From: Pandoraea capi
GTDB lineage: Bacteria > Pseudomonadota > Gammaproteobacteria > Burkholderiales > Burkholderiaceae
Direction of reading: 5' to 3'
DNA: 64,000 bases
Assembly: GCF_902459735.1 (NCBI RefSeq)
Contig: NZ_CABPRV010000007.1
Span: 233,749 to 297,748 of the forward strand
The notes below the pieces were generated by a model. The model did no database searches, was not told the origin of the DNA, and saw nothing but the letters and a program-made list of their open reading frames with translations. Position 1 is the stretch's first letter; every line of letters starts with the position of its first letter. Shown in pieces: positions 1 to 64,000 of the stretch. Position numbers and translations under genes: made by a program.

Positions 1-25
1 CCGGGCTTCCGTCTGAATGCAAAAC

Positions 26-53
26 CCGACGCGATGTGGCGTCGGTTTTTTTT
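26..53 (+). terminator. Rho-independent terminator at left edge
   Basis: A 7-bp GC-rich stem (CCGACGC / GCGTCGG) with a 6-nt loop is followed by a run of eight T. It probably ends a plus-strand gene lying left of the window. An A-run on the other side may let it work in both directions. Confidence 0.8.
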
Positions 54-209
54 ATATTTCTCGATAGTTTTCTTCCCAAATACCAAAAGTGCGGGCCGTG
101 GCGACTCACATTAAGGTCTCCACCGGATGATGCTCGCGCGCGTACTCGCCTATCGTGTGGCCTTCGACTTTGTCATCCCGCCGACGGATTGTCGTCAGAG
201 GAGGAGCCT

Positions 210-1010
210 ATGAGTACGGTGCGATTTCTGATCAGCCGCCACGACGTCAAACTCAGTGTGAACGGTCTAGTGCATACGTTGCCTGCGGGCAGCATGACCG
301 CGACCAGTTCTGACGCGACGATGGACGCCCCAGGGCCCGTGGTGTCTCACGATTTTCATGCCTGCGATTTGCAGGCGCTGTATCCGGACGTCGTCGATCT
401 GCTCGATCGTCGTCCGCTGGGTGTCTTCCACCGTCAGGCGGCCCGTACGCTGGTTCTCGAACCCACGATGGTGGATGTGGCCATGACATTGCAGAACGTC
501 GATCGCATGGCGATGCTGCGTTTCTTCTACGTCTACTGCCTGTGTCGCGACCAGCGCTACTTCTCGGCGATGTTGCGCCAGACGATTGCGGGCAGTCATT
601 CGCTGTTCGATTTCGTCGAGGCGAATTTTCACCGGCCGTGGCCCGTCGGGCGGCTGGCCGAAGAGTTCGGCATGCCGCTGCGCAAGTTTCGCTATCTCTT
701 TCAGCAGACGTACGGCATGCCCGCCAAGCAGTGGCTGCTGGAGCGGCGGTTGCGGTTGGCGCGTGACTTGCTGCTGTCCACCCGTCACAAGGTGCTGGAC
801 ATCGCGCTCGAATGTGGCTTTACCAATCACGCTCACTTCACCGACACGTTTCGCAAGCGCTTCGATTGCGCACCGACGGAGATTCGTCTGGGCACGCCGC
901 CGCAGCGTGGCGGGCGACGCGTTGCGATGCCGCGTGCGGATGCCTACGCCGCCATGCGCGCCGATCTCGTGGCCGGGCATGGCGCGATCACCGACGCGGG
1001 GGTGGTATGA
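210..1010 (+). CDS. AraC-family transcriptional activator of the T3SS locus
   Basis: This 266-aa protein has a divergent N-terminal half and a C-terminal AraC double helix-turn-helix (about residues 145-245). The signature of the second helix pair is visible as DIALECGFTNHAHFTDTFRK, followed by PTEIR. The ATG at 210 is preceded by a purine-rich GAGGAGGAG site; longer in-frame starts lack one. The stop overlaps the needle gene by 4 nt (ATGA), so regulator and needle are probably cotranscribed. Position and architecture match the ExsA/InvF/MxiE type of T3SS activator, which often works with a secretion-sensing chaperone. The ligand or partner is unknown. The N-terminal part shows no recognisable cupin motif. 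Confidence 0.85.
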   Translation: MSTVRFLISRHDVKLSVNGLVHTLPAGSMTATSSDATMDAPGPVVSHDFHACDLQALYPDVVDLLDRRPLGVFHRQAARTLVLEPTMVDVAMTLQNVDRMAMLRFFYVYCLCRDQRYFSAMLRQTIAGSHSLFDFVEANFHRPWPVGRLAEEFGMPLRKFRYLFQQTYGMPAKQWLLERRLRLARDLLLSTRHKVLDIALECGFTNHAHFTDTFRKRFDCAPTEIRLGTPPQRGGRRVAMPRADAYAAMRADLVAGHGAITDAGVV

Positions 1011-1225
1011 ACGTCGAGGAGATTCATCGCAGCATGGGCGAGGGCGTGCGCCGCATGTCGGACGAAGCGACGCAGGCCGTGCGCACGAAGAAGACGAACG
1101 ATGCCAGGGACATGCTCGACGTGCAGTTCAAGTTGCAGCAGTTCTCGACGGCCATCGGTTTGCACAGCGCCACCATCAAGCTCATCAAGGATACGGTGAT
1201 GGGCATCATCGCCAAGATCGCGTGA
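1007..1225 (+). CDS. sctF: T3SS needle filament subunit SctF (SsaG/EscF type)
   Basis: This 72-aa protein is the size of a needle subunit. Its C-terminal half (FKLQQFSTAIGLHSATIKL, then IKD and GIIAKIA) closely follows the SsaG/EscF pattern in which QFxLQQYS and IKDxxxGIIAKI are conserved. Subunits polymerise helically into the extracellular needle through which effectors pass. The N-terminus is charged, as in other needle helices. It starts inside the stop of the AraC gene and ends inside the start of the next gene, so it is translationally coupled on both sides. The SsaG-like sequence is the best single clue that this is an SPI-2/LEE-class system. Confidence 0.92.
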   Translation: MNVEEIHRSMGEGVRRMSDEATQAVRTKKTNDARDMLDVQFKLQQFSTAIGLHSATIKLIKDTVMGIIAKIA

Positions 1226-1758
1226 TGGCCATGTCCTCGACGCCGTCGAATCCAGCCGTTTCGTCGACCGCCAGCCGGCCGGAAGCGCCCCCGACGCCGT
1301 GGCTCGTCAACGCGGTTCGCCAGCAAATCGTGGAACTGGCGCTTGCGGGGGCGCAGCACGGTATGGAAGCGGAAGCGAGAGCGATTCTCGCCGCACTTCC
1401 GTCACTGGTGCCGCAGGACGACGCGCGTCAGTGTCTTCACGCAGCGCTTCTCATTGCACTTGGCGACACGGTGGCGGCGCGGTCGTGTCTTCAGGATCTC
1501 GTCGCACGTGGGCAGGCTGACGTTCCGACGGCCAATGTGCTGCGCCAGTGGCTTGACGCGACCGACGCGGGGCGGTCGCCGCGTCACGTGGTGGCATCTG
1601 CTGCGTCGCCCGTGTCGCCCGCCCCGTGGAACCCATCGCACCCTTCGAACGTGTCAGTCCCGGCGCTCCCGTCGCCTTCATCGGACCTATCGTCCGTATC
1701 ACCCGCACCGCCCGCATCGTCTTCCTCTTCACCGTCCTCCCTCATTCCTTCGTCATGA
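1225..1758 (+). CDS. SctG/SsaH-position needle chaperone with long Ser/Pro tail
   Basis: This 177-aa product starts in an overlap with the sctF stop (TGATG) and occupies the position of ssaH in SPI-2. Residues 18-85 are Ala/Leu-rich helices (ALAGAQHGMEAEARAIL, then LHAALLIALGDTVAARSCL), which resemble the TPR-like YscG/SsaH/EscG chaperones. Those proteins, with a YscE/SsaE partner, hold needle monomers soluble. The last 65 residues are almost only Ser, Pro, Ala and Val and look disordered. Known family members lack such a tail. The call rests on position and helical character more than on identity. Confidence 0.6.
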   Translation: MAMSSTPSNPAVSSTASRPEAPPTPWLVNAVRQQIVELALAGAQHGMEAEARAILAALPSLVPQDDARQCLHAALLIALGDTVAARSCLQDLVARGQADVPTANVLRQWLDATDAGRSPRHVVASAASPVSPAPWNPSHPSNVSVPALPSPSSDLSSVSPAPPASSSSSPSSLIPSS

Positions 1759-2111
1759 CGACTCCGCTCATTTCATCGACAGTCACGCACGCCGTGGCTG
1801 CGGCCCTCCCGTCCAAGATTCCGGCGCCTGTATGGAGTGCGAATGGCGCGGATGCCGCTCGCTTCGAGCAGGCATTGGCGAGTGCGCCATCGCTGCCCGA
1901 ACATCACTTGGTCAGCGCTGCAAGCAAGCTGGCGGGCAATACCGAGCATCTCGTGCAACGGGTCGCGCTGGATGAGCGGACGCTCGACGATCCCACGCAC
2001 ATGGTTGCCGCCCAGCGCGAAATTACCGAGCGAGTGCTGGCCCTTGAGTTTGTCGCCAAGACGGCCGGTGCCGTGACACAAGGGGTGAACAAGCTGGTCC
2101 ATATGCAATGA
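1755..2111 (+). CDS. sctI: T3SS inner rod protein SctI
   Basis: This 118-aa protein begins MTTPLISS and starts in an ATGA overlap with the preceding gene. Its C-terminus (LEFVAKTAGAVTQGVNKLVHMQ, in two blocks) has the amphipathic helix typical of SsaI/PrgJ/YscI rod proteins, which end in a helix assembling beneath the needle. Location between needle and SctJ genes is the ssaI position. Rod subunits are early substrates that connect the export gate to the needle and take part in substrate switching. Confidence 0.85.
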   Translation: MTTPLISSTVTHAVAAALPSKIPAPVWSANGADAARFEQALASAPSLPEHHLVSAASKLAGNTEHLVQRVALDERTLDDPTHMVAAQREITERVLALEFVAKTAGAVTQGVNKLVHMQ

Positions 2112-2989
2112 CGCGCCGGGGCCGTATTGGAAATTGCATCGTGAACTGCCTTCGGGGACGCACGCGTGCCCGGGGCTGGCTCGTCTGCGTATTCCTGCTC
2201 GCACTCACGGGATGCAAGGTCGAATTGCATCGCGCCTTAAGCGAGACCGAAGCGAATCAGATGCTTGCGCTGCTGCTGGTCTCGGGGCTTCAGGCGGACA
2301 AGCGTGCCGACACCGCTGGCATCACCGTTCGCATCGAGCGGGGCGATTTCGTCCGTGGCGTGGAGGTGCTTCGTCAGCATGGACTGCCGCGTCAGACGCG
2401 TGCGTCGGTCGAAGACGTCTTCCCGCCGGGGCAACTCGTTAGTTCGCCCGTACAGGAACAGGCGAAACTCATCTTCCTCAAGGAGCAGCGGCTCGAACGC
2501 ATGCTGGCGGCGCTGGATGGTGTGATGGTCGCGGAGGTGTCGATTGCGCAGGTGCCCACGGACTCTGCTGGCCGCGCGACATTGCCTCCCGGAGTCGCTG
2601 TCTTCGTCAAATACAGTCCCGAAATCAATATGTCGCAGCGCATGACAGACATACGTAGCCTGGTGCACGACAGTGTGCCGGGCGTGTCACCCGAACGCAT
2701 CAGCATCGTGTTGCAGCCTGCCGATTACCGGCTGCCGCGTGCGGCCATCGAAGCGGTCGACAGGGAATCGACGGATGGCGCGACCGTGGGCGTGATCACG
2801 AAAGCCAGGACGGGAGCCGGAACGGAAGCGATTCCGCAGGCAACGAATGCCCGGCGGTGGTATCCGGTCGCGGCATGGGCGGTGTTGGCCGTGGCCGTGG
2901 TTGCGCTCGGTACGGCTGCGGTGGTGGGCTGGCGCCGTCGGGAGGTCTGGGTGAGCTACCTTCGGCGACGCAGCGTGAGGGCATCGTGA
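2108..2989 (+). CDS. sctJ: T3SS inner-membrane ring lipoprotein SctJ
   Basis: This 293-aa protein is a member of the YscJ/PrgK/SsaJ/EscJ family. It has a signal sequence with a lipobox (LTGCK near residue 36), so Cys should be lipidated. Two ring-building domains follow, with the conserved stretch LSETEANQML, and a transmembrane segment lies near residues 252-273. SctJ forms a 24-subunit periplasmic ring with SctD in known systems. The start overlaps the sctI stop (ATGA), and the stop overlaps the GTG start of the next gene. Length is slightly above average because of an N-terminal basic extension before the hydrophobic core. Confidence 0.95.
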   Translation: MTRRGRIGNCIVNCLRGRTRARGWLVCVFLLALTGCKVELHRALSETEANQMLALLLVSGLQADKRADTAGITVRIERGDFVRGVEVLRQHGLPRQTRASVEDVFPPGQLVSSPVQEQAKLIFLKEQRLERMLAALDGVMVAEVSIAQVPTDSAGRATLPPGVAVFVKYSPEINMSQRMTDIRSLVHDSVPGVSPERISIVLQPADYRLPRAAIEAVDRESTDGATVGVITKARTGAGTEAIPQATNARRWYPVAAWAVLAVAVVALGTAAVVGWRRREVWVSYLRRRSVRAS

Positions 2990-3915
2990 CCGGGGGCGCA
3001 CTACGCGCACTCATGGCGCGACTGGTCTGGCAGCCCGGCGCGCAGATGGACGACGGGTGGTGGGATGTGCTGGGACTCTCGTCGTGGAAAGTGCTTTATC
3101 GGCGCTATCCCGCTTGTCGACGGCAGGTCGACCGCCTCATCGTTGCGCGGCGCGGGTGGCCTGTGGCCCATCACGCGGTGCGCTGTGTGTCCCCGGAAGG
3201 CGATGCCACAAATGCCATGCTGCCCATCTTGCGCCTCGTGCCGAACCTGCGTCGTGTCGCACTCGCCTATGGGTTGCGTCGGCTAGGGTGTCCGGACTAT
3301 TTGCTGCTGGGCACCTATCGCCGTGCGTTGTCGCCCTGGCTCGACGCATGGCAATGCGATCGCCTGTTGTTGATGCGACGCGACTGGCCGTCGAGTCCCG
3401 AGTTTTCACCTGAGACGATTGCCACGGCAGCACTGGCTGTCACCGGTGCTTGTCTCGATGCCGTGTCCATCGTCACGATGTCGTCCGGCGATGAGGCGTT
3501 CACGGAGCAAGTGACGCATGCTGCATACCCGACACAGACGGCGGAAGCACCGCGGGCGGCATCAATGATGCTGGCAGCGGGGGCGGCGCAGACGACACAA
3601 GCGACACAAGCGACACAAGCGACACAAGCGACGCAGCCGACACAGCCGACACAGCCGACACAGCCGACACAGCCGACACAAGCGGCGCAGACCACGTGGG
3701 TGACATGCCCGGTGCGCAAGACATCAGCGGTGCCAGCAGCATCAGCGGCATCAGCGGCATCAACCGCATCTGCGGCACACATGGCTGCCCGAATTTTGTT
3801 ACCACCGCCGGGCGTCGTATCGGCGTCGACGTCCGAAGCAGTTGCGGTAGACGACATCTGGCCGCGTCTTGCGGCGCTGGAGAGGATGCTATGTATGTCA
3901 TCGACTACGCATTGA
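2986..3915 (+). CDS. sctK: SctK-type sorting platform protein with low-complexity repeat
   Basis: This 309-aa product lies between sctJ and sctL, where the SctK-like gene STM1410 sits in SPI-2. The N-terminal 150 residues (WWDVLGLSSWKVLYRRYP, PDYLLLGTYRRALSPWL) fit the poorly conserved OrgA/MxiK/YscK adaptors, which bridge the cytoplasmic pod (SctQ-SctL-SctN) to the inner ring. A GTG start at 2986 makes a GTGA overlap with sctJ; an ATG at 3013 is the alternative. The second half is unusual: eleven tandem 9-bp units coding Thr-Gln-Ala/Pro, then an Ala/Ser-rich stretch. The family call is by position and a few motifs. Confidence 0.7.
   Translation: MTGGALRALMARLVWQPGAQMDDGWWDVLGLSSWKVLYRRYPACRRQVDRLIVARRGWPVAHHAVRCVSPEGDATNAMLPILRLVPNLRRVALAYGLRRLGCPDYLLLGTYRRALSPWLDAWQCDRLLLMRRDWPSSPEFSPETIATAALAVTGACLDAVSIVTMSSGDEAFTEQVTHAAYPTQTAEAPRAASMMLAAGAAQTTQATQATQATQATQPTQPTQPTQPTQPTQAAQTTWVTCPVRKTSAVPAASAASAASTASAAHMAARILLPPPGVVSASTSEAVAVDDIWPRLAALERMLCMSSTTH
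3592..3690 (+). repeat. Eleven 9-bp tandem repeats inside sctK
   Basis: Units of the type RCGACACAR (with ACACAAGCG and ACACAGCCG variants) repeat eleven times without interruption. They are in frame and encode Thr-Gln-Ala and Thr-Gln-Pro tripeptides. The period is a multiple of three, so copy-number change would alter linker length without a frameshift. Confidence 0.95.
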
Positions 3916-4580
3916 CCCCCATCGAAACCATTGACGGTCCCGCGCCTGCGGGACTTGTGGTTTCCGGCGAGACACTGACGCAACTGCGCGAGCAGGCGAG
4001 TCAACGTGTTCGCTGGATGGAGGAGGCGCGCGCGGAGCGTGATGCCGCGCGGGCATCGCTGGATCAGGCACGGCGCGACATTGATGAGCAACGCCTTGCG
4101 TGGCAGGAAGCGGCAAAGGCGCAGGCGCAAGCTCAGGCGGACACCCTGGCCGAAGCGGCGCGGCAAGCGGCCGTGGCACAGGCGGTGGAGTGGCTCGTGG
4201 ATGAGGCAACGATGGAGCGCGAGATCGTGCGTTCGCTGGAGCGTCGCGTTGCGGACGCGGTGACCGTCGCAGTGTCGAACTTTGTCGATAAGCTCGATGC
4301 CGGGGAACGCTTCGCGCACCGCGTTGGCCAGATGTTACCCGGGCTGGTGCGCGAAGGGGCATTGGTCATGCGTGTGCCTCCGGCGCATCACAGCGCCATC
4401 GCCAATGCACTGCGAGACGCCGATATCGTGCTGCCTTGCTCCCCGGATGCGACATTGACCGGCCATCAGGCGCGTATCGAGAGCGAGTGGGTCACCGTCT
4501 GTCTCGATCTTGATGCGGATCTCGAAGCGGTCATCGACCGTTTGCGTGTCGGCCCGAGTCTGGAGGTGGCATATGGTTGA
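3891..4580 (+). CDS. sctL: T3SS ATPase stator SctL
   Basis: This 229-aa protein has the layout of SctL/SsaK/YscL and flagellar FliH. A long, charged, Ala/Gln-rich coiled coil (about residues 35-105, rich in EEARAERDAARAS-type heptads) precedes a compact C-terminal domain that binds the ATPase. It links SctN to SctQ and SctK in the cytoplasmic sorting platform. The ATG at 3891 follows GGAGAGGAT and lies 25 nt inside the end of sctK. The gene ends 8 nt inside the sctW start, so translation is coupled. Confidence 0.9.
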   Translation: MYVIDYALTPIETIDGPAPAGLVVSGETLTQLREQASQRVRWMEEARAERDAARASLDQARRDIDEQRLAWQEAAKAQAQAQADTLAEAARQAAVAQAVEWLVDEATMEREIVRSLERRVADAVTVAVSNFVDKLDAGERFAHRVGQMLPGLVREGALVMRVPPAHHSAIANALRDADIVLPCSPDATLTGHQARIESEWVTVCLDLDADLEAVIDRLRVGPSLEVAYG

Positions 4581-5715
4581 GCGGCTGACGCCGTCCATCG
4601 ATTCGCGCGCGACGACACCTCGGGAGAATCCGGCGCTCGAACGTATTCTGGCCGACGAGTGGCAAGCGCTCGAAGCCGACGGTCAGTCGTCGAGAGCGGC
4701 ATTCACCGATGTGCCCGGCCATGTCGCCCTGATCGAAGCCACCATCGCACAGAACGAGGAAGCGGCATTCGCGGAGTCGCAGGAGAACCTTAGCTTTGCG
4801 CTGGGCGTGCGCTTTCGCAGGACCGGCGAGCGCGACGTGCGCGATGACAGGCAGCGTGCGCGGGCGCTGTTCGAGCAACAGATGCACCGGTTCGCGCGCG
4901 TGAACGGTGCGCAGTTCGAGCGGCTGCGCAGCCAACTGCGAGACTTGCCGTTCGTTCCCGATCCTCAGCAACTCATTCGACTGGCGCAGATGTCTGCCGG
5001 CCATGCCGCGCTGATCGTCGCCGCTTGGCTGGCCGACGGCGGACTGGACGCAGGAACGCGGGCGCGGTTACGGCGAACGCTCGACGAACTGACGACGTCG
5101 GAAACGTGGGGTATCGAGGCGTTTGCGGCGCTTGAATGTGGCGATGGGAACGCACCGTCAATGGTGCTGATGCAGCAACTCAAGTCGCTCTTTCGTCAGT
5201 CACAGGGGGCGCAGAAAACGCTCACACAATGGTTCGACGCGTGTCGGCGTCTGCCGCAACGTCATGCCAGATTGCGCGCGTTAATGCAGGCGCTTGGGTT
5301 GGAGTTGGGCGCGCAACCGATGGAGGGTGGCGTCGACACGCAACGTTTGTCCGCAGTCGTCGACGATTTGCGCCGGGTGGTGTTGTTTCTCACGCTGGAG
5401 TCTATCTGCGAGCAATCGGCCCATGCGGTACGCAACGCCGGAGTTCGTGCGTTCGAGACGGACACCATGATTTCGGAAACGTTGATGCTGCTGGATCAGC
5501 CGTGGGTCGGCGCCGATTGGCTGGCGCAACGTGCGGCGTATCTCGGGATCGTGACGGTTGACGCGCGGTACGCACTTGCACACGCCCTCACGCAACTGAT
5601 CAAGTCCGCGCATGAGGGGTGTTTTCGCGATGAGACGCAACGAGAAACGCTGGACGAGGCGCTCGACGCCTGGCGCACCGGCATCGCGCAGGAAGGTGAT
5701 GCAATGGACGATTGA
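4573..5715 (+). CDS. sctW: T3SS gatekeeper SctW (SsaL/SepL/YopN-TyeA family)
   Basis: This 380-aa protein belongs to the HrpJ/YopN/InvE/SepL family. The N-terminal segment (about 1-60) is polar and probably carries the chaperone-binding region. The helical HrpJ core spans roughly 60-250, and a TyeA-like C-terminal domain includes DTMISETLMLLDQPWVGADW. Gatekeepers hold back effectors until translocators are secreted and contact is sensed. In SPI-2 the partners are SsaM and SpiC, and candidates for both are encoded nearby at 11451 and 10302. It is the last gene of the first plus-strand operon. Confidence 0.9.
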   Translation: MVERLTPSIDSRATTPRENPALERILADEWQALEADGQSSRAAFTDVPGHVALIEATIAQNEEAAFAESQENLSFALGVRFRRTGERDVRDDRQRARALFEQQMHRFARVNGAQFERLRSQLRDLPFVPDPQQLIRLAQMSAGHAALIVAAWLADGGLDAGTRARLRRTLDELTTSETWGIEAFAALECGDGNAPSMVLMQQLKSLFRQSQGAQKTLTQWFDACRRLPQRHARLRALMQALGLELGAQPMEGGVDTQRLSAVVDDLRRVVLFLTLESICEQSAHAVRNAGVRAFETDTMISETLMLLDQPWVGADWLAQRAAYLGIVTVDARYALAHALTQLIKSAHEGCFRDETQRETLDEALDAWRTGIAQEGDAMDD

Positions 5716-5842
5716 GCGGGCGTGCTTAGCCGCATCGGGGCGGAATGCATTGGCGCATGAGGCATGCACCTTGCGATGAACTGTCGACGGGGCGACAACT
5801 GACGACTGTCGTCACCGCTATCCCATCGACCTGCTATCCCGT

Positions 5843-6256
5843 TCAGGCGCGCAAGTGCTCCCGACAGAGCTTGATACGGTCGTAGAAGTCGGTGAGCGCC
5901 TGTGCAAAAGGTTCGGCCTCGGCGGCGGCATCTTCCTTGACTTGTGCGTGAAGGATCAAGCGATTATCGCGTTCACGCAATTGGACATGTCCGGTGACCG
6001 CCCACTCTGCGGGCTCGATCAAAAACTGAAGCAACCGTTCGCTGTTGGCTCTGTGGAGTCGTGCAGCTTCGTCGGTCGCCACTACCGCGTGAATGCTGCA
6101 CACCTGATTGTCCAGCGTCTCCACGATGATGCTCGGTGAGGCGTTGAATGTCAGTTCGATGGGCGAGTGATTGTCGACGGCGTCGATCTTGCTGGGGTCG
6201 CAGCCGATCAGTTTCAGGGCTTCGACGAGGGTTTGCGCTAGATCGTAACTGGGCAT
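5843..6256 (-). CDS. Probable class I T3SS chaperone (CesT/SpaK-like)
   Basis: This 137-aa acidic protein has the size and alternating helix/strand pattern of CesT-fold secretion chaperones. It starts with the helix DLAQTLVEALKLIG and has a central strand pair (IELTFNASPSIIVETL and VCSIHAVVA). It ends with a helix containing FAQALTDFYDRIKL. Such proteins bind the N-termini of effectors or translocators as dimers. It is convergent with sctW and lies downstream of the ssaE-like gene, about where sseA sits in SPI-2, but it does not resemble SseA. The substrate is unknown and no partner gene is adjacent. Confidence 0.6.
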   Translation of the reverse strand: MPSYDLAQTLVEALKLIGCDPSKIDAVDNHSPIELTFNASPSIIVETLDNQVCSIHAVVATDEAARLHRANSERLLQFLIEPAEWAVTGHVQLRERDNRLILHAQVKEDAAAEAEPFAQALTDFYDRIKLCREHLRA

Positions 6257-6494
6257 GATGAGCGTGGAGAGTGGAAGAAGTCGATGACGCGCCCCAGGCA
6301 GGCGTCAAAGGGCAAGGCAGAATGCGAGCCACGCGAGCGGGGGACGATGAAGGAGGGTCCCACGATCAGTCGGCCGGGACTTTGGTGGTGCGTACCGCGT
6401 TGTCGCTTCCGGGCACCTGCGCACCACGATGTCGGCTGCGTTCGGCGTGGTGGCATGCATCGCGCTTTTGACGCGATTTCAAATCGGCGATTTC

Positions 6495-6734
6495 TTACGG
6501 CGCTTTTCCATACGATGTGCTGTAGCGGCGCGCGATGCTTTCAAGAATCGCCCCTGCTGCAATGACGGCTTGTTTCAATGCGTCGGCCTGCGCATGTTGC
6601 GCAGGGGGAAGCGGTGCGCCAAGCACGATTTCCAGCGCCTTGATGGCCGCGTCGAGTTGTGCGCCGACGTCGCGCGATACGGTGCTGGGTGAGGCGGCAA
6701 GGGCGTCCTCAAGCCGGGTCAGATGCATCGTCAT
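6495..6734 (-). CDS. ssaE: SsaE/EscE-type needle co-chaperone
   Basis: This 79-aa protein begins MTMHLTRLEDAL, close to the LTRLEDLL opening of Salmonella SsaE. It ends with a helix (AVIAAGAILESIARRYS) aligning with the C-terminal helix of that family. YscE/SsaE-type proteins form a heterotrimer with the SctG-type chaperone and the needle subunit. The gene overlaps the end of sctD by 26 nt, and the order secretin-SctD-SsaE matches SPI-2. An alternative ATG lies two codons downstream. Confidence 0.75.
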   Translation of the reverse strand: MTMHLTRLEDALAASPSTVSRDVGAQLDAAIKALEIVLGAPLPPAQHAQADALKQAVIAAGAILESIARRYSTSYGKAP

Positions 6735-8094
6735 GTTGGGTCTCCGGTGTGAGTGGCAGGTAGAAGAGACGGTCGCGCGCACCGATCGACACACCATCCG
6801 GATGGATCGCGATGACACGAGTGCCGCCCGGCAACCGGACGCCTTGCGCGAGCCGAGTTCCGTCTTCGAGGGTGATCTGCGGTGCGCCGGGCGAGCCGCC
6901 GATGCTGACCAGCGGGGCGGAAAAGCCGGTCTCGCCCAATGTCGGGATGGAAGGCGGCAGCGGTTCGATGCGTAAAGGCATCGTGTTTCCCGCCAGATTC
7001 CATGCGTCGGCAATGCCCTTCAGCGCAGCCTGACGTCCAGCAGACAGCGCACCGGTGATCCGCCATCCGTTGCGGTCGCGCGAGATATCGATGCCACGTA
7101 ACTGCCCGGCGTCTCGCAGCGTTTTCACCAGCCGCTCGAAACTACCGGCCGTCCCGTCAGCCACTCGCCAGCCGTGGGGCAAGGCGAGCGCATCCAGGGC
7201 ATCGGAGGCCGCTCGCCATCGTGCGTCGGCGACGAGCGGGCCTCCCACGAGCAGTGCGCCGTCGGGGGCCACGTTCACCTGCGTCTGATTGAAACCGTGC
7301 AATCGCAACAGCGTCTCCACAGTCTGCACTGCGCTGGCGGGGCACCACGTCTCATCGCTCAGTGCTTTGCCTAGCCACCGTGCTTCGGCGCGTAACCGGG
7401 CACGCGTATTGTCGTCCAGGCATCCGCCCGACAGTCTCACCGCGTCTCCCGCCGTGTTCAGCACGACGCCGGGCGCAATGCGCGCGGCGAGTGTCCTGAG
7501 CCCATCCGGTCGCGGCGGTTGGGAAATGACGTTGGCTGTGCCGGTTCGCCACATCGCAATACCGGTTCCGGCGATGAGTAGCGACAGCCCGGAGATGGCC
7601 AGCCATGCTGCAGGCGCACGGCGCCGGTGGCGTTCGCCGGATCGGCCTGTGGATGAATGACGCGCGGCGGCGTCCGCAACTGCTCCTTGCGTGGAATGTC
7701 TTGCCGGTCGCTTAGGTAGTGGCGCGGGCAGTTCGCGACTGCCGTCGCTCAACCAGATGCCGAGACCCGCCAGATCGATGACGCGATGCAGAGGAAGCTG
7801 GAGCGAGAGGGCGGGCAGGGGATGAGCTGCATTTTCCGTATCGACGGGTACGGCGTCGCCGGTGTCATCTGCGACGGTATCGGCATCGTCGGGCCAGAGC
7901 GGTAGCCCATCCGCCCAGACGGGCATTCGTGTGACCAGTCGAACGCGGGTGTCGTCCACACTCAGTGTGACCTGCCCGTCGTGGTCGAGCGTCATCGCGA
8001 TGTCGGCATCGTCGCTGCCGAGCGTGAGTGCGCCCGCGGGAAGCGGCATGGGACGCCCGGCGAGCGGGCCATCGAGGAGCGTCAGGGTCAGCAT
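6709..8094 (-). CDS. sctD: T3SS inner-membrane ring protein SctD
   Basis: This 461-aa protein has the SctD/SsaD/EscD/PrgH architecture. A cytoplasmic FHA-like domain fills about residues 1-120 (LTLLDGPLAGRPMPLP at the start). A basic linker leads to a single transmembrane helix (about 161-183, AAWLAISGLSLLIAGTGIAMW in part). The periplasmic region contains ring-building motifs and BON-like elements. It forms the outer inner-membrane ring around SctJ. The start codon lies one nucleotide after the secretin stop. Confidence 0.9.
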   Translation of the reverse strand: MLTLTLLDGPLAGRPMPLPAGALTLGSDDADIAMTLDHDGQVTLSVDDTRVRLVTRMPVWADGLPLWPDDADTVADDTGDAVPVDTENAAHPLPALSLQLPLHRVIDLAGLGIWLSDGSRELPAPLPKRPARHSTQGAVADAAARHSSTGRSGERHRRRAPAAWLAISGLSLLIAGTGIAMWRTGTANVISQPPRPDGLRTLAARIAPGVVLNTAGDAVRLSGGCLDDNTRARLRAEARWLGKALSDETWCPASAVQTVETLLRLHGFNQTQVNVAPDGALLVGGPLVADARWRAASDALDALALPHGWRVADGTAGSFERLVKTLRDAGQLRGIDISRDRNGWRITGALSAGRQAALKGIADAWNLAGNTMPLRIEPLPPSIPTLGETGFSAPLVSIGGSPGAPQITLEDGTRLAQGVRLPGGTRVIAIHPDGVSIGARDRLFYLPLTPETQHDDASDPA

Positions 8095-8095
8095 T

Positions 8096-9775
8096 TCAGG
8101 CGCTCGGCAATGCGGCCGCTGGCTCGGCCTTGATCAGAAACAGACGCATGACGCTATCGTTACGATTGCTGGTGGAACTGAATAAGCGCCCGATGAGCGG
8201 CAGATCGCCGAGCAACGGAATCTTGCGCTCGTGCTCGTGTTGCGCGTCCTGCACGAAGCCGCCGAGCAGCAGCGATTGCCCGGCCTGCAATGTGGCGTGC
8301 GTCGAGATCGAAGAATTGCGGATCGTTGGGACTTCGTTACGGACATTGCGGTCGCTGCGGACCTCGCCGCCGTCCTCGATGTTCAGCGTAAGCATCACTT
8401 GCTCGTGGCTGTCGTCCCGGCCCTCGTCGTTCTCGTTCGGCACGAGCCGTGGCGTGACCCGCAGCAAAGAGCCCGACGTCACACTTTCGAGCTTCGCGAC
8501 TTTTTCGCCCGAGACTTTCGTATAGAACGTCACACTGCGATCAAGCACAGCCTGCATATTGTCGAGCGTGACGATGGACGGCCGCGATAGCACGCGCGCT
8601 TTCGAGTTGCGTTCGAGTGCGCTCAGATTGAGCATGAATTTGTTGGTGTCACCCACTAGCGTTGTGAAGGTGCCGGAGTCGCCGTCGCCCGACTGGCTCG
8701 CCTGCCCGTTTAACGAGACCGCACCGAAGCCGCCGAGCCGCGCGCTCCCCGACATGTCAATGCCCAGTTCCGCGACATCGCTGGCGTTCACATCAATGAT
8801 TGCCACCGAGATATCGACCAGACGGGGACGCACGTCGAGTTGGGCGATGAGATCGCCATAGATCGGCAGATTGCGACGTCGCTCGCGCACGATGACGGCG
8901 TTGCGGCGAGGATCAGCAGAAAAACGGGGCGTGCCGTTTTGCGGAACGTTGGCGACGGCGATTTCGGCGGTGGTACCGCCGAGCGAACCCTGAGCGCTTA
9001 CGTTCGACGAGGTGGCAACGAGCGGTCCCGCGCCAAGAATCAGATCTTTAAGTACGCTGACTACGCCCGGAACGACGACTTCCTGACCGCGATAAAAGTA
9101 CCTCGTGTCGTCTGCTGTGGCGAATTTCAGGGGAAATATCTTGATGGTCTCTTCGCTCTCCTGGCGATCGCGCGCGTCGCGCTCGACGTATTCGGCCAGC
9201 ATCGAGACGGTTTCGATGCAGGCGGGAACGCCAGCGATCTCGAGTGCGTGTGTCGCCGGAATCGCCCGCGCCACGCAGTGTCTCGGGTGAAGCACCCCGG
9301 CGTCGCGCAAATGCCCGAGCAGGTCGCCGGGGGAGGCATAACGCAGGGGCATCACTCGGCGCGTCGCCTCGCTTGCCTTATAGATGTTTAACGTCTGCCC
9401 GTTGAAGTACCACGAAAGCCGATAACGTTCTGAAAGTGCGTCCAGCGTGGCTTGCGCCGCACCGGCGGGCAGCGTACCGATGAATCGGTCGTTTACATGT
9501 GCGCTGACGACCGTCGGAATGCCGTGATGGGCACCGAAGTCGCGCAAGAGCTCCGCAAGCGGCGTGCCCGCACTCTGGAACACGAACGGACCGCCACGCC
9601 AGACCGGCGTGGTGTGTGAATCGAGCCCGATTGCCGGGGCGGGTAACGCGGCAACCGCCTTCGTCGACACCCACGCGATCGCTATCAAGACAATGAGGGC
9701 GAAAGTCATCGTCGCCATGACGTTGCCCTTCATGCGTAATGGGCAACGAATGAGGTCGTTATGCGAATGACCCAT
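8096..9775 (-). CDS. sctC: T3SS outer-membrane secretin SctC
   Basis: This 559-aa secretin of the SsaC/EscC type has a hydrophobic signal sequence (TFALIVLIAIAW, cleavage near AVAA). N-terminal N0/N1 modules include TLDALSERYRLSWYFNG. An N3 module carries DPRRNAVIVRERR, and the C-terminal beta-barrel includes VPTIRNSSISTHATLQAGQS and KIPLLGDLPLIGRLF. The protein multimerises into the outer-membrane ring. The ATG at 9775 lies two bases after the upstream stop and favours coupled translation; an ATG at 9733 would give a shorter signal peptide. No pilotin gene is seen in the window. Confidence 0.93.
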   Translation of the reverse strand: MGHSHNDLIRCPLRMKGNVMATMTFALIVLIAIAWVSTKAVAALPAPAIGLDSHTTPVWRGGPFVFQSAGTPLAELLRDFGAHHGIPTVVSAHVNDRFIGTLPAGAAQATLDALSERYRLSWYFNGQTLNIYKASEATRRVMPLRYASPGDLLGHLRDAGVLHPRHCVARAIPATHALEIAGVPACIETVSMLAEYVERDARDRQESEETIKIFPLKFATADDTRYFYRGQEVVVPGVVSVLKDLILGAGPLVATSSNVSAQGSLGGTTAEIAVANVPQNGTPRFSADPRRNAVIVRERRRNLPIYGDLIAQLDVRPRLVDISVAIIDVNASDVAELGIDMSGSARLGGFGAVSLNGQASQSGDGDSGTFTTLVGDTNKFMLNLSALERNSKARVLSRPSIVTLDNMQAVLDRSVTFYTKVSGEKVAKLESVTSGSLLRVTPRLVPNENDEGRDDSHEQVMLTLNIEDGGEVRSDRNVRNEVPTIRNSSISTHATLQAGQSLLLGGFVQDAQHEHERKIPLLGDLPLIGRLFSSTSNRNDSVMRLFLIKAEPAAALPSA

Positions 9776-9777
9776 GA

Positions 9778-10302
9778 TCAACCGCGTCGCAATGCGTGAA
9801 GGCGCCGGGCGGAGCCCGCTGCGCCGCTGGCGATGCCGATACCGTTCGAGGCGGGCGTTGCGGGCGCGTCGCTCGACCTGCCTCGCGCTTGCACGTCCTG
9901 TGACGACAGCATCTCGCAGGCGAGCAGTTGACGACGAAGCTGCGCTTCCACCTGCGCGGCCGGGATGTCGGTGTCGAATCGATGAATCCACCAGACGGTC
10001 TCGTTCGCGATGCACAAGCTGTCATCGCGCAACTCAACCTGTCCGGCAATCACGAGCGAGATGCGTGTGAGCCACCGCAAGCGCGACGCCTCTTGTGGGG
10101 CATCGGTTGCTGTGGCCGCGAGCAGCGGTTGCGATGACGACGAATACCGGCTGGAAAGACTCACCGCAGTTGCCACGCAGTAGCCACCTGCGGCCGGGCA
10201 TGTCCAGCCAGGGCTGCCGTCGAGGTCGAGCAGGGTGCGCGCACCTTGTACGTCGCATGGGGCAATCCAGTCGAGAGCGGCAAGCGCAAATGGCAAACGC
10301 AT
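9778..10302 (-). CDS. SpiC/SsaB-position protein, candidate gatekeeper partner
   Basis: This 174-aa product is encoded directly upstream of the secretin gene, exactly where ssaB (spiC) precedes ssaC in SPI-2. The C-terminal half (LCIANETVWWIHRFDTDI then a helix VEAQLRRQLLACEMLS) resembles the strand-helix end of SpiC and CesT-like gatekeeper chaperones. Overall identity is too low for a firm call. The last 40 residues are Ala/Ser/Gly/Arg-rich. The ATG at 10302 is chosen over a GTG at 10326; neither has a strong ribosome binding site. Confidence 0.5.
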   Translation of the reverse strand: MRLPFALAALDWIAPCDVQGARTLLDLDGSPGWTCPAAGGYCVATAVSLSSRYSSSSQPLLAATATDAPQEASRLRWLTRISLVIAGQVELRDDSLCIANETVWWIHRFDTDIPAAQVEAQLRRQLLACEMLSSQDVQARGRSSDAPATPASNGIGIASGAAGSARRLHALRRG

Positions 10303-10561
10303 AGGTATCTGTCGGAGGTGGCGCACGAGGTCGCGGACCGTCTGGCAGCGCGAACAGGGACCGTCATTATCAAGCGCTGTGTCGTGGACACCATCCGGCG
10401 CAGACCTGAAGTCGCTGCCGAATCTTCAGAATTGCGGTGTTTTCCTATGGTGCGTATCAGGCGAAGGCACAAGATTCGCCCCGGCTTGCCCAAAGTCGAA
10501 AGAGAGTGAACAAAAATCCGCATGAATGCTAACGATTAACTGAACTATCGAGGAGCTGCGA
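10303..10561. promoter_or_regulatory. Divergent promoter region between SpiC-position gene and response regulator
   Basis: These 259 bp separate a minus-strand T3SS operon from the plus-strand regulator, so both must be driven from here or from within. The part near 10500-10555 is richer in A and T and ends in a GAGGAG ribosome binding site for the regulator. No specific operator can be defined by eye. Autoregulation by the SsrB-like protein is plausible. Confidence 0.5.
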
Positions 10562-11221
10562 ATGACGGGGTGTACGGGTGTCATCGTTGTCGAGGACCAC
10601 GAATTACTGGCCGACGGACTTTGCCGTTTGATTGAAGACGACCTTGGGTGGAGTGTGCTGGCGAGGATCGCCAACGGGCTTGACGTTTATCGGGCCTGTG
10701 TCATGCACAGACCCACACTGATCGTGCTGGATCTGGGCCTGCCGGGCATGGACGGCATCGACGTGATCCGTCAGTGCCTTCAACGTTGGCCGGCATTGCG
10801 TATCGTCGTGCATTCCGCCAGCGACGACGGTGAGCGGGCACGGCAGTCGCTTGAGGCGGGTGCAGGCGCGTTCGTACTCAAAAGCAGTTCGCGCGACACG
10901 TTAATCAACGCGGTGAGCGTGGTTATGCGAGGCGAACGCTTCGTCGATCCGGCAGTGTTCGGCATCGTGCACGACCCGACGGGTACGCCGCCGACACTGG
11001 ACCCCGGCGCGGTCGAAGTGCCGGAAAAATTGCTGACATTGCGTGAGCGTCAGGTGCTGAAGCTCGTCGCGGAAGGGCAACGCAATCGTGACATCGCGCA
11101 ACTGTTGTCGATCAGCGTGAAGACCGTCGAGACGCATCGTCTGAACATGATGCGAAAGCTCGACGCGCACAACGTCGCGGATATCGTGAAGTGGGCGCAT
11201 CGGTTGCGAATGATGATCTGA
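10562..11221 (+). CDS. SsrB-like response regulator (NarL/FixJ family)
   Basis: This 219-aa protein has a receiver domain (about 1-120) with the acidic pair VEDHE, the phospho-acceptor Asp in VLDLGLPGMDG and the conserved Lys in FVLKSSS. A LuxR/NarL helix-turn-helix follows (about 152-215: LTLRERQVLKLVAEGQ, SVKTVETHRLNMMRKLD). The DNA-binding part is notably close to Salmonella SsrB, the master regulator of SPI-2. The gene is flanked on both sides by T3SS genes. No histidine kinase lies in this window, so the cognate sensor is either outside or encoded elsewhere. Confidence 0.88.
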   Translation: MTGCTGVIVVEDHELLADGLCRLIEDDLGWSVLARIANGLDVYRACVMHRPTLIVLDLGLPGMDGIDVIRQCLQRWPALRIVVHSASDDGERARQSLEAGAGAFVLKSSSRDTLINAVSVVMRGERFVDPAVFGIVHDPTGTPPTLDPGAVEVPEKLLTLRERQVLKLVAEGQRNRDIAQLLSISVKTVETHRLNMMRKLDAHNVADIVKWAHRLRMMI

Positions 11222-11450
11222 TTCGCGTAGGCCGAGCGAAAGGCGGAGGTCGGGCGGAGGTCGAACATGCCTTCACCGTGGGCATCGGGCGAATTTCAGG
11301 TCTGCGCCGGATGGCGGACGCCGAGGCGAATGGGAGACCATCATCGCTTCTGTTTTCCAAGGACTCGTCGCACTTCGCGTATCGCAGAGGGGCATGTCTT
11401 GTGATGCGCTTCTGTCGCGCTTGCGACGAGTTCCCGACGCCTGACCAACG

Positions 11451-11840
11451 ATGGATACCCAAACCCAGCGCAAGCTCGAACATCTCTTCGAACTGCTGGC
11501 GTTACCGCCGCAGCGCGTGACGCCGCGCATGCGTGTGTCACTCGCACCTTGCGTGCTGATGACCGAAGCGGATGCGCGTGGTGTGACGCTTGCGGTGGCG
11601 CTGATACGGCGTGTAGCCCGGGCGCATCGCTGGTTGCCTCTGTTGCTGCATACCTGCGCACCCGAGTGGAGTCTGGGCATTCCGGTGCGCGCCTGCGTGG
11701 CGCAAGGGCGTCCGATGTTGATCGCCACACCGCCGATGAGCGCCAATTCGCAGGCCGTCGAGTGGGTCTCATGCCTCACACGCATGCGCCGTCTGCTTGA
11801 ACGTATTGATGCACAGGCGCAACGGGAGACACGTTCGTGA
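11451..11840 (+). CDS. ssaM: SsaM/SepD-like gatekeeper chaperone
   Basis: This 129-aa protein ends inside the sctV start, as ssaM does in SPI-2. The C-terminal half lines up with SsaM: LGIPVRACVAQGRPMLI and TPPMSANSQAVEW match the QGIPQRLFLLRDGLAMSCSPPLSSS block, followed by a terminal helix RMRRLLE. In Salmonella, SsaM with SpiC and SsaL controls the switch between translocator and effector export. No clear Shine-Dalgarno sequence precedes the ATG. It starts the second plus-strand T3SS operon after a 229-bp gap (11222-11450) in which I see nothing else. Confidence 0.75.
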   Translation: MDTQTQRKLEHLFELLALPPQRVTPRMRVSLAPCVLMTEADARGVTLAVALIRRVARAHRWLPLLLHTCAPEWSLGIPVRACVAQGRPMLIATPPMSANSQAVEWVSCLTRMRRLLERIDAQAQRETRS

Positions 11841-13906
11841 GGTACTTGCTGACATGGCTGCGTGCTGCGGCCGGGCGTCAGGACATTGTCCTTGCCGCGC
11901 TGCTGCTGGTGACGGTACTGATGATCATCATCCCGATGCCGCCATCGGTGATGGATCTGCTCATCGCTCTCAATCTCGGCGTATCGCTGCTGCTCCTGAT
12001 GGTGGCGCTGTACATCAACGAGCCGCTCGATTTCTCAGCTTTTCCTTCCGTTCTGCTGATGACCACGCTGTTCCGGCTCGGGCTCACGATCAGCACGAGC
12101 CGGTTGATTCTGCTCCATGCCGACGCGGGCGACATCGTCTACACCTTCGGCGATTTCGCGGCGGGCGGGAACATCGTTGTCGGCATGATCGTGTTTCTGA
12201 TCATCACCATCGTCAATTTCATCGTCATTACGAAGGGCTCGGAACGCGTAGCCGAAGTGGGAGCGCGCTTCTCGCTCGACGGCATGCCGGGCAAGCAGAT
12301 GAGCATCGACGGCGACCTGCGCGCGGGCACCATCGACGCTGCCGAGGCCAAACGCTTGCGCCGCATCGTGCAGAAAGAGAGTCAGTTCTACGGCGCGATG
12401 GATGGTGCGATGAAATTCGTGAAAGGGGATGCCATTGCAGGTCTGGTCATCATCGTGGTGAACCTGCTCGGCGGGATCGGAGTCGGCGTGTTCATGCGCG
12501 GGATGAGTGCAGGTGACGCTGCGGCGATCTACGCCATTCTGTCCATCGGCGACGGACTGGTGTCGCAGATCCCCGCGCTGCTGATCTCCGTGACGGCGGG
12601 GATCATCGTCACCCGTGTGCCGGGCGAACAGCGTCGGAATCTCGCACGCGAACTCACCGACCAACTGGCGGCCCAGCCGCGCTCGCTCACGCTGGCGGCG
12701 GTCGTGCTCGTGCTGTTCGGTCTGATTCCCGGTTTCCCTATGCACTACTTCTTCTTGTTAGGGATGCTGGCAGGTGGCGCGGCGTGGTGGGTCAAGCGGA
12801 TCTCGGGAGAGGGCGAAGGCACGAAAAATGCCGGTGAATCCGGGGCGGGGCACGCAAAAGCCGGACGTCCGGGGGCGCAGCCCTTACTGGTGAGCGTCGG
12901 CGCGGGGTTGGCGGAAGCGAGCGGCGGCATCTCGATAGTGAAGGAGCGGATCGACGCGTTACGGAATCAGAAATTCGAGCAGTTCGGTGTGCCCATGCCG
13001 GAGGTGCAGGTCGTCATCGACGCTACGTTGCCGGCAGCCACCCTGGACGTTCAGTTGTATCACGAGAGTGTATTGACGATCGACGTCGCGCCGGATGCTG
13101 CATTGGCACATCACGACGCGACGCATCCGGTGCCGACGCTGCGAGGGCTTGCGGCCGGCTCACCTCGCGAGACACCGTTGACGTTTGGCGGGCATCCGCT
13201 GTTCTGGCTCGACGATGTGCAGCGTTCCGAGTGGTCGGCTCTCGGTGGCAAGGTGCTGGACGGCGCGGATCGGATCGCGCATTGCGTATCGCTCGTCATC
13301 GATGCTCACGCGGCGGATTTTCTCGGTGTTCAGGAAGCGCGATTCCTCATGGATGCGATGGAGGATCGCTACGGGGAACTCGTCAAGGAGTTGCAGCGGC
13401 AGTTGCCTATCAGTCGCACTGCGGAAGTCCTGCAGCGTCTGGTTGCCGAGGGGGTATCCATCCGTGACTTGCGCCGCGTGTTCGAAGCGCTGATCGAGTG
13501 GGCGCCGCGTGAGCGCGATCAGATCATGTTGACGGAGTATGTCCGGTTAAGTTTGCGTCGCCACATCACGCGGCGCTTTCGTCGAGGTACCGAGCACATT
13601 ACCGGATGGAACGTCGGGCGGGGTATCGAGGACGTCGTGCGTGCGGCCGTGCGTCAGACGGCGTCCGGGTCGTATGCGGACCTGAATCCGGCGCAAACGG
13701 ATGCGATTCTGAATGCCATTGATGGCGCCGTCGATGCGCACGACGGTACGCCCGCCGTGCTGTTTACCGCGATGGACGTGCGGCGGTTCGTCCGGAAATT
13801 GATCGAGCGAGAACGCGCCGAACTGGCAGTCCTGTCGTTCCAGGAGGTGGCTGACGAACCGCATGTGCGTGTGCTCGGCACCATCGATGTACAGGGAGCG
13901 TTCTGA
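11837..13906 (+). CDS. sctV: T3SS export gate SctV
   Basis: This 689-aa FHIPEP-family protein has about eight transmembrane helices in residues 15-320. The conserved cytoplasmic loop between helices (VGARFSLDGMPGKQMSIDGD, then AGTIDAAEA) is present. A large C-terminal domain forms the nonameric ring that docks chaperone-substrate complexes and the gatekeeper. The GTG start overlaps the previous stop (GTGA). Length and loops are typical of SsaV/InvA/EscV. A variable linker near 325-350 is Gly/Ala/Lys-rich. Confidence 0.97.
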   Translation: MRYLLTWLRAAAGRQDIVLAALLLVTVLMIIIPMPPSVMDLLIALNLGVSLLLLMVALYINEPLDFSAFPSVLLMTTLFRLGLTISTSRLILLHADAGDIVYTFGDFAAGGNIVVGMIVFLIITIVNFIVITKGSERVAEVGARFSLDGMPGKQMSIDGDLRAGTIDAAEAKRLRRIVQKESQFYGAMDGAMKFVKGDAIAGLVIIVVNLLGGIGVGVFMRGMSAGDAAAIYAILSIGDGLVSQIPALLISVTAGIIVTRVPGEQRRNLARELTDQLAAQPRSLTLAAVVLVLFGLIPGFPMHYFFLLGMLAGGAAWWVKRISGEGEGTKNAGESGAGHAKAGRPGAQPLLVSVGAGLAEASGGISIVKERIDALRNQKFEQFGVPMPEVQVVIDATLPAATLDVQLYHESVLTIDVAPDAALAHHDATHPVPTLRGLAAGSPRETPLTFGGHPLFWLDDVQRSEWSALGGKVLDGADRIAHCVSLVIDAHAADFLGVQEARFLMDAMEDRYGELVKELQRQLPISRTAEVLQRLVAEGVSIRDLRRVFEALIEWAPRERDQIMLTEYVRLSLRRHITRRFRRGTEHITGWNVGRGIEDVVRAAVRQTASGSYADLNPAQTDAILNAIDGAVDAHDGTPAVLFTAMDVRRFVRKLIERERAELAVLSFQEVADEPHVRVLGTIDVQGAF

Positions 13907-13907
13907 C

Positions 13908-15299
13908 ATGCGCCGCCCTGATGCCCAGCGTATTGCCAATGGCCTGCGCCGTACGCTCGATGCCCAACGGAAATCATGTGACGAGATGCATCAAGGCGGG
14001 CGGCGCGAAGTGCGTTATGGCCGGATCGACAAGATCACCCCGAATGCCATGCGTGCGCGATTGCCCGGGGCAGCGCTTGGCGAGCAATGCCGGGTGATAT
14101 CGCCGGCGCTGGATGCCGAGGTGATTGCGGTGGAGGGGCGGCACGTCTGGCTCGCTCCCTATGCCGAGCCGAATGGCGTGGCCAACGGTGCGCTGGTGCA
14201 AGCGCTGGGGACTGCGTCACGTGTTGCGGTCGGGGAGCATCTGATTGGCGCGGTCCTGGACGGTTTGGGTCGTCCCTTCAGTGCGGACGCTGCTTCGGGC
14301 GACGCCGAAGCATCGGCCGAGAGCGCAGCCGCGGCGCCGTTCGACGTCGAATGGCGTGCGCTGGACGCGGATCCGCCATCGGCGATGCGCCGCGCAATAG
14401 TGTCTGCGTGTCTGCCCATCGGCATTCGCGCCATCGACGGCATGCTGACCTGCGGACGCGGGCAGCGTCTCGGGATTTTCGCCGCAGCGGGCGGGGGGAA
14501 GAGCACGTTGCTCGCGATGATGTGTCAGGGGGCGGCGGCGGATGTGATCGTGCTGGCGCTGATCGGAGAGCGTGGCCGCGAGGTGAGGGAGTTCATCGAG
14601 CAGGCGCTCACGCCGCAAGCTCGGGCGCGGACGGTGTGCGTCGTGGCGACGTCGGATCGTCCTGCGCTGGAGCGAATGAAGGCGGCCTACACTGCGACGG
14701 CGATTGCCGAAGCGTTTCGTGACGAAGGCAAGAACGTGCTGCTGCTCATGGACTCGCTGACGCGCTTCGGCCGTGCCGTGCGAGACATTGGTATGGCAGC
14801 CGGCGAGCCGCTCGGCGCAACGAGTGGGCTGCCGCCAAGCTTTTACGCGCGTCTGCCGCGTTTGCTTGAGCGGGCGGGCACGGGCGAGCAGGGCAGCATC
14901 ACGGCGTTCTACACGGTGCTCGTGGAGGGCGATAACCTCGACGAGCCGCTGGCCGACGAGGTGCGGTCGATTGTCGATGGCCATATCGTGCTGTCGCGGC
15001 GTCTCGCGCAGGAGAACCACTATCCCGCTATCGATGTGTCGAGAAGCCTCTCGCGGGTCATGTCACAGGTGACCCACGCGCAACACGTGGCATGCGCCGC
15101 GCGTGTGAGACGTGCGATGGCGCTGGCGGCCGACGTCGAACTGCTGGTACGCGTCGGCGAGTATCAGGCGGGGCATGATCCCGATACCGACGAAGCGCTC
15201 GCGCGGGCCCCCGATATCCGCGCCTTCCTGTGTCAAGAGCAACACGACGTGGCGCCTTTCGACGACACCCTCTCATGGCTCGAACATCTCGCGAGTTGA
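13908..15299 (+). CDS. sctN: T3SS ATPase SctN
   Basis: This 463-aa F1-type hexameric ATPase strips chaperones and unfolds substrates at the export gate. The P-loop is AAAGGGKST, the catalytic-Glu strand is LIGERGREVREF, and Walker B is VLLLMDSLTRF. The PS00152-like region SGLPPSFYARLPRLLERAG is intact. The P-loop departs slightly from the usual GxxGxGKS but keeps the GKS/T core. About 22 residues of insertion (Ala/Glu-rich, near 125-145) distinguish it from SsaN. It starts one base after the sctV stop. Confidence 0.96.
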   Translation: MRRPDAQRIANGLRRTLDAQRKSCDEMHQGGRREVRYGRIDKITPNAMRARLPGAALGEQCRVISPALDAEVIAVEGRHVWLAPYAEPNGVANGALVQALGTASRVAVGEHLIGAVLDGLGRPFSADAASGDAEASAESAAAAPFDVEWRALDADPPSAMRRAIVSACLPIGIRAIDGMLTCGRGQRLGIFAAAGGGKSTLLAMMCQGAAADVIVLALIGERGREVREFIEQALTPQARARTVCVVATSDRPALERMKAAYTATAIAEAFRDEGKNVLLLMDSLTRFGRAVRDIGMAAGEPLGATSGLPPSFYARLPRLLERAGTGEQGSITAFYTVLVEGDNLDEPLADEVRSIVDGHIVLSRRLAQENHYPAIDVSRSLSRVMSQVTHAQHVACAARVRRAMALAADVELLVRVGEYQAGHDPDTDEALARAPDIRAFLCQEQHDVAPFDDTLSWLEHLAS

Positions 15300-15685
15300 A
15301 GGACCGGGATGGCATTGCCGCGTTGGCGATGCTCGCGCGCCGTCGCGAAGGCGCACTGCGTGCGGCGTTGGCCCGGCTGACGGCCGCGATGCACGACGCC
15401 GAAGCCGAACTCGCTGCTTGCGAGCAGGCGTGTGAGACGCGACGTCAGTCGTGGCTGAACGCGTTGTCGCAAGGCGGCGTCTATGACCCACGGGAGGCCG
15501 GGGGGGCGTCGCGCGTGGTGGAGGCGCAGCGGCTGTCGCTGACCGACGCCAAGGCCAGTCATCGCCGCGCGCAGGAACGGGCTGGGCAGGCGCGAGAGCG
15601 GGTGCGAGAGCAGCAGGAGCGCCTGCAGGATAACGCACGAAAACAAGAGAAGTTGCGCGAGCTGCTAACGCTTTACCACTGTTGA
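15275..15685 (+). CDS. sctO: T3SS stalk coiled-coil protein SctO
   Basis: This 136-aa protein is almost entirely charged helix with Ala, Arg, Glu and Gln heptads (ALRAALARLTAAMHDAEAEL, QERAGQARERVREQQERLQ). It is the size of SsaO/YscO and flagellar FliJ. SctO sits as an antiparallel coiled coil in the pore of the SctN hexamer and contacts SctV. The ATG at 15275 lies 25 nt inside the end of sctN. Confidence 0.87.
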   Translation: MARTSRELKDRDGIAALAMLARRREGALRAALARLTAAMHDAEAELAACEQACETRRQSWLNALSQGGVYDPREAGGASRVVEAQRLSLTDAKASHRRAQERAGQARERVREQQERLQDNARKQEKLRELLTLYHC

Positions 15686-15736
15686 ATTGGCGACACGAGA
15701 CGTTTCCCCAACCATTGCCGTCAGGAGGAATACACG

Positions 15737-16192
15737 ATGAACACCATCCGCCGTAGTGGCCTTTCGCTCGATGCTTTCGTCAGTCAGGCCGACAGGTCGG
15801 CTTCAGGCCTGCCGCGCCGCAGAGACACGACGACTGGCCGTTTCGGGCAGTGCGAGGCGCGCGACGAGCGCGCCTTCACGCTGACGGGCGAACTGGCAGC
15901 ACACGTGACCGGACCGGCCGACGTGCTTCGGTGGCTACGGGTATGGCATGCGAGACAGGATGCCTGTTGGGATGGCGCGAGTGTCCTGCGAGTCATCGTG
16001 CACGGCGGTGCGCTCAATGCGTTGGTCGTCGAAGCACGGCGAGGAAGGCAGGGCATCACCGTGAGCCTGCTGTGTATTGAGCTTGCGATGTACCGCCGTT
16101 TGCTGGCGCATCGGGGGGCATTGTCCAGAACGTTGACATCCCGTCTCGCGTTGCCGGTCACGATCGAAGTCGAGGCTCGCTATGTGCCCTGA
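15737..16192 (+). CDS. sctP: SctP/SsaP-position needle-length regulator, short form
   Basis: This 151-aa protein lies between sctO and sctQ, the ssaP position, and has a strong AGGAGGA ribosome binding site. The C-terminal 90 residues (VLRVIVHGGALNALVVEARR, GITVSLLCIELAMYRRLL) resemble the globular T3S4 substrate-switch domain of SctP/FliK proteins. The N-terminal part is only about 55 residues, so there is little room for the long ruler helix seen in YscP. It overlaps sctQ by 11 nt. Confidence 0.7.
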   Translation: MNTIRRSGLSLDAFVSQADRSASGLPRRRDTTTGRFGQCEARDERAFTLTGELAAHVTGPADVLRWLRVWHARQDACWDGASVLRVIVHGGALNALVVEARRGRQGITVSLLCIELAMYRRLLAHRGALSRTLTSRLALPVTIEVEARYVP

Positions 16193-17342
16193 GAGCGATG
16201 TTTTGCCGCAAATGGATGGTGGATCGGCAGGCGTTGCTCTATCGCTCGACGATGTACTGGTGGGCCAGGGTTGTCTGACGTTTGCCGAAGGTGATATGGA
16301 CGTGTGCGTCGGCTGGTTGCGTGGGGGGGGCGAAGGACTGGTGGTAACGGCGCATGTTGACGAAGGCGTCGTCGGGCAGGTGCGCTTCTGGTGCGATGCG
16401 CAGCAGTGGGCGGACTGGATCGCGGCCAGTCTGCCGATGCCGTCATGGGAGGCGTTACCGCACGAGTGGCGTGCTAGCGCGGCGTCGCTCACGCTGGCAA
16501 CGGAGAGTACCGGCGACGTGCCGTCGGATTCTCTGCCGTCGTCCACTCCGCTCGACGCGTCATCGCCTGGGGATGAGCCTGAGTTGCATTGCACATCGCA
16601 GTCCGCTTCATCTTCTGTCTCATGCGCCATTTCGTGGCCCGATGCGGTGGCGATCGCACCTGAACGCGTCGAGACCCTCTGGCGCATGGGCATGGTGCTT
16701 GGACGTAACGGGCGGCAGTTGGCACTGCACTATCTCGACGGGGCCACGGCATGGTTGCTAACGCGCTGTGAGCGCGCCACGCCAGCGCACCGGCCGCTCG
16801 ACCCGTGCGGCTTTCCCGAACGGCATTGCGTGATGGCAGCAGGGTGGGCAGCGTTGCCCGCATCGTTGTGCGATGGACTGCTTGACGGCGGGGCGGTGTT
16901 GCTCGACGTTGCCGCCGACGTGACTGCCGGCGAGTATTGGCTGATCGACGGCGACGACGCCATCGCCATGCGTGACGGACAACCTGCCGGGCGGCATGTC
17001 GTTTCCCTTGATCGGGCGACCGACGGGGTTCGCGACGGGGGCGCGCTGGAATGCCCTCGACTCCTTGCGGTCATCGCGCAAAGGCAGATTCCCGTCCCGT
17101 GGCTGACGGCATGGCGATGCGGATATGAAACGGCACCACCGCCCACGACGCCGAGGGCGCTGACGCTCAACGGTATTGCCCTCTGGCGCGATGGCGCCCC
17201 CTGGAAAAGTGGTCGTCTGCTGCGTTTCGGAGACGGGCGCCTCGCCGTGCAGATCGAACCCGCGAATTTGGTGACGACGCCCAGCGCGCCCGACGCCATT
17301 TCGGGTCGTGACCCGATGGGCGTGGATTGCGCGACGTCCTAA
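16182..17342 (+). CDS. sctQ: T3SS cytoplasmic platform protein SctQ
   Basis: This 386-aa protein is at the sctQ position. Two SPOA-type regions are suggested by short strand-rich segments around residues 220-290 (LIDGDDAIAMRDGQPAG) and 300-375 (ALTLNGIALWRDGAPW, GDGRLAVQIEP). SctQ forms the cytoplasmic pods that sort substrates. In related systems a short C-terminal product is also made from an internal start. An in-frame ATG at 16968 is a weak candidate here, without a clear ribosome binding site. A run of eight G (16323-16330) lies within codons 48-50. Confidence 0.8.
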   Translation: MCPESDVLPQMDGGSAGVALSLDDVLVGQGCLTFAEGDMDVCVGWLRGGGEGLVVTAHVDEGVVGQVRFWCDAQQWADWIAASLPMPSWEALPHEWRASAASLTLATESTGDVPSDSLPSSTPLDASSPGDEPELHCTSQSASSSVSCAISWPDAVAIAPERVETLWRMGMVLGRNGRQLALHYLDGATAWLLTRCERATPAHRPLDPCGFPERHCVMAAGWAALPASLCDGLLDGGAVLLDVAADVTAGEYWLIDGDDAIAMRDGQPAGRHVVSLDRATDGVRDGGALECPRLLAVIAQRQIPVPWLTAWRCGYETAPPPTTPRALTLNGIALWRDGAPWKSGRLLRFGDGRLAVQIEPANLVTTPSAPDAISGRDPMGVDCATS

Positions 17343-17430
17343 CATTTCCCGAGACATTCTGCGTGTCGTCGCGCGCTATCACACGTTATCCCACGTCATC
17401 GCACGTTACCGGGCGTCCATTGGAGTTTGT

Positions 17431-18081
17431 ATGTCCCTGCTCGACCACCCGGTCCAGCTCATCGTATTGCTCACGCTGCTCTCGATCATGCCGTTGCTGG
17501 TGGTCCTGGGGACTGCGTTTCTGAAGCTGGCCGTCGTGTTCGCGCTGCTGCGCAATGCGTTGGGCACTCAGCAGATTCCACCCAATATCGCAATCTACGG
17601 CCTGTCCCTCGTGCTCACCTGTTTCATCATGGCGCCGGTCGCGTTCGATATCGAGGAGAACCTCGGCGCGCGTCCGGTGTCGCTATCTTCCAGAAGTTTC
17701 GTGGCCGACGTCGACGCCAGCGTACTCAGTCCGTACCGCAAGTTTCTTACCCGTCACACCGATCCCCGGCAACGCGACTTCTTCACGGGCCTCGGCAGCG
17801 AGACATGGCCCGAGGCGCATCGTGACCGGCTTGGCGCAGACTCCCTCCTCGTGCTGATGCCGGCGTTCGCGCTGAGTCAACTCGCCGAAGCCTTCAAGAT
17901 CGGTCTTCTGCTGTACTTGCCGTTCGTCGTGATCGATCTCGTCATTTCAAACATCCTGCTGGCGATGGGGATGATGATGGTCTCGCCCATGACCATCGCC
18001 TTGCCGTTCAAGCTGCTCATTTTCGTGATGATGAACGGCTGGGAGCAACTCGTGCGGCAGTTGATGCTGTCGTACGCATGA
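17431..18081 (+). CDS. sctR: T3SS export apparatus protein SctR
   Basis: This 216-aa FliP/SctR-family protein has four hydrophobic segments. The conserved blocks are LLTLLSIMPLLVVLGTAFLK, FALLRNALGTQQIPPN, and the C-terminal VIDLVISNILLAMGMMMVSP. It forms the pentameric core of the export gate with SctS and SctT. The ATG at 17431 follows TTGGAG. The 88-bp gap after sctQ has no visible gene. Confidence 0.97.
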   Translation: MSLLDHPVQLIVLLTLLSIMPLLVVLGTAFLKLAVVFALLRNALGTQQIPPNIAIYGLSLVLTCFIMAPVAFDIEENLGARPVSLSSRSFVADVDASVLSPYRKFLTRHTDPRQRDFFTGLGSETWPEAHRDRLGADSLLVLMPAFALSQLAEAFKIGLLLYLPFVVIDLVISNILLAMGMMMVSPMTIALPFKLLIFVMMNGWEQLVRQLMLSYA

Positions 18082-18100
18082 CGGCGCGCAGGGCTGGCCG

Positions 18101-18367
18101 ATGAGTGAAGCCATCGTCGTCAATCTCACGAGCGAAATGCTCTGGCTCACGCTGCTGATGTCGCTGCCAACCGTCGTCGTCGCCTCGGCCGTGGGGGTGC
18201 TTGTCTCACTCGTGCAGGCGCTCACGCAGGTGCAGGATCAGACCGTGCAGTTCCTCATCAAGCTGATCGCCGTGTCGGTCACGCTGGCCGCGACCTACGC
18301 ATGGATGGGGCACGTTCTGCTTAACTACGCTGGCAATGCGTTCGCGCAGATCAGCCGGATGGGGTGA
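18101..18367 (+). CDS. sctS: T3SS export apparatus protein SctS
   Basis: This 88-aa FliQ/SctS protein has two transmembrane hairpin helices and the conserved stretch VGVLVSLVQALTQVQDQT. Four copies wrap the SctR-SctT complex in known systems. It starts 20 nt after sctR, and its stop overlaps the GTG proposed for sctT. Confidence 0.97.
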   Translation: MSEAIVVNLTSEMLWLTLLMSLPTVVVASAVGVLVSLVQALTQVQDQTVQFLIKLIAVSVTLAATYAWMGHVLLNYAGNAFAQISRMG

Positions 18368-19191
18368 AGGCCATGCTGACGACCTCCGGTACTTTGCTCG
18401 CTCCGCTGTGGACCGATCTGTTCGGCTGGCTGCTGGCGTGGGGCGTGGCGATGCTGCGTCCACTCGGCATTGCGATGCTGCTGCCGGTGCTCTCCGTCGG
18501 CATGCTCGGCGCGGGTCTGTTGCGTAACGCACTCGTGCTGGCGCTGGCACTGCCTGTCGTCTCACTTGTGCACGCCACGTCGGAAATGCCGACGCAGTGG
18601 GGGGCGTGGGCATCGCTCATCTTGCGCGAGCTTTGCATCGGCGGGCTGCTCGGGTTCGTCGCGACGCTACCGTTCTGGGCCGTCGACATGACAGGGTACG
18701 TGATCGATACGATGCGTGGCGCCTCGATGGCCAGCGTGCTGAACCCGCTCATGGGCGCGCAATCGTCGATCTTCGGTATCGCCCTCACCCAGATGCTCTG
18801 TGTGCTGTTCTTCGTGACGCCGGCGGCACACGCGGTACTCACGGCGCTCTACGACTCTTACATTGTCCTGCCGGTCGGCAGTGGGTGGCGTTGGGAGGCG
18901 GCGTCGCAGGCGTGGTTGCTGTCGCTGTGGCAGGCGATGCAGGTCATGTGCGTCGCTGTCGCGTTGCCTGCGATGGTCGTGATGGTGCTCGTCGACATGT
19001 CGATGGGCTTCGTGAATCGCGCCGCGCAGCAACTCAACGTGTTCTTCCTCGCCATGCCGGTCAAGAGCGCCATGGCGTTGCTCGTGACGGTGGCGAGTCT
19101 GCCGTTTGCCATCGCCGTGCCGCTTGCGCACTGGTATCGCCTGCCCGAAGTGTTTCGGGCGTGGTCTGCGATGGTGCTACCAGCGTCGTGA
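18364..19191 (+). CDS. sctT: T3SS export apparatus protein SctT
   Basis: This 275-aa FliR/SctT-family protein has about six membrane segments. Family landmarks include RELCIGGLLGF, a loop near GASMASVLNPL, and VDMSMGFVNRAAQQLNVFFL with the PVKS motif. The single SctT subunit caps the SctR5-SctS4 channel entrance. A GTG at 18364 gives a GTGA overlap with sctS; an ATG at 18373 is the alternative. Confidence 0.95.
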   Translation: MKAMLTTSGTLLAPLWTDLFGWLLAWGVAMLRPLGIAMLLPVLSVGMLGAGLLRNALVLALALPVVSLVHATSEMPTQWGAWASLILRELCIGGLLGFVATLPFWAVDMTGYVIDTMRGASMASVLNPLMGAQSSIFGIALTQMLCVLFFVTPAAHAVLTALYDSYIVLPVGSGWRWEAASQAWLLSLWQAMQVMCVAVALPAMVVMVLVDMSMGFVNRAAQQLNVFFLAMPVKSAMALLVTVASLPFAIAVPLAHWYRLPEVFRAWSAMVLPAS

Positions 19192-19198
19192 GGCACGC

Positions 19199-20299
19199 AT
19201 GAGCGAAAAGAACCTGCCCCCGACGCCCAAGAAGATCGACGACGCGCGCAAGAAGGGACGCGTTGCCAAGAGCGCCGATCTTGCCGTCTGCATGCAACTC
19301 GGCGCGGTGCTCGCCTGGCTGATGTTCGAGGGACCGGCGCTTCACGATGCGCTGCAAGCGCTTGTCTCGCGCATGCTGCTTGTACTGCGTGACCCCGTCG
19401 ACGAAGCCGTGCAGGGCATGCTCGGCCCGTCGTTATTGATTTTCGTCCGCTTCACCGGTGGTCTCGCGATTCTGCTGATCGTGACCACATGGCTGGCGAT
19501 GGTGCTGCAAGTCGGCGCGCTGGTCGCGCCCGAAGCGATCCGTCCCAAGTACGAGCGCATTGATCCCGTGGCCAAGGCGAAGCAGTTGTTTTCGATGCAG
19601 TCGCTTTTCGAATTCGGCAAGTCGTTGATCAAGGTCGCCGTGCTGGGCGTGGTGTTTTTCTATCTGATTCGGCATTACACGCCATCGCTCGCCGTGCTGC
19701 CGCAATGTGGCCCGGCATGCGGGCTGGCACTCACGGTCAGGCTGTTGTTCTGGTTGATGGCGGTGCTGGTGGTGGCGTACGTGGTGTTCGGCGGGCTCGA
19801 CTTTGCGTATCAGAAGTATCAGCTCCGCAAGCAGCTCATGATGTCTCACGATGAAATCAAGCGGGAGTCGAAGGAAGTCGAGGGCAATCGCGAGATCAAG
19901 AACAAGCGGCGCGATATCCACAGGGAGACGATCGAGAGCGGCAGTCTGTCGAGCAACGTCAAACGATCGACGGCGGTGGTGCGCAATCCGACCCGGCTTG
20001 CGATCTGCCTGCGCTATGTTCCCGGGGAGACGGCGGTGCCGCTGGTCATCGAGAAGGGGCGCAGCGAACGCGCTCGCACGATTGTGCGTATCGCCGAGCG
20101 TGAAGGGGTGCCGGTGGTCGAGCATGTGCCGGTGGCGCGTCGATTGATGGAAGACGTCGAGATTGATGCCCCGATTCCCCCCGACCTGTTCGATGCCGTC
20201 GCCGCGATATTGCGTCTGGCGCTCGATCTTCCTTACGAGGTGCAGGCAACGTCAGAGACGGACGCCCCTCGGCATCCTGCGCCGGGAGACGTGGCATGA
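19199..20299 (+). CDS. sctU: T3SS switch protein SctU with NPTR instead of NPTH
   Basis: This 366-aa FlhB/SctU-family protein has four transmembrane helices in the first 210 residues, then a cytoplasmic domain. The N-terminus (KNLPPTPKKIDDARKKG) is canonical. The autocleavage site, normally Asn-Pro-Thr-His, reads Asn-Pro-Thr-Arg (STAVVRNPTRLAICLRY); the codons are AAT CCG ACC CGG. Asn and Pro, which carry out the self-cleavage, are kept. Cleavage changes substrate preference from rod/needle to later substrates. The start is 7 nt after sctT, and the stop overlaps the next gene (ATGA). Confidence 0.95.
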   Translation: MSEKNLPPTPKKIDDARKKGRVAKSADLAVCMQLGAVLAWLMFEGPALHDALQALVSRMLLVLRDPVDEAVQGMLGPSLLIFVRFTGGLAILLIVTTWLAMVLQVGALVAPEAIRPKYERIDPVAKAKQLFSMQSLFEFGKSLIKVAVLGVVFFYLIRHYTPSLAVLPQCGPACGLALTVRLLFWLMAVLVVAYVVFGGLDFAYQKYQLRKQLMMSHDEIKRESKEVEGNREIKNKRRDIHRETIESGSLSSNVKRSTAVVRNPTRLAICLRYVPGETAVPLVIEKGRSERARTIVRIAEREGVPVVEHVPVARRLMEDVEIDAPIPPDLFDAVAAILRLALDLPYEVQATSETDAPRHPAPGDVA

Positions 20300-21696
20300 G
20301 CGCCCCGTCGATGCTGTCGTTGCACCGCGTGTGGCGGATCGTCGTCCTCGTCTCGGCAGCGCTGATGTTGAGCGGACTCCCGACGAGAGCCGCGGATCTT
20401 GGGCTGTTGCCCCATCATCCCCGTCTGGCTGACGCGCAGATCGCTGTGCCGGTCGTCAGCGCTTTGGCGCGTGGGGCGAGCGTGGAACTTCGCGCTACCC
20501 AGGGGGGCGAGGCCACCCTCAGTGAGGCGGCCGGCGATTCATCACGTGACGGCAAACGCGCGTTGCCCGATGATCCGCGCGAGGCGGCCAGGCGTCTGGT
20601 GTCATCGTTTCGCGAGCCGGACGTGGAGACGCCGGTGGCTATCGCGTCCCCAAGGTCGTTGCCTGACGGCGAGGTGAATTCGAGGGGGCGTGGTGCCTCG
20701 GATGGGGCTACGGGCGGTCTGATAGACGCACCGGGGAACGTATCCATATCGACGTCGGTCGCCGCGCAGTCCACAACCTTGACGTCCGCCGAAAGTCAGC
20801 CCTCCGCAACGCTCCCCTTCGACACCCTCGTGCGACGCGCTGCGTATGCCAGCTCGGTCGACGCGGCGTTACTGCACGCGATTATCGACACTGAGTCGGG
20901 ATACGACCCGCAGGCGGTGTCCGAGCGCGGCGCCATCGGGCTGATGCAGGTCCTGCCCCGCACCGGCCAGCGCTTCGGGGTGCGGCGTCTTGAGGATCCT
21001 GCCGAGAATGTGAGGGCGGGGGCGTCGTACGTGCGCTGGTTACTCTCGCGATTCGACGGCGACGTTAGCCTCGCGCTTGCGGCCTACAACGCGGGAGAGG
21101 GGGCCGTACTGCGCTATGGGCGTCAGGTGCCGCCGTATCCGGAGACGCAGAAGTATGTCCGCAAGGTCATGGCGGGCTATTCGCGGCTACGTGAGGCGGG
21201 CGTGGCAGAGGGCGCTGTCGTGGCTGGCGTGGCAGGTACGCCGCATGCGCACGGTATGCCCGGTGCCGCCGGAGGGCCTGCCAACACGGCGCGGGCGTAT
21301 GCACCTGCCTCAACGTCGTCCCGATCGCCCCTTGCTACGGCGGTACGTGGTGACGGGGTCGCAGGCATGGCGTCGGCGAAGGACGGGGATGGTATCCGCG
21401 GCACGGCTAACGGCGCCGTCACCAGCGCTGGCAAAAAGGCGGACAACCGCACGGAAAGCGTCAAAACCCCCAGCGCCGCCGACCAGAAGGCCGACCGCGC
21501 GTGGCGTTTGCTACGGGGTTTGGGGGCGTTGATTACACGCAGCCCTTCCGCAGACGCCGCGAGGCCCGCCGGGCATGCCGCCCGGGACCGCGATCAGCCG
21601 GCGGTCGTCATGCCGTCGCGCGTGCGCGAGCGAGTCACCGGCGCCGCGCTGGGGCCCGCCGGGCGGGACGCCCGAGCGTCCGCGCTTCCGGGGTAA
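20296..21696 (+). CDS. T3SS-associated lytic transglycosylase
   Basis: This 466-aa protein has a signal peptide (VVLVSAALMLSGLPTRA) and then a 140-residue spacer. A family 1 SLT domain fills about 180-300, with the catalytic Glu in IDTESGYDPQAVS and the motifs GAIGLMQVLP and LALAAYNAGEGAV. A long Ala/Gly/Arg-rich tail follows and looks disordered. Such enzymes (IagB, EtgA) open the peptidoglycan for the secretion apparatus. Translation is coupled to sctU by ATGA. The stop abuts the stop of the convergent gst gene with no bases between. Confidence 0.9.
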   Translation: MSAPSMLSLHRVWRIVVLVSAALMLSGLPTRAADLGLLPHHPRLADAQIAVPVVSALARGASVELRATQGGEATLSEAAGDSSRDGKRALPDDPREAARRLVSSFREPDVETPVAIASPRSLPDGEVNSRGRGASDGATGGLIDAPGNVSISTSVAAQSTTLTSAESQPSATLPFDTLVRRAAYASSVDAALLHAIIDTESGYDPQAVSERGAIGLMQVLPRTGQRFGVRRLEDPAENVRAGASYVRWLLSRFDGDVSLALAAYNAGEGAVLRYGRQVPPYPETQKYVRKVMAGYSRLREAGVAEGAVVAGVAGTPHAHGMPGAAGGPANTARAYAPASTSSRSPLATAVRGDGVAGMASAKDGDGIRGTANGAVTSAGKKADNRTESVKTPSAADQKADRAWRLLRGLGALITRSPSADAARPAGHAARDRDQPAVVMPSRVRERVTGAALGPAGRDARASALPG

Positions 21697-22341
21697 TCAG
21701 AGGGCCGGGGCGGTGACTGGTGCAGGCGCTGCGTTGGTCGGAACGGTATCCGCGACCGAAGGGCGGGCGGACATGCGCTCGAAATGGCGGGCGAGGTTGG
21801 GGTGCGTGTCGCGCCAGTCGATCTCCGGATAGCGGAAATCGAGGTAACCCAGCGAGCAGACCACGGCCACGTCGGCCAGCGTGAGGCGGTTGCCCGCGCA
21901 CCACTGACGTTCATCGAGCCCGCGTGCCATGGCGCGCAGGCTTTCCCGGATCTTGCCCAACTGACGGTCGATGAACTTCTGGGAGCGCGATGCCTCGTCG
22001 TGGTACATGCATTCGACGCGAATCTGCACGGCGGCGTCCGTCACGCCGTCGGCCAGGGCCTCCCAGCAGCGCACTTCGGCGCGTTCGCGGCCAGACGGGG
22101 GGATGAGCTTGCCGACCGGGGACAGCGTGTCGAGATACTCGCAGATCACCCGGGAGTCGAACACGGCTTCGCCGTCTTCCATCACCAGACACGGCACTTT
22201 GCCGATCGGGTTCGACTCCTGAATGCGGGTGTCGTCCGCCCAGACGTTCTCGAGCTCGAGCTTGTAATCGAGCTTTTTCTCCGCCAGCACGATGCGGACT
22301 TTACGAACGTAGGGACTGGCGAGGGCACCGATCAACTTCAT
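21697..22341 (-). CDS. Glutathione S-transferase family protein
   Basis: This 214-aa protein has an N-terminal thioredoxin-like domain (MKLIGALASPYVRKVRIVLA; the cis-Pro and ES-type site appear as VPCLVMEDGEAVFDSRVI). An all-helical C-terminal domain contains LTLADVAVVCSLGYLDFR. It probably conjugates glutathione to electrophiles or acts as a disulfide reductase, with Ser near residue 9 as the likely active residue. AAGGA precedes the ATG at 22341. This is the first gene outside the T3SS locus. Confidence 0.9.
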   Translation of the reverse strand: MKLIGALASPYVRKVRIVLAEKKLDYKLELENVWADDTRIQESNPIGKVPCLVMEDGEAVFDSRVICEYLDTLSPVGKLIPPSGRERAEVRCWEALADGVTDAAVQIRVECMYHDEASRSQKFIDRQLGKIRESLRAMARGLDERQWCAGNRLTLADVAVVCSLGYLDFRYPEIDWRDTHPNLARHFERMSARPSVADTVPTNAAPAPVTAPAL

Positions 22342-22415
22342 GTGAATCCTTGATAAATCGCTGTAGCGCGGGGGAGAGTATAACGTGCGGGATGGCCGGG
22401 GCCGGGGAATGGTAA

Positions 22416-23855
<1,440 letters not shown>

Positions 23856-23901
23856 GTCGCACCACAGCCGCGCCACGCGCTTTTTTATCCGTCGTATCGA
23901 A

Positions 23902-23926
23902 ACGGGCCGCTTCTGCGGCCCGTTTT
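23902..23926 (+). terminator. Terminator after purB
   Basis: A 9-bp perfect stem (ACGGGCCGC / GCGGCCCGT) with a 4-nt loop is followed by TTTT. It lies 46 bp after the purB stop. Confidence 0.85.
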
Positions 23927-24021
23927 GCATGGTTCGTCCCCTTGCGCTTCGGTACGTCCCCGCCCCCTCGATTTCCCCCGCATTTCTCCCGTTACGTCTC
24001 CGTACGTGGTGCCTATGGACG

Positions 24022-24053
24022 GCTTCTGTCCCGCTTCTGTCCGGCTTCTGTCC
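24022..24053 (+). repeat. Three 11-bp direct repeats upstream of cytochrome c' gene
   Basis: GCTTCTGTCC occurs three times with an 11-bp period, i.e. on the same face of the helix. The array lies about 80 bp upstream of the cytochrome c' start, in the 274-bp purB-cytochrome gap, where nothing else but the purB terminator is seen. Confidence 0.85.
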
Positions 24054-24129
24054 TTATGACAACGGTGTCATACGAGTACGCAAGTTGGTGTGTATCATAG
24101 CCCCACAAACCATAAGGAGAACCCCACAA

Positions 24130-24588
24130 ATGAAGTTCACTCTCGCAGTTGCAGCGCTTGCTGCTACCGCAGCTATCGTCGTGCCGGCTGTCGCGCAAGC
24201 GCAGTTCGCCAAAGCCGACGACGCCGTGGAGTATCGTCAGTCGGCCCTTTTCCTGCTGGGTAACCACTTCGGCCGTATCGGCGCTGTCGTGAAGGGCGAT
24301 GCGCCGTTCAACAAGGACGACGTCGCGAAGAACGCCGAGCTTGTCGCCACGCTCTCGAAGCTGCCGTGGCCGGCTTTCGAAGGCGGTCAGACGAACGGCA
24401 AGAGCAAAGCCAAGCCGGAAGTCTTCTCCGACAAGGCGAAGTTCAGGGACGCGGCCAACAAGATGGAGACGGCCGTCGCGCAGCTCAACACCGTGGCCAA
24501 GGGCGGCGACCTCGCGTCGATCAAGACCGCATTCGGCGAAGCTGCGCAAACCTGCAAGAGCTGCCACGACAACTTCCGCGCGAAGTAA
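24130..24588 (+). CDS. Cytochrome c' (class II c-type cytochrome)
   Basis: This 152-aa periplasmic protein has a Sec signal peptide (cleavage after VAQA), a four-helix body and the C-terminal haem site CKSCH typical of class II cytochromes. These proteins bind nitric oxide and can protect against nitrosative stress or carry electrons. The ATG follows AAGGAGAA. The convergent neighbour is a diheme cytochrome b561, a pairing common in proteobacteria. Confidence 0.93.
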   Translation: MKFTLAVAALAATAAIVVPAVAQAQFAKADDAVEYRQSALFLLGNHFGRIGAVVKGDAPFNKDDVAKNAELVATLSKLPWPAFEGGQTNGKSKAKPEVFSDKAKFRDAANKMETAVAQLNTVAKGGDLASIKTAFGEAAQTCKSCHDNFRAK

Positions 24589-24609
24589 GCCGTCTGGCCG
24601 TTCCTATGG

Positions 24610-24641
24610 AAAAGCCGGTCGTTTTCGAGCGAACGGCTTTT
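24610..24641. terminator. Bidirectional terminator between cytochrome genes
   Basis: An imperfect inverted repeat with AAAAGCCG on the left and CGGCTTTT on the right lies between convergent genes. It can supply a T-run in either direction. Confidence 0.65.
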
Positions 24642-24672
24642 ACTTTTGCCGCGACGATTTTGCCCCGCAGGG

Positions 24673-25368
24673 TCAGTAGGACGGCAATGCCGCGACGGCC
24701 GGGGCCAGATTCACGATCCGATACACCAGCGCCGAAGCCAGCACGATCAGCACCAGCGCGCCCACGCGTACGCGCCAGTCGTCGCGTGCGGGAAGCACCG
24801 GCCCGGTGAGTTTCTTGTCCCCGAGGATCATCGGCTTGATCAGGTCCTTCTTGCGGGCAACGCGGTAGTACACGATCGCCAGCACATGCAGCGCCACGAG
24901 CGCGATCAGCACCCATTGATTGCGCAGATGCCAGCCGGTGAGCATATCGCTGGTGTCCTTGTCGATGAACTTGACGAGGGGGCCGTCGTTGAAAATGTCG
25001 TCGTTCGAGAACAGACCCAGTCCGACCTGAATGCCGAAGAAGAGCAGCATGGCGACGACTGACAAGCCGCCGAGCGGCGTATGGCCCGCAAAACGCCCCT
25101 CGGTGCCCAAACCGTCGCGGCCATCGCGCAACGACCGGAAGAACGTACGCGGACCGGTGACGAACGCCGAGAAACGGGCATAACGCGGACCGGCCACACC
25201 CCACACGAGACGGAAGATCAGCAGCGCGAGCACCGCGTATCCGCACCAGAAGTGGTAGATCATCGCGTTGCCGCCGGTCTTGGCCGTCACGTAGGCTGCT
25301 ACCGCCAGTACGACAAACGACCAGTGGAACAGACGAGTGGGCAAGTCCCAGATGCGGATCGGCTTCAT
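24673..25368 (-). CDS. Cytochrome b561 family membrane protein
   Basis: This 231-aa protein of the bacterial cytochrome b561/NiFe-hydrogenase b-subunit family has four to five membrane helices. Haem-ligand histidines are visible in LFHWSFVVLA, MIYHFWCGYAVL, GWHLRNQWVLI and ALHVLAIVYY. It probably passes electrons between the quinone pool and a periplasmic c-type cytochrome; the adjacent cytochrome c' is a possible partner. Confidence 0.9.
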   Translation of the reverse strand: MKPIRIWDLPTRLFHWSFVVLAVAAYVTAKTGGNAMIYHFWCGYAVLALLIFRLVWGVAGPRYARFSAFVTGPRTFFRSLRDGRDGLGTEGRFAGHTPLGGLSVVAMLLFFGIQVGLGLFSNDDIFNDGPLVKFIDKDTSDMLTGWHLRNQWVLIALVALHVLAIVYYRVARKKDLIKPMILGDKKLTGPVLPARDDWRVRVGALVLIVLASALVYRIVNLAPAVAALPSY

Positions 25369-25552
25369 TGGCGTGAAATTTCGTAAATAGCGAATTTCGC
25401 GAGACTACCGCAAGCCCGTGACGCCTGCACGTTCAGGCGGCAACGGGCCATGTTGGGGGATTTCCCGCGCCGCGTGACGGGCGTTCGCTGTCAGGCTGAC
25501 GGACATTCTCCATGCATGTCCCGCCTGCGCCTGCGCACGTGGCCGCCCGCTC

Positions 25553-27742
25553 ATGAATTCGCTTCCTGCCGACAGCCCGGTCACGGCCTCCGCTTCCCAA
25601 GCCCTCCCCCGCTTGCCTTGTCTGGTGCGCTTGAGCGCAACCGTCATGTCGATGACGTGTGCGGGCAACCTGCTGATTCGCCTGTTCGGTGTGGCGACGC
25701 TCGCCCCCGGTGTCGGCTCGCAGACCAACGCTCACGAGTGGATGACTTGGTTTTGGTACGGCTTTCGCTACGACCTGTTGCTCGTGAGCTGGGGGATGGC
25801 GGTGTGGCTGCTGCCGCTGGCGATCCTGCGCGTGAAGTATGCGTCGACGCCGCTGGCCCGTACCGCTTTCATGGCAGGCGTCATTGCGTGGTTCGTGATC
25901 CCGAATGCGTTAGCGCTGGCGGAGCACGACTACCTGCGCCACTTCGGTGAACCGTTCGGCGCGAACTTTTTCAGTGTGCTCGATGGTGATACCTCCGCGA
26001 CGATGAACGCCACAACGCACCTCCTGCCCATCGCCATGGCGTTGACGAGTGCTGCGTGTCTTGGCGCGACGCAAGCGTGGTGTACGTTCAGGTGTGCGTT
26101 GGTCCCCGAGCGCGAAGCGACGTGGCGTGATGCCATCGCGCAAGTGCTCGTCGTCTCGACAGTGCTGATCGTGGGATGGGGACGACCGTCGGCGCGTCTC
26201 GTGGATCCGGCAGGGATCAGCGTGGCACGGGATCCGGTGCTGGACGACCTGCTCGTCAACACGCCCGTGCGTCTGATCCTCGTACTCAGGCAGGTGTGGG
26301 AGCTGTCGCGGGAAGACCTGTCACCGGAGCCAGCGGGGCAGGCGGCGCAGCGGGCATTGCGCGCGCATGGATTCGCCGATGCCGCTGCGCTCGTCAAGGC
26401 ATTGCGGGGCGATGAGAGTGGCAAGCACGATAAACCCGATGGGCACGATGATTCGGTAGATGACCCGGATGCCACCCGCCCAGCCGATGCCGAACCGACC
26501 CATGCGCCTGACGAAGACCCGACGGCGGTGCTGCTGCGCGCGCCGTGGCATCGTACCCCGCCCAGCGAGAGGCTCGCTGCCCATCCCCCGCACGTGGTGT
26601 TCGGTCTCATGGCCGGGTGGGGTGGCTATGGGCTTTCGCTCGATGCTGACGGTTTTCCGATCGCCGGCGCGATGCGCAGACATCTGGATGCCGGATGGTG
26701 GTTCCGGCACGCCGTGGCGGCCCGCGCCGACACGTTTTCCACGATCGAGCACTTGCTCGTCAACAGTGGCAGCGCGTCGTCGCTGCTGGCCGGCGTGAAC
26801 CGGCCGGTCGCGTTCGAATCGGCGGCGGTACGACCGTTCCAGCAGCACGGCTATCGAACCGTGTTCGTCTATGGCGGCGCTCGCACGTGGCACAACATCG
26901 AGCGGGTCATGCGCAGGCAGGGATTCGACGACGTCGTCACACAGGCTGACATCGTCGCCCGATATCCGCGGGCCGACACGGGAAATGATGGGGTGTACGA
27001 CGGCTATCTCTGGCGCTACGTTCACGACATGCTGGAGGAGGCGGACGCCAAGGGACAACCGCTCTTCGTTTTCGCGCTGACGACCAGCAATCGCCAGCCC
27101 TTCAACGTGCCTGATGATGCCGCCACCGGCCCCTTCGATCTGACGAAGGGATGGCGGGAGTCACCTGCCGACGCCGCCGAGCGTGAGGCGCGTCAGCGCG
27201 GTGTGCGTGCCTATCGGTATGCGATGGACGCGCTGGGCGATTTCATCGACCGACTCAAGTACTCGCCGATGAGCTCACACACGATTCTGGCGGCGACCGG
27301 CGATCATCGCGCGCCGCAATGGCACGATCAGGACAACGCGTTCCTGTCGCCCTTCGAGCAGTACCACGTCCCGATCTATCTGCGCGTGCCACCGGCCTAT
27401 GCGCCGAGCGGGCGCTTGCGGCTCGACGACTTCGTCGGTCACCGCGATATCTTTCCGACGCTGTACCGGCTGGCACTTTCGGACGCGGCCTACGTCGGAT
27501 TCGGCGAACCGCTGTTCGGGGCGGTGCCGCAACCGCGTCGCTATGCCGTGGCGCAACAGCGCTATCTGTTTTCGACGGCGGGCGCGCGGGATCTGCGCAG
27601 CGGGGTGACCTACGCGCACGCCGAGGAGGGCGACCCGGCACTGCTTAGGCAGCAAGCGGTCGACGCGAACACGTCGCTGGCGTTGGCTGACTGGTATGGC
27701 CAGATGCAGCGGCGCGAGACATCGGTGGCTGGCGGGAAATAA
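25553..27742 (+). CDS. Membrane-bound sulfatase/LTA-synthase-like protein
   Basis: This 729-aa protein has about five membrane helices in the first 220 residues and a charged linker (about 280-320, Asp/His/Lys-rich). A periplasmic alkaline-phosphatase-fold domain follows. Family features include FVFALTTSNRQPFNVP, ILAATGDHRAPQW (the metal-binding GDH motif) and a candidate nucleophile Thr in RADTFSTIEHLLVNSG. Relatives transfer phosphoglycerol or phosphoethanolamine onto lipids or glycans. The substrate here is unknown, and the usual EStrT-type motif is not clear. Confidence 0.75.
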   Translation: MNSLPADSPVTASASQALPRLPCLVRLSATVMSMTCAGNLLIRLFGVATLAPGVGSQTNAHEWMTWFWYGFRYDLLLVSWGMAVWLLPLAILRVKYASTPLARTAFMAGVIAWFVIPNALALAEHDYLRHFGEPFGANFFSVLDGDTSATMNATTHLLPIAMALTSAACLGATQAWCTFRCALVPEREATWRDAIAQVLVVSTVLIVGWGRPSARLVDPAGISVARDPVLDDLLVNTPVRLILVLRQVWELSREDLSPEPAGQAAQRALRAHGFADAAALVKALRGDESGKHDKPDGHDDSVDDPDATRPADAEPTHAPDEDPTAVLLRAPWHRTPPSERLAAHPPHVVFGLMAGWGGYGLSLDADGFPIAGAMRRHLDAGWWFRHAVAARADTFSTIEHLLVNSGSASSLLAGVNRPVAFESAAVRPFQQHGYRTVFVYGGARTWHNIERVMRRQGFDDVVTQADIVARYPRADTGNDGVYDGYLWRYVHDMLEEADAKGQPLFVFALTTSNRQPFNVPDDAATGPFDLTKGWRESPADAAEREARQRGVRAYRYAMDALGDFIDRLKYSPMSSHTILAATGDHRAPQWHDQDNAFLSPFEQYHVPIYLRVPPAYAPSGRLRLDDFVGHRDIFPTLYRLALSDAAYVGFGEPLFGAVPQPRRYAVAQQRYLFSTAGARDLRSGVTYAHAEEGDPALLRQQAVDANTSLALADWYGQMQRRETSVAGGK

Positions 27743-27822
27743 TGGCGCGTGATCCGAAGATGCATGACGTCGAAGCGCTTGTTCCTGGCGTCGCCGCCCA
27801 CGCCTGAGCACGACCGCAAGAC

Positions 27823-27854
27823 AAAAAAAACCGCCGGACATGCCGGCGGTTTTT
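27823..27854. terminator. Bidirectional terminator between sulfatase gene and secF
   Basis: A 7-bp stem (CCGCCGG / CCGGCGG) with a 5-nt loop is flanked by an A8 run on the left and a T5 run on the right, between convergent genes. Confidence 0.88.
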
Positions 27855-27900
27855 CGGAAGACGCACTGAAATCGAGCGTCGCCCCGGTCAGACGAATACG

Positions 27901-28878
27901 TCAGACACGTGCACCGAAGTTGGGGTCGTTGCGATCGACACTTTCTTCCCCATCCTTGCCGTTGTGCTTGATGAGGTCTTCGCGCTTCACGCCGAACCAC
28001 ATCGCGAGCGCCGCAGCCACGAACACCGACGAGTAAATACCGAACAGAATACCCACGGTCAGTGCCAGTGCGAAGTAGTGCAGCGTCTGGCCGCCGAAGA
28101 AGAACATCGACAGCACCATCATTTCCGTACTGGCGTGGGTGATGATGGTCCGCGACATCGTCGTCGTAATCGCGTGATCGATGACTTCCTGCACCGTCGC
28201 CTTGCGCATCTTGCGGAAGGTCTCGCGAATCCGGTCGAAGATAACGACCGATTCGTTCACCGAGTAGCCCAGCACCGCGAGCACGCCCGCCAGCACCGCC
28301 AGCGAGAACTCCCACTGGAAGTAGGCGAAGAAGCCGAGAATGATCACCACGTCGTGCAAGTTGGCGATCACGCCGGCCACGGCGAACTTCCATTCGAAGC
28401 GGAACGACAGATAGATGATGATGCCCACGACCACGAAGGTCAGGGCCAGCAGACCGTCGGTGAAGAGTTCGTGCCCAATCTGCGGGCCGACGAATTCCAC
28501 GCGACGCAGCGACACGTCGGGGGCGTCGGCCTTGAGCGCGGTCATCACGGCGTCGCTTTGCTGTGCGCTGGTGACCTGCTTGCCGTCCGAACCGTTCTGG
28601 ATCGGCAGGCGGATCATGACGTCGCGCGAGGTGCCGAAGCTCTGCACCTGCACGTCGCGATACCCCAGCTTGCCGACTTCACCACGAATCTTCTCGAGAT
28701 CGGCCGCCTGCGTGTAGGCCACTTCCATGACCGTGCCGCCGGTGAACTCGATCGACAGGTGCAGGCCCCGCGTGAGCAGGAAGAACACCGCCGCCACGAA
28801 GGTGAGCGCCGAGATCACGTTGAAGATCAGGGCGTGCCGCATGAACGGCACGTCTTTCTTGATGCGGAAAAATTCCAT
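27901..28878 (-). CDS. secF: Protein translocase subunit SecF
   Basis: This 325-aa SecF has six membrane helices and a periplasmic loop after the first. Family motifs are STEFTGG-like LSIEFTGGTVMEVAY, GYSVNESVVIFDRIRE and TTTMSRTIITH. With SecD and YajC it uses the proton motive force to help pull proteins through SecYEG. It lies 24 bp downstream of secD. Confidence 0.97.
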   Translation of the reverse strand: MEFFRIKKDVPFMRHALIFNVISALTFVAAVFFLLTRGLHLSIEFTGGTVMEVAYTQAADLEKIRGEVGKLGYRDVQVQSFGTSRDVMIRLPIQNGSDGKQVTSAQQSDAVMTALKADAPDVSLRRVEFVGPQIGHELFTDGLLALTFVVVGIIIYLSFRFEWKFAVAGVIANLHDVVIILGFFAYFQWEFSLAVLAGVLAVLGYSVNESVVIFDRIRETFRKMRKATVQEVIDHAITTTMSRTIITHASTEMMVLSMFFFGGQTLHYFALALTVGILFGIYSSVFVAAALAMWFGVKREDLIKHNGKDGEESVDRNDPNFGARV

Positions 28879-28902
28879 GACTGTTTCCTCTCGCGCCTGC
28901 GG

Positions 28903-30795
28903 TTATTGCTCGCCTGCGTCGGGTGCGTTCGTCGCACCGTCCGGGCGCCAGACCTGACCGATCGCCAGCGACTTGAGCTTGCGACGGCCGCCGTACCACA
29001 GGTTGACCAGACCGCGCGAGAAGAACACGGCGGAGAACATCGAGGTCAGGATACCCAGGCAGTGCACCACGGCAAACGCGCGCACCGGGCCCGAACCGAA
29101 GGCCAGCAGCGCCAGACCGGCGATGAGCGTGGTCACGTTCGAGTCCAGAATCGTCGCCCATGCATGTTCGAAGCCCAGCGAAATCGCCTTCTGGGCCGAT
29201 GCGCCCGCCCGCAGTTCTTCGCGGATACGTTCGTTGATCAGCACGTTGGCGTCGATGGCCATACCGAGCGTGAGCGCGATAGCGGCGATACCCGGCAGCG
29301 TGAGCGTGGCCTGCATCACCGAGAGCGCAGCCACCAGCAGCAGCAGGTTGAACATCAATGCGATGACCGAGAACACGCCGAACAGCATGTAGTACACCAT
29401 CATGAACACGGCGATGGCGAGGAAGCCATACATCACCGAGTCAACACCCTTATGGATGTTATCGGCACCGAGGCTCGGGCCGATCGTACGTTCTTCGATG
29501 ATCTCCATCGGCGCGGCGAGCGAACCGGCGCGCAGCAGCAGCGCCAGATCGTTCGCGCCCTGTGCCGAGCCCATGCCGGTGATCTGGAAGCTCTGGCCCA
29601 GTTCGCTGCGGATGTTCGCCACCGTCAGCACTTCGCCCTTGCCCTTCTCGAACAGCACGATCGCCATCGGCTTGCCGATGTTGTCGCGCGAGACGTCGCG
29701 CAGCACGCGCCCGCCTGCGGCGTCGAGCTTGATGTTCACCGACGGTTGCTGGTGGTCGTCGAAACCTGCCGACGCGCTGGTGATGCGGTCGCCGCTGAAG
29801 ATCACCTGACGCTTGAGCATGACCGGCGCACCGTTGCCATGCAGGAACAGTTCGTCCTGCGGCGGGACCGGCGTTTCCGCCGTGATCAGACGCGGGGCGT
29901 CCGGATCGGCCAGACGCGCTTCGAGCGTTGCCGTGCGGCCGATGATGTCCTTGGCCTTGGCGGTGTCCTGCACGCCGGGCAACTGCACCACGATGCGGTC
30001 CGGACCTTCCTGCTGAATCACCGGTTCGGCCACGCCGAGTTCGTTCACCCGGTTATGCAGCGTGACGATGTTCTGCTTGACGGCGTTGTCCTGCACCGCA
30101 CGGCGTGCGGCTTCGGTGAACGCACCCACGACCTTGAACGTGCCGTTCGGGCCGGCTTGCGTCGTGTAGGCGAGGTCGGGCAGGCCGTCGCTCAGCGCGC
30201 CGCGTGCGCGCTCGGCGTCTGCCTGCGTGCTGAAGGCGGCTTCGATGCCGTTGTCCGTGCGCGTCAGGCCGTTGTGGCGGATGTTCTTGTCACGCAGCAG
30301 CGTGCGGGCATCGGCGGCTGCCGCGTCCAGACGCTTGGTGATCGCACCGGCCATGTCGACTTGCAGCAGGAAGTGCACACCGCCGCGCAGGTCGAGGCCG
30401 AGATACATCGGCAGCGCGTGGATCTTCGAGAGCCATTCCGGCGAAGCCGACAACAGGTTGAGCGCCACGACGAAGGTCGGGTCGGTCGCGTCGGTGTTCA
30501 GCGTCGACTGGAGCAGGTCTTTGGCGCGCAGCTGCGTGTCGGTGTCCGCGAAGCGAATCCGCACGCTCGGGTTGTTGCCCGTGCTGTCGAACACCGCGCC
30601 GTTGTAGGCGATGTTCTGTGCCTTGAGCGCGTCTTCTGCGCGCGAAAGCGTCGAGGGATCGACCTTGACGGTCGCCTTGACGCTGGAAATCTGTACCGCC
30701 GGCGTTTCACCGAACAGGTTCGGCAGCGTGTAGAGCACCCCGATGGCAAGAGCCACCAGAATGACGATGTATTTCCAGAGAGGATAGCGATTCAT
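28903..30795 (-). CDS. secD: Protein translocase subunit SecD
   Basis: This 630-aa SecD has an N-terminal helix, a large periplasmic region with P1 domain and the sequence LGLDLRGGVHFLLQVDM, and five C-terminal helices. The conserved AIALTLGMAIDANVLINERI lies in the membrane region that carries proton flow. It forms a yajC-secD-secF order typical of proteobacteria. Confidence 0.97.
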   Translation of the reverse strand: MNRYPLWKYIVILVALAIGVLYTLPNLFGETPAVQISSVKATVKVDPSTLSRAEDALKAQNIAYNGAVFDSTGNNPSVRIRFADTDTQLRAKDLLQSTLNTDATDPTFVVALNLLSASPEWLSKIHALPMYLGLDLRGGVHFLLQVDMAGAITKRLDAAAADARTLLRDKNIRHNGLTRTDNGIEAAFSTQADAERARGALSDGLPDLAYTTQAGPNGTFKVVGAFTEAARRAVQDNAVKQNIVTLHNRVNELGVAEPVIQQEGPDRIVVQLPGVQDTAKAKDIIGRTATLEARLADPDAPRLITAETPVPPQDELFLHGNGAPVMLKRQVIFSGDRITSASAGFDDHQQPSVNIKLDAAGGRVLRDVSRDNIGKPMAIVLFEKGKGEVLTVANIRSELGQSFQITGMGSAQGANDLALLLRAGSLAAPMEIIEERTIGPSLGADNIHKGVDSVMYGFLAIAVFMMVYYMLFGVFSVIALMFNLLLLVAALSVMQATLTLPGIAAIALTLGMAIDANVLINERIREELRAGASAQKAISLGFEHAWATILDSNVTTLIAGLALLAFGSGPVRAFAVVHCLGILTSMFSAVFFSRGLVNLWYGGRRKLKSLAIGQVWRPDGATNAPDAGEQ

Positions 30796-30850
30796 AGCAG
30801 CGGGCTAGGGTGATGCCTCATGGCAAACCGTGCTTCAGACCGTCTCGCAC

Positions 30851-30912
30851 GGCGACACCGACGTGTGGACCGGTGTCGCCATGCACTGCGGCCGCCGGTA
30901 AGGGCGGCCGCA
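30851..30912. repeat. Two strong hairpins between yajC and secD
   Basis: GGCGACACCG / CGGTGTCGCC (30851-30880, 10-nt loop) and TGCGGCCGCC / GGCGGCCGCA (30887-30912, 6-nt loop) are two perfect 10-bp inverted repeats in tandem. Neither is followed by a T-run on the minus strand, so they are not simple terminators. Confidence 0.85.
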
Positions 30913-30929
30913 AGCGGTTGTGCGAAGGA

Positions 30930-31256
30930 TCAGAGCGCCTTGATGGTGCCCTTCGGCAGCAACGTGGTGATTGCGCCCTTCTGCACATTGATCTCGACGT
31001 TGTCGGCGATTTCAACGGTCACGAAGGTCTCACCGACCTTCGAGATACGACCGGCCAGACCGCCCGAGGTCACGACTTCGTCGCCCTTGGTCAGTGCGGC
31101 CAGCATGTTGCGGGTCTCTTTCTGACGCTTCATCTGCGGACGGATCATGATGAAGTACAGCACCACGAACATCAGCACGAGCGGCAGGAAGCTCATCAGG
31201 CTGCTGGTCGGGCTGGCGGCGCCAGCCGTCTGAGCGTACGCTTCGGAAATCAGCAC
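30930..31256 (-). CDS. yajC: Preprotein translocase accessory subunit YajC
   Basis: This 108-aa protein has one membrane helix (LMSFLPLVLMFVVLYFIMI) followed by RPQMKRQKE and a cytoplasmic beta-rich domain with TSGGLAGRISKVGETFVTV. It uses a GTG start preceded by AAGGAG at a good distance. It is the first gene of yajC-secD-secF. Confidence 0.95.
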   Translation of the reverse strand: MLISEAYAQTAGAASPTSSLMSFLPLVLMFVVLYFIMIRPQMKRQKETRNMLAALTKGDEVVTSGGLAGRISKVGETFVTVEIADNVEINVQKGAITTLLPKGTIKAL

Positions 31257-31428
31257 GTTCGGTTCTCCTTATGTAAGACGTGTAGAAGCCGCGTGTGCCG
31301 GTCTTCCGGACACGCGCGGCGTGTGTTTCGGTGCGAGGATGCAGGATCCAAGCCCGGCATTTTACCACTGCCCGACCCCGTTCCCGGGGGATTCGGTGCC
31401 CGAGTCGATTGTCCTCGGACCCCGGCCG

Positions 31429-33778
<2,350 letters not shown>

Positions 33779-33871
33779 CAGCGTTTACAATGCTAAGGTC
33801 TGTCCAGACCCTGAAACCGACATTTTACTTGGTTCGCCCGATAGCCCGCCGGATCGCGATGTGATCCCTCG

Positions 33872-36220
33872 ATGGCCAGACCGGCAAACCAGGCATCAAC
33901 GCCCCCGACGCCCCCGACTCGCGACTGCATGACCGAACGCAGAATGCCCGCCACCGCGCCTGACGACGCCTCCGCCGACCTCGTGGATCTTGCCGACGCT
34001 GCAAGTCCGCCGGCGGACGCCGCTTCGCGTCCCGCAGACAAAAGCGCGAAGCGCGGCACTAAACCGTCGGGCACGAAGGCTGAGAATGTCGATAAGGCTG
34101 AAAAATCCGAAAAGCCGGGCAAGCCCGCCAAGAAAGAGAAGGACGCCAAGCCCGCCGCGAAGAAAGCCGCCGGCAGTGCCGACAAGCTCGCCAAGCTCGG
34201 CCTCAAGCGCGACATCGATCTGATCCTGCATCTGCCGATGCGCTACGAGGATGAGACCACGCTACGCAAGATCGGCGAAGTGCTGCCGAGCGAACTCGCG
34301 CAGGTCGAAGGGGTGGTGACGTCGAGCGACGTGGCCTACCGTCCACGCCGCCAGTGGGTCGTGCGTATCGCCGACGAAGGCCACGAACTGGTCCTGCGGT
34401 TTCTGAATTTTTATGGCAGTCAGCAAAAGCAGCTTGCCATCGGCACCCGTGTGCGCGTGCGTGGCGAAGTCCGCGGCGGCTTCTTCGGGCTGGAGATGGT
34501 GCACCCCGCCTATCGGGTCGTGCAGGACGCTGCCGCACCGCTGCCCGAATCCCTGACGCCGGTGTATCCGAGTGCGGCCGGTCTGTCGCAGGCCTATCTG
34601 CGAAAGGCGATTCACAACGCGATGGATCGCACGCCGCTGCCCGAGCTTCTGCCGCCGGGGTTACTGCAAGACGCCATCGGTCCGGATCATCCGCTCCCCG
34701 CCCTTGCCGACGCGGTCCGCCTGCTGCATGCGCCGCCGCCCAACGTCTCGGAGACGGCGCTCATGGAGCGCTCGCATCCCGCGTGGCTGCGTATCAAGTG
34801 CGAAGAATTGCTCGCCCAGCAGTTGTCGCTCAAACGGGCGCAGGCGGCGCGTCGTCGCCTGTCCGCCCCGGCCCTTGGCAAGCATGTGCCGGGAGGCTTG
34901 CTCGAACGCTTCGAAGCCGCGCTGCCTTTCCGGCTGACGGGGGCGCAGCAGCGTGTCTGGGCCGAGATTCGCGCCGATCTGACCGAGGCGCATCCGATGC
35001 AGCGTCTGCTGCAAGGGGACGTTGGCAGCGGCAAGACGATCATCGCGGCGCTCGCCGCCGCGCAAGCCATCGACGCGGGGTTTCAGGCCGCCATCATGGC
35101 GCCTACGGAAATCCTCGCGGAGCAGCATCTGCGCAAACTCTCGGCGTGGCTCACACCGCTGGGCGTGGAGGTCGCGTGGCTCGCCGGCAGCATGAAGGCA
35201 AAGGAAAAGCGCGAAGCGCTGGCCCGCGTGGCCAGCGGCGAAGCGCAGCTCGTGATCGGCACGCACGCCATCATTCAGGACACGGTGACGTTCGCGCGTC
35301 TGGGCATGGCCGTCGTCGACGAACAGCATCGCTTCGGCGTGGCGCAACGTCTCGCGCTGCGCAGCAAGATGCAGACGGCGGGCATGGGACCGAACGCCAT
35401 GCCGCATCAGTTGATGATGAGCGCGACGCCGATTCCGCGCACGCTCGCCATGACGTACTACGCCGATCTCGACGTCTCCGTCATCGACGAATTGCCGCCG
35501 GGCCGCAGCCCTGTCGTGACGAAGCTGATCAGTGACACGCGGCGTCCGGAGGTGATCGACCGTGTGCGCGCGGCGGCGCTTGCCGGACGGCAGGTGTACT
35601 GGGTGTGCCCGCTGATCGAGGAGAGCGAGGCGCTGCAATTGCAGACCGCCGTCGACACGCACGCGCAACTGGTGGCGGCGCTGCCGGAGTTACGCGTCGG
35701 CCTCGTGCATGGACGTCTCTCGCCCGCCGAGAAGGCCGCCGTGATGGAAGACTTCACGCGCGGCGACACGCACTTGCTGGTGGCCACGACCGTCATCGAA
35801 GTCGGTGTGGATGTGCCTAACGCGTCGCTGATGGTGATCGAGCACGCCGAACGCTTCGGCCTCGCGCAGTTGCACCAGTTGCGCGGGCGCGTCGGTCGCG
35901 GCTCGGCGGAATCGGTCTGTTTGCTGATGTACGCGTCGCCGTTGTCGATGGGCGCGAAGGCGCGCTTGCAGACCATGCGCGAGACGACCGACGGTTTCGT
36001 CATCGCCCGGCGCGATCTGGAAATTCGTGGCCCCGGGGAGTTCCTCGGGGCGCGTCAGTCGGGGGCGGCCATGCTGCGCTTCGTCGATCTGAATGAAGAC
36101 GCGTGGCTGATTCCGGGCGCGCAGGAGGCGGCGGAGGTGCTGCTCAAATCGCATCCCGGCGCTGTGGCCGCACATCTGGAGCGCTGGCTCGGGGCGCGTG
36201 AAGACTATCTGAAGGCTTGA
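33872..36220 (+). CDS. recG: ATP-dependent DNA helicase RecG
   Basis: This helicase reverses stalled replication forks and migrates Holliday junctions. Walker A is LLQGDVGSGKTIIA, the DEQH box is VVDEQHRFGVAQR, and motif VI-like QLHQLRGRVGRGSAES is present. The wedge/OB region is around residues 150-250. The first 95 residues are a Lys/Ala/Pro/Glu-rich extension beyond the usual length. The 782-aa form starts at 33872; an ATG at 33929 is equally possible, since neither has a clear ribosome binding site. Confidence 0.95.
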   Translation: MARPANQASTPPTPPTRDCMTERRMPATAPDDASADLVDLADAASPPADAASRPADKSAKRGTKPSGTKAENVDKAEKSEKPGKPAKKEKDAKPAAKKAAGSADKLAKLGLKRDIDLILHLPMRYEDETTLRKIGEVLPSELAQVEGVVTSSDVAYRPRRQWVVRIADEGHELVLRFLNFYGSQQKQLAIGTRVRVRGEVRGGFFGLEMVHPAYRVVQDAAAPLPESLTPVYPSAAGLSQAYLRKAIHNAMDRTPLPELLPPGLLQDAIGPDHPLPALADAVRLLHAPPPNVSETALMERSHPAWLRIKCEELLAQQLSLKRAQAARRRLSAPALGKHVPGGLLERFEAALPFRLTGAQQRVWAEIRADLTEAHPMQRLLQGDVGSGKTIIAALAAAQAIDAGFQAAIMAPTEILAEQHLRKLSAWLTPLGVEVAWLAGSMKAKEKREALARVASGEAQLVIGTHAIIQDTVTFARLGMAVVDEQHRFGVAQRLALRSKMQTAGMGPNAMPHQLMMSATPIPRTLAMTYYADLDVSVIDELPPGRSPVVTKLISDTRRPEVIDRVRAAALAGRQVYWVCPLIEESEALQLQTAVDTHAQLVAALPELRVGLVHGRLSPAEKAAVMEDFTRGDTHLLVATTVIEVGVDVPNASLMVIEHAERFGLAQLHQLRGRVGRGSAESVCLLMYASPLSMGAKARLQTMRETTDGFVIARRDLEIRGPGEFLGARQSGAAMLRFVDLNEDAWLIPGAQEAAEVLLKSHPGAVAAHLERWLGAREDYLKA

Positions 36221-36249
36221 TGATGGTTTGAAGCACGCATGATCCTCGC

Positions 36250-36297
36250 GGCGTCGGCGTCGGCGTCGGCATCGGCGTCGGCATCGGCGTCGGCGTC
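36250..36297. repeat. Eight GGCGTC/GGCATC hexamer repeats between recG and oxyR
   Basis: Eight head-to-tail 6-bp units occupy this stretch, six GGCGTC and two GGCATC, just after the recG stop. It is a simple sequence repeat and codes for nothing recognisable. Confidence 0.9.
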
Positions 36298-36390
36298 GAC
36301 GGCAGCGGCGGGGCGGGAGGGTGACGGCAGGCGTGTGACGCGATGGGCGTCGCCCGAAATCGGTGAAAACGGGCATTTGCCGTCCGATTG

Positions 36391-36453
36391 TGCTATAAAA
36401 AACAAAATCTATCGATTGCGGTAATTCGATTAATTTACACAGGTTAGGACGAC
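36391..36453 (+). promoter_or_regulatory. oxyR promoter region
   Basis: An AT-rich stretch with TGCTATAAAA (a -10-like box near 36392-36397) and CGATTGCGGTAATTCGATTAAT precedes oxyR. The CGATTAAT element (36427-36434) recurs in the catalase promoter. OxyR proteins commonly repress their own gene, so this is a candidate binding site, although the full ATAG/CTAT spacing cannot be confirmed by eye. Confidence 0.55.
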
Positions 36454-37398
36454 ATGACCCTCACGGAACTCAAGTACATCGTGGCGGTGGCGCGTGAACG
36501 CCATTTCGGTCGCGCGGCGGAAGCCTGTTTCGTCAGCCAGCCGACGCTCTCGGTGGCCATCAAGAAGCTCGAAGACGAGCTGAACGTACAGATTTTCGAG
36601 CGTGGCGCCGCCGAAGTGAGCGTGACGCCGCTCGGCGAGCAGATCGTGGCCCAGGCGCAGCGCGTGCTCGAACAGACCATCGCCATCAAGGAAATCGCCA
36701 AGCAGGGACGTGACCCGCTCGCCGGGCCCCTGCGTCTGGGCGTGATCTACACCATCGGGCCGTACCTGCTGCCGGCGCTCGTCAAGCAGATGATCGAGAC
36801 CACGCCCCAGATGCCGCTGATGCTGCAAGAGAACTACACGCTCAAGCTCATCGAATTGCTCAAGCAGGGCGAGATCGACGCGGCCATCATGGCGTTGCCG
36901 TTCCCCGAGAGCGGGCTGATGGTGCGTCCGCTCTACGACGAGCCGTTCGTCGTGGCGTTGCCGCGCTCGCACCCCTGGGCCGGCCGTCCGCAAATCGACG
37001 CGGGCGATCTCAAGCAGGAGACGATGCTGCTGCTCGGCAGCGGGCATTGCTTCCGTGACCACGTGCTCGGAGTGTGTCCCGAACTGATGCGTTTCTCGCA
37101 GAACGCCGACGGCATTCAGAAGACGTTCGAAGGTTCCTCGCTGGAGACGATTCGCCACATGGTCGCGAGCGGCGTGGGTATTACCGTGTTGCCGAAGACG
37201 TCGGTGCCCGAAACGCAGTCGCCAGACAGTCTGCTGAGCTACGTGCCGTTCTCGGCGCCGGTTCCCGACCGTCGGGTCGTGCTGGCGTGGCGCAAGAGCT
37301 TCACGCGTCTGCCGGCTATCGAGGCGGTGGCGCAGGCCATTGCCCGATGTGATCTGCCGGGCGTGATTCCGCTCGATCTGCCGGCGACGTCCAACTGA
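36454..37398 (+). CDS. oxyR: Hydrogen peroxide sensor OxyR
   Basis: This 314-aa LysR-family regulator has an N-terminal winged helix (TLTELKYIVAVARERHFGRAA in part). The redox-active cysteine pair is in the effector domain (LLLGSGHCFRDHVLGVCPEL), nine residues apart as in E. coli OxyR. Peroxide forms a disulfide between them, which activates transcription. The catalase gene downstream and dps are expected targets. Confidence 0.95.
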   Translation: MTLTELKYIVAVARERHFGRAAEACFVSQPTLSVAIKKLEDELNVQIFERGAAEVSVTPLGEQIVAQAQRVLEQTIAIKEIAKQGRDPLAGPLRLGVIYTIGPYLLPALVKQMIETTPQMPLMLQENYTLKLIELLKQGEIDAAIMALPFPESGLMVRPLYDEPFVVALPRSHPWAGRPQIDAGDLKQETMLLLGSGHCFRDHVLGVCPELMRFSQNADGIQKTFEGSSLETIRHMVASGVGITVLPKTSVPETQSPDSLLSYVPFSAPVPDRRVVLAWRKSFTRLPAIEAVAQAIARCDLPGVIPLDLPATSN

Positions 37399-37510
37399 TG
37401 GATCACTGACCGACGGGTGGGGGACCGGATCGTCCCGCCCCACACCCCTCACCACATCGCCGAAGTCTCCCGTTTCAGCCATACGCCGCTGCCTTATGCC
37501 GCGGCGTATT

Positions 37511-37582
37511 GTTTTTACCTATGACATATATAAAAACGATTAATTCGACCGTTTTAATATAAATAATTAATCTAGCAACATG
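37511..37582 (+). promoter_or_regulatory. AT-rich catalase/sORF promoter with OxyR-like element
   Basis: A strongly AT-rich patch in otherwise GC-rich DNA holds several possible -10 boxes (TATATA, TTAATAT) and CGATTAATTCG at 37537. This shares CGATTAAT with the oxyR promoter. It lies upstream of a short ORF at 37668 and of the catalase gene. Confidence 0.6.
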
Positions 37583-37667
37583 CGCTCGGCACCCGACCCA
37601 TCAAGGGGCACAAGCCGCCGACCGCCGAGCAGTCCCTCAACAAAAGACGCATTCAAAGGTGCCCGCA

Positions 37668-37751
37668 ATGACCCAACTCAAGGCCTATTTGCACGCCATC
37701 GAAACCACGCTGGAACAAGTACTTGCCGAGTTCGCCCTGATGGGCGCCTGA
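37668..37751 (+). CDS. Short ORF (27 aa) upstream of catalase
   Basis: An ATG preceded by AAAGG at about 8 nt opens a 27-codon frame beginning [17 protein letters not shown] and ending FALMGA. It ends 55 nt before the catalase start and lies between the AT-rich promoter and katA, so it should be on the same mRNA. The peptide would be a single amphipathic helix. It could be a leader peptide or small protein. No family is recognised. Confidence 0.5.
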
Positions 37752-37806
37752 CTCGCAAGTCGCAAGAGATCGCCCGATCAGGAACCAGGAAACAGGAGAG
37801 CGTCAC

Positions 37807-39255
37807 ATGTCCGATACGAAGAAACTTACGACTGCCGCCGGTGCGCCGGTCACCGATAACCAGAACACCTTGACGGCCGGCCCGCGTGGCCCGGCGTTGC
37901 TGCAAGACATGTGGCTGATTGAAAAGCTTGCCCACTTCGACCGGGAAGTGATTCCGGAGCGTCGCGTGCACGCGAAGGGCTCGGGCGCCTTCGGCAAGCT
38001 GACCATCACGCACGACATTACGAAATACTCCCGCGCCCGCGTGTTCGAGGCCGTTGGTAAGGAAACGCCGGTGTTCCTGCGCTTCTCGACGGTGGCCGGT
38101 GAGCGCGGTGCAGCCGATGCCGAGCGCGATGTGCGTGGCTTCGCCCTGAAGTTCTACACCGATGAAGGCAACTGGGATCTCGTGGGTAATAACACGCCGG
38201 TGTTCTTCATCCGAGATCCGCTGAAGTTCCCGGACTTTATCCATACGCAAAAGCGTGATCCGAAGACCAACATGCGCAGCCCGACGGCTGCGTGGGATTT
38301 CTGGTCGCGTTCGCCGGAATCGCTGCATCAGGTCACCATCCTCATGAGCGATCGCGGCTTGCCGAAGAACTATCGCCAGCAGCACGGTTTCGGCTCGCAT
38401 ACGTTCAGCTTCATCAACGCGGCGAACGAACGCTTCTGGGTGAAGTTCCACTTCAAGTCGTTGCAGGGTGTGGAGAACGTGACGAACGCCGAGGCGGCAG
38501 AGATCGTCGCCAATGATCGCGAAAGCCATCAGCGCGATCTGTTCGAATCGATCGAAGCCGGCAACTTCCCGCGCTGGCGCATGCAGGTGCAGGTCATGCC
38601 GGAGGCGGATGCCGCGAGCTATCGCTTCAATCCGTTCGACATCACGAAGGTGTGGCCGCATGCGGACTACCCGCTGATCGACGTGGGCGTGCTGGAGTTG
38701 AACCGTAACCCGGAGAACTACTTCGCGGATGTCGAGCAGGCCGCGTTCAATCCGGGCAACGTCGTGCCGGGTATCGGCTTCTCGCCGGATCGTCTGTTGC
38801 AAGGGCGTCTGTTCTCGTACGGCGATACGCAGCGTTATCGCCTTGGCGTGAATCACAGCGCCATTCCGGTCAACGCACCGAAGTGCCCGTTCCACAACAG
38901 CTTCCATCGCGACGGTGCGATGCGCGTGGACGGCAATCTCGGCGGCACGCCGAACTACGAGCCGAATCGCTACGGTGCATTCGCTGAGCAACCGGAGTAT
39001 CGCGACCCGCAGCAAGCCGTGGGTGCGGTGGCTGATCGCTTCGACCACCGTGAAGACGAGGACTACTACTCGCAGCCGCGTGCGCTCTTCCGGTTGTTCG
39101 ACGATGCGCAAAAGGCGCGTTTGTTCGGCAACATCGCAGCGTCGATGAACGGCGTGCCCGATGACGTTGCCGAGCGTCAGATCGGTCACTTCGCGAAGAT
39201 CGATCCGGCGTATGCGCAAGGCGTGATCGCCGCACGCAAGGCGCTGGCGAAGTAA
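37807..39255 (+). CDS. katA: Monofunctional haem catalase (small-subunit, clade 3)
   Basis: This 482-aa catalase degrades hydrogen peroxide. Conserved parts are the distal-His region [20 protein letters not shown], the distal Asn in [12 protein letters not shown], and the proximal haem Tyr in [24 protein letters not shown] precedes the ATG at 37807. Location after oxyR suggests peroxide induction. The size excludes the large catalases with a flavodoxin-like tail. The katA name is by similarity class only. Confidence 0.94.
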
Positions 39256-39338
39256 GGCCTCGCAGATGCAGGCGCTGACGGCATGACTGCCGGGCTGACG
39301 GCGGAACGTGCTGAAAGGCGCAAGAAAGGCAGTTCAGC

Positions 39339-39348
39339 GGGGGGGGGG
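39339..39348. repeat. G10 homopolymer after catalase gene
   Basis: Ten consecutive G lie in the 151-bp space between the convergent catalase and ThiE-like genes. Nothing else is recognisable in that space. Confidence 0.85.
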
Positions 39349-39406
39349 CGAATGCCGTCCCCGCGCGGGTGCTTGTGTCGCGGAGAGCGGCGAGATTTAG
39401 GTACGC

Positions 39407-40135
39407 TCAGCCCGCCGGCCAGAAAGCGCGGATCGCGGCGATGCCGTAGGCCCCGGCATTGCGTGCGCTGTTCAGTGTCTCGGCACGCATGCCGCCGAGC
39501 GCAAACACCGGCAGCGAGGTTTGCGCGGCGAGCCTGGTGAATGCCGGCCAGCCGAGCGGCGTGGCATCGGGGTGCGTGGCGGTAGCGAGTACCGGCGAGA
39601 GCGTGACGAAGTCGAGTCCGAGGCGCGTCGCATGCGCGAGTTGCGCGGCGTCGTGACAGGCGGCGCTGACGATTTTCCAGCCATCAGGGCGCGCTTCGCA
39701 GGCCATCAGACGTTCACTGGTCAGATGCCAGCCGTCCGCTTTCGGCACCGTATCGGCGATGGAGCTGCTGGTCGGTGCGAGCCACCGGTCGGCGACGTCG
39801 TGAGGCGGATTCAGGATGAGCTGCGCCCCTGCGGCGTGTGTCAGGGCCAATGCGCTTTCGGCCAGCGCGCGATAGCCGTCCGCATCGAGCGAGCGATTAC
39901 GCAACTGAACGAGGCGGGTGCCCCGCGCGAGTGCCTGAGCGAGTTGCGAGGCGAACGCAGCGATCTGGGCGCGTGAAGCGACATCGGGCGTTACCAGAAG
40001 CTGGCGGGGCAGCGCGGGCGAACGGGCGTGGCCGTCGTGCGCGTCGGTGTCGTGGGATTTCTCGCTCGCACGCGATGTTCCGGCGCGACCTGGGGGAATC
40101 GAAGGCAAGGAAGGCATCGAGGGCAAGGAACGCAT
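39407..40135 (-). CDS. Thiamine phosphate synthase-like (ThiE/TenI) protein
   Basis: A TIM-barrel thiamine monophosphate synthase domain covers the C-terminal 200 residues. It shows LLVTPDVASRAQIA, TRLVQLRNRSLD, GWHLTSERLM, GLDFVTLSPVLATATHP and VFALGGMR. In many beta- and gammaproteobacteria this domain is fused to a MutT/Nudix domain; here it is alone. The catalytic Lys of true ThiE is not evident, so a TenI-like or Nudix-partner role is possible. The start is uncertain: the frame is open to 40309, and the ATG at 40135 gives 242 aa including a low-complexity MRSLPSMPSLPS leader. Confidence 0.75.
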   Translation of the reverse strand: MRSLPSMPSLPSIPPGRAGTSRASEKSHDTDAHDGHARSPALPRQLLVTPDVASRAQIAAFASQLAQALARGTRLVQLRNRSLDADGYRALAESALALTHAAGAQLILNPPHDVADRWLAPTSSSIADTVPKADGWHLTSERLMACEARPDGWKIVSAACHDAAQLAHATRLGLDFVTLSPVLATATHPDATPLGWPAFTRLAAQTSLPVFALGGMRAETLNSARNAGAYGIAAIRAFWPAG

Positions 40136-40461
40136 CGAAGGGCGGTAAGCGCAAACCTGGCGCGAATCATGTGACGGCGCACACGCGCTGGCAGCGCGGA
40201 TCCGGTGTGAGCGGCATGGGCGAAGTGTAACCGGAATGCGTCGACGAACGTCTTGAGGAAAGTACGGAGATCGGCCGCGCGGAACATTGCGGCGTCCACA
40301 CTCTCCCACCCCATGTGCGTGCGACGTTGTTCTGTGTCACACGCAGCCCATATGGCGCCGATAGACTCGCGCGGTGCTCGCCGGGCATCGGTCAATCGGC
40401 AATTTTATTTCAGCGCGTCTTCGGATTTTTTGACAGACGGCACAGCAAACGGAGTCGGATC
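40136..40461. promoter_or_regulatory. Divergent region between ThiE-like gene and dps
   Basis: These 326 bp hold the promoters for both genes. The AT-richer part next to dps (about 40400-40440, including AATTTTATTTCAG and GGATTTTTTGACAG) is the likely dps promoter. I see no confident OxyR or Fur operator. The distal half is GC-rich and may be part of an N-terminal extension of the ThiE-like frame. Confidence 0.4.
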
Positions 40462-40959
40462 ATGGCAAAGAAAAACCAGGCAGCCAACGTGGCAAGCGTG
40501 AACATCGGCATCAGCGACAAGGATCGCAAGCGTATCGTCGAAGGATTGAGCCATCTGCTGGCTGACACTTACACGCTGTACCTGAAGACGCACAACTTCC
40601 ACTGGAACGTGACCGGTCCGATGTTCAACACGTTGCATCTGATGTTCGAAGGCCAGTACAACGAACTTGCGCTGGCCGTGGATCAGATCGCTGAGCGGAT
40701 TCGCGCGCTGGGCTATCCGGCGCCGGGCACCTACAAGGAGTTCGCGAAGCTATCGTCGATTCCCGAAGCCGAGGGCGTGCCTGCGGCCGAAGAGATGATT
40801 CGTCAACTGGTCGAAGGGCAGGAGGCCGTGACGCGTACCGCGCGCGGTATCTTCCCGATCGTCGACGCCGCCTCGGACGAGCCGACTGCCGACCTGCTCA
40901 CGCAACGCATGCAACTGCACGAAAAGAACGCGTGGATGCTGCGCAGCCTGTTGGCCTGA
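40462..40959 (+). CDS. dps: DNA-binding ferritin-like protein Dps
   Basis: This 165-aa miniferritin protects DNA by oxidising iron with peroxide. The ferroxidase signature [20 protein letters not shown] is complete, with Asp and Glu ligands further on ([11 protein letters not shown]). The Lys-rich N-terminus (MAKKNQ) may bind DNA. GGAG lies 8 nt before the ATG. It forms a 12-mer in known cases and is a classical OxyR target. Confidence 0.95.
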
Positions 40960-41150
40960 GCCCCGCAGGCCGACGCTCGTCGGCCGCCATCGACGCCCGT
41001 GCCTGTGCACGGGCGTTTTGCATTGGCATTCGCCTGTCAAAACGTGCCAGCGCCTCCGAATTCTCACAACGCATGCCGTGAGTGCTATCACACGGGAGCG
41101 GTCTATAGAGAAAGGATGCACTCCTCGACCCAGTCCAGTACACTGGCCGG

Positions 41151-41939
41151 ATGCCTTTCGACTGGCTCGCCCGCAATCTCCTCGTCAGCGTGTTTCTGCC
41201 ACCGGCCAACGTGCTGGTGCTCGCGGGGCTTGCGTTCGTGCTTTGGCGGCGCTTTCCGCGTAGCGCCAAGACCTTGGCCGTGATCGCCGTGCTGGCCTTG
41301 TGGGTACAGGCGATGCCGTGGGTGGCACAGAAACTTTCCCAGCCCCTCGAAGTCGGCACACCGGTCGACCCGAACACGCTCGACGCCGCACGTCAGGCGC
41401 CCGGCGCGGCGACGACGTTGCCGCAGGCGGTGGTGATCCTGGGCGGTGGCATGAGTGTCGGCGCATCGGAGTTCGGTCGCGAAAACGGGGCCGATCTCAG
41501 CGACGCCACGTTGGCCCGGGTGCGCTACGGGGCCTTCCTGGCGCGTCGGGCACGGTTGCCGATTCTTGTCTCTGGCGGCAGCCCGTCCGGTCGCGCAGCC
41601 GAGGGACCCGTCATGGCGCAGGTGATGTCGGACGAGTTCGGCTTACCGGTGCGCTGGGTCGAAGGACAATCATTGAACACGGCGCAAAACGCCATCTTCA
41701 GCGCGCGTATGTTGACGAACGTCGGCGTATCGCGCGTCTATCTGGTCACGAGCGCCTGGCATATGCGTCGGGCTCGCGACCAGTTCGAGCGAGCGGGGCT
41801 GACGGTGGTACCCGCACCGTGCTGCCGTGCGAATGTGCTCGAAGCGGACGCCGTGTCCGGCTGGTGGCCGACCATCGACGGCCTGCGCGTCACCCGTGCA
41901 GCGCTGCGTGAGTGGATGGCGCTGGGCGTAGGACATTGA
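41151..41939 (+). CDS. YdcF/ElyC-family (DUF218) envelope protein
   Basis: This 262-aa protein has two N-terminal membrane helices (LLVSVFLPPANVLVLAGLAF, and a second near 40-55) and a DUF218 domain. Motifs include AVVILGGGMSVGASEFGREN, ILVSGGSPSG, EGQSLNTAQNAIFSA and VYLVTSAWHMRRA. E. coli ElyC affects lipid-carrier use in envelope polymer synthesis. Final residues MALGVGH are periplasmic or cytoplasmic depending on topology. Confidence 0.88.
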   Translation: MPFDWLARNLLVSVFLPPANVLVLAGLAFVLWRRFPRSAKTLAVIAVLALWVQAMPWVAQKLSQPLEVGTPVDPNTLDAARQAPGAATTLPQAVVILGGGMSVGASEFGRENGADLSDATLARVRYGAFLARRARLPILVSGGSPSGRAAEGPVMAQVMSDEFGLPVRWVEGQSLNTAQNAIFSARMLTNVGVSRVYLVTSAWHMRRARDQFERAGLTVVPAPCCRANVLEADAVSGWWPTIDGLRVTRAALREWMALGVGH

Positions 41940-42081
41940 GCGGATCGCGCCGCCGCCTGCAAAACGTCACGAATTCCCGGCATCGTAGGCGGCCTGCGGA
42001 AGAAAGTAGGAACGTTAGATTTTTTGGGGACGTACGTGATCGCACGCCCCCTGAGTTGCCAACCCTAATCGAGAGAGACGT

Positions 42082-42489
42082 ATGAAGACGAAAGCTGTCC
42101 TGACCGTTGAAGACGTGCAGAAGATCAACGCGGCCGCCGTGGCGGAAGCCACCTCGAACGGCTGGAATGTGTGCATCACCATCGTCGACGACGGCGGTCA
42201 TGCCCTGTCGCTGCATCGCATGGACGGCGCTGCCCCCAGCACGGCCATGATGTCGCTGGGCAAGGCGCAGACCTCTGCCGTCGCCCGTCGCGAGAGCGGT
42301 GCGTTCGAAGAGATGATCAACGGTGGTCGTTACGCGTTCCTGAGCGCACCGAACACCGCCATGCTCGAAGGCGGCGTGCCCATCGTCGTGGACGGCAATG
42401 TCATTGGCGCGGTGGGCGTGTCGGGCGTGAAGTCGGCGCAGGACGCGCAGATCGCACGTGCCGGTATCGCTGCCGTTACCGGCGCCTGA
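42082..42489 (+). CDS. GlcG/HbpS-like haem-binding family protein (DUF336)
   Basis: This 135-aa protein is of the GlcG/PduO-C/HbpS fold: VAEATSNGWNVCITIVDDGG, SLGKAQTSAVARRESG, GGVPIVVDGNVIGAVGVSG. Relatives bind haem or corrinoid, but many have no known role. AGAGAGACG precedes the ATG. It stands alone between ydcF and a terminator. Confidence 0.85.
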   Translation: MKTKAVLTVEDVQKINAAAVAEATSNGWNVCITIVDDGGHALSLHRMDGAAPSTAMMSLGKAQTSAVARRESGAFEEMINGGRYAFLSAPNTAMLEGGVPIVVDGNVIGAVGVSGVKSAQDAQIARAGIAAVTGA

Positions 42490-42518
42490 TATCGCGTAAG
42501 CCGGCCCAAAAGAAAAAC

Positions 42519-42538
42519 CCCGCTCTTTCGAGCGGGTT
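42519..42538 (+). terminator. Terminator after the GlcG-like gene
   Basis: CCCGCTC / GAGCGGG form a 7-bp stem with a TTTC loop, 30 bp after the stop. The T-tract is weak (TTAA), but an A-run precedes it, so it may act better on the other strand. Confidence 0.6.
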
Positions 42539-42603
42539 AAAGGCTTGTCAGGCCGGCTGGCACAACCCGAGGCTTGGCAGGTTGCGCCACGAGGAGAACA
42601 TCA

Positions 42604-42660
42604 ATGAAACCCGAGTGGACGGACAAAAAAAGTGGCTTGGCTGGCGCGCAACGCAGGTAG
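42604..42660 (+). CDS. Possible 18-aa short ORF
   Basis: GAGGAG lies 8 nt before an ATG that opens an 18-codon frame starting MKPEWTDKKSG and ending with AQRR. It lies in the 328-bp gap between the GlcG-like gene and hemP; this gap otherwise holds a terminator and an imperfect hairpin (42756-42787) that may end hemP transcription. The peptide is basic and polar. Its reality is unproven. Confidence 0.3.
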   Translation: MKPEWTDKKSGLAGAQRR

Positions 42661-42817
42661 AGAGGGGCTTGCCGTAACTACATGGGATCGCGTTGCGTTC
42701 GCTGGCTACTGCCAAACACCTCTTAGGCGAGGTGGTCCCCACAAAACTCGGTGAAGGTGGCGGCAAGGTCGTGGTCTTGCCACCGCCAAAATCCTTTACT
42801 GCATCAAACTCGACAAC

Positions 42818-43069
42818 TTACTTCGTCAGGATCAGCTTGCCGTAGCGCGTAGCGCGCAGTTGGTAGGTCTGTCCGTTGTGCAGGATGTTCACGCATTGCG
42901 TGCCCTGCAACAGGTGATCGCTCGTCAGCAGGCGACCGGTGGTTGGGCTGGCCGGCTTTTCTGCCGCCGGGCTGGCCACTTGCGAACGCGACACCGACAA
43001 GGTGCGGCGCGGTGCCGTGGCAGGCGTGGTCTGGCGGGCAGTGGTGTGGCTTGCGGTCATCTCGCTCAT
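42818..43069 (-). CDS. hemP: Haemin uptake protein HemP
   Basis: This 83-aa protein ends in the HemP domain: LLTSDHLLQGTQCVNILHNG and YQLRATRYGKLILTK. The first 45 residues are a Thr/Ser/Ala-rich leader. HemP is associated with iron and haem uptake; in related bacteria it is needed to activate haem receptor expression. A Fur-box-like sequence lies about 30 bp upstream. No haem receptor gene adjoins it here. Confidence 0.9.
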   Translation of the reverse strand: MSEMTASHTTARQTTPATAPRRTLSVSRSQVASPAAEKPASPTTGRLLTSDHLLQGTQCVNILHNGQTYQLRATRYGKLILTK

Positions 43070-43097
43070 CCGTGTGGCTGACTGTGAGAAGAATCTT

Positions 43098-43118
43098 AAA
43101 TGAGAATCATTCCCATTT
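43098..43118 (-). promoter_or_regulatory. Fur box upstream of hemP
   Basis: AAATGAGAATCATTCCCATTT is close to the Fur consensus GATAATGATAATCATTATC, with the core TGAGAATCATTCCCA. It lies in an AT-rich patch (43095-43170) suited to the hemP promoter, so hemP is probably repressed by iron-loaded Fur. Confidence 0.85.
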
Positions 43119-43224
43119 ATATTTGAATTTGACTATTGTTATTTTTTATTCGGTAGTTTCTATCTAAAACTACGTTGTCGGACGGGGGATGAGGCCGTCC
43201 GACAAATGACGCTCAAACGCTGGA

Positions 43225-43695
43225 TCAGCCCAGCGCGCCTTGCTCGGCGAGTTCGCGAATACGGCGGACGGTGTCGATGTCCGCTTCGCGATAAGCCGAT
43301 TTCACAAACTCGCTGTAGCGCGTGTCTGCGGTCGCGGCGTCTTCCGGCAACGTCGTACTGTACGTAAATCGTACGAAGTAATGCGTCGGATTGGGCTCTT
43401 CGATACGCATCGTAAGGGTGCCGCCTGCGTGGGCATCGGTCGCTGCCGTTTCGTAGCGCACCGCCTGCTGGGCGTCGAACACGACACGATCGAGCACGAC
43501 GGTCTCACCGAAACGCAGTTCGCGGTTCAGGGTGTTCTCAGTGCGCTCGTGCATGACGCACTCGTCGAGCCCCAGCACGAAGGCCTCCGGCTGTTCGGCG
43601 CGCAGCACGAGGCCACGCCAAAGTTGATCGCGCGTAAGTGCGAGAGTCAGCGGGTTCAGGAGGTCGTTGACCTCGATCAGGTGTTCGTACTGCAA
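43225..43695 (-). CDS. SRPBCC (AtaL-like, DUF1857) protein
   Basis: This 156-aa protein begins LQYEHLIEVNDLLNPLT and contains LTRDQLWRGLVLRAEQPE, the hallmarks of DUF1857 proteins with a START/Bet v 1-like fold. The function is unknown; the fold binds hydrophobic ligands. The start is TTG at 43695 with AAGGGGAA upstream, because no ATG or GTG exists before the conserved N-terminus. Confidence 0.8.
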   Translation of the reverse strand: MQYEHLIEVNDLLNPLTLALTRDQLWRGLVLRAEQPEAFVLGLDECVMHERTENTLNRELRFGETVVLDRVVFDAQQAVRYETAATDAHAGGTLTMRIEEPNPTHYFVRFTYSTTLPEDAATADTRYSEFVKSAYREADIDTVRRIRELAEQGALG

Positions 43696-43835
43696 GACTA
43701 TTTCCCCTTGATTCCTTGGATGACGCCGAGTCGCGCGACGGCGAGACTTCAACGCGTGAGCGCGATGATTCCCCCCGTGGCGCAATGCCGTGCCGGGGAC
43801 TGCCGCATGCAATCCGTCAGCACGGCGTCGGGTGT

Positions 43836-44246
43836 CTATTCGACCAGCGAACTCTCGATGGCGACGGTGCCCGACAACACCTTGTGAATTGGGCACGCAT
43901 TGGCGATTTCCAAGAGGCGCTGACGCTGTTCCTCCGACAAATCCCCGGCCAGTTCGATCTTGCGCGTGATTTGCGTCGTACCGGCAGGCGGTTTGCCGTC
44001 CGGGTTCATCGCGAGTGTCACTTTCACGTCCTTGAGCGGCCATTCCTTGCGACGCGCGTACATATGCAGCGTGATCGACGTACAGGCCCCAAGGCTGGAC
44101 AGCAACATTGCCGACGGCGCCGGGCCGAGATCGCCGCCACCGAGTGACTCGGGTTCGTCGGCGATCCATTCGTGCTTGCCGTCCGACAGATGGGTGGTGT
44201 ATCCGGCAGCGCCCAGGTGGGCGGTGACAATCGCTTCTGCGGCCAT
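43836..44246 (-). CDS. OsmC/Ohr-family peroxiredoxin
   Basis: This 136-aa protein has the OsmC core: GGGDLGPAPSAMLLSSLGACTSITLHMYA (first Cys) and EIANACPIHKVLS (second Cys). The two cysteines reduce organic hydroperoxides. AGGAGT precedes the ATG. It is the SACOL1771-like or YhfA-like type rather than Ohr, judging by CTSITLHMYARRKEW. Confidence 0.9.
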   Translation of the reverse strand: MAAEAIVTAHLGAAGYTTHLSDGKHEWIADEPESLGGGDLGPAPSAMLLSSLGACTSITLHMYARRKEWPLKDVKVTLAMNPDGKPPAGTTQITRKIELAGDLSEEQRQRLLEIANACPIHKVLSGTVAIESSLVE

Positions 44247-44430
44247 GGTGACTCCTGTAGGTCCTGACGGCGGCTTAATGGAGGCGGCCCGGTGAAACCG
44301 GGCCACAACGTACTCTGCGTGCTTTGAGTGTCATTGTGACCCAATTTCGCCGGGCCGGCGGGAATGGCGCGAGCCAGGCCATCGCCCGCTCGCGTGTCCC
44401 CGAAGACGTTACCTGAACGGTGCCTGCGGA

Positions 44431-45327
44431 TCAGGTCCGGGAGACGGAGGCCGGGATGTGTCCCATGCGTCCCGCCTGAAAGTCGAGGATCGCCTGACGA
44501 ATCTCGCTCTCCGTGTTCATCACGAACGGGCCGTAGCGTGCCACCGGTTCGCCGATCGGCTTGCCGCCGATGAGCAGGAACGACAACGGCGTGTCGCCGT
44601 CGTTACGCACGGTGATGCCCTCGCCCTCGTTGCCGAACACGACCATCTGATGTGCCTTGGCGGCGGTAGCTTCGGCCCCGAAATGCCCTTCACCATCGAC
44701 CACGTACGCGAACACGTTGAAGTCCGCAGGCACCGGGTGATCCAGCAACGCCTGCGGTTGCAGCGTGAAGTGCTGATACAGGATCGGCGTGTGCGTCTCG
44801 ATGGCGGCCTGCTTGCCCAGCGCCTCACCGGCGATCACGCGAACGCAGACCTTGCCGTCGTCGCTGGTCGCCGTCGGAATTTCGGCGGCGGGCAGTTCCT
44901 GATAGCGCGGCGTCATCATCTTGTCCGCGCTCGGCAGATTCACCCACAACTGGAAGCCGTGCATTTCGCCACCGCGTTGCTGAAACGCCTGCGACGGCAT
45001 TTCCGAGTGAATCACGCCGGCACCGGCTGTCATCCATTGCACGTCGCCCGGGGTGAGCTTGCCTGCGTGGCCCTGGGAGTCACGATGTTCCATTTCACCG
45101 GCGAGCAGATAGGTGACGGTCTCGAAGCCGCGGTGCGGATGGTCGGGGGCGCCCTTGGCGTCGCCGGGGGCCACTTGCATCGGACCCATCTCGTCGAGCA
45201 GCAGGAACGGATCGAAGTCCATCATCATGCGCGTCGGAAACGGGCGGTTGACGTAGAATCCGGCGCCTTCCTGCGTTTGCGCTGCCGTGAAGACACGGGC
45301 GACCGGACGGGCGTAGGTGGTGCTCAT
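44431..45327 (-). CDS. Pirin family protein
   Basis: This 298-aa bicupin has the pirin signature: FDPFLLLDEMGP, APDHPHRGFETVTYLLAGEMEHRDS with metal-binding His residues, and VQWMTAGAGVIHSEMP. Bacterial pirins can act as quercetin dioxygenases or bind pyruvate dehydrogenase. AGGAGA precedes the ATG. Confidence 0.93.
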   Translation of the reverse strand: MSTTYARPVARVFTAAQTQEGAGFYVNRPFPTRMMMDFDPFLLLDEMGPMQVAPGDAKGAPDHPHRGFETVTYLLAGEMEHRDSQGHAGKLTPGDVQWMTAGAGVIHSEMPSQAFQQRGGEMHGFQLWVNLPSADKMMTPRYQELPAAEIPTATSDDGKVCVRVIAGEALGKQAAIETHTPILYQHFTLQPQALLDHPVPADFNVFAYVVDGEGHFGAEATAAKAHQMVVFGNEGEGITVRNDGDTPLSFLLIGGKPIGEPVARYGPFVMNTESEIRQAILDFQAGRMGHIPASVSRT

Positions 45328-45520
45328 GGGGAAATCTCCTGTGAGGATGCGCGTCGCACAAGGACTTGCGGCGTGTCGGCATCCGTTGTCATGTCCCCAC
45401 TATATCGGGGGGAATGGCACCGGGAGTAGCCCGCAACACTGGAAGGATTGTTACCGGAATGGAACAGTCGACGAGAAGTCGGGGGGATTGCGGAGGAAAA
45501 GCGAAAGGAGGCGCAGGAGT

Positions 45521-45553
45521 TGGACCAAAGCTGAACCAAAGCTGAACCAAAGC
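45521..45553. repeat. Three 11-bp tandem repeats before exbD terminator
   Basis: TGGACCAAAGC, TGAACCAAAGC and TGAACCAAAGC follow each other directly. They lie in the 303-bp pirin-exbD space, which also holds the pirin promoter and the exbD terminator; I see no gene in it. Confidence 0.85.
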
Positions 45554-45571
45554 GATGAGAAACGCGGGACG

Positions 45572-45599
45572 AAAAAAAGCGCGGTGACCAGCACCGCGC
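45572..45599 (-). terminator. Terminator of the tonB-exbB-exbD operon
   Basis: An 8-bp stem (GCGCGGTG / CACCGCGC) with a 5-nt loop is followed on the minus strand by seven T, 32 bp beyond the exbD stop. Confidence 0.9.
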
Positions 45600-45630
45600 C
45601 CGAGCTTCTGCGATTCGTGGATTTACCGGC

Positions 45631-46053
<423 letters not shown>

Positions 46054-46080
46054 AGCGAACTCCTTCTCTTGCGCGGCGGC

Positions 46081-46821
46081 TTAGCTGGCGCTGGCCGACG
46101 TGGACTTGTTGCGCACCGGCGTGACGTTGTTGGCGAACTGCGTCGAGTGCACGCTGGCGCCCGTCAGGAAGTAACCGTGCAGGCTGTGTGCGAAGCGGTT
46201 GAGCTTCGAGACGATGCCCTTGTTGGCGCGCGTCAGGGCGTTGAAGCCGAGCACGGCCGGAATGGCGACGAACAGACCGAAGGCCGTCATGATCAGGGCT
46301 TCACCCACGGGGCCAGCCACCTTGTCGATGGTCGTCTGACCCGAGGCGCCGATGGCGAGCAGGGCGTGATAAATGCCCCACACCGTACCGAACAGACCGA
46401 CGAACGGCGAGGTCGAACCGATCGAGGCGAGCATCGCGAGACCGCTTTGCAGACGCGAGACCGTATCGTCCACCGAGTTCTTCAGCGCGCGCGTGATCCA
46501 GTCGCTCACGTCCATCTTGTCGTGCAGATGCGGCTGGCTCTGACGGTGATGTTCGGCGGCGTCCTGACCGGCGAGTGCCAGTGCGAGGAACGGATTGTTC
46601 TGACCCGATTCGCCGAGCTTTTGCAGACCGGCAGAGAAATTCTCCGAGTGCCAGAAGTCCGGCTCGGCCGTGCGCGTGAGGCGGGAGAGGCGGAAGACTT
46701 GCGTGCCCTTGATGATAATGACCGTCCAGGACAGCACCGACATCACCAGCAACACGATCGCGATGGCGCGGGTGACGAAATCGCCCTGCGACCAGACGTG
46801 GCTCAAACCATACTCTTGCAT
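46081..46821 (-). CDS. exbB: TonB-system energiser subunit ExbB
   Basis: This 246-aa MotA/TolQ/ExbB-family protein has three membrane helices: AIAIVLLVMSVLSWTVIIIK near the N-terminus and two in the second half (FVGLFGTVWGIYHALL, GEALIMTAFGLFVAIPAVLGFN). It forms the pentameric motor around ExbD. It lies 27 bp upstream of exbD. Confidence 0.95.
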   Translation of the reverse strand: MQEYGLSHVWSQGDFVTRAIAIVLLVMSVLSWTVIIIKGTQVFRLSRLTRTAEPDFWHSENFSAGLQKLGESGQNNPFLALALAGQDAAEHHRQSQPHLHDKMDVSDWITRALKNSVDDTVSRLQSGLAMLASIGSTSPFVGLFGTVWGIYHALLAIGASGQTTIDKVAGPVGEALIMTAFGLFVAIPAVLGFNALTRANKGIVSKLNRFAHSLHGYFLTGASVHSTQFANNVTPVRNKSTSASAS

Positions 46822-46860
46822 TTTTCGTTCCTCGGAAGATCCAGTTCGTAGATCGTTACG

Positions 46861-47580
46861 TTAATCGTTCAGATTGAAGTTAAACGGTTTGGTCGCGGCC
46901 GCTTCGACCGCGCGGCCATTCTGCATCGGGGGGGCACAGCGCATTGCCAGTGCGGCGGTGCGCGCTGCCTGATCGAGACGGGGGAAACCGCTCGACTTGA
47001 CGACATTGGCGCTCGAGACCACCCCACGGGTGTCGATCACGAGGCGCAACGTGACGGCGCCTTCTTCGCCCACACGGCGCGACTGCGTCGGGTAGACCAC
47101 ACGCGGTTCGTCGCACTTCACGGCCAGCCCTTCGATCGGGCCGGACGGCGCGGGCGCCGGGGCCGGTGCGGGCGGCGCCGGCGGCGTGGGTGCCGCTTGC
47201 TGCACCGGTTCGGTCGTCGTTTGTTGCGGCGGCGCGACCGGTTCGGCCTTCTGCGTAATGGCGTTTTTCGGTTGCTCGCGCGGCTTGGGCGGCGGCGGCG
47301 CGACCTTCGGCTTGGGCGGTTCCGGCTGCGGTTTGGGCGGCGCGGGTTGCGGCGGCGTGGGGGCGGGCGTGAGCGGAATGATCGTCGCGGTGAAGGTCGT
47401 CGGCTCGATCGTTGCCTTTTCAGGCTCGTTGCGCAGGTGCGACAGACCGACCAGAGCGGCAATGTGAACGACAACGATCGCAGCGGCAATCGCGATGGCG
47501 CGCGGCGACGTCAGCGGATCGCGGAATTGCGAGAGCGCAAGGCCAGGTGAGGTCACGGCGGGAGACACGGCGGTCGACAT
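46861..47580 (-). CDS. tonB: Energy transducer TonB
   Basis: This 239-aa TonB has a cytoplasmic N-terminus and one membrane helix (AIAIAAAIVVVHIAALVGL) with the conserved His. A Pro/Lys/Glu-rich periplasmic spacer covers about 72-150. The C-terminal domain carries YPTQSRRVGEEGAVTLRLVI and SGFPRLDQAARTAAL. It energises outer-membrane receptors for siderophores and haem. It starts the operon with exbB and exbD. Confidence 0.95.
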   Translation of the reverse strand: MSTAVSPAVTSPGLALSQFRDPLTSPRAIAIAAAIVVVHIAALVGLSHLRNEPEKATIEPTTFTATIIPLTPAPTPPQPAPPKPQPEPPKPKVAPPPPKPREQPKNAITQKAEPVAPPQQTTTEPVQQAAPTPPAPPAPAPAPAPSGPIEGLAVKCDEPRVVYPTQSRRVGEEGAVTLRLVIDTRGVVSSANVVKSSGFPRLDQAARTAALAMRCAPPMQNGRAVEAAATKPFNFNLND

Positions 47581-47683
47581 GGTAACGGCTAGGGTACGCT
47601 AAATTGCGGCGGTGAACAGTGAGTGAAGCGCGGTGCGCAAAGCCTCTGGGTTCGGGACAGGCCGGACGTACGATCAAAGGAAA

Positions 47684-47702
47684 ACCGCGCCATGGGGCGC
47701 GG
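47684..47702 (-). terminator. Terminator after short ORF / bfd unit
   Basis: ACCGCGCC / GGCGCGGT form an 8-bp stem followed on the minus strand by TTTT. It lies 37 bp beyond the stop of the short ORF at 47739 and before tonB. Confidence 0.7.
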
Positions 47703-47738
47703 TCGGCGAACGCAGTGAGTCAGAAACCGTACTCGAAC

Positions 47739-47801
47739 TCACCTTCGAAACAGGAAAAACGACAAACATAACGTCGAAATAAAGCCAATCAGGAGTTCCA
47801 T
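47739..47801 (-). CDS. Short membrane peptide (20 aa)
   Basis: A near-ideal ribosome binding site (GGAGGTG, about 5 nt before ATG) opens a 20-codon frame. It begins MELLIGFIS and ends FFLFRR. The peptide is one hydrophobic helix with a positive C-terminus, as in known small membrane proteins. It lies between bfd and a terminator, all on the minus strand. No family is recognised. The ribosome binding site and composition make it more convincing than a chance frame. Confidence 0.55.
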   Translation of the reverse strand: MELLIGFISTLCLSFFLFRR

Positions 47802-47998
47802 CTGACACCTCCAGGGTGACAACGTCGCTGGCTGGCGCATGGCGCCGCAATGTCGCGGAACGCCTGGCTGGCTCCATTACCCCGTGGCTATCCGGATGAC
47901 TGCCACGCTGGTGAAATTCCAAATCGTTCAAAACCGGTCATGCAGGACGAGCAGGCGTCTCGTCGTCGAACTGCGAGCGCTGAAACTGATGAGGCGGA

Positions 47999-48259
47999 TC
48001 AAGCCGCCAGCGCGAGTTCCTGACGCACCACCACGACTTCCGTCGTCGTCTCGACGCGCACGGACTGGCAGCAGCCACCGCACGAGCGGCCACAGCACGG
48101 CGTGGCACCGGTCACCATTTCCTGGACATACGGACCGCACTTGCCGCAGCACAACGCAACGCCGAGGTCGATCTGAAGATCTTCCATCGAGGTGGCGCCG
48201 GCGTCGAGGCAAGCCTTGATCTGACGGTCGGAAACGGATTTACACACGCAGACGATCAT
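47999..48259 (-). CDS. bfd: Bacterioferritin-associated ferredoxin Bfd
   Basis: This 86-aa [2Fe-2S] protein begins MIVCVCKSVSD and has CCGKCGPYV, giving the cluster cysteines (C4, C6, C38, C41). Bfd reduces bacterioferritin iron to release it. A second cysteine group (CCGRSCGGCC, residues 55-64) is an unusual tail feature. A Fur box lies just upstream. Bacterioferritin is encoded 1.2 kb away. Confidence 0.93.
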   Translation of the reverse strand: MIVCVCKSVSDRQIKACLDAGATSMEDLQIDLGVALCCGKCGPYVQEMVTGATPCCGRSCGGCCQSVRVETTTEVVVVRQELALAA

Positions 48260-48281
48260 GATGAAAACGTCAAAATGTAAC

Positions 48282-48300
48282 AATAATGAGAATAATTATT
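48282..48300 (-). promoter_or_regulatory. Fur box upstream of bfd
   Basis: AATAATGAGAATAATTATT matches the Fur consensus closely and lies 23 bp before the bfd start, so bfd should be induced under iron starvation. Confidence 0.88.
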
Positions 48301-48458
48301 ATTTAAGTCGACGTCTTTTGCAAGCGGCATTGACCTATCCCATGGCACGCACAGGGATATACGGCAAGCGTATCAGGCGGAAATGATGGGAGGGTTTGAG
48401 GCGAATGCCAGGCGGGACGGGGCTTGCGGGGCCGGTTGGGGTGCGGCCCACGCAGGGC

Positions 48459-49343
48459 CTAGGGCGCGACTACCGGGGCCGACTGGGGTGCTTGAGCCGA
48501 CTGATCGGCAACCTCACCGGCAGCCAGTGCCGTCGTCGCATCGATTTCGATCGTCTGCACGCGTGGCGCATCCACGATCAGGCGGTCCGCCATCGTCTGA
48601 AGGGCATCCGCGTTGGCGGTCGTGAAAAAGTGAAGACTGCCGCCGTCTCCCGATGCAGGGGGCGCGGCCAGATCGTCTACCTCAAGCCGTCGTTGAAGCT
48701 GGCGGGCGATGGCTGCACCGGTGTCGACGAGCGTGAGTGCGGTGCCGAAATGCCGCTCGATGGCAGGGATCAGGAACGGGTAGTGGGTACAGCCGAGCAC
48801 CAGTGTATCCGCGCCTTGCGCGAGCATCGGCGCGATGTATTTATCCAGCAGCGCGATGACCTCGGGCGAATCGACATCGCCGCCTTCGATACGCTCGACC
48901 AGCCCATGGCCCGGCTGACACAGAAACCGCTGCCCCTGTGCGGTGTGACGCGCCAGCAGATCTGCGAAGCGGGCACTGCGCAGCGTGGCGGCGGTGGCGA
49001 GCACGCCGATCACACCGCTGCGAGATACGGCTGCCGCCGGCTTGATGCCCGGCTCGACGCCGACCACGGGCCATGAGTCGTCGGCGCGCAGGGCAGCCAC
49101 GCCGTGGGCTGTGGCCGTATTGCAGGCGACGACGAATGCCTTGGCGCCGCGCTCGCGTAACCATCGGCCGATCGCCAGACTACGTTGTTCGAGGAACGCG
49201 TCGGGGCGTTCGCCATAGGGGGCGTATCGGGAGTCGGCGACATAGATCAGCGACTCGCGCGGAAGCCGCGCACGAACGGCCTGCAAGACCGAGAGGCCAC
49301 CGAGGCCGGAATCGAAAACGCCAATCGGCGCGTTGGAGGGCAT
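48459..49343 (-). CDS. murI: Glutamate racemase
   Basis: This 294-aa enzyme makes D-glutamate for peptidoglycan. Motifs are GVFDSGLGGLSVL, the first catalytic Cys in FVVACNTATAHG and the second in LVLGCTHYPFLIP. The C-terminus has a 25-residue Ala/Pro/Gln-rich extension. Confidence 0.95.
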   Translation of the reverse strand: MPSNAPIGVFDSGLGGLSVLQAVRARLPRESLIYVADSRYAPYGERPDAFLEQRSLAIGRWLRERGAKAFVVACNTATAHGVAALRADDSWPVVGVEPGIKPAAAVSRSGVIGVLATAATLRSARFADLLARHTAQGQRFLCQPGHGLVERIEGGDVDSPEVIALLDKYIAPMLAQGADTLVLGCTHYPFLIPAIERHFGTALTLVDTGAAIARQLQRRLEVDDLAAPPASGDGGSLHFFTTANADALQTMADRLIVDAPRVQTIEIDATTALAAGEVADQSAQAPQSAPVVAP

Positions 49344-49350
49344 GGCAAAT

Positions 49351-49377
49351 GAAAAAGGGCCGGCAAGTTGCCGGCCC
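49351..49377 (-). terminator. Terminator downstream of bfr
   Basis: GGGCCGGC / GCCGGCCC form an 8-bp stem followed on the minus strand by TTTTT. It lies between bfr and murI, so it ends bfr transcripts. Confidence 0.85.
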
Positions 49378-49470
49378 CGAAATTCTAGCGCAAAGCCTGC
49401 CGTCCGAAGTCGATGACGATGTCGGTGCGGCGGCGCGCTTTTCTTATCTGGGTTTTGCGGGGTGTCGGGC

Positions 49471-49950
49471 TTATTCTTCGAACGACGCCATGCCCGACTG
49501 CTGGTAATTCTGGAGACCGACCTTGCCGATGAGTTCGATCTGCGTTTCCAGCCAGTCGATGTGCTCTTCAGTGTCGTGCAGGATCTCGTTGAAGATCTCG
49601 CGGGAGACGAAGTCCTTCACGCTTTCGCAGTGGGCCACGCCTTCCTTGCAAGTCTTTTGCGAGAGGTATTCGAGCTTCAGATCGCATTGCAGAATCTCTT
49701 CGGTGTTCTCACCGATGAGCAGCTTGTGCAGATCTTGCAGGTTCGGCAGGCCGTCGAGCATGAAGATGCGTTCGATCAGCTTGTCGGCGTGCTTCATCTC
49801 GCCGATGGACTCGTCGTACTCATGCTTGCCGAGTTTCGTCAGGCCCCAATGGTTGTACATGCGGGCGTGCAGAAAGTACTGGTTGATCGCCGTCAGCTCG
49901 TTGGTGAGCTGTGCGTTGAGGAGTTCGAGGACTTTCTTGTCGCCTTTCAT
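49471..49950 (-). CDS. bfr: Bacterioferritin
   Basis: This 159-aa haem ferritin stores iron. Visible are the ferroxidase ligands in [21 protein letters not shown], the haem-ligand Met in [15 protein letters not shown], and the [14 protein letters not shown] helix. The start at 49950 is where homology begins; longer frames are unrelated. It works with Bfd encoded nearby. Confidence 0.97.
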
Positions 49951-50128
49951 TTCGGATCCCTGTTTTATGCAATTTGCAAGCGGTTGAAGAGTAGCCTGAA
50001 AAGCTCGGAAAGCCAAGCCCTGCAAGGCTTTTCGTGAACCGAGGCGCGAATGGTAATGCGATCCATTCTCGCTTTGTCGCATGACATTTTTGCGAGCGGA
50101 ATCGATGCCGGCTCGACATTCGCGGGAC

Positions 50129-50157
50129 GAAAAAAAGCCCGGGCCAGGCCGGGCTTT
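50129..50157 (-). terminator. Terminator after fumarase gene
   Basis: GCCCGG / CCGGGC form a stem flanked by an A-run that becomes seven T on the minus strand, about 75 bp beyond the fumarase stop. Confidence 0.85.
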
Positions 50158-50232
50158 CCTTCGCGGGCCGATGGCGTGACGCCGTCGGCCCATGCACGCA
50201 TGAGACGCGTGCACTACGGATACCGATGAGAC

Positions 50233-51756
50233 TTATTCCGCTGCGACCGGGATCTTGCCGATCTTGGCCTGCCATTCCTTCGGTCCGGTCTGGTGCACCG
50301 AGACGCCGGTTGCATCGACGGCCACCGTCACCGGCATGTCCTTGACGTCGAACTCGTAGATGGCTTCCATGCCGAGGTCGTCGAACGCCAGCACGCGCGC
50401 CGCACGAATCGCCTTGGACACGAGGTAGGCGGCGCCGCCCACGGCCATCAGGTACGCAGCCTTGTGCTTCTTGATGGCTTCGATGGCGGCCGGGCCGCGC
50501 TCCGACTTGCCGATCATCACGGCCAGACCCGTCTTGGACAGCATCATGTCGGTGAACTTGTCCATCCGCGTGGACGTGGTCGGACCTGCCGGGCCAACGA
50601 CTTCGTCGCGCACCGGATCGACCGGGCCGACGTAGTAAATCGCGCGGCCCTTGAAGTCCACCGGCAGCGGCTCGCCCTTGGCGATCATGTCGGCGATGCG
50701 CTTATGGGCGGCGTCGCGACCCGTGAGCATCTTGCCCGAGAGCAGCAGGGTCTGACCCGGCTTCCAGCTGGCGACTTCTTCCGGCGTGAGCGTATCCAGA
50801 TCGACGCGCTTGCTCGTCTCCGTGTTCGGCGCCCAGTGCACGTTCGGCCAGGCGTCGAGCGACGGCGCGGCGAGGAACGAGGGGCCCGAGCCGTCCAGCG
50901 TGAAGTGGGCGTGACGCGTTGCCGCGCAGTTCGGGATCATGGCGACCGGCTTGGACGCTGCGTGCGTCGGGTAGTCGAGGATCTTCACGTCGAGCACGGT
51001 GGCCAGGCCGCCGAGGCCTTGCGCGCCGATGCCGAGGGCGTTGACCTTCTCGAACAGCTCGATACGCAGCTCTTCGTTCCAGTTCTGCGGGCCGCGCTTG
51101 ATCACGTCATGAATATCGATCGGGTCCATGAGCGATTCCTTCGCGAGGACCATCGCCTTTTCGGCCGTGCCGCCGATACCGATGCCGAGCATGCCCGGCG
51201 GGCACCAGCCGGCGCCCATCGTCGGCACCGTCTTCACGACCCAGTCGACGATCGAGTCGGACGGGTTGAGCATCACGAACTTCGACTTGTTCTCCGAGCC
51301 GCCGCCCTTGGCTGCCACGGTGATGTCCACCTTGTCGCCTTCCACGATTTCGTAGTGGATGACGGCAGGCGTGTTGTCCTTCGTGTTCTTGCGGCCGGCT
51401 TCCGGCGGCGCCACGATCGAGGCGCGCAGCACGTTGTCCGGGTGCATGTAAGCCTGACGCACGCCTTCGTTGATCATGTCGGTGAGGCTGCGCTTGGCGT
51501 CCCAGCGCACGTTCATGCCGACCTTGACGAACACCGTCACGATCCCGGTGTCCTGGCACAGCGGACGGCGGCCTTCGGCGCACATGCGGCTGTTGGTCAG
51601 GATCTGGGCGATGGCGTCGCGGGCGGCGGGGCTTTCTTCGGCCTCGTAGGCGCGACCCAGTGCCTGGATGTAATCGTCCGGGTGGTAGTAGCTGATGTAT
51701 TGCAGGGCACCGGCGACGCTCTGAATGACGTCGTCTTCTTTAATGACGGTAGACAT
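50233..51756 (-). CDS. fumA: Class I (iron-sulfur) fumarate hydratase
   Basis: This 507-aa enzyme interconverts fumarate and malate. It has the class I arrangement: an N-terminal [4Fe-4S] domain with RRPLCQDTGIVTVFV and GWCPPGMLGIGIGGTAEKAM, and a C-terminal beta domain with VGPAGPTTSTRMDKFTD. The 4Fe-4S centre is oxygen-sensitive. The ribosome binding site is moderate. The strand matches the following YqhA gene upstream. Confidence 0.96.
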   Translation of the reverse strand: MSTVIKEDDVIQSVAGALQYISYYHPDDYIQALGRAYEAEESPAARDAIAQILTNSRMCAEGRRPLCQDTGIVTVFVKVGMNVRWDAKRSLTDMINEGVRQAYMHPDNVLRASIVAPPEAGRKNTKDNTPAVIHYEIVEGDKVDITVAAKGGGSENKSKFVMLNPSDSIVDWVVKTVPTMGAGWCPPGMLGIGIGGTAEKAMVLAKESLMDPIDIHDVIKRGPQNWNEELRIELFEKVNALGIGAQGLGGLATVLDVKILDYPTHAASKPVAMIPNCAATRHAHFTLDGSGPSFLAAPSLDAWPNVHWAPNTETSKRVDLDTLTPEEVASWKPGQTLLLSGKMLTGRDAAHKRIADMIAKGEPLPVDFKGRAIYYVGPVDPVRDEVVGPAGPTTSTRMDKFTDMMLSKTGLAVMIGKSERGPAAIEAIKKHKAAYLMAVGGAAYLVSKAIRAARVLAFDDLGMEAIYEFDVKDMPVTVAVDATGVSVHQTGPKEWQAKIGKIPVAAE

Positions 51757-51797
51757 GAAACGGCTCTCGACTTAGTGGGGACTGGTATTTGTAATGA

Positions 51798-52358
51798 CTA
51801 CTGCTGCTGCGGGGTCGCGTACGCGGGCGCATGGCTGTCGTTCGTCATCTTGTTGACGTAGGCCATGACGACGGCGGAAAGCAGGAAGGCACAGTGAATG
51901 ATCACTTGCCACATGATCGTGTGCGGCGTTTGCTGGGACGCATCGATAAACGTCTTGAGCAGATGAATCGACGAGATGCTGATGAGCGCCATCGACAGCT
52001 TCACCTTGAGTACGCCGGCGTTCACGTGATCGAGCCACTCCGGTTCGTCCGGATGGCCCTCGACACCGAGGCGGGAGACGAAGGTCTCGTAACCGCCGAT
52101 GATCACCATGATGAGCAGGTTCGAGATCATCACCACGTCGATCAGGCCGAGCACGACGAGCATGATCTGCGTTTCGTCGAACGTCGCCGCGTGGCTGACC
52201 AGATGGAACAGTTCGACGAGGAACTTGTAGACGTAGACGCCTTGCGCGGCGATCAGCCCGAGGTACAGCGGCAGTTGCAGCCAGCGGCTGAAGAAGATGA
52301 CGCGGGGGAGCGGACGCATGGGACGCGTCGGCGCAGGCGGTAGGCCAGGAGTCGACAT
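51798..52358 (-). CDS. YqhA family (UPF0114) membrane protein
   Basis: This 186-aa protein has four membrane helices and the family motif LIDVVMISNLLIMVIIGGYETF, then VLKVKLSMALISISSIHLLKTFI. The function is unknown. It lies 41 bp upstream of fumA on the same strand. Confidence 0.9.
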   Translation of the reverse strand: MSTPGLPPAPTRPMRPLPRVIFFSRWLQLPLYLGLIAAQGVYVYKFLVELFHLVSHAATFDETQIMLVVLGLIDVVMISNLLIMVIIGGYETFVSRLGVEGHPDEPEWLDHVNAGVLKVKLSMALISISSIHLLKTFIDASQQTPHTIMWQVIIHCAFLLSAVVMAYVNKMTNDSHAPAYATPQQQ

Positions 52359-52550
52359 GGCTATTTTGACGGGGTGAATACGTTGACCCGCGCCTCGTGA
52401 CGCGGGCTGTAGTTATCAGTTACGCAAATCGAATACGGAATACGAAACCACGAAGCGGGCGCCATCGAGGCACCCGGGCACGGATAGCGCGTCGCGATAT
52501 CCGGCATGGGCGGCATTTTACAACGTCTTGGCGGCGCGGCCGCGTTCGAT

Positions 52551-53570
52551 TCAGTCGCGCGCCGGCAATAGCGTCTTTCGCGAGCCGGCGGAGCGGCCGG
52601 GAAGCGCCGCGAGCACAATGCCCGCGACCGTGAGCGCCAGTGCCCCGCCCTGGGCGACGGACAACCGTTCCCCCAGAAAAATCACGCCGTAAGCGGTGGC
52701 GGCGACCGGCACCATTGCCGTAAAGACCCCGGCGAGCTGCGCGCTGACGTGGCGAATCCCCCGCATCCACAGAAAAAACGAGAAGACGCTCGCCGCGAGG
52801 CCGTACCAGACGATGAGCGCCCAGTGCCCGACGCTCAGCGCCGAGTAATCCACAGCCATCAGTCCGACGACCCCGAAAGGCAGCATCAGCGCCCCGCCGA
52901 TCAGATGCGTATAGGCGCAGATGTCGATGGCGGGCAGTTCGGCGGCGAGCCGTTTCGAGACGATCACATAGATGGCTTCGCAGACGACGGCACCGAGCAC
53001 CAGCGCGTTGCCGAGCCATGCGCTGGCAGTGGCGTCCGTGGCGCCGGCTGCGCCATGACCGTCGCCGCGCGAGACGTTGAGCAACGCCACGCCGGCAATC
53101 GCCAGCGCAATGCTGAGCAACGTGCGTCGCGACGGGTGTTCGCGCAGCACGGCCCACGACAGCAGCGCCACGCACGCGGGCAACGTGGCCGTGATGACGC
53201 CGGCGGCGGTGGCCGTCGTCATACGCACGCCGGACAGGATCAGTAACGTGAAGAGAAACGTGCCGAAGAACGTCTGCACGAAGAGGTGACCCCACTGGCG
53301 GCGCGTGACGCGTCGCATGGCTGACGGCCGGTAGCGCGGGGCGAGCGCGACGATGGCGATGAGAAAACGCCATAGCGCGAAGGCGGCCACGGGCATGACG
53401 GCGACCATCGTCTTGCCGATGCCGACGTTGGTCCCGACGAAGGTCATCGCCAGGGCGAGGGCGAAACTCGGGAAGCGGGCAAAGAGGCCGTCGACCCGGT
53501 TGGGATGCATGGTGGCGGCGCTTGCCGTCGTCACGTTGTCGCGGCTCGATGGCGGCGTAGATGTCGAATT
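52551..53570 (-). CDS. EamA/DMT-family metabolite exporter
   Basis: This protein of about 339 aa has ten predicted membrane helices in two EamA repeats (FVGTNVGIGKTMV in the first; LVLGAVVCEAIYVIVSKRL and AVFTAMVPVAATAYGVIFLGE in the second). DMT exporters remove amino acids or other small metabolites. The start is uncertain: GTG at 53570 has GGAG upstream, while a TTG at 53654 and an ATG at 53510 are also in frame. Confidence 0.85.
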   Translation of the reverse strand, partial: NSTSTPPSSRDNVTTASAATMHPNRVDGLFARFPSFALALAMTFVGTNVGIGKTMVAVMPVAAFALWRFLIAIVALAPRYRPSAMRRVTRRQWGHLFVQTFFGTFLFTLLILSGVRMTTATAAGVITATLPACVALLSWAVLREHPSRRTLLSIALAIAGVALLNVSRGDGHGAAGATDATASAWLGNALVLGAVVCEAIYVIVSKRLAAELPAIDICAYTHLIGGALMLPFGVVGLMAVDYSALSVGHWALIVWYGLAASVFSFFLWMRGIRHVSAQLAGVFTAMVPVAATAYGVIFLGERLSVAQGGALALTVAGIVLAALPGRSAGSRKTLLPARD

Positions 53571-53810
53571 CACGGGCGCTCCGGGCGATTCCGGGGTGGC
53601 GGGAAGGGGGTGATGAGCGTAGGATTGTAGCGAATACGCCACAGTTTGCTGCAATGCGACAACGCGATCTGCGTGAGTCCCGCACGCAAGGAACGGGAGT
53701 CGAATGCACCAGTGTAAGGCGTTAGTAAGTCGCTCGTCTTAATGTGACGTTAGCGATTTGTTTTGGCTTGATTGCAATCGTATTTGCATATCCATAAGAG
53801 GGGACAACTC

Positions 53811-55793
53811 ATGGCAGCAATTGAATCGGTATTGCAGGAACAGCGCGTTTTCGCGCCGCCGCAGGCGCTGGTCGCCAAAGCGAACATTTCCGGCATGCCA
53901 GCCTATGAGGCGCTGTGCGCCGAGGCCGAGAAGGATTACGAGGGATTCTGGGCGCGTCAGGCGCGTGAGAATCTGGCCTGGCACAAGCCGTTCACCAAAG
54001 TCCTCGACGAGACCAATGCCCCGTTCTATACGTGGTTCGAAGACGGTCAGATCAACGCTTCCTACAACTGCCTGGACCGCCAGATCGAAGCGGGCCTGGG
54101 CGACAAAACCGCCATCCTTTTCGAAGCCGACGACGGCACGGTGACGCCTGTCACCTACCGTGACCTGCTGGCGCGCGTGAACCGCTTTGCGAACGCGCTC
54201 AAGGCCAAGGGCGTGAAGAAGGGCGATCGCGTGGTGATCTACATGCCGATGTCGATCGAAGGCGTGGTCGCGATGCAGGCGTGCGCCCGCATCGGCGCGA
54301 CCCATTCGGTCGTATTCGGCGGTTTCTCGGCCAAGTCGCTCAACGAGCGCGTGATCGACGCGGGCGCAGTCGCCATCGTCACGGCAGACGAGCAGATGCG
54401 CGGCGGCAAGGCGTTGCCGCTGAAAGCCATTGTCGACGAAGCGCTCGCGATGGGCGGTTGTGAGCATGTGAAGTCGGTGATCGTCTACCGTCGCACGGGC
54501 GGCAATGTGACGATGCAGGCCGGTCGCGACGAAGTGCTGCAAGACCTTGTCGCCGGTCAGTCGGATCAGTGCGAGCCGGAATGGGTGGGCGCTGAGCATC
54601 CGCTCTTCATCCTCTACACCTCGGGTTCGACGGGCAAGCCGAAGGGCGTGCAGCACAGCACGGGCGGCTATCTGCTGTGGGCATCGCTCACCATGCAGTG
54701 GACCTTCGACATCAAGCCGGACGACGTTTTCTGGTGCACCGCTGACATCGGCTGGATCACGGGCCATACGTACATCGCCTACGGTCCGCTGGCGGTGGGC
54801 GCCACGCAAGTGGTGTTCGAAGGCGTGCCGACCTATCCGAACGCCGGGCGTTTCTGGGAGATGATCGGCCGTCACAAAGTGACCGTGTTCTACACCGCGC
54901 CGACGGCGATTCGTTCGCTGATCAAGGCCGCGGAGCAGTCGCCGGAAGTGCATCCCAAAAAGTACGACCTGTCGTCGCTGCGCATTCTCGGGTCGGTTGG
55001 TGAGCCGATCAATCCGGAAGCGTGGATGTGGTACTACGAAAACGTTGGCGGCGGGCGTTGCCCCATCGTCGACACGTGGTGGCAGACGGAGACGGGCGGT
55101 CACGTGATCACGCCGTTGCCGGGCGCCACGCCGCTGGTGCCGGGGTCGTGCACGCTGGGTCTGCCGGGCGTGGCGGTGGCCATCGTCGACGAGACGGGCC
55201 AGGACGTACCGAACGGGCAGGGCGGGATGCTGGTGATCAAGCGTCCGTGGCCGTCGATGATTCGGACGATCTGGGGCGATCCGGAGCGTTACAAGACGAG
55301 CTACTTCCCGTCGGAACTGGGCGGCAAGATCTATCTGGCAGGTGACGGCTCGATTCGCGATGCGAAGACCGGTTACTTCACCATCATGGGCCGTATCGAC
55401 GATGTGCTGAACGTCTCGGGACACCGCATGGGCACGATGGAAATCGAGTCGGCGCTGGTCGCGAACCCGATTGTGGCGGAAGCTGCGGTGGTGGGGCGTC
55501 CGGACGACACGACGGGCGAGGCCATCGTGGCGTTCGTGGTGCTCAAGCGTTCGCGTCCGACGGGTGACGAGGCCAAGCAACTCGCGCTCGAACTGCGGAA
55601 CTGGGTGGGCAAGGAGATCGGTCCGATCGCCAAGCCGAAGGACATCCGTTTCGGGGACAACCTGCCGAAGACGCGTTCGGGCAAGATCATGCGTCGTTTG
55701 CTGCGTGTGATCGCCAAGGGCGAAGAGATCACGCAGGACACGTCGACGCTCGAGAACCCGGCCATTCTGGACCAGCTCAAGCAGGCGCAGTAA
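53811..55793 (+). CDS. acs: Acetyl-CoA synthetase
   Basis: This 660-aa AMP-forming enzyme activates acetate to acetyl-CoA. The ATP-binding loop [20 protein letters not shown], the acetate-pocket Trp region [10 protein letters not shown] and the C-terminal [14 protein letters not shown] with the acetylatable Lys are all present. GAGGGG precedes the ATG. It is divergent from the EamA gene and followed by a solute symporter pair, a standard acetate-use arrangement. Confidence 0.97.
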
Positions 55794-55823
55794 GCGCGGG
55801 TTTGCACACCCAAGCGGCCTGCA

Positions 55824-64000: not shown

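What the first reader, a model, noticed from the sequence alone, without database searches (positions are those of the whole stretch)
210..21696. SPI-2/LEE-class T3SS in a betaproteobacterium, with an inverted cassette
The genes for needle (SsaG-like), SsaH-position, SctI, J, K, L and W lie in one plus-strand block. Then comes a minus-strand ssaB-C-D-E-type cassette and an SsrB-like regulator, then SsaM-like, V, N, O, P, Q, R, S, T, U and a transglycosylase. The gene list is that of SPI-2, but the ssaBCDE part is inverted and moved between ssaL and ssaM. Betaproteobacteria are better known for Hrp and Inv-Mxi-Spa types; Chromobacterium Cpi-2 is one SPI-2-like precedent.
Basis: partly seen in the sequence, partly recalled or inferred. 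Interest (0 to 1): 0.75.

Follow-up and report, generated by a model that had tools for sequence, protein, structure and literature searches.

The report
Split SPI-2-type injection machine in Pandoraea
This is a real, SPI-2-type protein-injection machine that most sampled Pandoraea genomes carry at one fixed chromosomal site, with its inverted gene block, while the genes for the parts that should touch the host sit far away and appear to have been swapped between species.

Summary
The cluster is real: 25 genes, window 210-21696. Family models, PDB matches and SctV, SctN and SctC trees place it in the Ssa-Esc (SPI-2/LEE) family. The inverted cassette is real but not special to this genome: same order in 27 of 27 chromosomal Pandoraea clusters read, at one site (gltB | GST-purB), and in some other Burkholderiaceae and one Pseudomonas. 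Its outermost gene is an InvB/SpaK-type chaperone, not an ssa gene; ssrA and the sse translocon genes are missing from the cluster. An sse-type translocon operon lies unlinked, between the same two genes in 13 of 13 regions read; its SctE occurs in 28 of 32 genomes and in none of the four without the system. SctE and apparatus trees conflict (AU p 4e-4 and 9e-6), so translocon types seem exchanged. SsrB is kept, no SsrA was found. A palindrome with the layout of Salmonella's SsrB site stands before three apparatus operons; its pattern has no other exact match in the 5.85-Mb genome. Ssa-Esc membership of Pandoraea is in print; the split layout, orphan SsrB with kept boxes and fixed InvB-type chaperone I did not find in print.

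The parts
112..128 (+). SsrB-type palindrome (7-4-7 layout) before the araC-sctF operon
   Evidence: relaxed pattern has 3 exact matches in the whole 5.85-Mb genome, all in this cluster; conserved in relatives
210..1010 (+). AraC-family regulator
   Evidence: hits many AraC-family models, all under their cut-offs; 78-99% identical in 26 relatives; dN/dS 0.02-0.03
1007..1225 (+). SctF needle subunit (SsaG-like)
   Evidence: TIGR02105 43.7 bits over cut-off 41.7
1225..1758 (+). SsaH/EscG-family needle co-chaperone with long low-complexity tail
   Evidence: TIGR02498 E 7e-13, under its cut-off
1755..2111 (+). SctI inner rod
   Evidence: TIGR02497 37.3 over 23.45
2108..2989 (+). SctJ inner ring lipoprotein
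   Evidence: TIGR02544 197.2 over 161.95
2986..3915 (+). SctK, LEE/SPI-2 type, with TQA/TQP repeats
   Evidence: PF13327 T3SS_LEE_assoc 89.1 over 25
3891..4580 (+). SctL stator
   Evidence: TIGR02499 E 1e-12, under cut-off
4573..5715 (+). SctW gatekeeper (SsaL-like)
   Evidence: NF011872 E 8e-30, under cut-off; TyeA domain TIGR02511 over cut-off
5843..6256 (-). InvB/SpaK (SPI-1 type) class I chaperone at the end of the inverted cassette
   Evidence: PF03519 49 over 25; NF011864 E 1e-23, under cut-off; closest PDB SpaK 2fm8 and 1ry9; dN/dS 0.00-0.03
6495..6734 (-). SsaE/EscE needle co-chaperone
   Evidence: TIGR02501 E 4e-8 and NF011893 E 1e-7, both under cut-off
6709..8094 (-). SctD inner ring
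   Evidence: TIGR02500 128.9 over 86
8096..9718 (-). SctC secretin, SsaC type
   Evidence: NF011873 581.8 over 524
9778..10302 (-). SsaB/SpiC/SepD-position protein (start uncertain)
   Evidence: position before sctC in relatives; profile comparison with two proteins at the same place in named loci is weak (prob 41)
10393..10409 (-). SsrB-type palindrome in the divergent ssaB/ssrB gap
10562..11221 (+). SsrB-type response regulator without a detected SsrA
   Evidence: NF011896 248.3 over 242; SsrA model NF011874 matches 1 of 32 Pandoraea genomes at E 1e-150, on a plasmid (up to 19 candidates scored a genome)
11296..11312 (+). SsrB-type palindrome before the ssaM-sctV operon
11451..11840 (+). SsaM-position protein
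   Evidence: no family hit; homologous to proteins at the ssaM position of other loci
11837..13906 (+). SctV export gate
   Evidence: TIGR01399 838 over 692; best model is SPI-2/LEE-type NF009363, 939 bits (cut-off 993); closest PDB chain SsaV 7awa 627 bits
13908..15299 (+). SctN ATPase
   Evidence: FliI/YscN model TIGR01026 over cut-off; best model NF005295 593 bits (cut-off 690); closest PDB chain EscN 418 bits
15230..15685 (+). SctO stalk, by position (start may be about 45 bases further in)
   Evidence: no family hit; conserved in relatives, not detected in G028 and beyond the stretch read in G026
15737..16192 (+). SctP needle-length regulator, by position
   Evidence: no family hit; conserved in relatives
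16182..17342 (+). SctQ C-ring protein, by position, divergent
   Evidence: no SpoA hit in Pfam at E 1; matched across loci by relatives
17428..18081 (+). SctR
   Evidence: TIGR01102 281 over 208.6
18101..18367 (+). SctS
   Evidence: TIGR01403 101.5 over 76.5
18364..19191 (+). SctT
   Evidence: TIGR01401 209 over 163
19199..20299 (+). SctU switch protein
   Evidence: NF009364 407.2 over 381
20296..21696 (+). lytic transglycosylase
   Evidence: PF01464 SLT 95.4 over 21.3

Best explanation
The window holds the apparatus half of a working, two-locus SPI-2/LEE-type (Ssa-Esc) type III secretion system that is a standing feature of Pandoraea. The cluster builds needle, rings, export gate and gatekeeper. 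The filament and pore it needs (SseB/EspA, SseC and SseD types, with an SscA-type chaperone) come from an unlinked sse-type operon, on another contig here and about 1.3 Mb away in four single-contig relatives, whose types have been exchanged between species while the apparatus stayed put. Shown: gene content, family, fixed site, the unlinked operon at one site, co-occurrence, tree conflict, purifying selection, palindromes; no ssrA was found. Inferred: that SsrB reads the palindromes before araC-sctF, ssaB/ssrB and ssaM; that another input replaces SsrA; that the first gene of the translocon operon is held back at translation by its leader hairpin; that the InvB-type chaperone loads effectors into this machine; that the target is a eukaryotic cell.
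For: Trees: SctV in the 40-row Ssa-Esc clade with LEE and PSI-2 rows, SH-aLRT 99, quick tree; SctN 91/88; SctC 100/100. Models: SsaC and SsrB over cut-off. Same order in 27 of 27 clusters; empty site in 3 of the 4 genomes without the system. Unlinked operon: EspA and SseC over Pfam cut-offs; best and only NCBIfam models SseB, SseC and SseD, under cut-off. SctE in 28 of 32 genomes, same two neighbours in 13 of 13 regions read in full. 11 of 27 genomes with the apparatus gave no Inv-type second SctV at E 1e-200, yet all 11 keep the operon. Tree conflict. dN/dS at most 0.32 for 25 cluster genes against four relatives, except one transglycosylase pair. Palindromes: 77 in 27 clusters; 3 exact matches in the whole genome; backward controls 0. 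Half-site resembles mCCyTA in the same 7-4-7 layout (PMC2837388, passages).
Against: No expression, secretion or binding data. No effector was identified. The translocon operon has no palindrome of the searched form (0 of 26 loci); none was seen at the linked sse operons of G366, G352, G394 and G108 either. SseB, SseC and SseD model scores are far under the curated cut-offs. In G019 and G028 the operon at the site is highly diverged (SctE 26-28%). G020 has apparently broken SsrB and SsaM frames and G004 lost the middle of the cluster, so the system is dispensable in places. The four genomes without it may be one lineage, so co-occurrence may be few events. G012, one of the 11, has a second InvB-type gene elsewhere, so a more distant Inv-type system there is not excluded. 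SctC's best PDB chains are MxiD and InvG, where EscC is only a fragment; SctV's second-best chain, a non-SPI-2 T3SS protein, is close behind SsaV (590 against 627 bits).
Confidence: 0.72

Rival explanations
1. The cluster is a decaying relic: an apparatus that lost its translocon, its kinase and its effectors and is now carried along.
For: No sse genes and no ssrA at the locus; one relative (G004) has lost the middle of the cluster and one (G020) has apparently broken SsrB and SsaM frames.
Against: In this genome all frames are open; dN/dS 0.00-0.32 for 25 genes in four comparisons (one transglycosylase pair gave 0.89, probably misaligned); two or three palindromes kept in each of 27 clusters; an open sse-type operon elsewhere.
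Confidence: 0.12
2. The apparatus has no translocon of its own and works with that of the Inv-Mxi-Spa system on contig C3; the operon on C11 belongs to something else.
For: This genome has a second, Inv-Mxi-Spa system with SipB- and SipC-type proteins; an InvB-type chaperone sits in the SPI-2-type cluster.
Against: 11 of 27 genomes with the apparatus gave no such second SctV at E 1e-200 and still keep the C11-type operon; the operon's best models are SPI-2 SseB, SseC and SseD, though under cut-off.
Confidence: 0.07
3. The palindromes are read by the AraC regulator rather than by SsrB, and SsrB is vestigial.
For: AraC is the most conserved regulator here (dN/dS 0.02-0.03 against 0.04-0.07 for SsrB); no SsrA was found.
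Against: The sites are near-palindromes of 7-4-7 layout like Salmonella SsrB sites (PMC2837388, passages), stand at ssaB, ssaM and sctR in loci that keep SsrA, and before the Pantoea needle gene, where no AraC match was found in the stretch; SsrB's acceptor Asp is kept in 10 of 10 and its DNA-binding helix in 9 of 10 Pandoraea rows printed, of 27.
Confidence: 0.2
4. On origin: the sse operon was joined to the cluster in an ancestor and moved out, rather than the two loci being gained apart and coming to work together.
For: Relatives with the same inverted cassette have the sse operon divergent from araC (G366, G352, G394, G108, G121).
Against: Translocon types differ strongly between lineages, which also fits separate gain; the SctV tree joins Pandoraea with those relatives (93, not starred), SctC and SctN trees do not.
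Confidence: 0.5

Closest known systems
Salmonella SPI-2 (Ssa) type III secretion system
   Same: Apparatus genes in block order F-H-I-J-K-L-W and M-V-N-O-P-Q-R-S-T-U; B-C-D-E block; SsrB; palindromes before ssaB, ssaM and the needle operon (SPI-2 gene order recalled; palindrome sites from PMC2837388, passages)
   Different: B-C-D-E inverted and placed between W and M; no ssrA; no sse genes in the cluster; AraC, InvB-type chaperone and transglycosylase added
SPI-2-type loci of other Burkholderiaceae (G366, G352, G394, G108, G121) and Pseudomonas farris SWRI79
   Same: Same inverted D-C block (with E and B where detected) between W and SsrB
   Different: Four of the five and P. farris keep SsrA beside SsrB (no match in G121); the five have the sse operon next to araC (not in view for P. 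farris); no InvB-type match by tblastn
Plasmid pPO70-1 / pPF72-1 systems of Pandoraea oxalativorans and P. faecigallinarum
   Same: Ssa-Esc family, same genus, SctV 57-58% identical
   Different: Separate branch beside Paludibacterium; pPO70-1 has B-C-D-E upstream in + direction, keeps SsrA, inverted R-S-T-U
Pantoea stewartii PSI-2 (plasmid p3)
   Same: Ssa-Esc family, SPI-2 gene set
   Different: Keeps SPI-2-like order with ssrAB and the sse operon in place
InvB/Spa15 (SpaK family) chaperones of Inv-Mxi-Spa systems
   Same: Family and PDB match of the gene at 5843-6256
   Different: Sits in an Ssa-Esc cluster, also in 11 genomes where no Inv-type second SctV was found at E 1e-200

Membership tests
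Ssa-Esc (SPI-2/LEE) T3SS family | SctV, SctN and SctC group with Ssa/Esc and not with Hrp, Ysc, Rhizobiales or Inv-Mxi-Spa | tested here: met
   SctV SH-aLRT 99; SctC 100/100; SctN 91/88, with long-branch warnings. Salmonella itself is not a row; E. albertii LEE, Citrobacter, Yersinia, Pantoea and Lonsdalea are. Which rows are Hrp is recalled, not tested.
Ssa-Esc (SPI-2/LEE) T3SS family | SPI-2-type model or structure beats other T3SS types | tested here: met
   SsaC model over cut-off; SctV: NF009363 939 against InvA-type 661; SsaV best PDB chain; SctN: EscN best. The SPI-2-type SctV and SctN models stay under their own cut-offs.
Ssa-Esc (SPI-2/LEE) T3SS family | LEE/SPI-2-type small parts: SctK of PF13327, SsaE, SsaH | tested here: met
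   PF13327 over cut-off; SsaE and SsaH models hit under cut-off
SPI-2 island proper | ssrA next to ssrB and sse translocon operon in the cluster | tested here: not met
   No ssrA match in this genome at E 1e-150; sse operon on another contig
SPI-2 sse translocon operon | SseB/EspA, SscA, SseC, SseD in this order | tested here: met
   C11 operon: EspA PF03433 over cut-off, SscA by tblastn with the Pantoea protein (36%), SseC PF04888 over cut-off, SseD NF052420 under cut-off
SsrB regulon | 7-4-7 palindrome before ssaB, needle and ssaM operons | tested here: met
SsrB regulon | SsrB binds the sites and drives transcription | not testable with these tools
   needs footprinting and reporters
InvB/SpaK chaperone family | PF03519 over cut-off and SpaK as closest solved structure | tested here: met

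The most novel reading that the evidence does not exclude
Pandoraea runs a modular SPI-2-type injector. A fixed apparatus is kept under an orphan SsrB that still reads ancestral SsrB palindromes. The host-contacting translocon is an unlinked cassette at one docking site whose types are exchanged between species, with its own Shine-Dalgarno-hiding leader hairpin. A nearly invariant InvB-type chaperone borrowed from the SPI-1 family serves it, and in genomes whose Inv-Mxi-Spa system lacks an InvB gene of its own it might serve both systems.
Probability: 0.35. Interest if true: 0.7.

Novelty: new variant of a known kind. Interest (0 to 1): 0.5.

Why it matters
It suggests that an SPI-2-type injector can be split in two and stay under selection, and gives a natural series (27 clusters, several translocon types, three empty sites, one internal deletion) in which to ask which part decides the host. 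It also makes testable how an SsrB regulon works without SsrA, and why a SPI-1-type chaperone is among the most constrained proteins of a SPI-2-type locus. A 2023 paper left Pandoraea's Ssa-Esc system without shared translocons (PMC9967039, passages); the unlinked operon is a candidate answer.

Tried and rejected
Rejected: Ysc, Rhizobiales or Inv-Mxi-Spa membership, and Hrp as far as the rows can be labelled; the idea that the inversion is private to this genome; a recent foreign island by base composition (GC 0.61-0.69 in the cluster, 0.60-0.67 from 22 to 58 kb); SsaB identity of the gene at 5843-6256.

A genome-wide pattern search gave only the three boxes in the cluster; the longer form with 2 mismatches allowed gave two more, where its control gave one. 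I did not read the translocon site in the genomes that lack it.


Full report
WHAT IS THERE. The window is the last 64 kb of a 297,748-base contig (G000:C7:233749-297748) of a 5.85-Mb genome. The genus is Pandoraea: genome G018 of the same genus has a 633,357-base contig C2, the length of plasmid pPO70-1 of P. oxalativorans, and the plasmid's sensor-kinase protein matches it at 100%. ORFs, family models and relatives give 25 genes from 210 to 21696. SctF, I, J, K, D, C, V, R, S, T, U, SsrB, the InvB-type chaperone and the transglycosylase pass the curated cut-off of a matching model; SctW does so only with its TyeA domain and SctN only with the broad FliI/YscN model. The SPI-2-type models for SctV and SctN score best but under their own cut-offs. 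AraC, SsaH, SctL and SsaE hit matching models under cut-off. SsaB, SsaM, SctO, SctP and SctQ get no family hit and are named by position and by homologues at the same position elsewhere. SctQ has no detectable SpoA domain in Pfam even at E 1.

FAMILY. SctV lies in a 40-row clade with E. albertii LEE, Citrobacter youngae, Shewanella, Yersinia, Lonsdalea and Pantoea PSI-2, SH-aLRT 99 in a quick tree; Ysc-type rows, Rhizobiales rows, two Pseudomonas rows on a long branch, and this genome's own second system fall outside. SctC gives 100/100 and SctN 91/88 for the same grouping; the tool warned of long branches, LEE among them. The closest solved chains are SsaV for SctV (627 bits, then a non-SPI-2 T3SS protein at 590) and EscN for SctN. 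Labels of reference rows (which are Ysc, Hrp and so on) are mine from organism names and recall; Salmonella itself was not returned by the scan.

THE INVERTED CASSETTE. I read 27 chromosomal clusters (this one and 26 in other Pandoraea genomes). All 27 have F-H-I-J-K-L-W plus, then InvB-(E)-D-C-B minus, then SsrB-M-V-N plus (SsaE and SctO were not detected in the most distant one, G028; the stretches of G024 and G026 end early). MnmA lies upstream in 26 of 27 and GST-PurB downstream in 25 of 27, the rest being cut. Three genomes without the system (G023, G025, G030) have mnmA-gltB-GST-purB joined; G017 is a 1.2-Mb reduced genome in which only purB was matched; G004 keeps J-K-L-W and Q-R-S-T-U in the stretch read but lacks InvB to SctP. 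Outside the genus, 22 of 366 sampled genomes of the family match the SsaC model at E 1e-130 (49 of 398 with the genus). I fetched 20 of their 23 loci (G039, G082 and G105 left out): five (G366, G352, G394, G108, G121) have the same inverted block, two (G208, G068b) fit but are cut or show no SctW, thirteen have other layouts or are split. Pseudomonas farris SWRI79 has it too. In the SctV tree these and Pandoraea form one group (93, not starred), but SctC and SctN trees do not join them, so common descent of the layout is plausible and not shown.

WHAT IS MISSING AND WHERE IT IS. The cluster has no ssrA and no sse gene. The SsrA model matches 1 of 32 Pandoraea genomes at E 1e-150, on a plasmid (up to 19 candidates scored in each genome). 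An SseC-domain search found two loci in this genome: SipB/SipC-type genes beside the second T3SS on C3, which is Inv-Mxi-Spa by model (NF011865, 1027.7 over 800), and an operon on C11. That operon (L016 7174-12233, minus) reads: a 156-aa gene at the SseA position, two EspA/SseB-type genes, an SscA-type chaperone, SctE (SseC), SctB (SseD), and a 170-aa gene. SctE of this type occurs in 28 of 32 genomes: 26 at 56-100% identity, and G019 and G028 at 27-32%. In all 13 regions read in full, the two divergent ones included, it lies between the same SLC13-type and oxoprolinase-type genes (names mine). It is absent from G017, G023, G025 and G030, which also lack the apparatus. In the single-contig genomes G012, G015, G021 and G027 the two loci are 1.26-1.36 Mb apart round the circle (from the places). 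Eleven of the 27 genomes with the apparatus gave no Inv-type second SctV at E 1e-200 and all eleven have the operon, which suggests that it goes with this apparatus; one of them, G012, has a second InvB-type gene elsewhere, so a more distant Inv-type system there is not excluded.

SWAPPING. For 23 genomes I compared a tree of SctV+SctN+SctU+SctT with one of SctE (G004, G024 and G026 left out for missing or cut genes, G019 and G028 for divergence). SctE joins G001, G008, G018, G027 with G016, G020, G021; the apparatus joins the first four with G000, G002, G006, G011, G031. Each data set rejects the other's grouping (AU p 4e-4 and 9e-6; the groups were chosen after seeing the trees, so the p-values are too kind). 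By eye, the loops of the leader hairpin follow the translocon groups. So the translocon operon appears to be exchanged at its site while the apparatus is inherited separately.

REGULATION. Aligning upstream regions of 27 clusters showed one conserved block before araC, in the ssaB/ssrB gap and before ssaM. As TMAGGT-N4-RCCBGAT it has exactly three matches in the 5.85-Mb genome, these three; the backward control has none. A longer form with two mismatches allowed gave two further places, and its control one. In the 27 clusters the relaxed form has 77 matches, two or three per cluster, all at these three places; the backward control has 0 in 1.62 Mb. In related loci 16 of 20 family regions and 7 of 11 named ones examined have at least one, mostly before ssaM, sctR, ssaB or the needle operon; the LEE rows have none. 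Salmonella SsrB is published to use an 18-bp 7-4-7 tail-to-tail palindrome with half-site mCCyTA at ssaB, ssaG, ssaM and ssaR (PMC2837388, passages read). The acceptor Asp of SsrB is present in 10 of 10 Pandoraea rows printed (of 27) and the DNA-binding helix in 9; G020's frame is apparently broken before it. The translocon operon has no such box (0 of 26 loci). Its leader instead folds into a hairpin that holds the GGAGG Shine-Dalgarno in its stem: 25 of 26 genomes, 23 different sequences, G020 not assignable. Four stem positions show changes on both sides (GC/AU or UA/GC), and z-scores run from -2.6 to -7.2 in five sequences (pairs were taken from each sequence's own fold, which favours pairing). 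Rfam has no match at gathering score (one search lists three weak eukaryotic microRNA hits).

CONSTRAINT. Pairwise dN/dS against four relatives: InvB 0.00-0.03, AraC 0.02-0.03, SsrB 0.04-0.07, SctV/N/R/S/U 0.01-0.07, others up to 0.32; PurB 0.02 (the method is a simple count and dS is often near or over 1, so ratios are rough; one transglycosylase pair gave 0.89). The translocon genes against two relatives give 0.10-0.32, apart from one EspA1 comparison at 0.82 with a saturated dS. An InvB/SpaK chaperone occurs in 27 of 32 genomes, each time in this cluster and in 23 of the 27 as the only copy; the Inv-type second system in 16 of 32. In two of those 16 (G013, G021) an InvB-type gene lies next to the second sctV. 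That the constrained AraC and InvB work as a secretion-sensing pair, as MxiE with Spa15 and OspD1 do in Shigella (recalled; one search shows only a listing and abstracts), is a speculation I did not test.

IN PRINT. PMC9967039 (passages) puts P. faecigallinarum in the Ssa-Esc family, with different gene order and without shared Salmonella effectors or translocons. PMC5064223 (passages) lists ssaJ, escN and ssaT on two Pandoraea plasmids. PMC8565462 (passages) reports SPI-2-type systems as sporadic in Burkholderia s.l. PMC10939042 (passages) counts 74 T3SS-related genes in an endofungal P. sputorum. Searches for Pandoraea with type III secretion, T3SS, SPI-2 and translocon found 45, 22, 3 and 2 papers (20, 22, 3 and 2 listed). 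Of these I read passages of four (PMC9967039, PMC5064223, PMC10939042, PMC5632650) and saw no mention there of the unlinked operon, the orphan SsrB or the InvB-type gene. The library holds open-licence papers only.

VERDICT. A true Ssa-Esc system, already placed in that family in print for the genus; the inversion is ordinary in Pandoraea. What is new, as far as I could search, is the split into a fixed apparatus and an exchanged, unlinked translocon, the kept SsrB boxes without a detected SsrA, and the fixed InvB-type chaperone.

Noticed in passing
L016 12234-12310 (G000:C11): Leader of the unlinked translocon operon folds into a hairpin that hides the Shine-Dalgarno GGAGG; found in 25 of 26 genomes with changes on both sides of some pairs.
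   Followed up: partly
L199 (G004:C2:1053000-1064500): G004 keeps sctJ-K-L-W and sctQ-R-S-T-U at the site but the middle, from invB to sctP, is gone; its translocon operon is still present.
   Followed up: partly
L090 (G020:C1): SsrB and SsaM reading frames are apparently broken in G020 and its SctC matches only part of the model; the cluster there may be decaying.
   Followed up: no
L005, L007 (G000:C3:262000-302000): A second T3SS of Inv-Mxi-Spa type with SipB- and SipC-type genes; no InvB gene between its sctV and sctN.
   Followed up: partly
L100 (G008:C5): A further T3SS of a different type in G008 (SctV 43% identical to this one, long branch in the trees).
   Followed up: no
L218 (Pseudomonas farris SWRI79): A Pseudomonas carries an SPI-2-type system with the same inverted cassette and SctV 60% identical to the Pandoraea one.
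   Followed up: partly
L014 (plasmid pPF72-1), about 2447, 9581 and 31958: SsrB-type palindromes also lie 0.3-0.9 kb before other genes of the plasmid, two autotransporters among them, as if these belonged to a regulon.
   Followed up: no
window 58603-64000: GC falls from about 0.63 to 0.52 after a tRNA-Ser (GGA) gene towards the contig end, as at the edge of a genomic island.
   Followed up: no
window about 3590-3710: SctK holds a run of TQA/TQP repeats.
   Followed up: no
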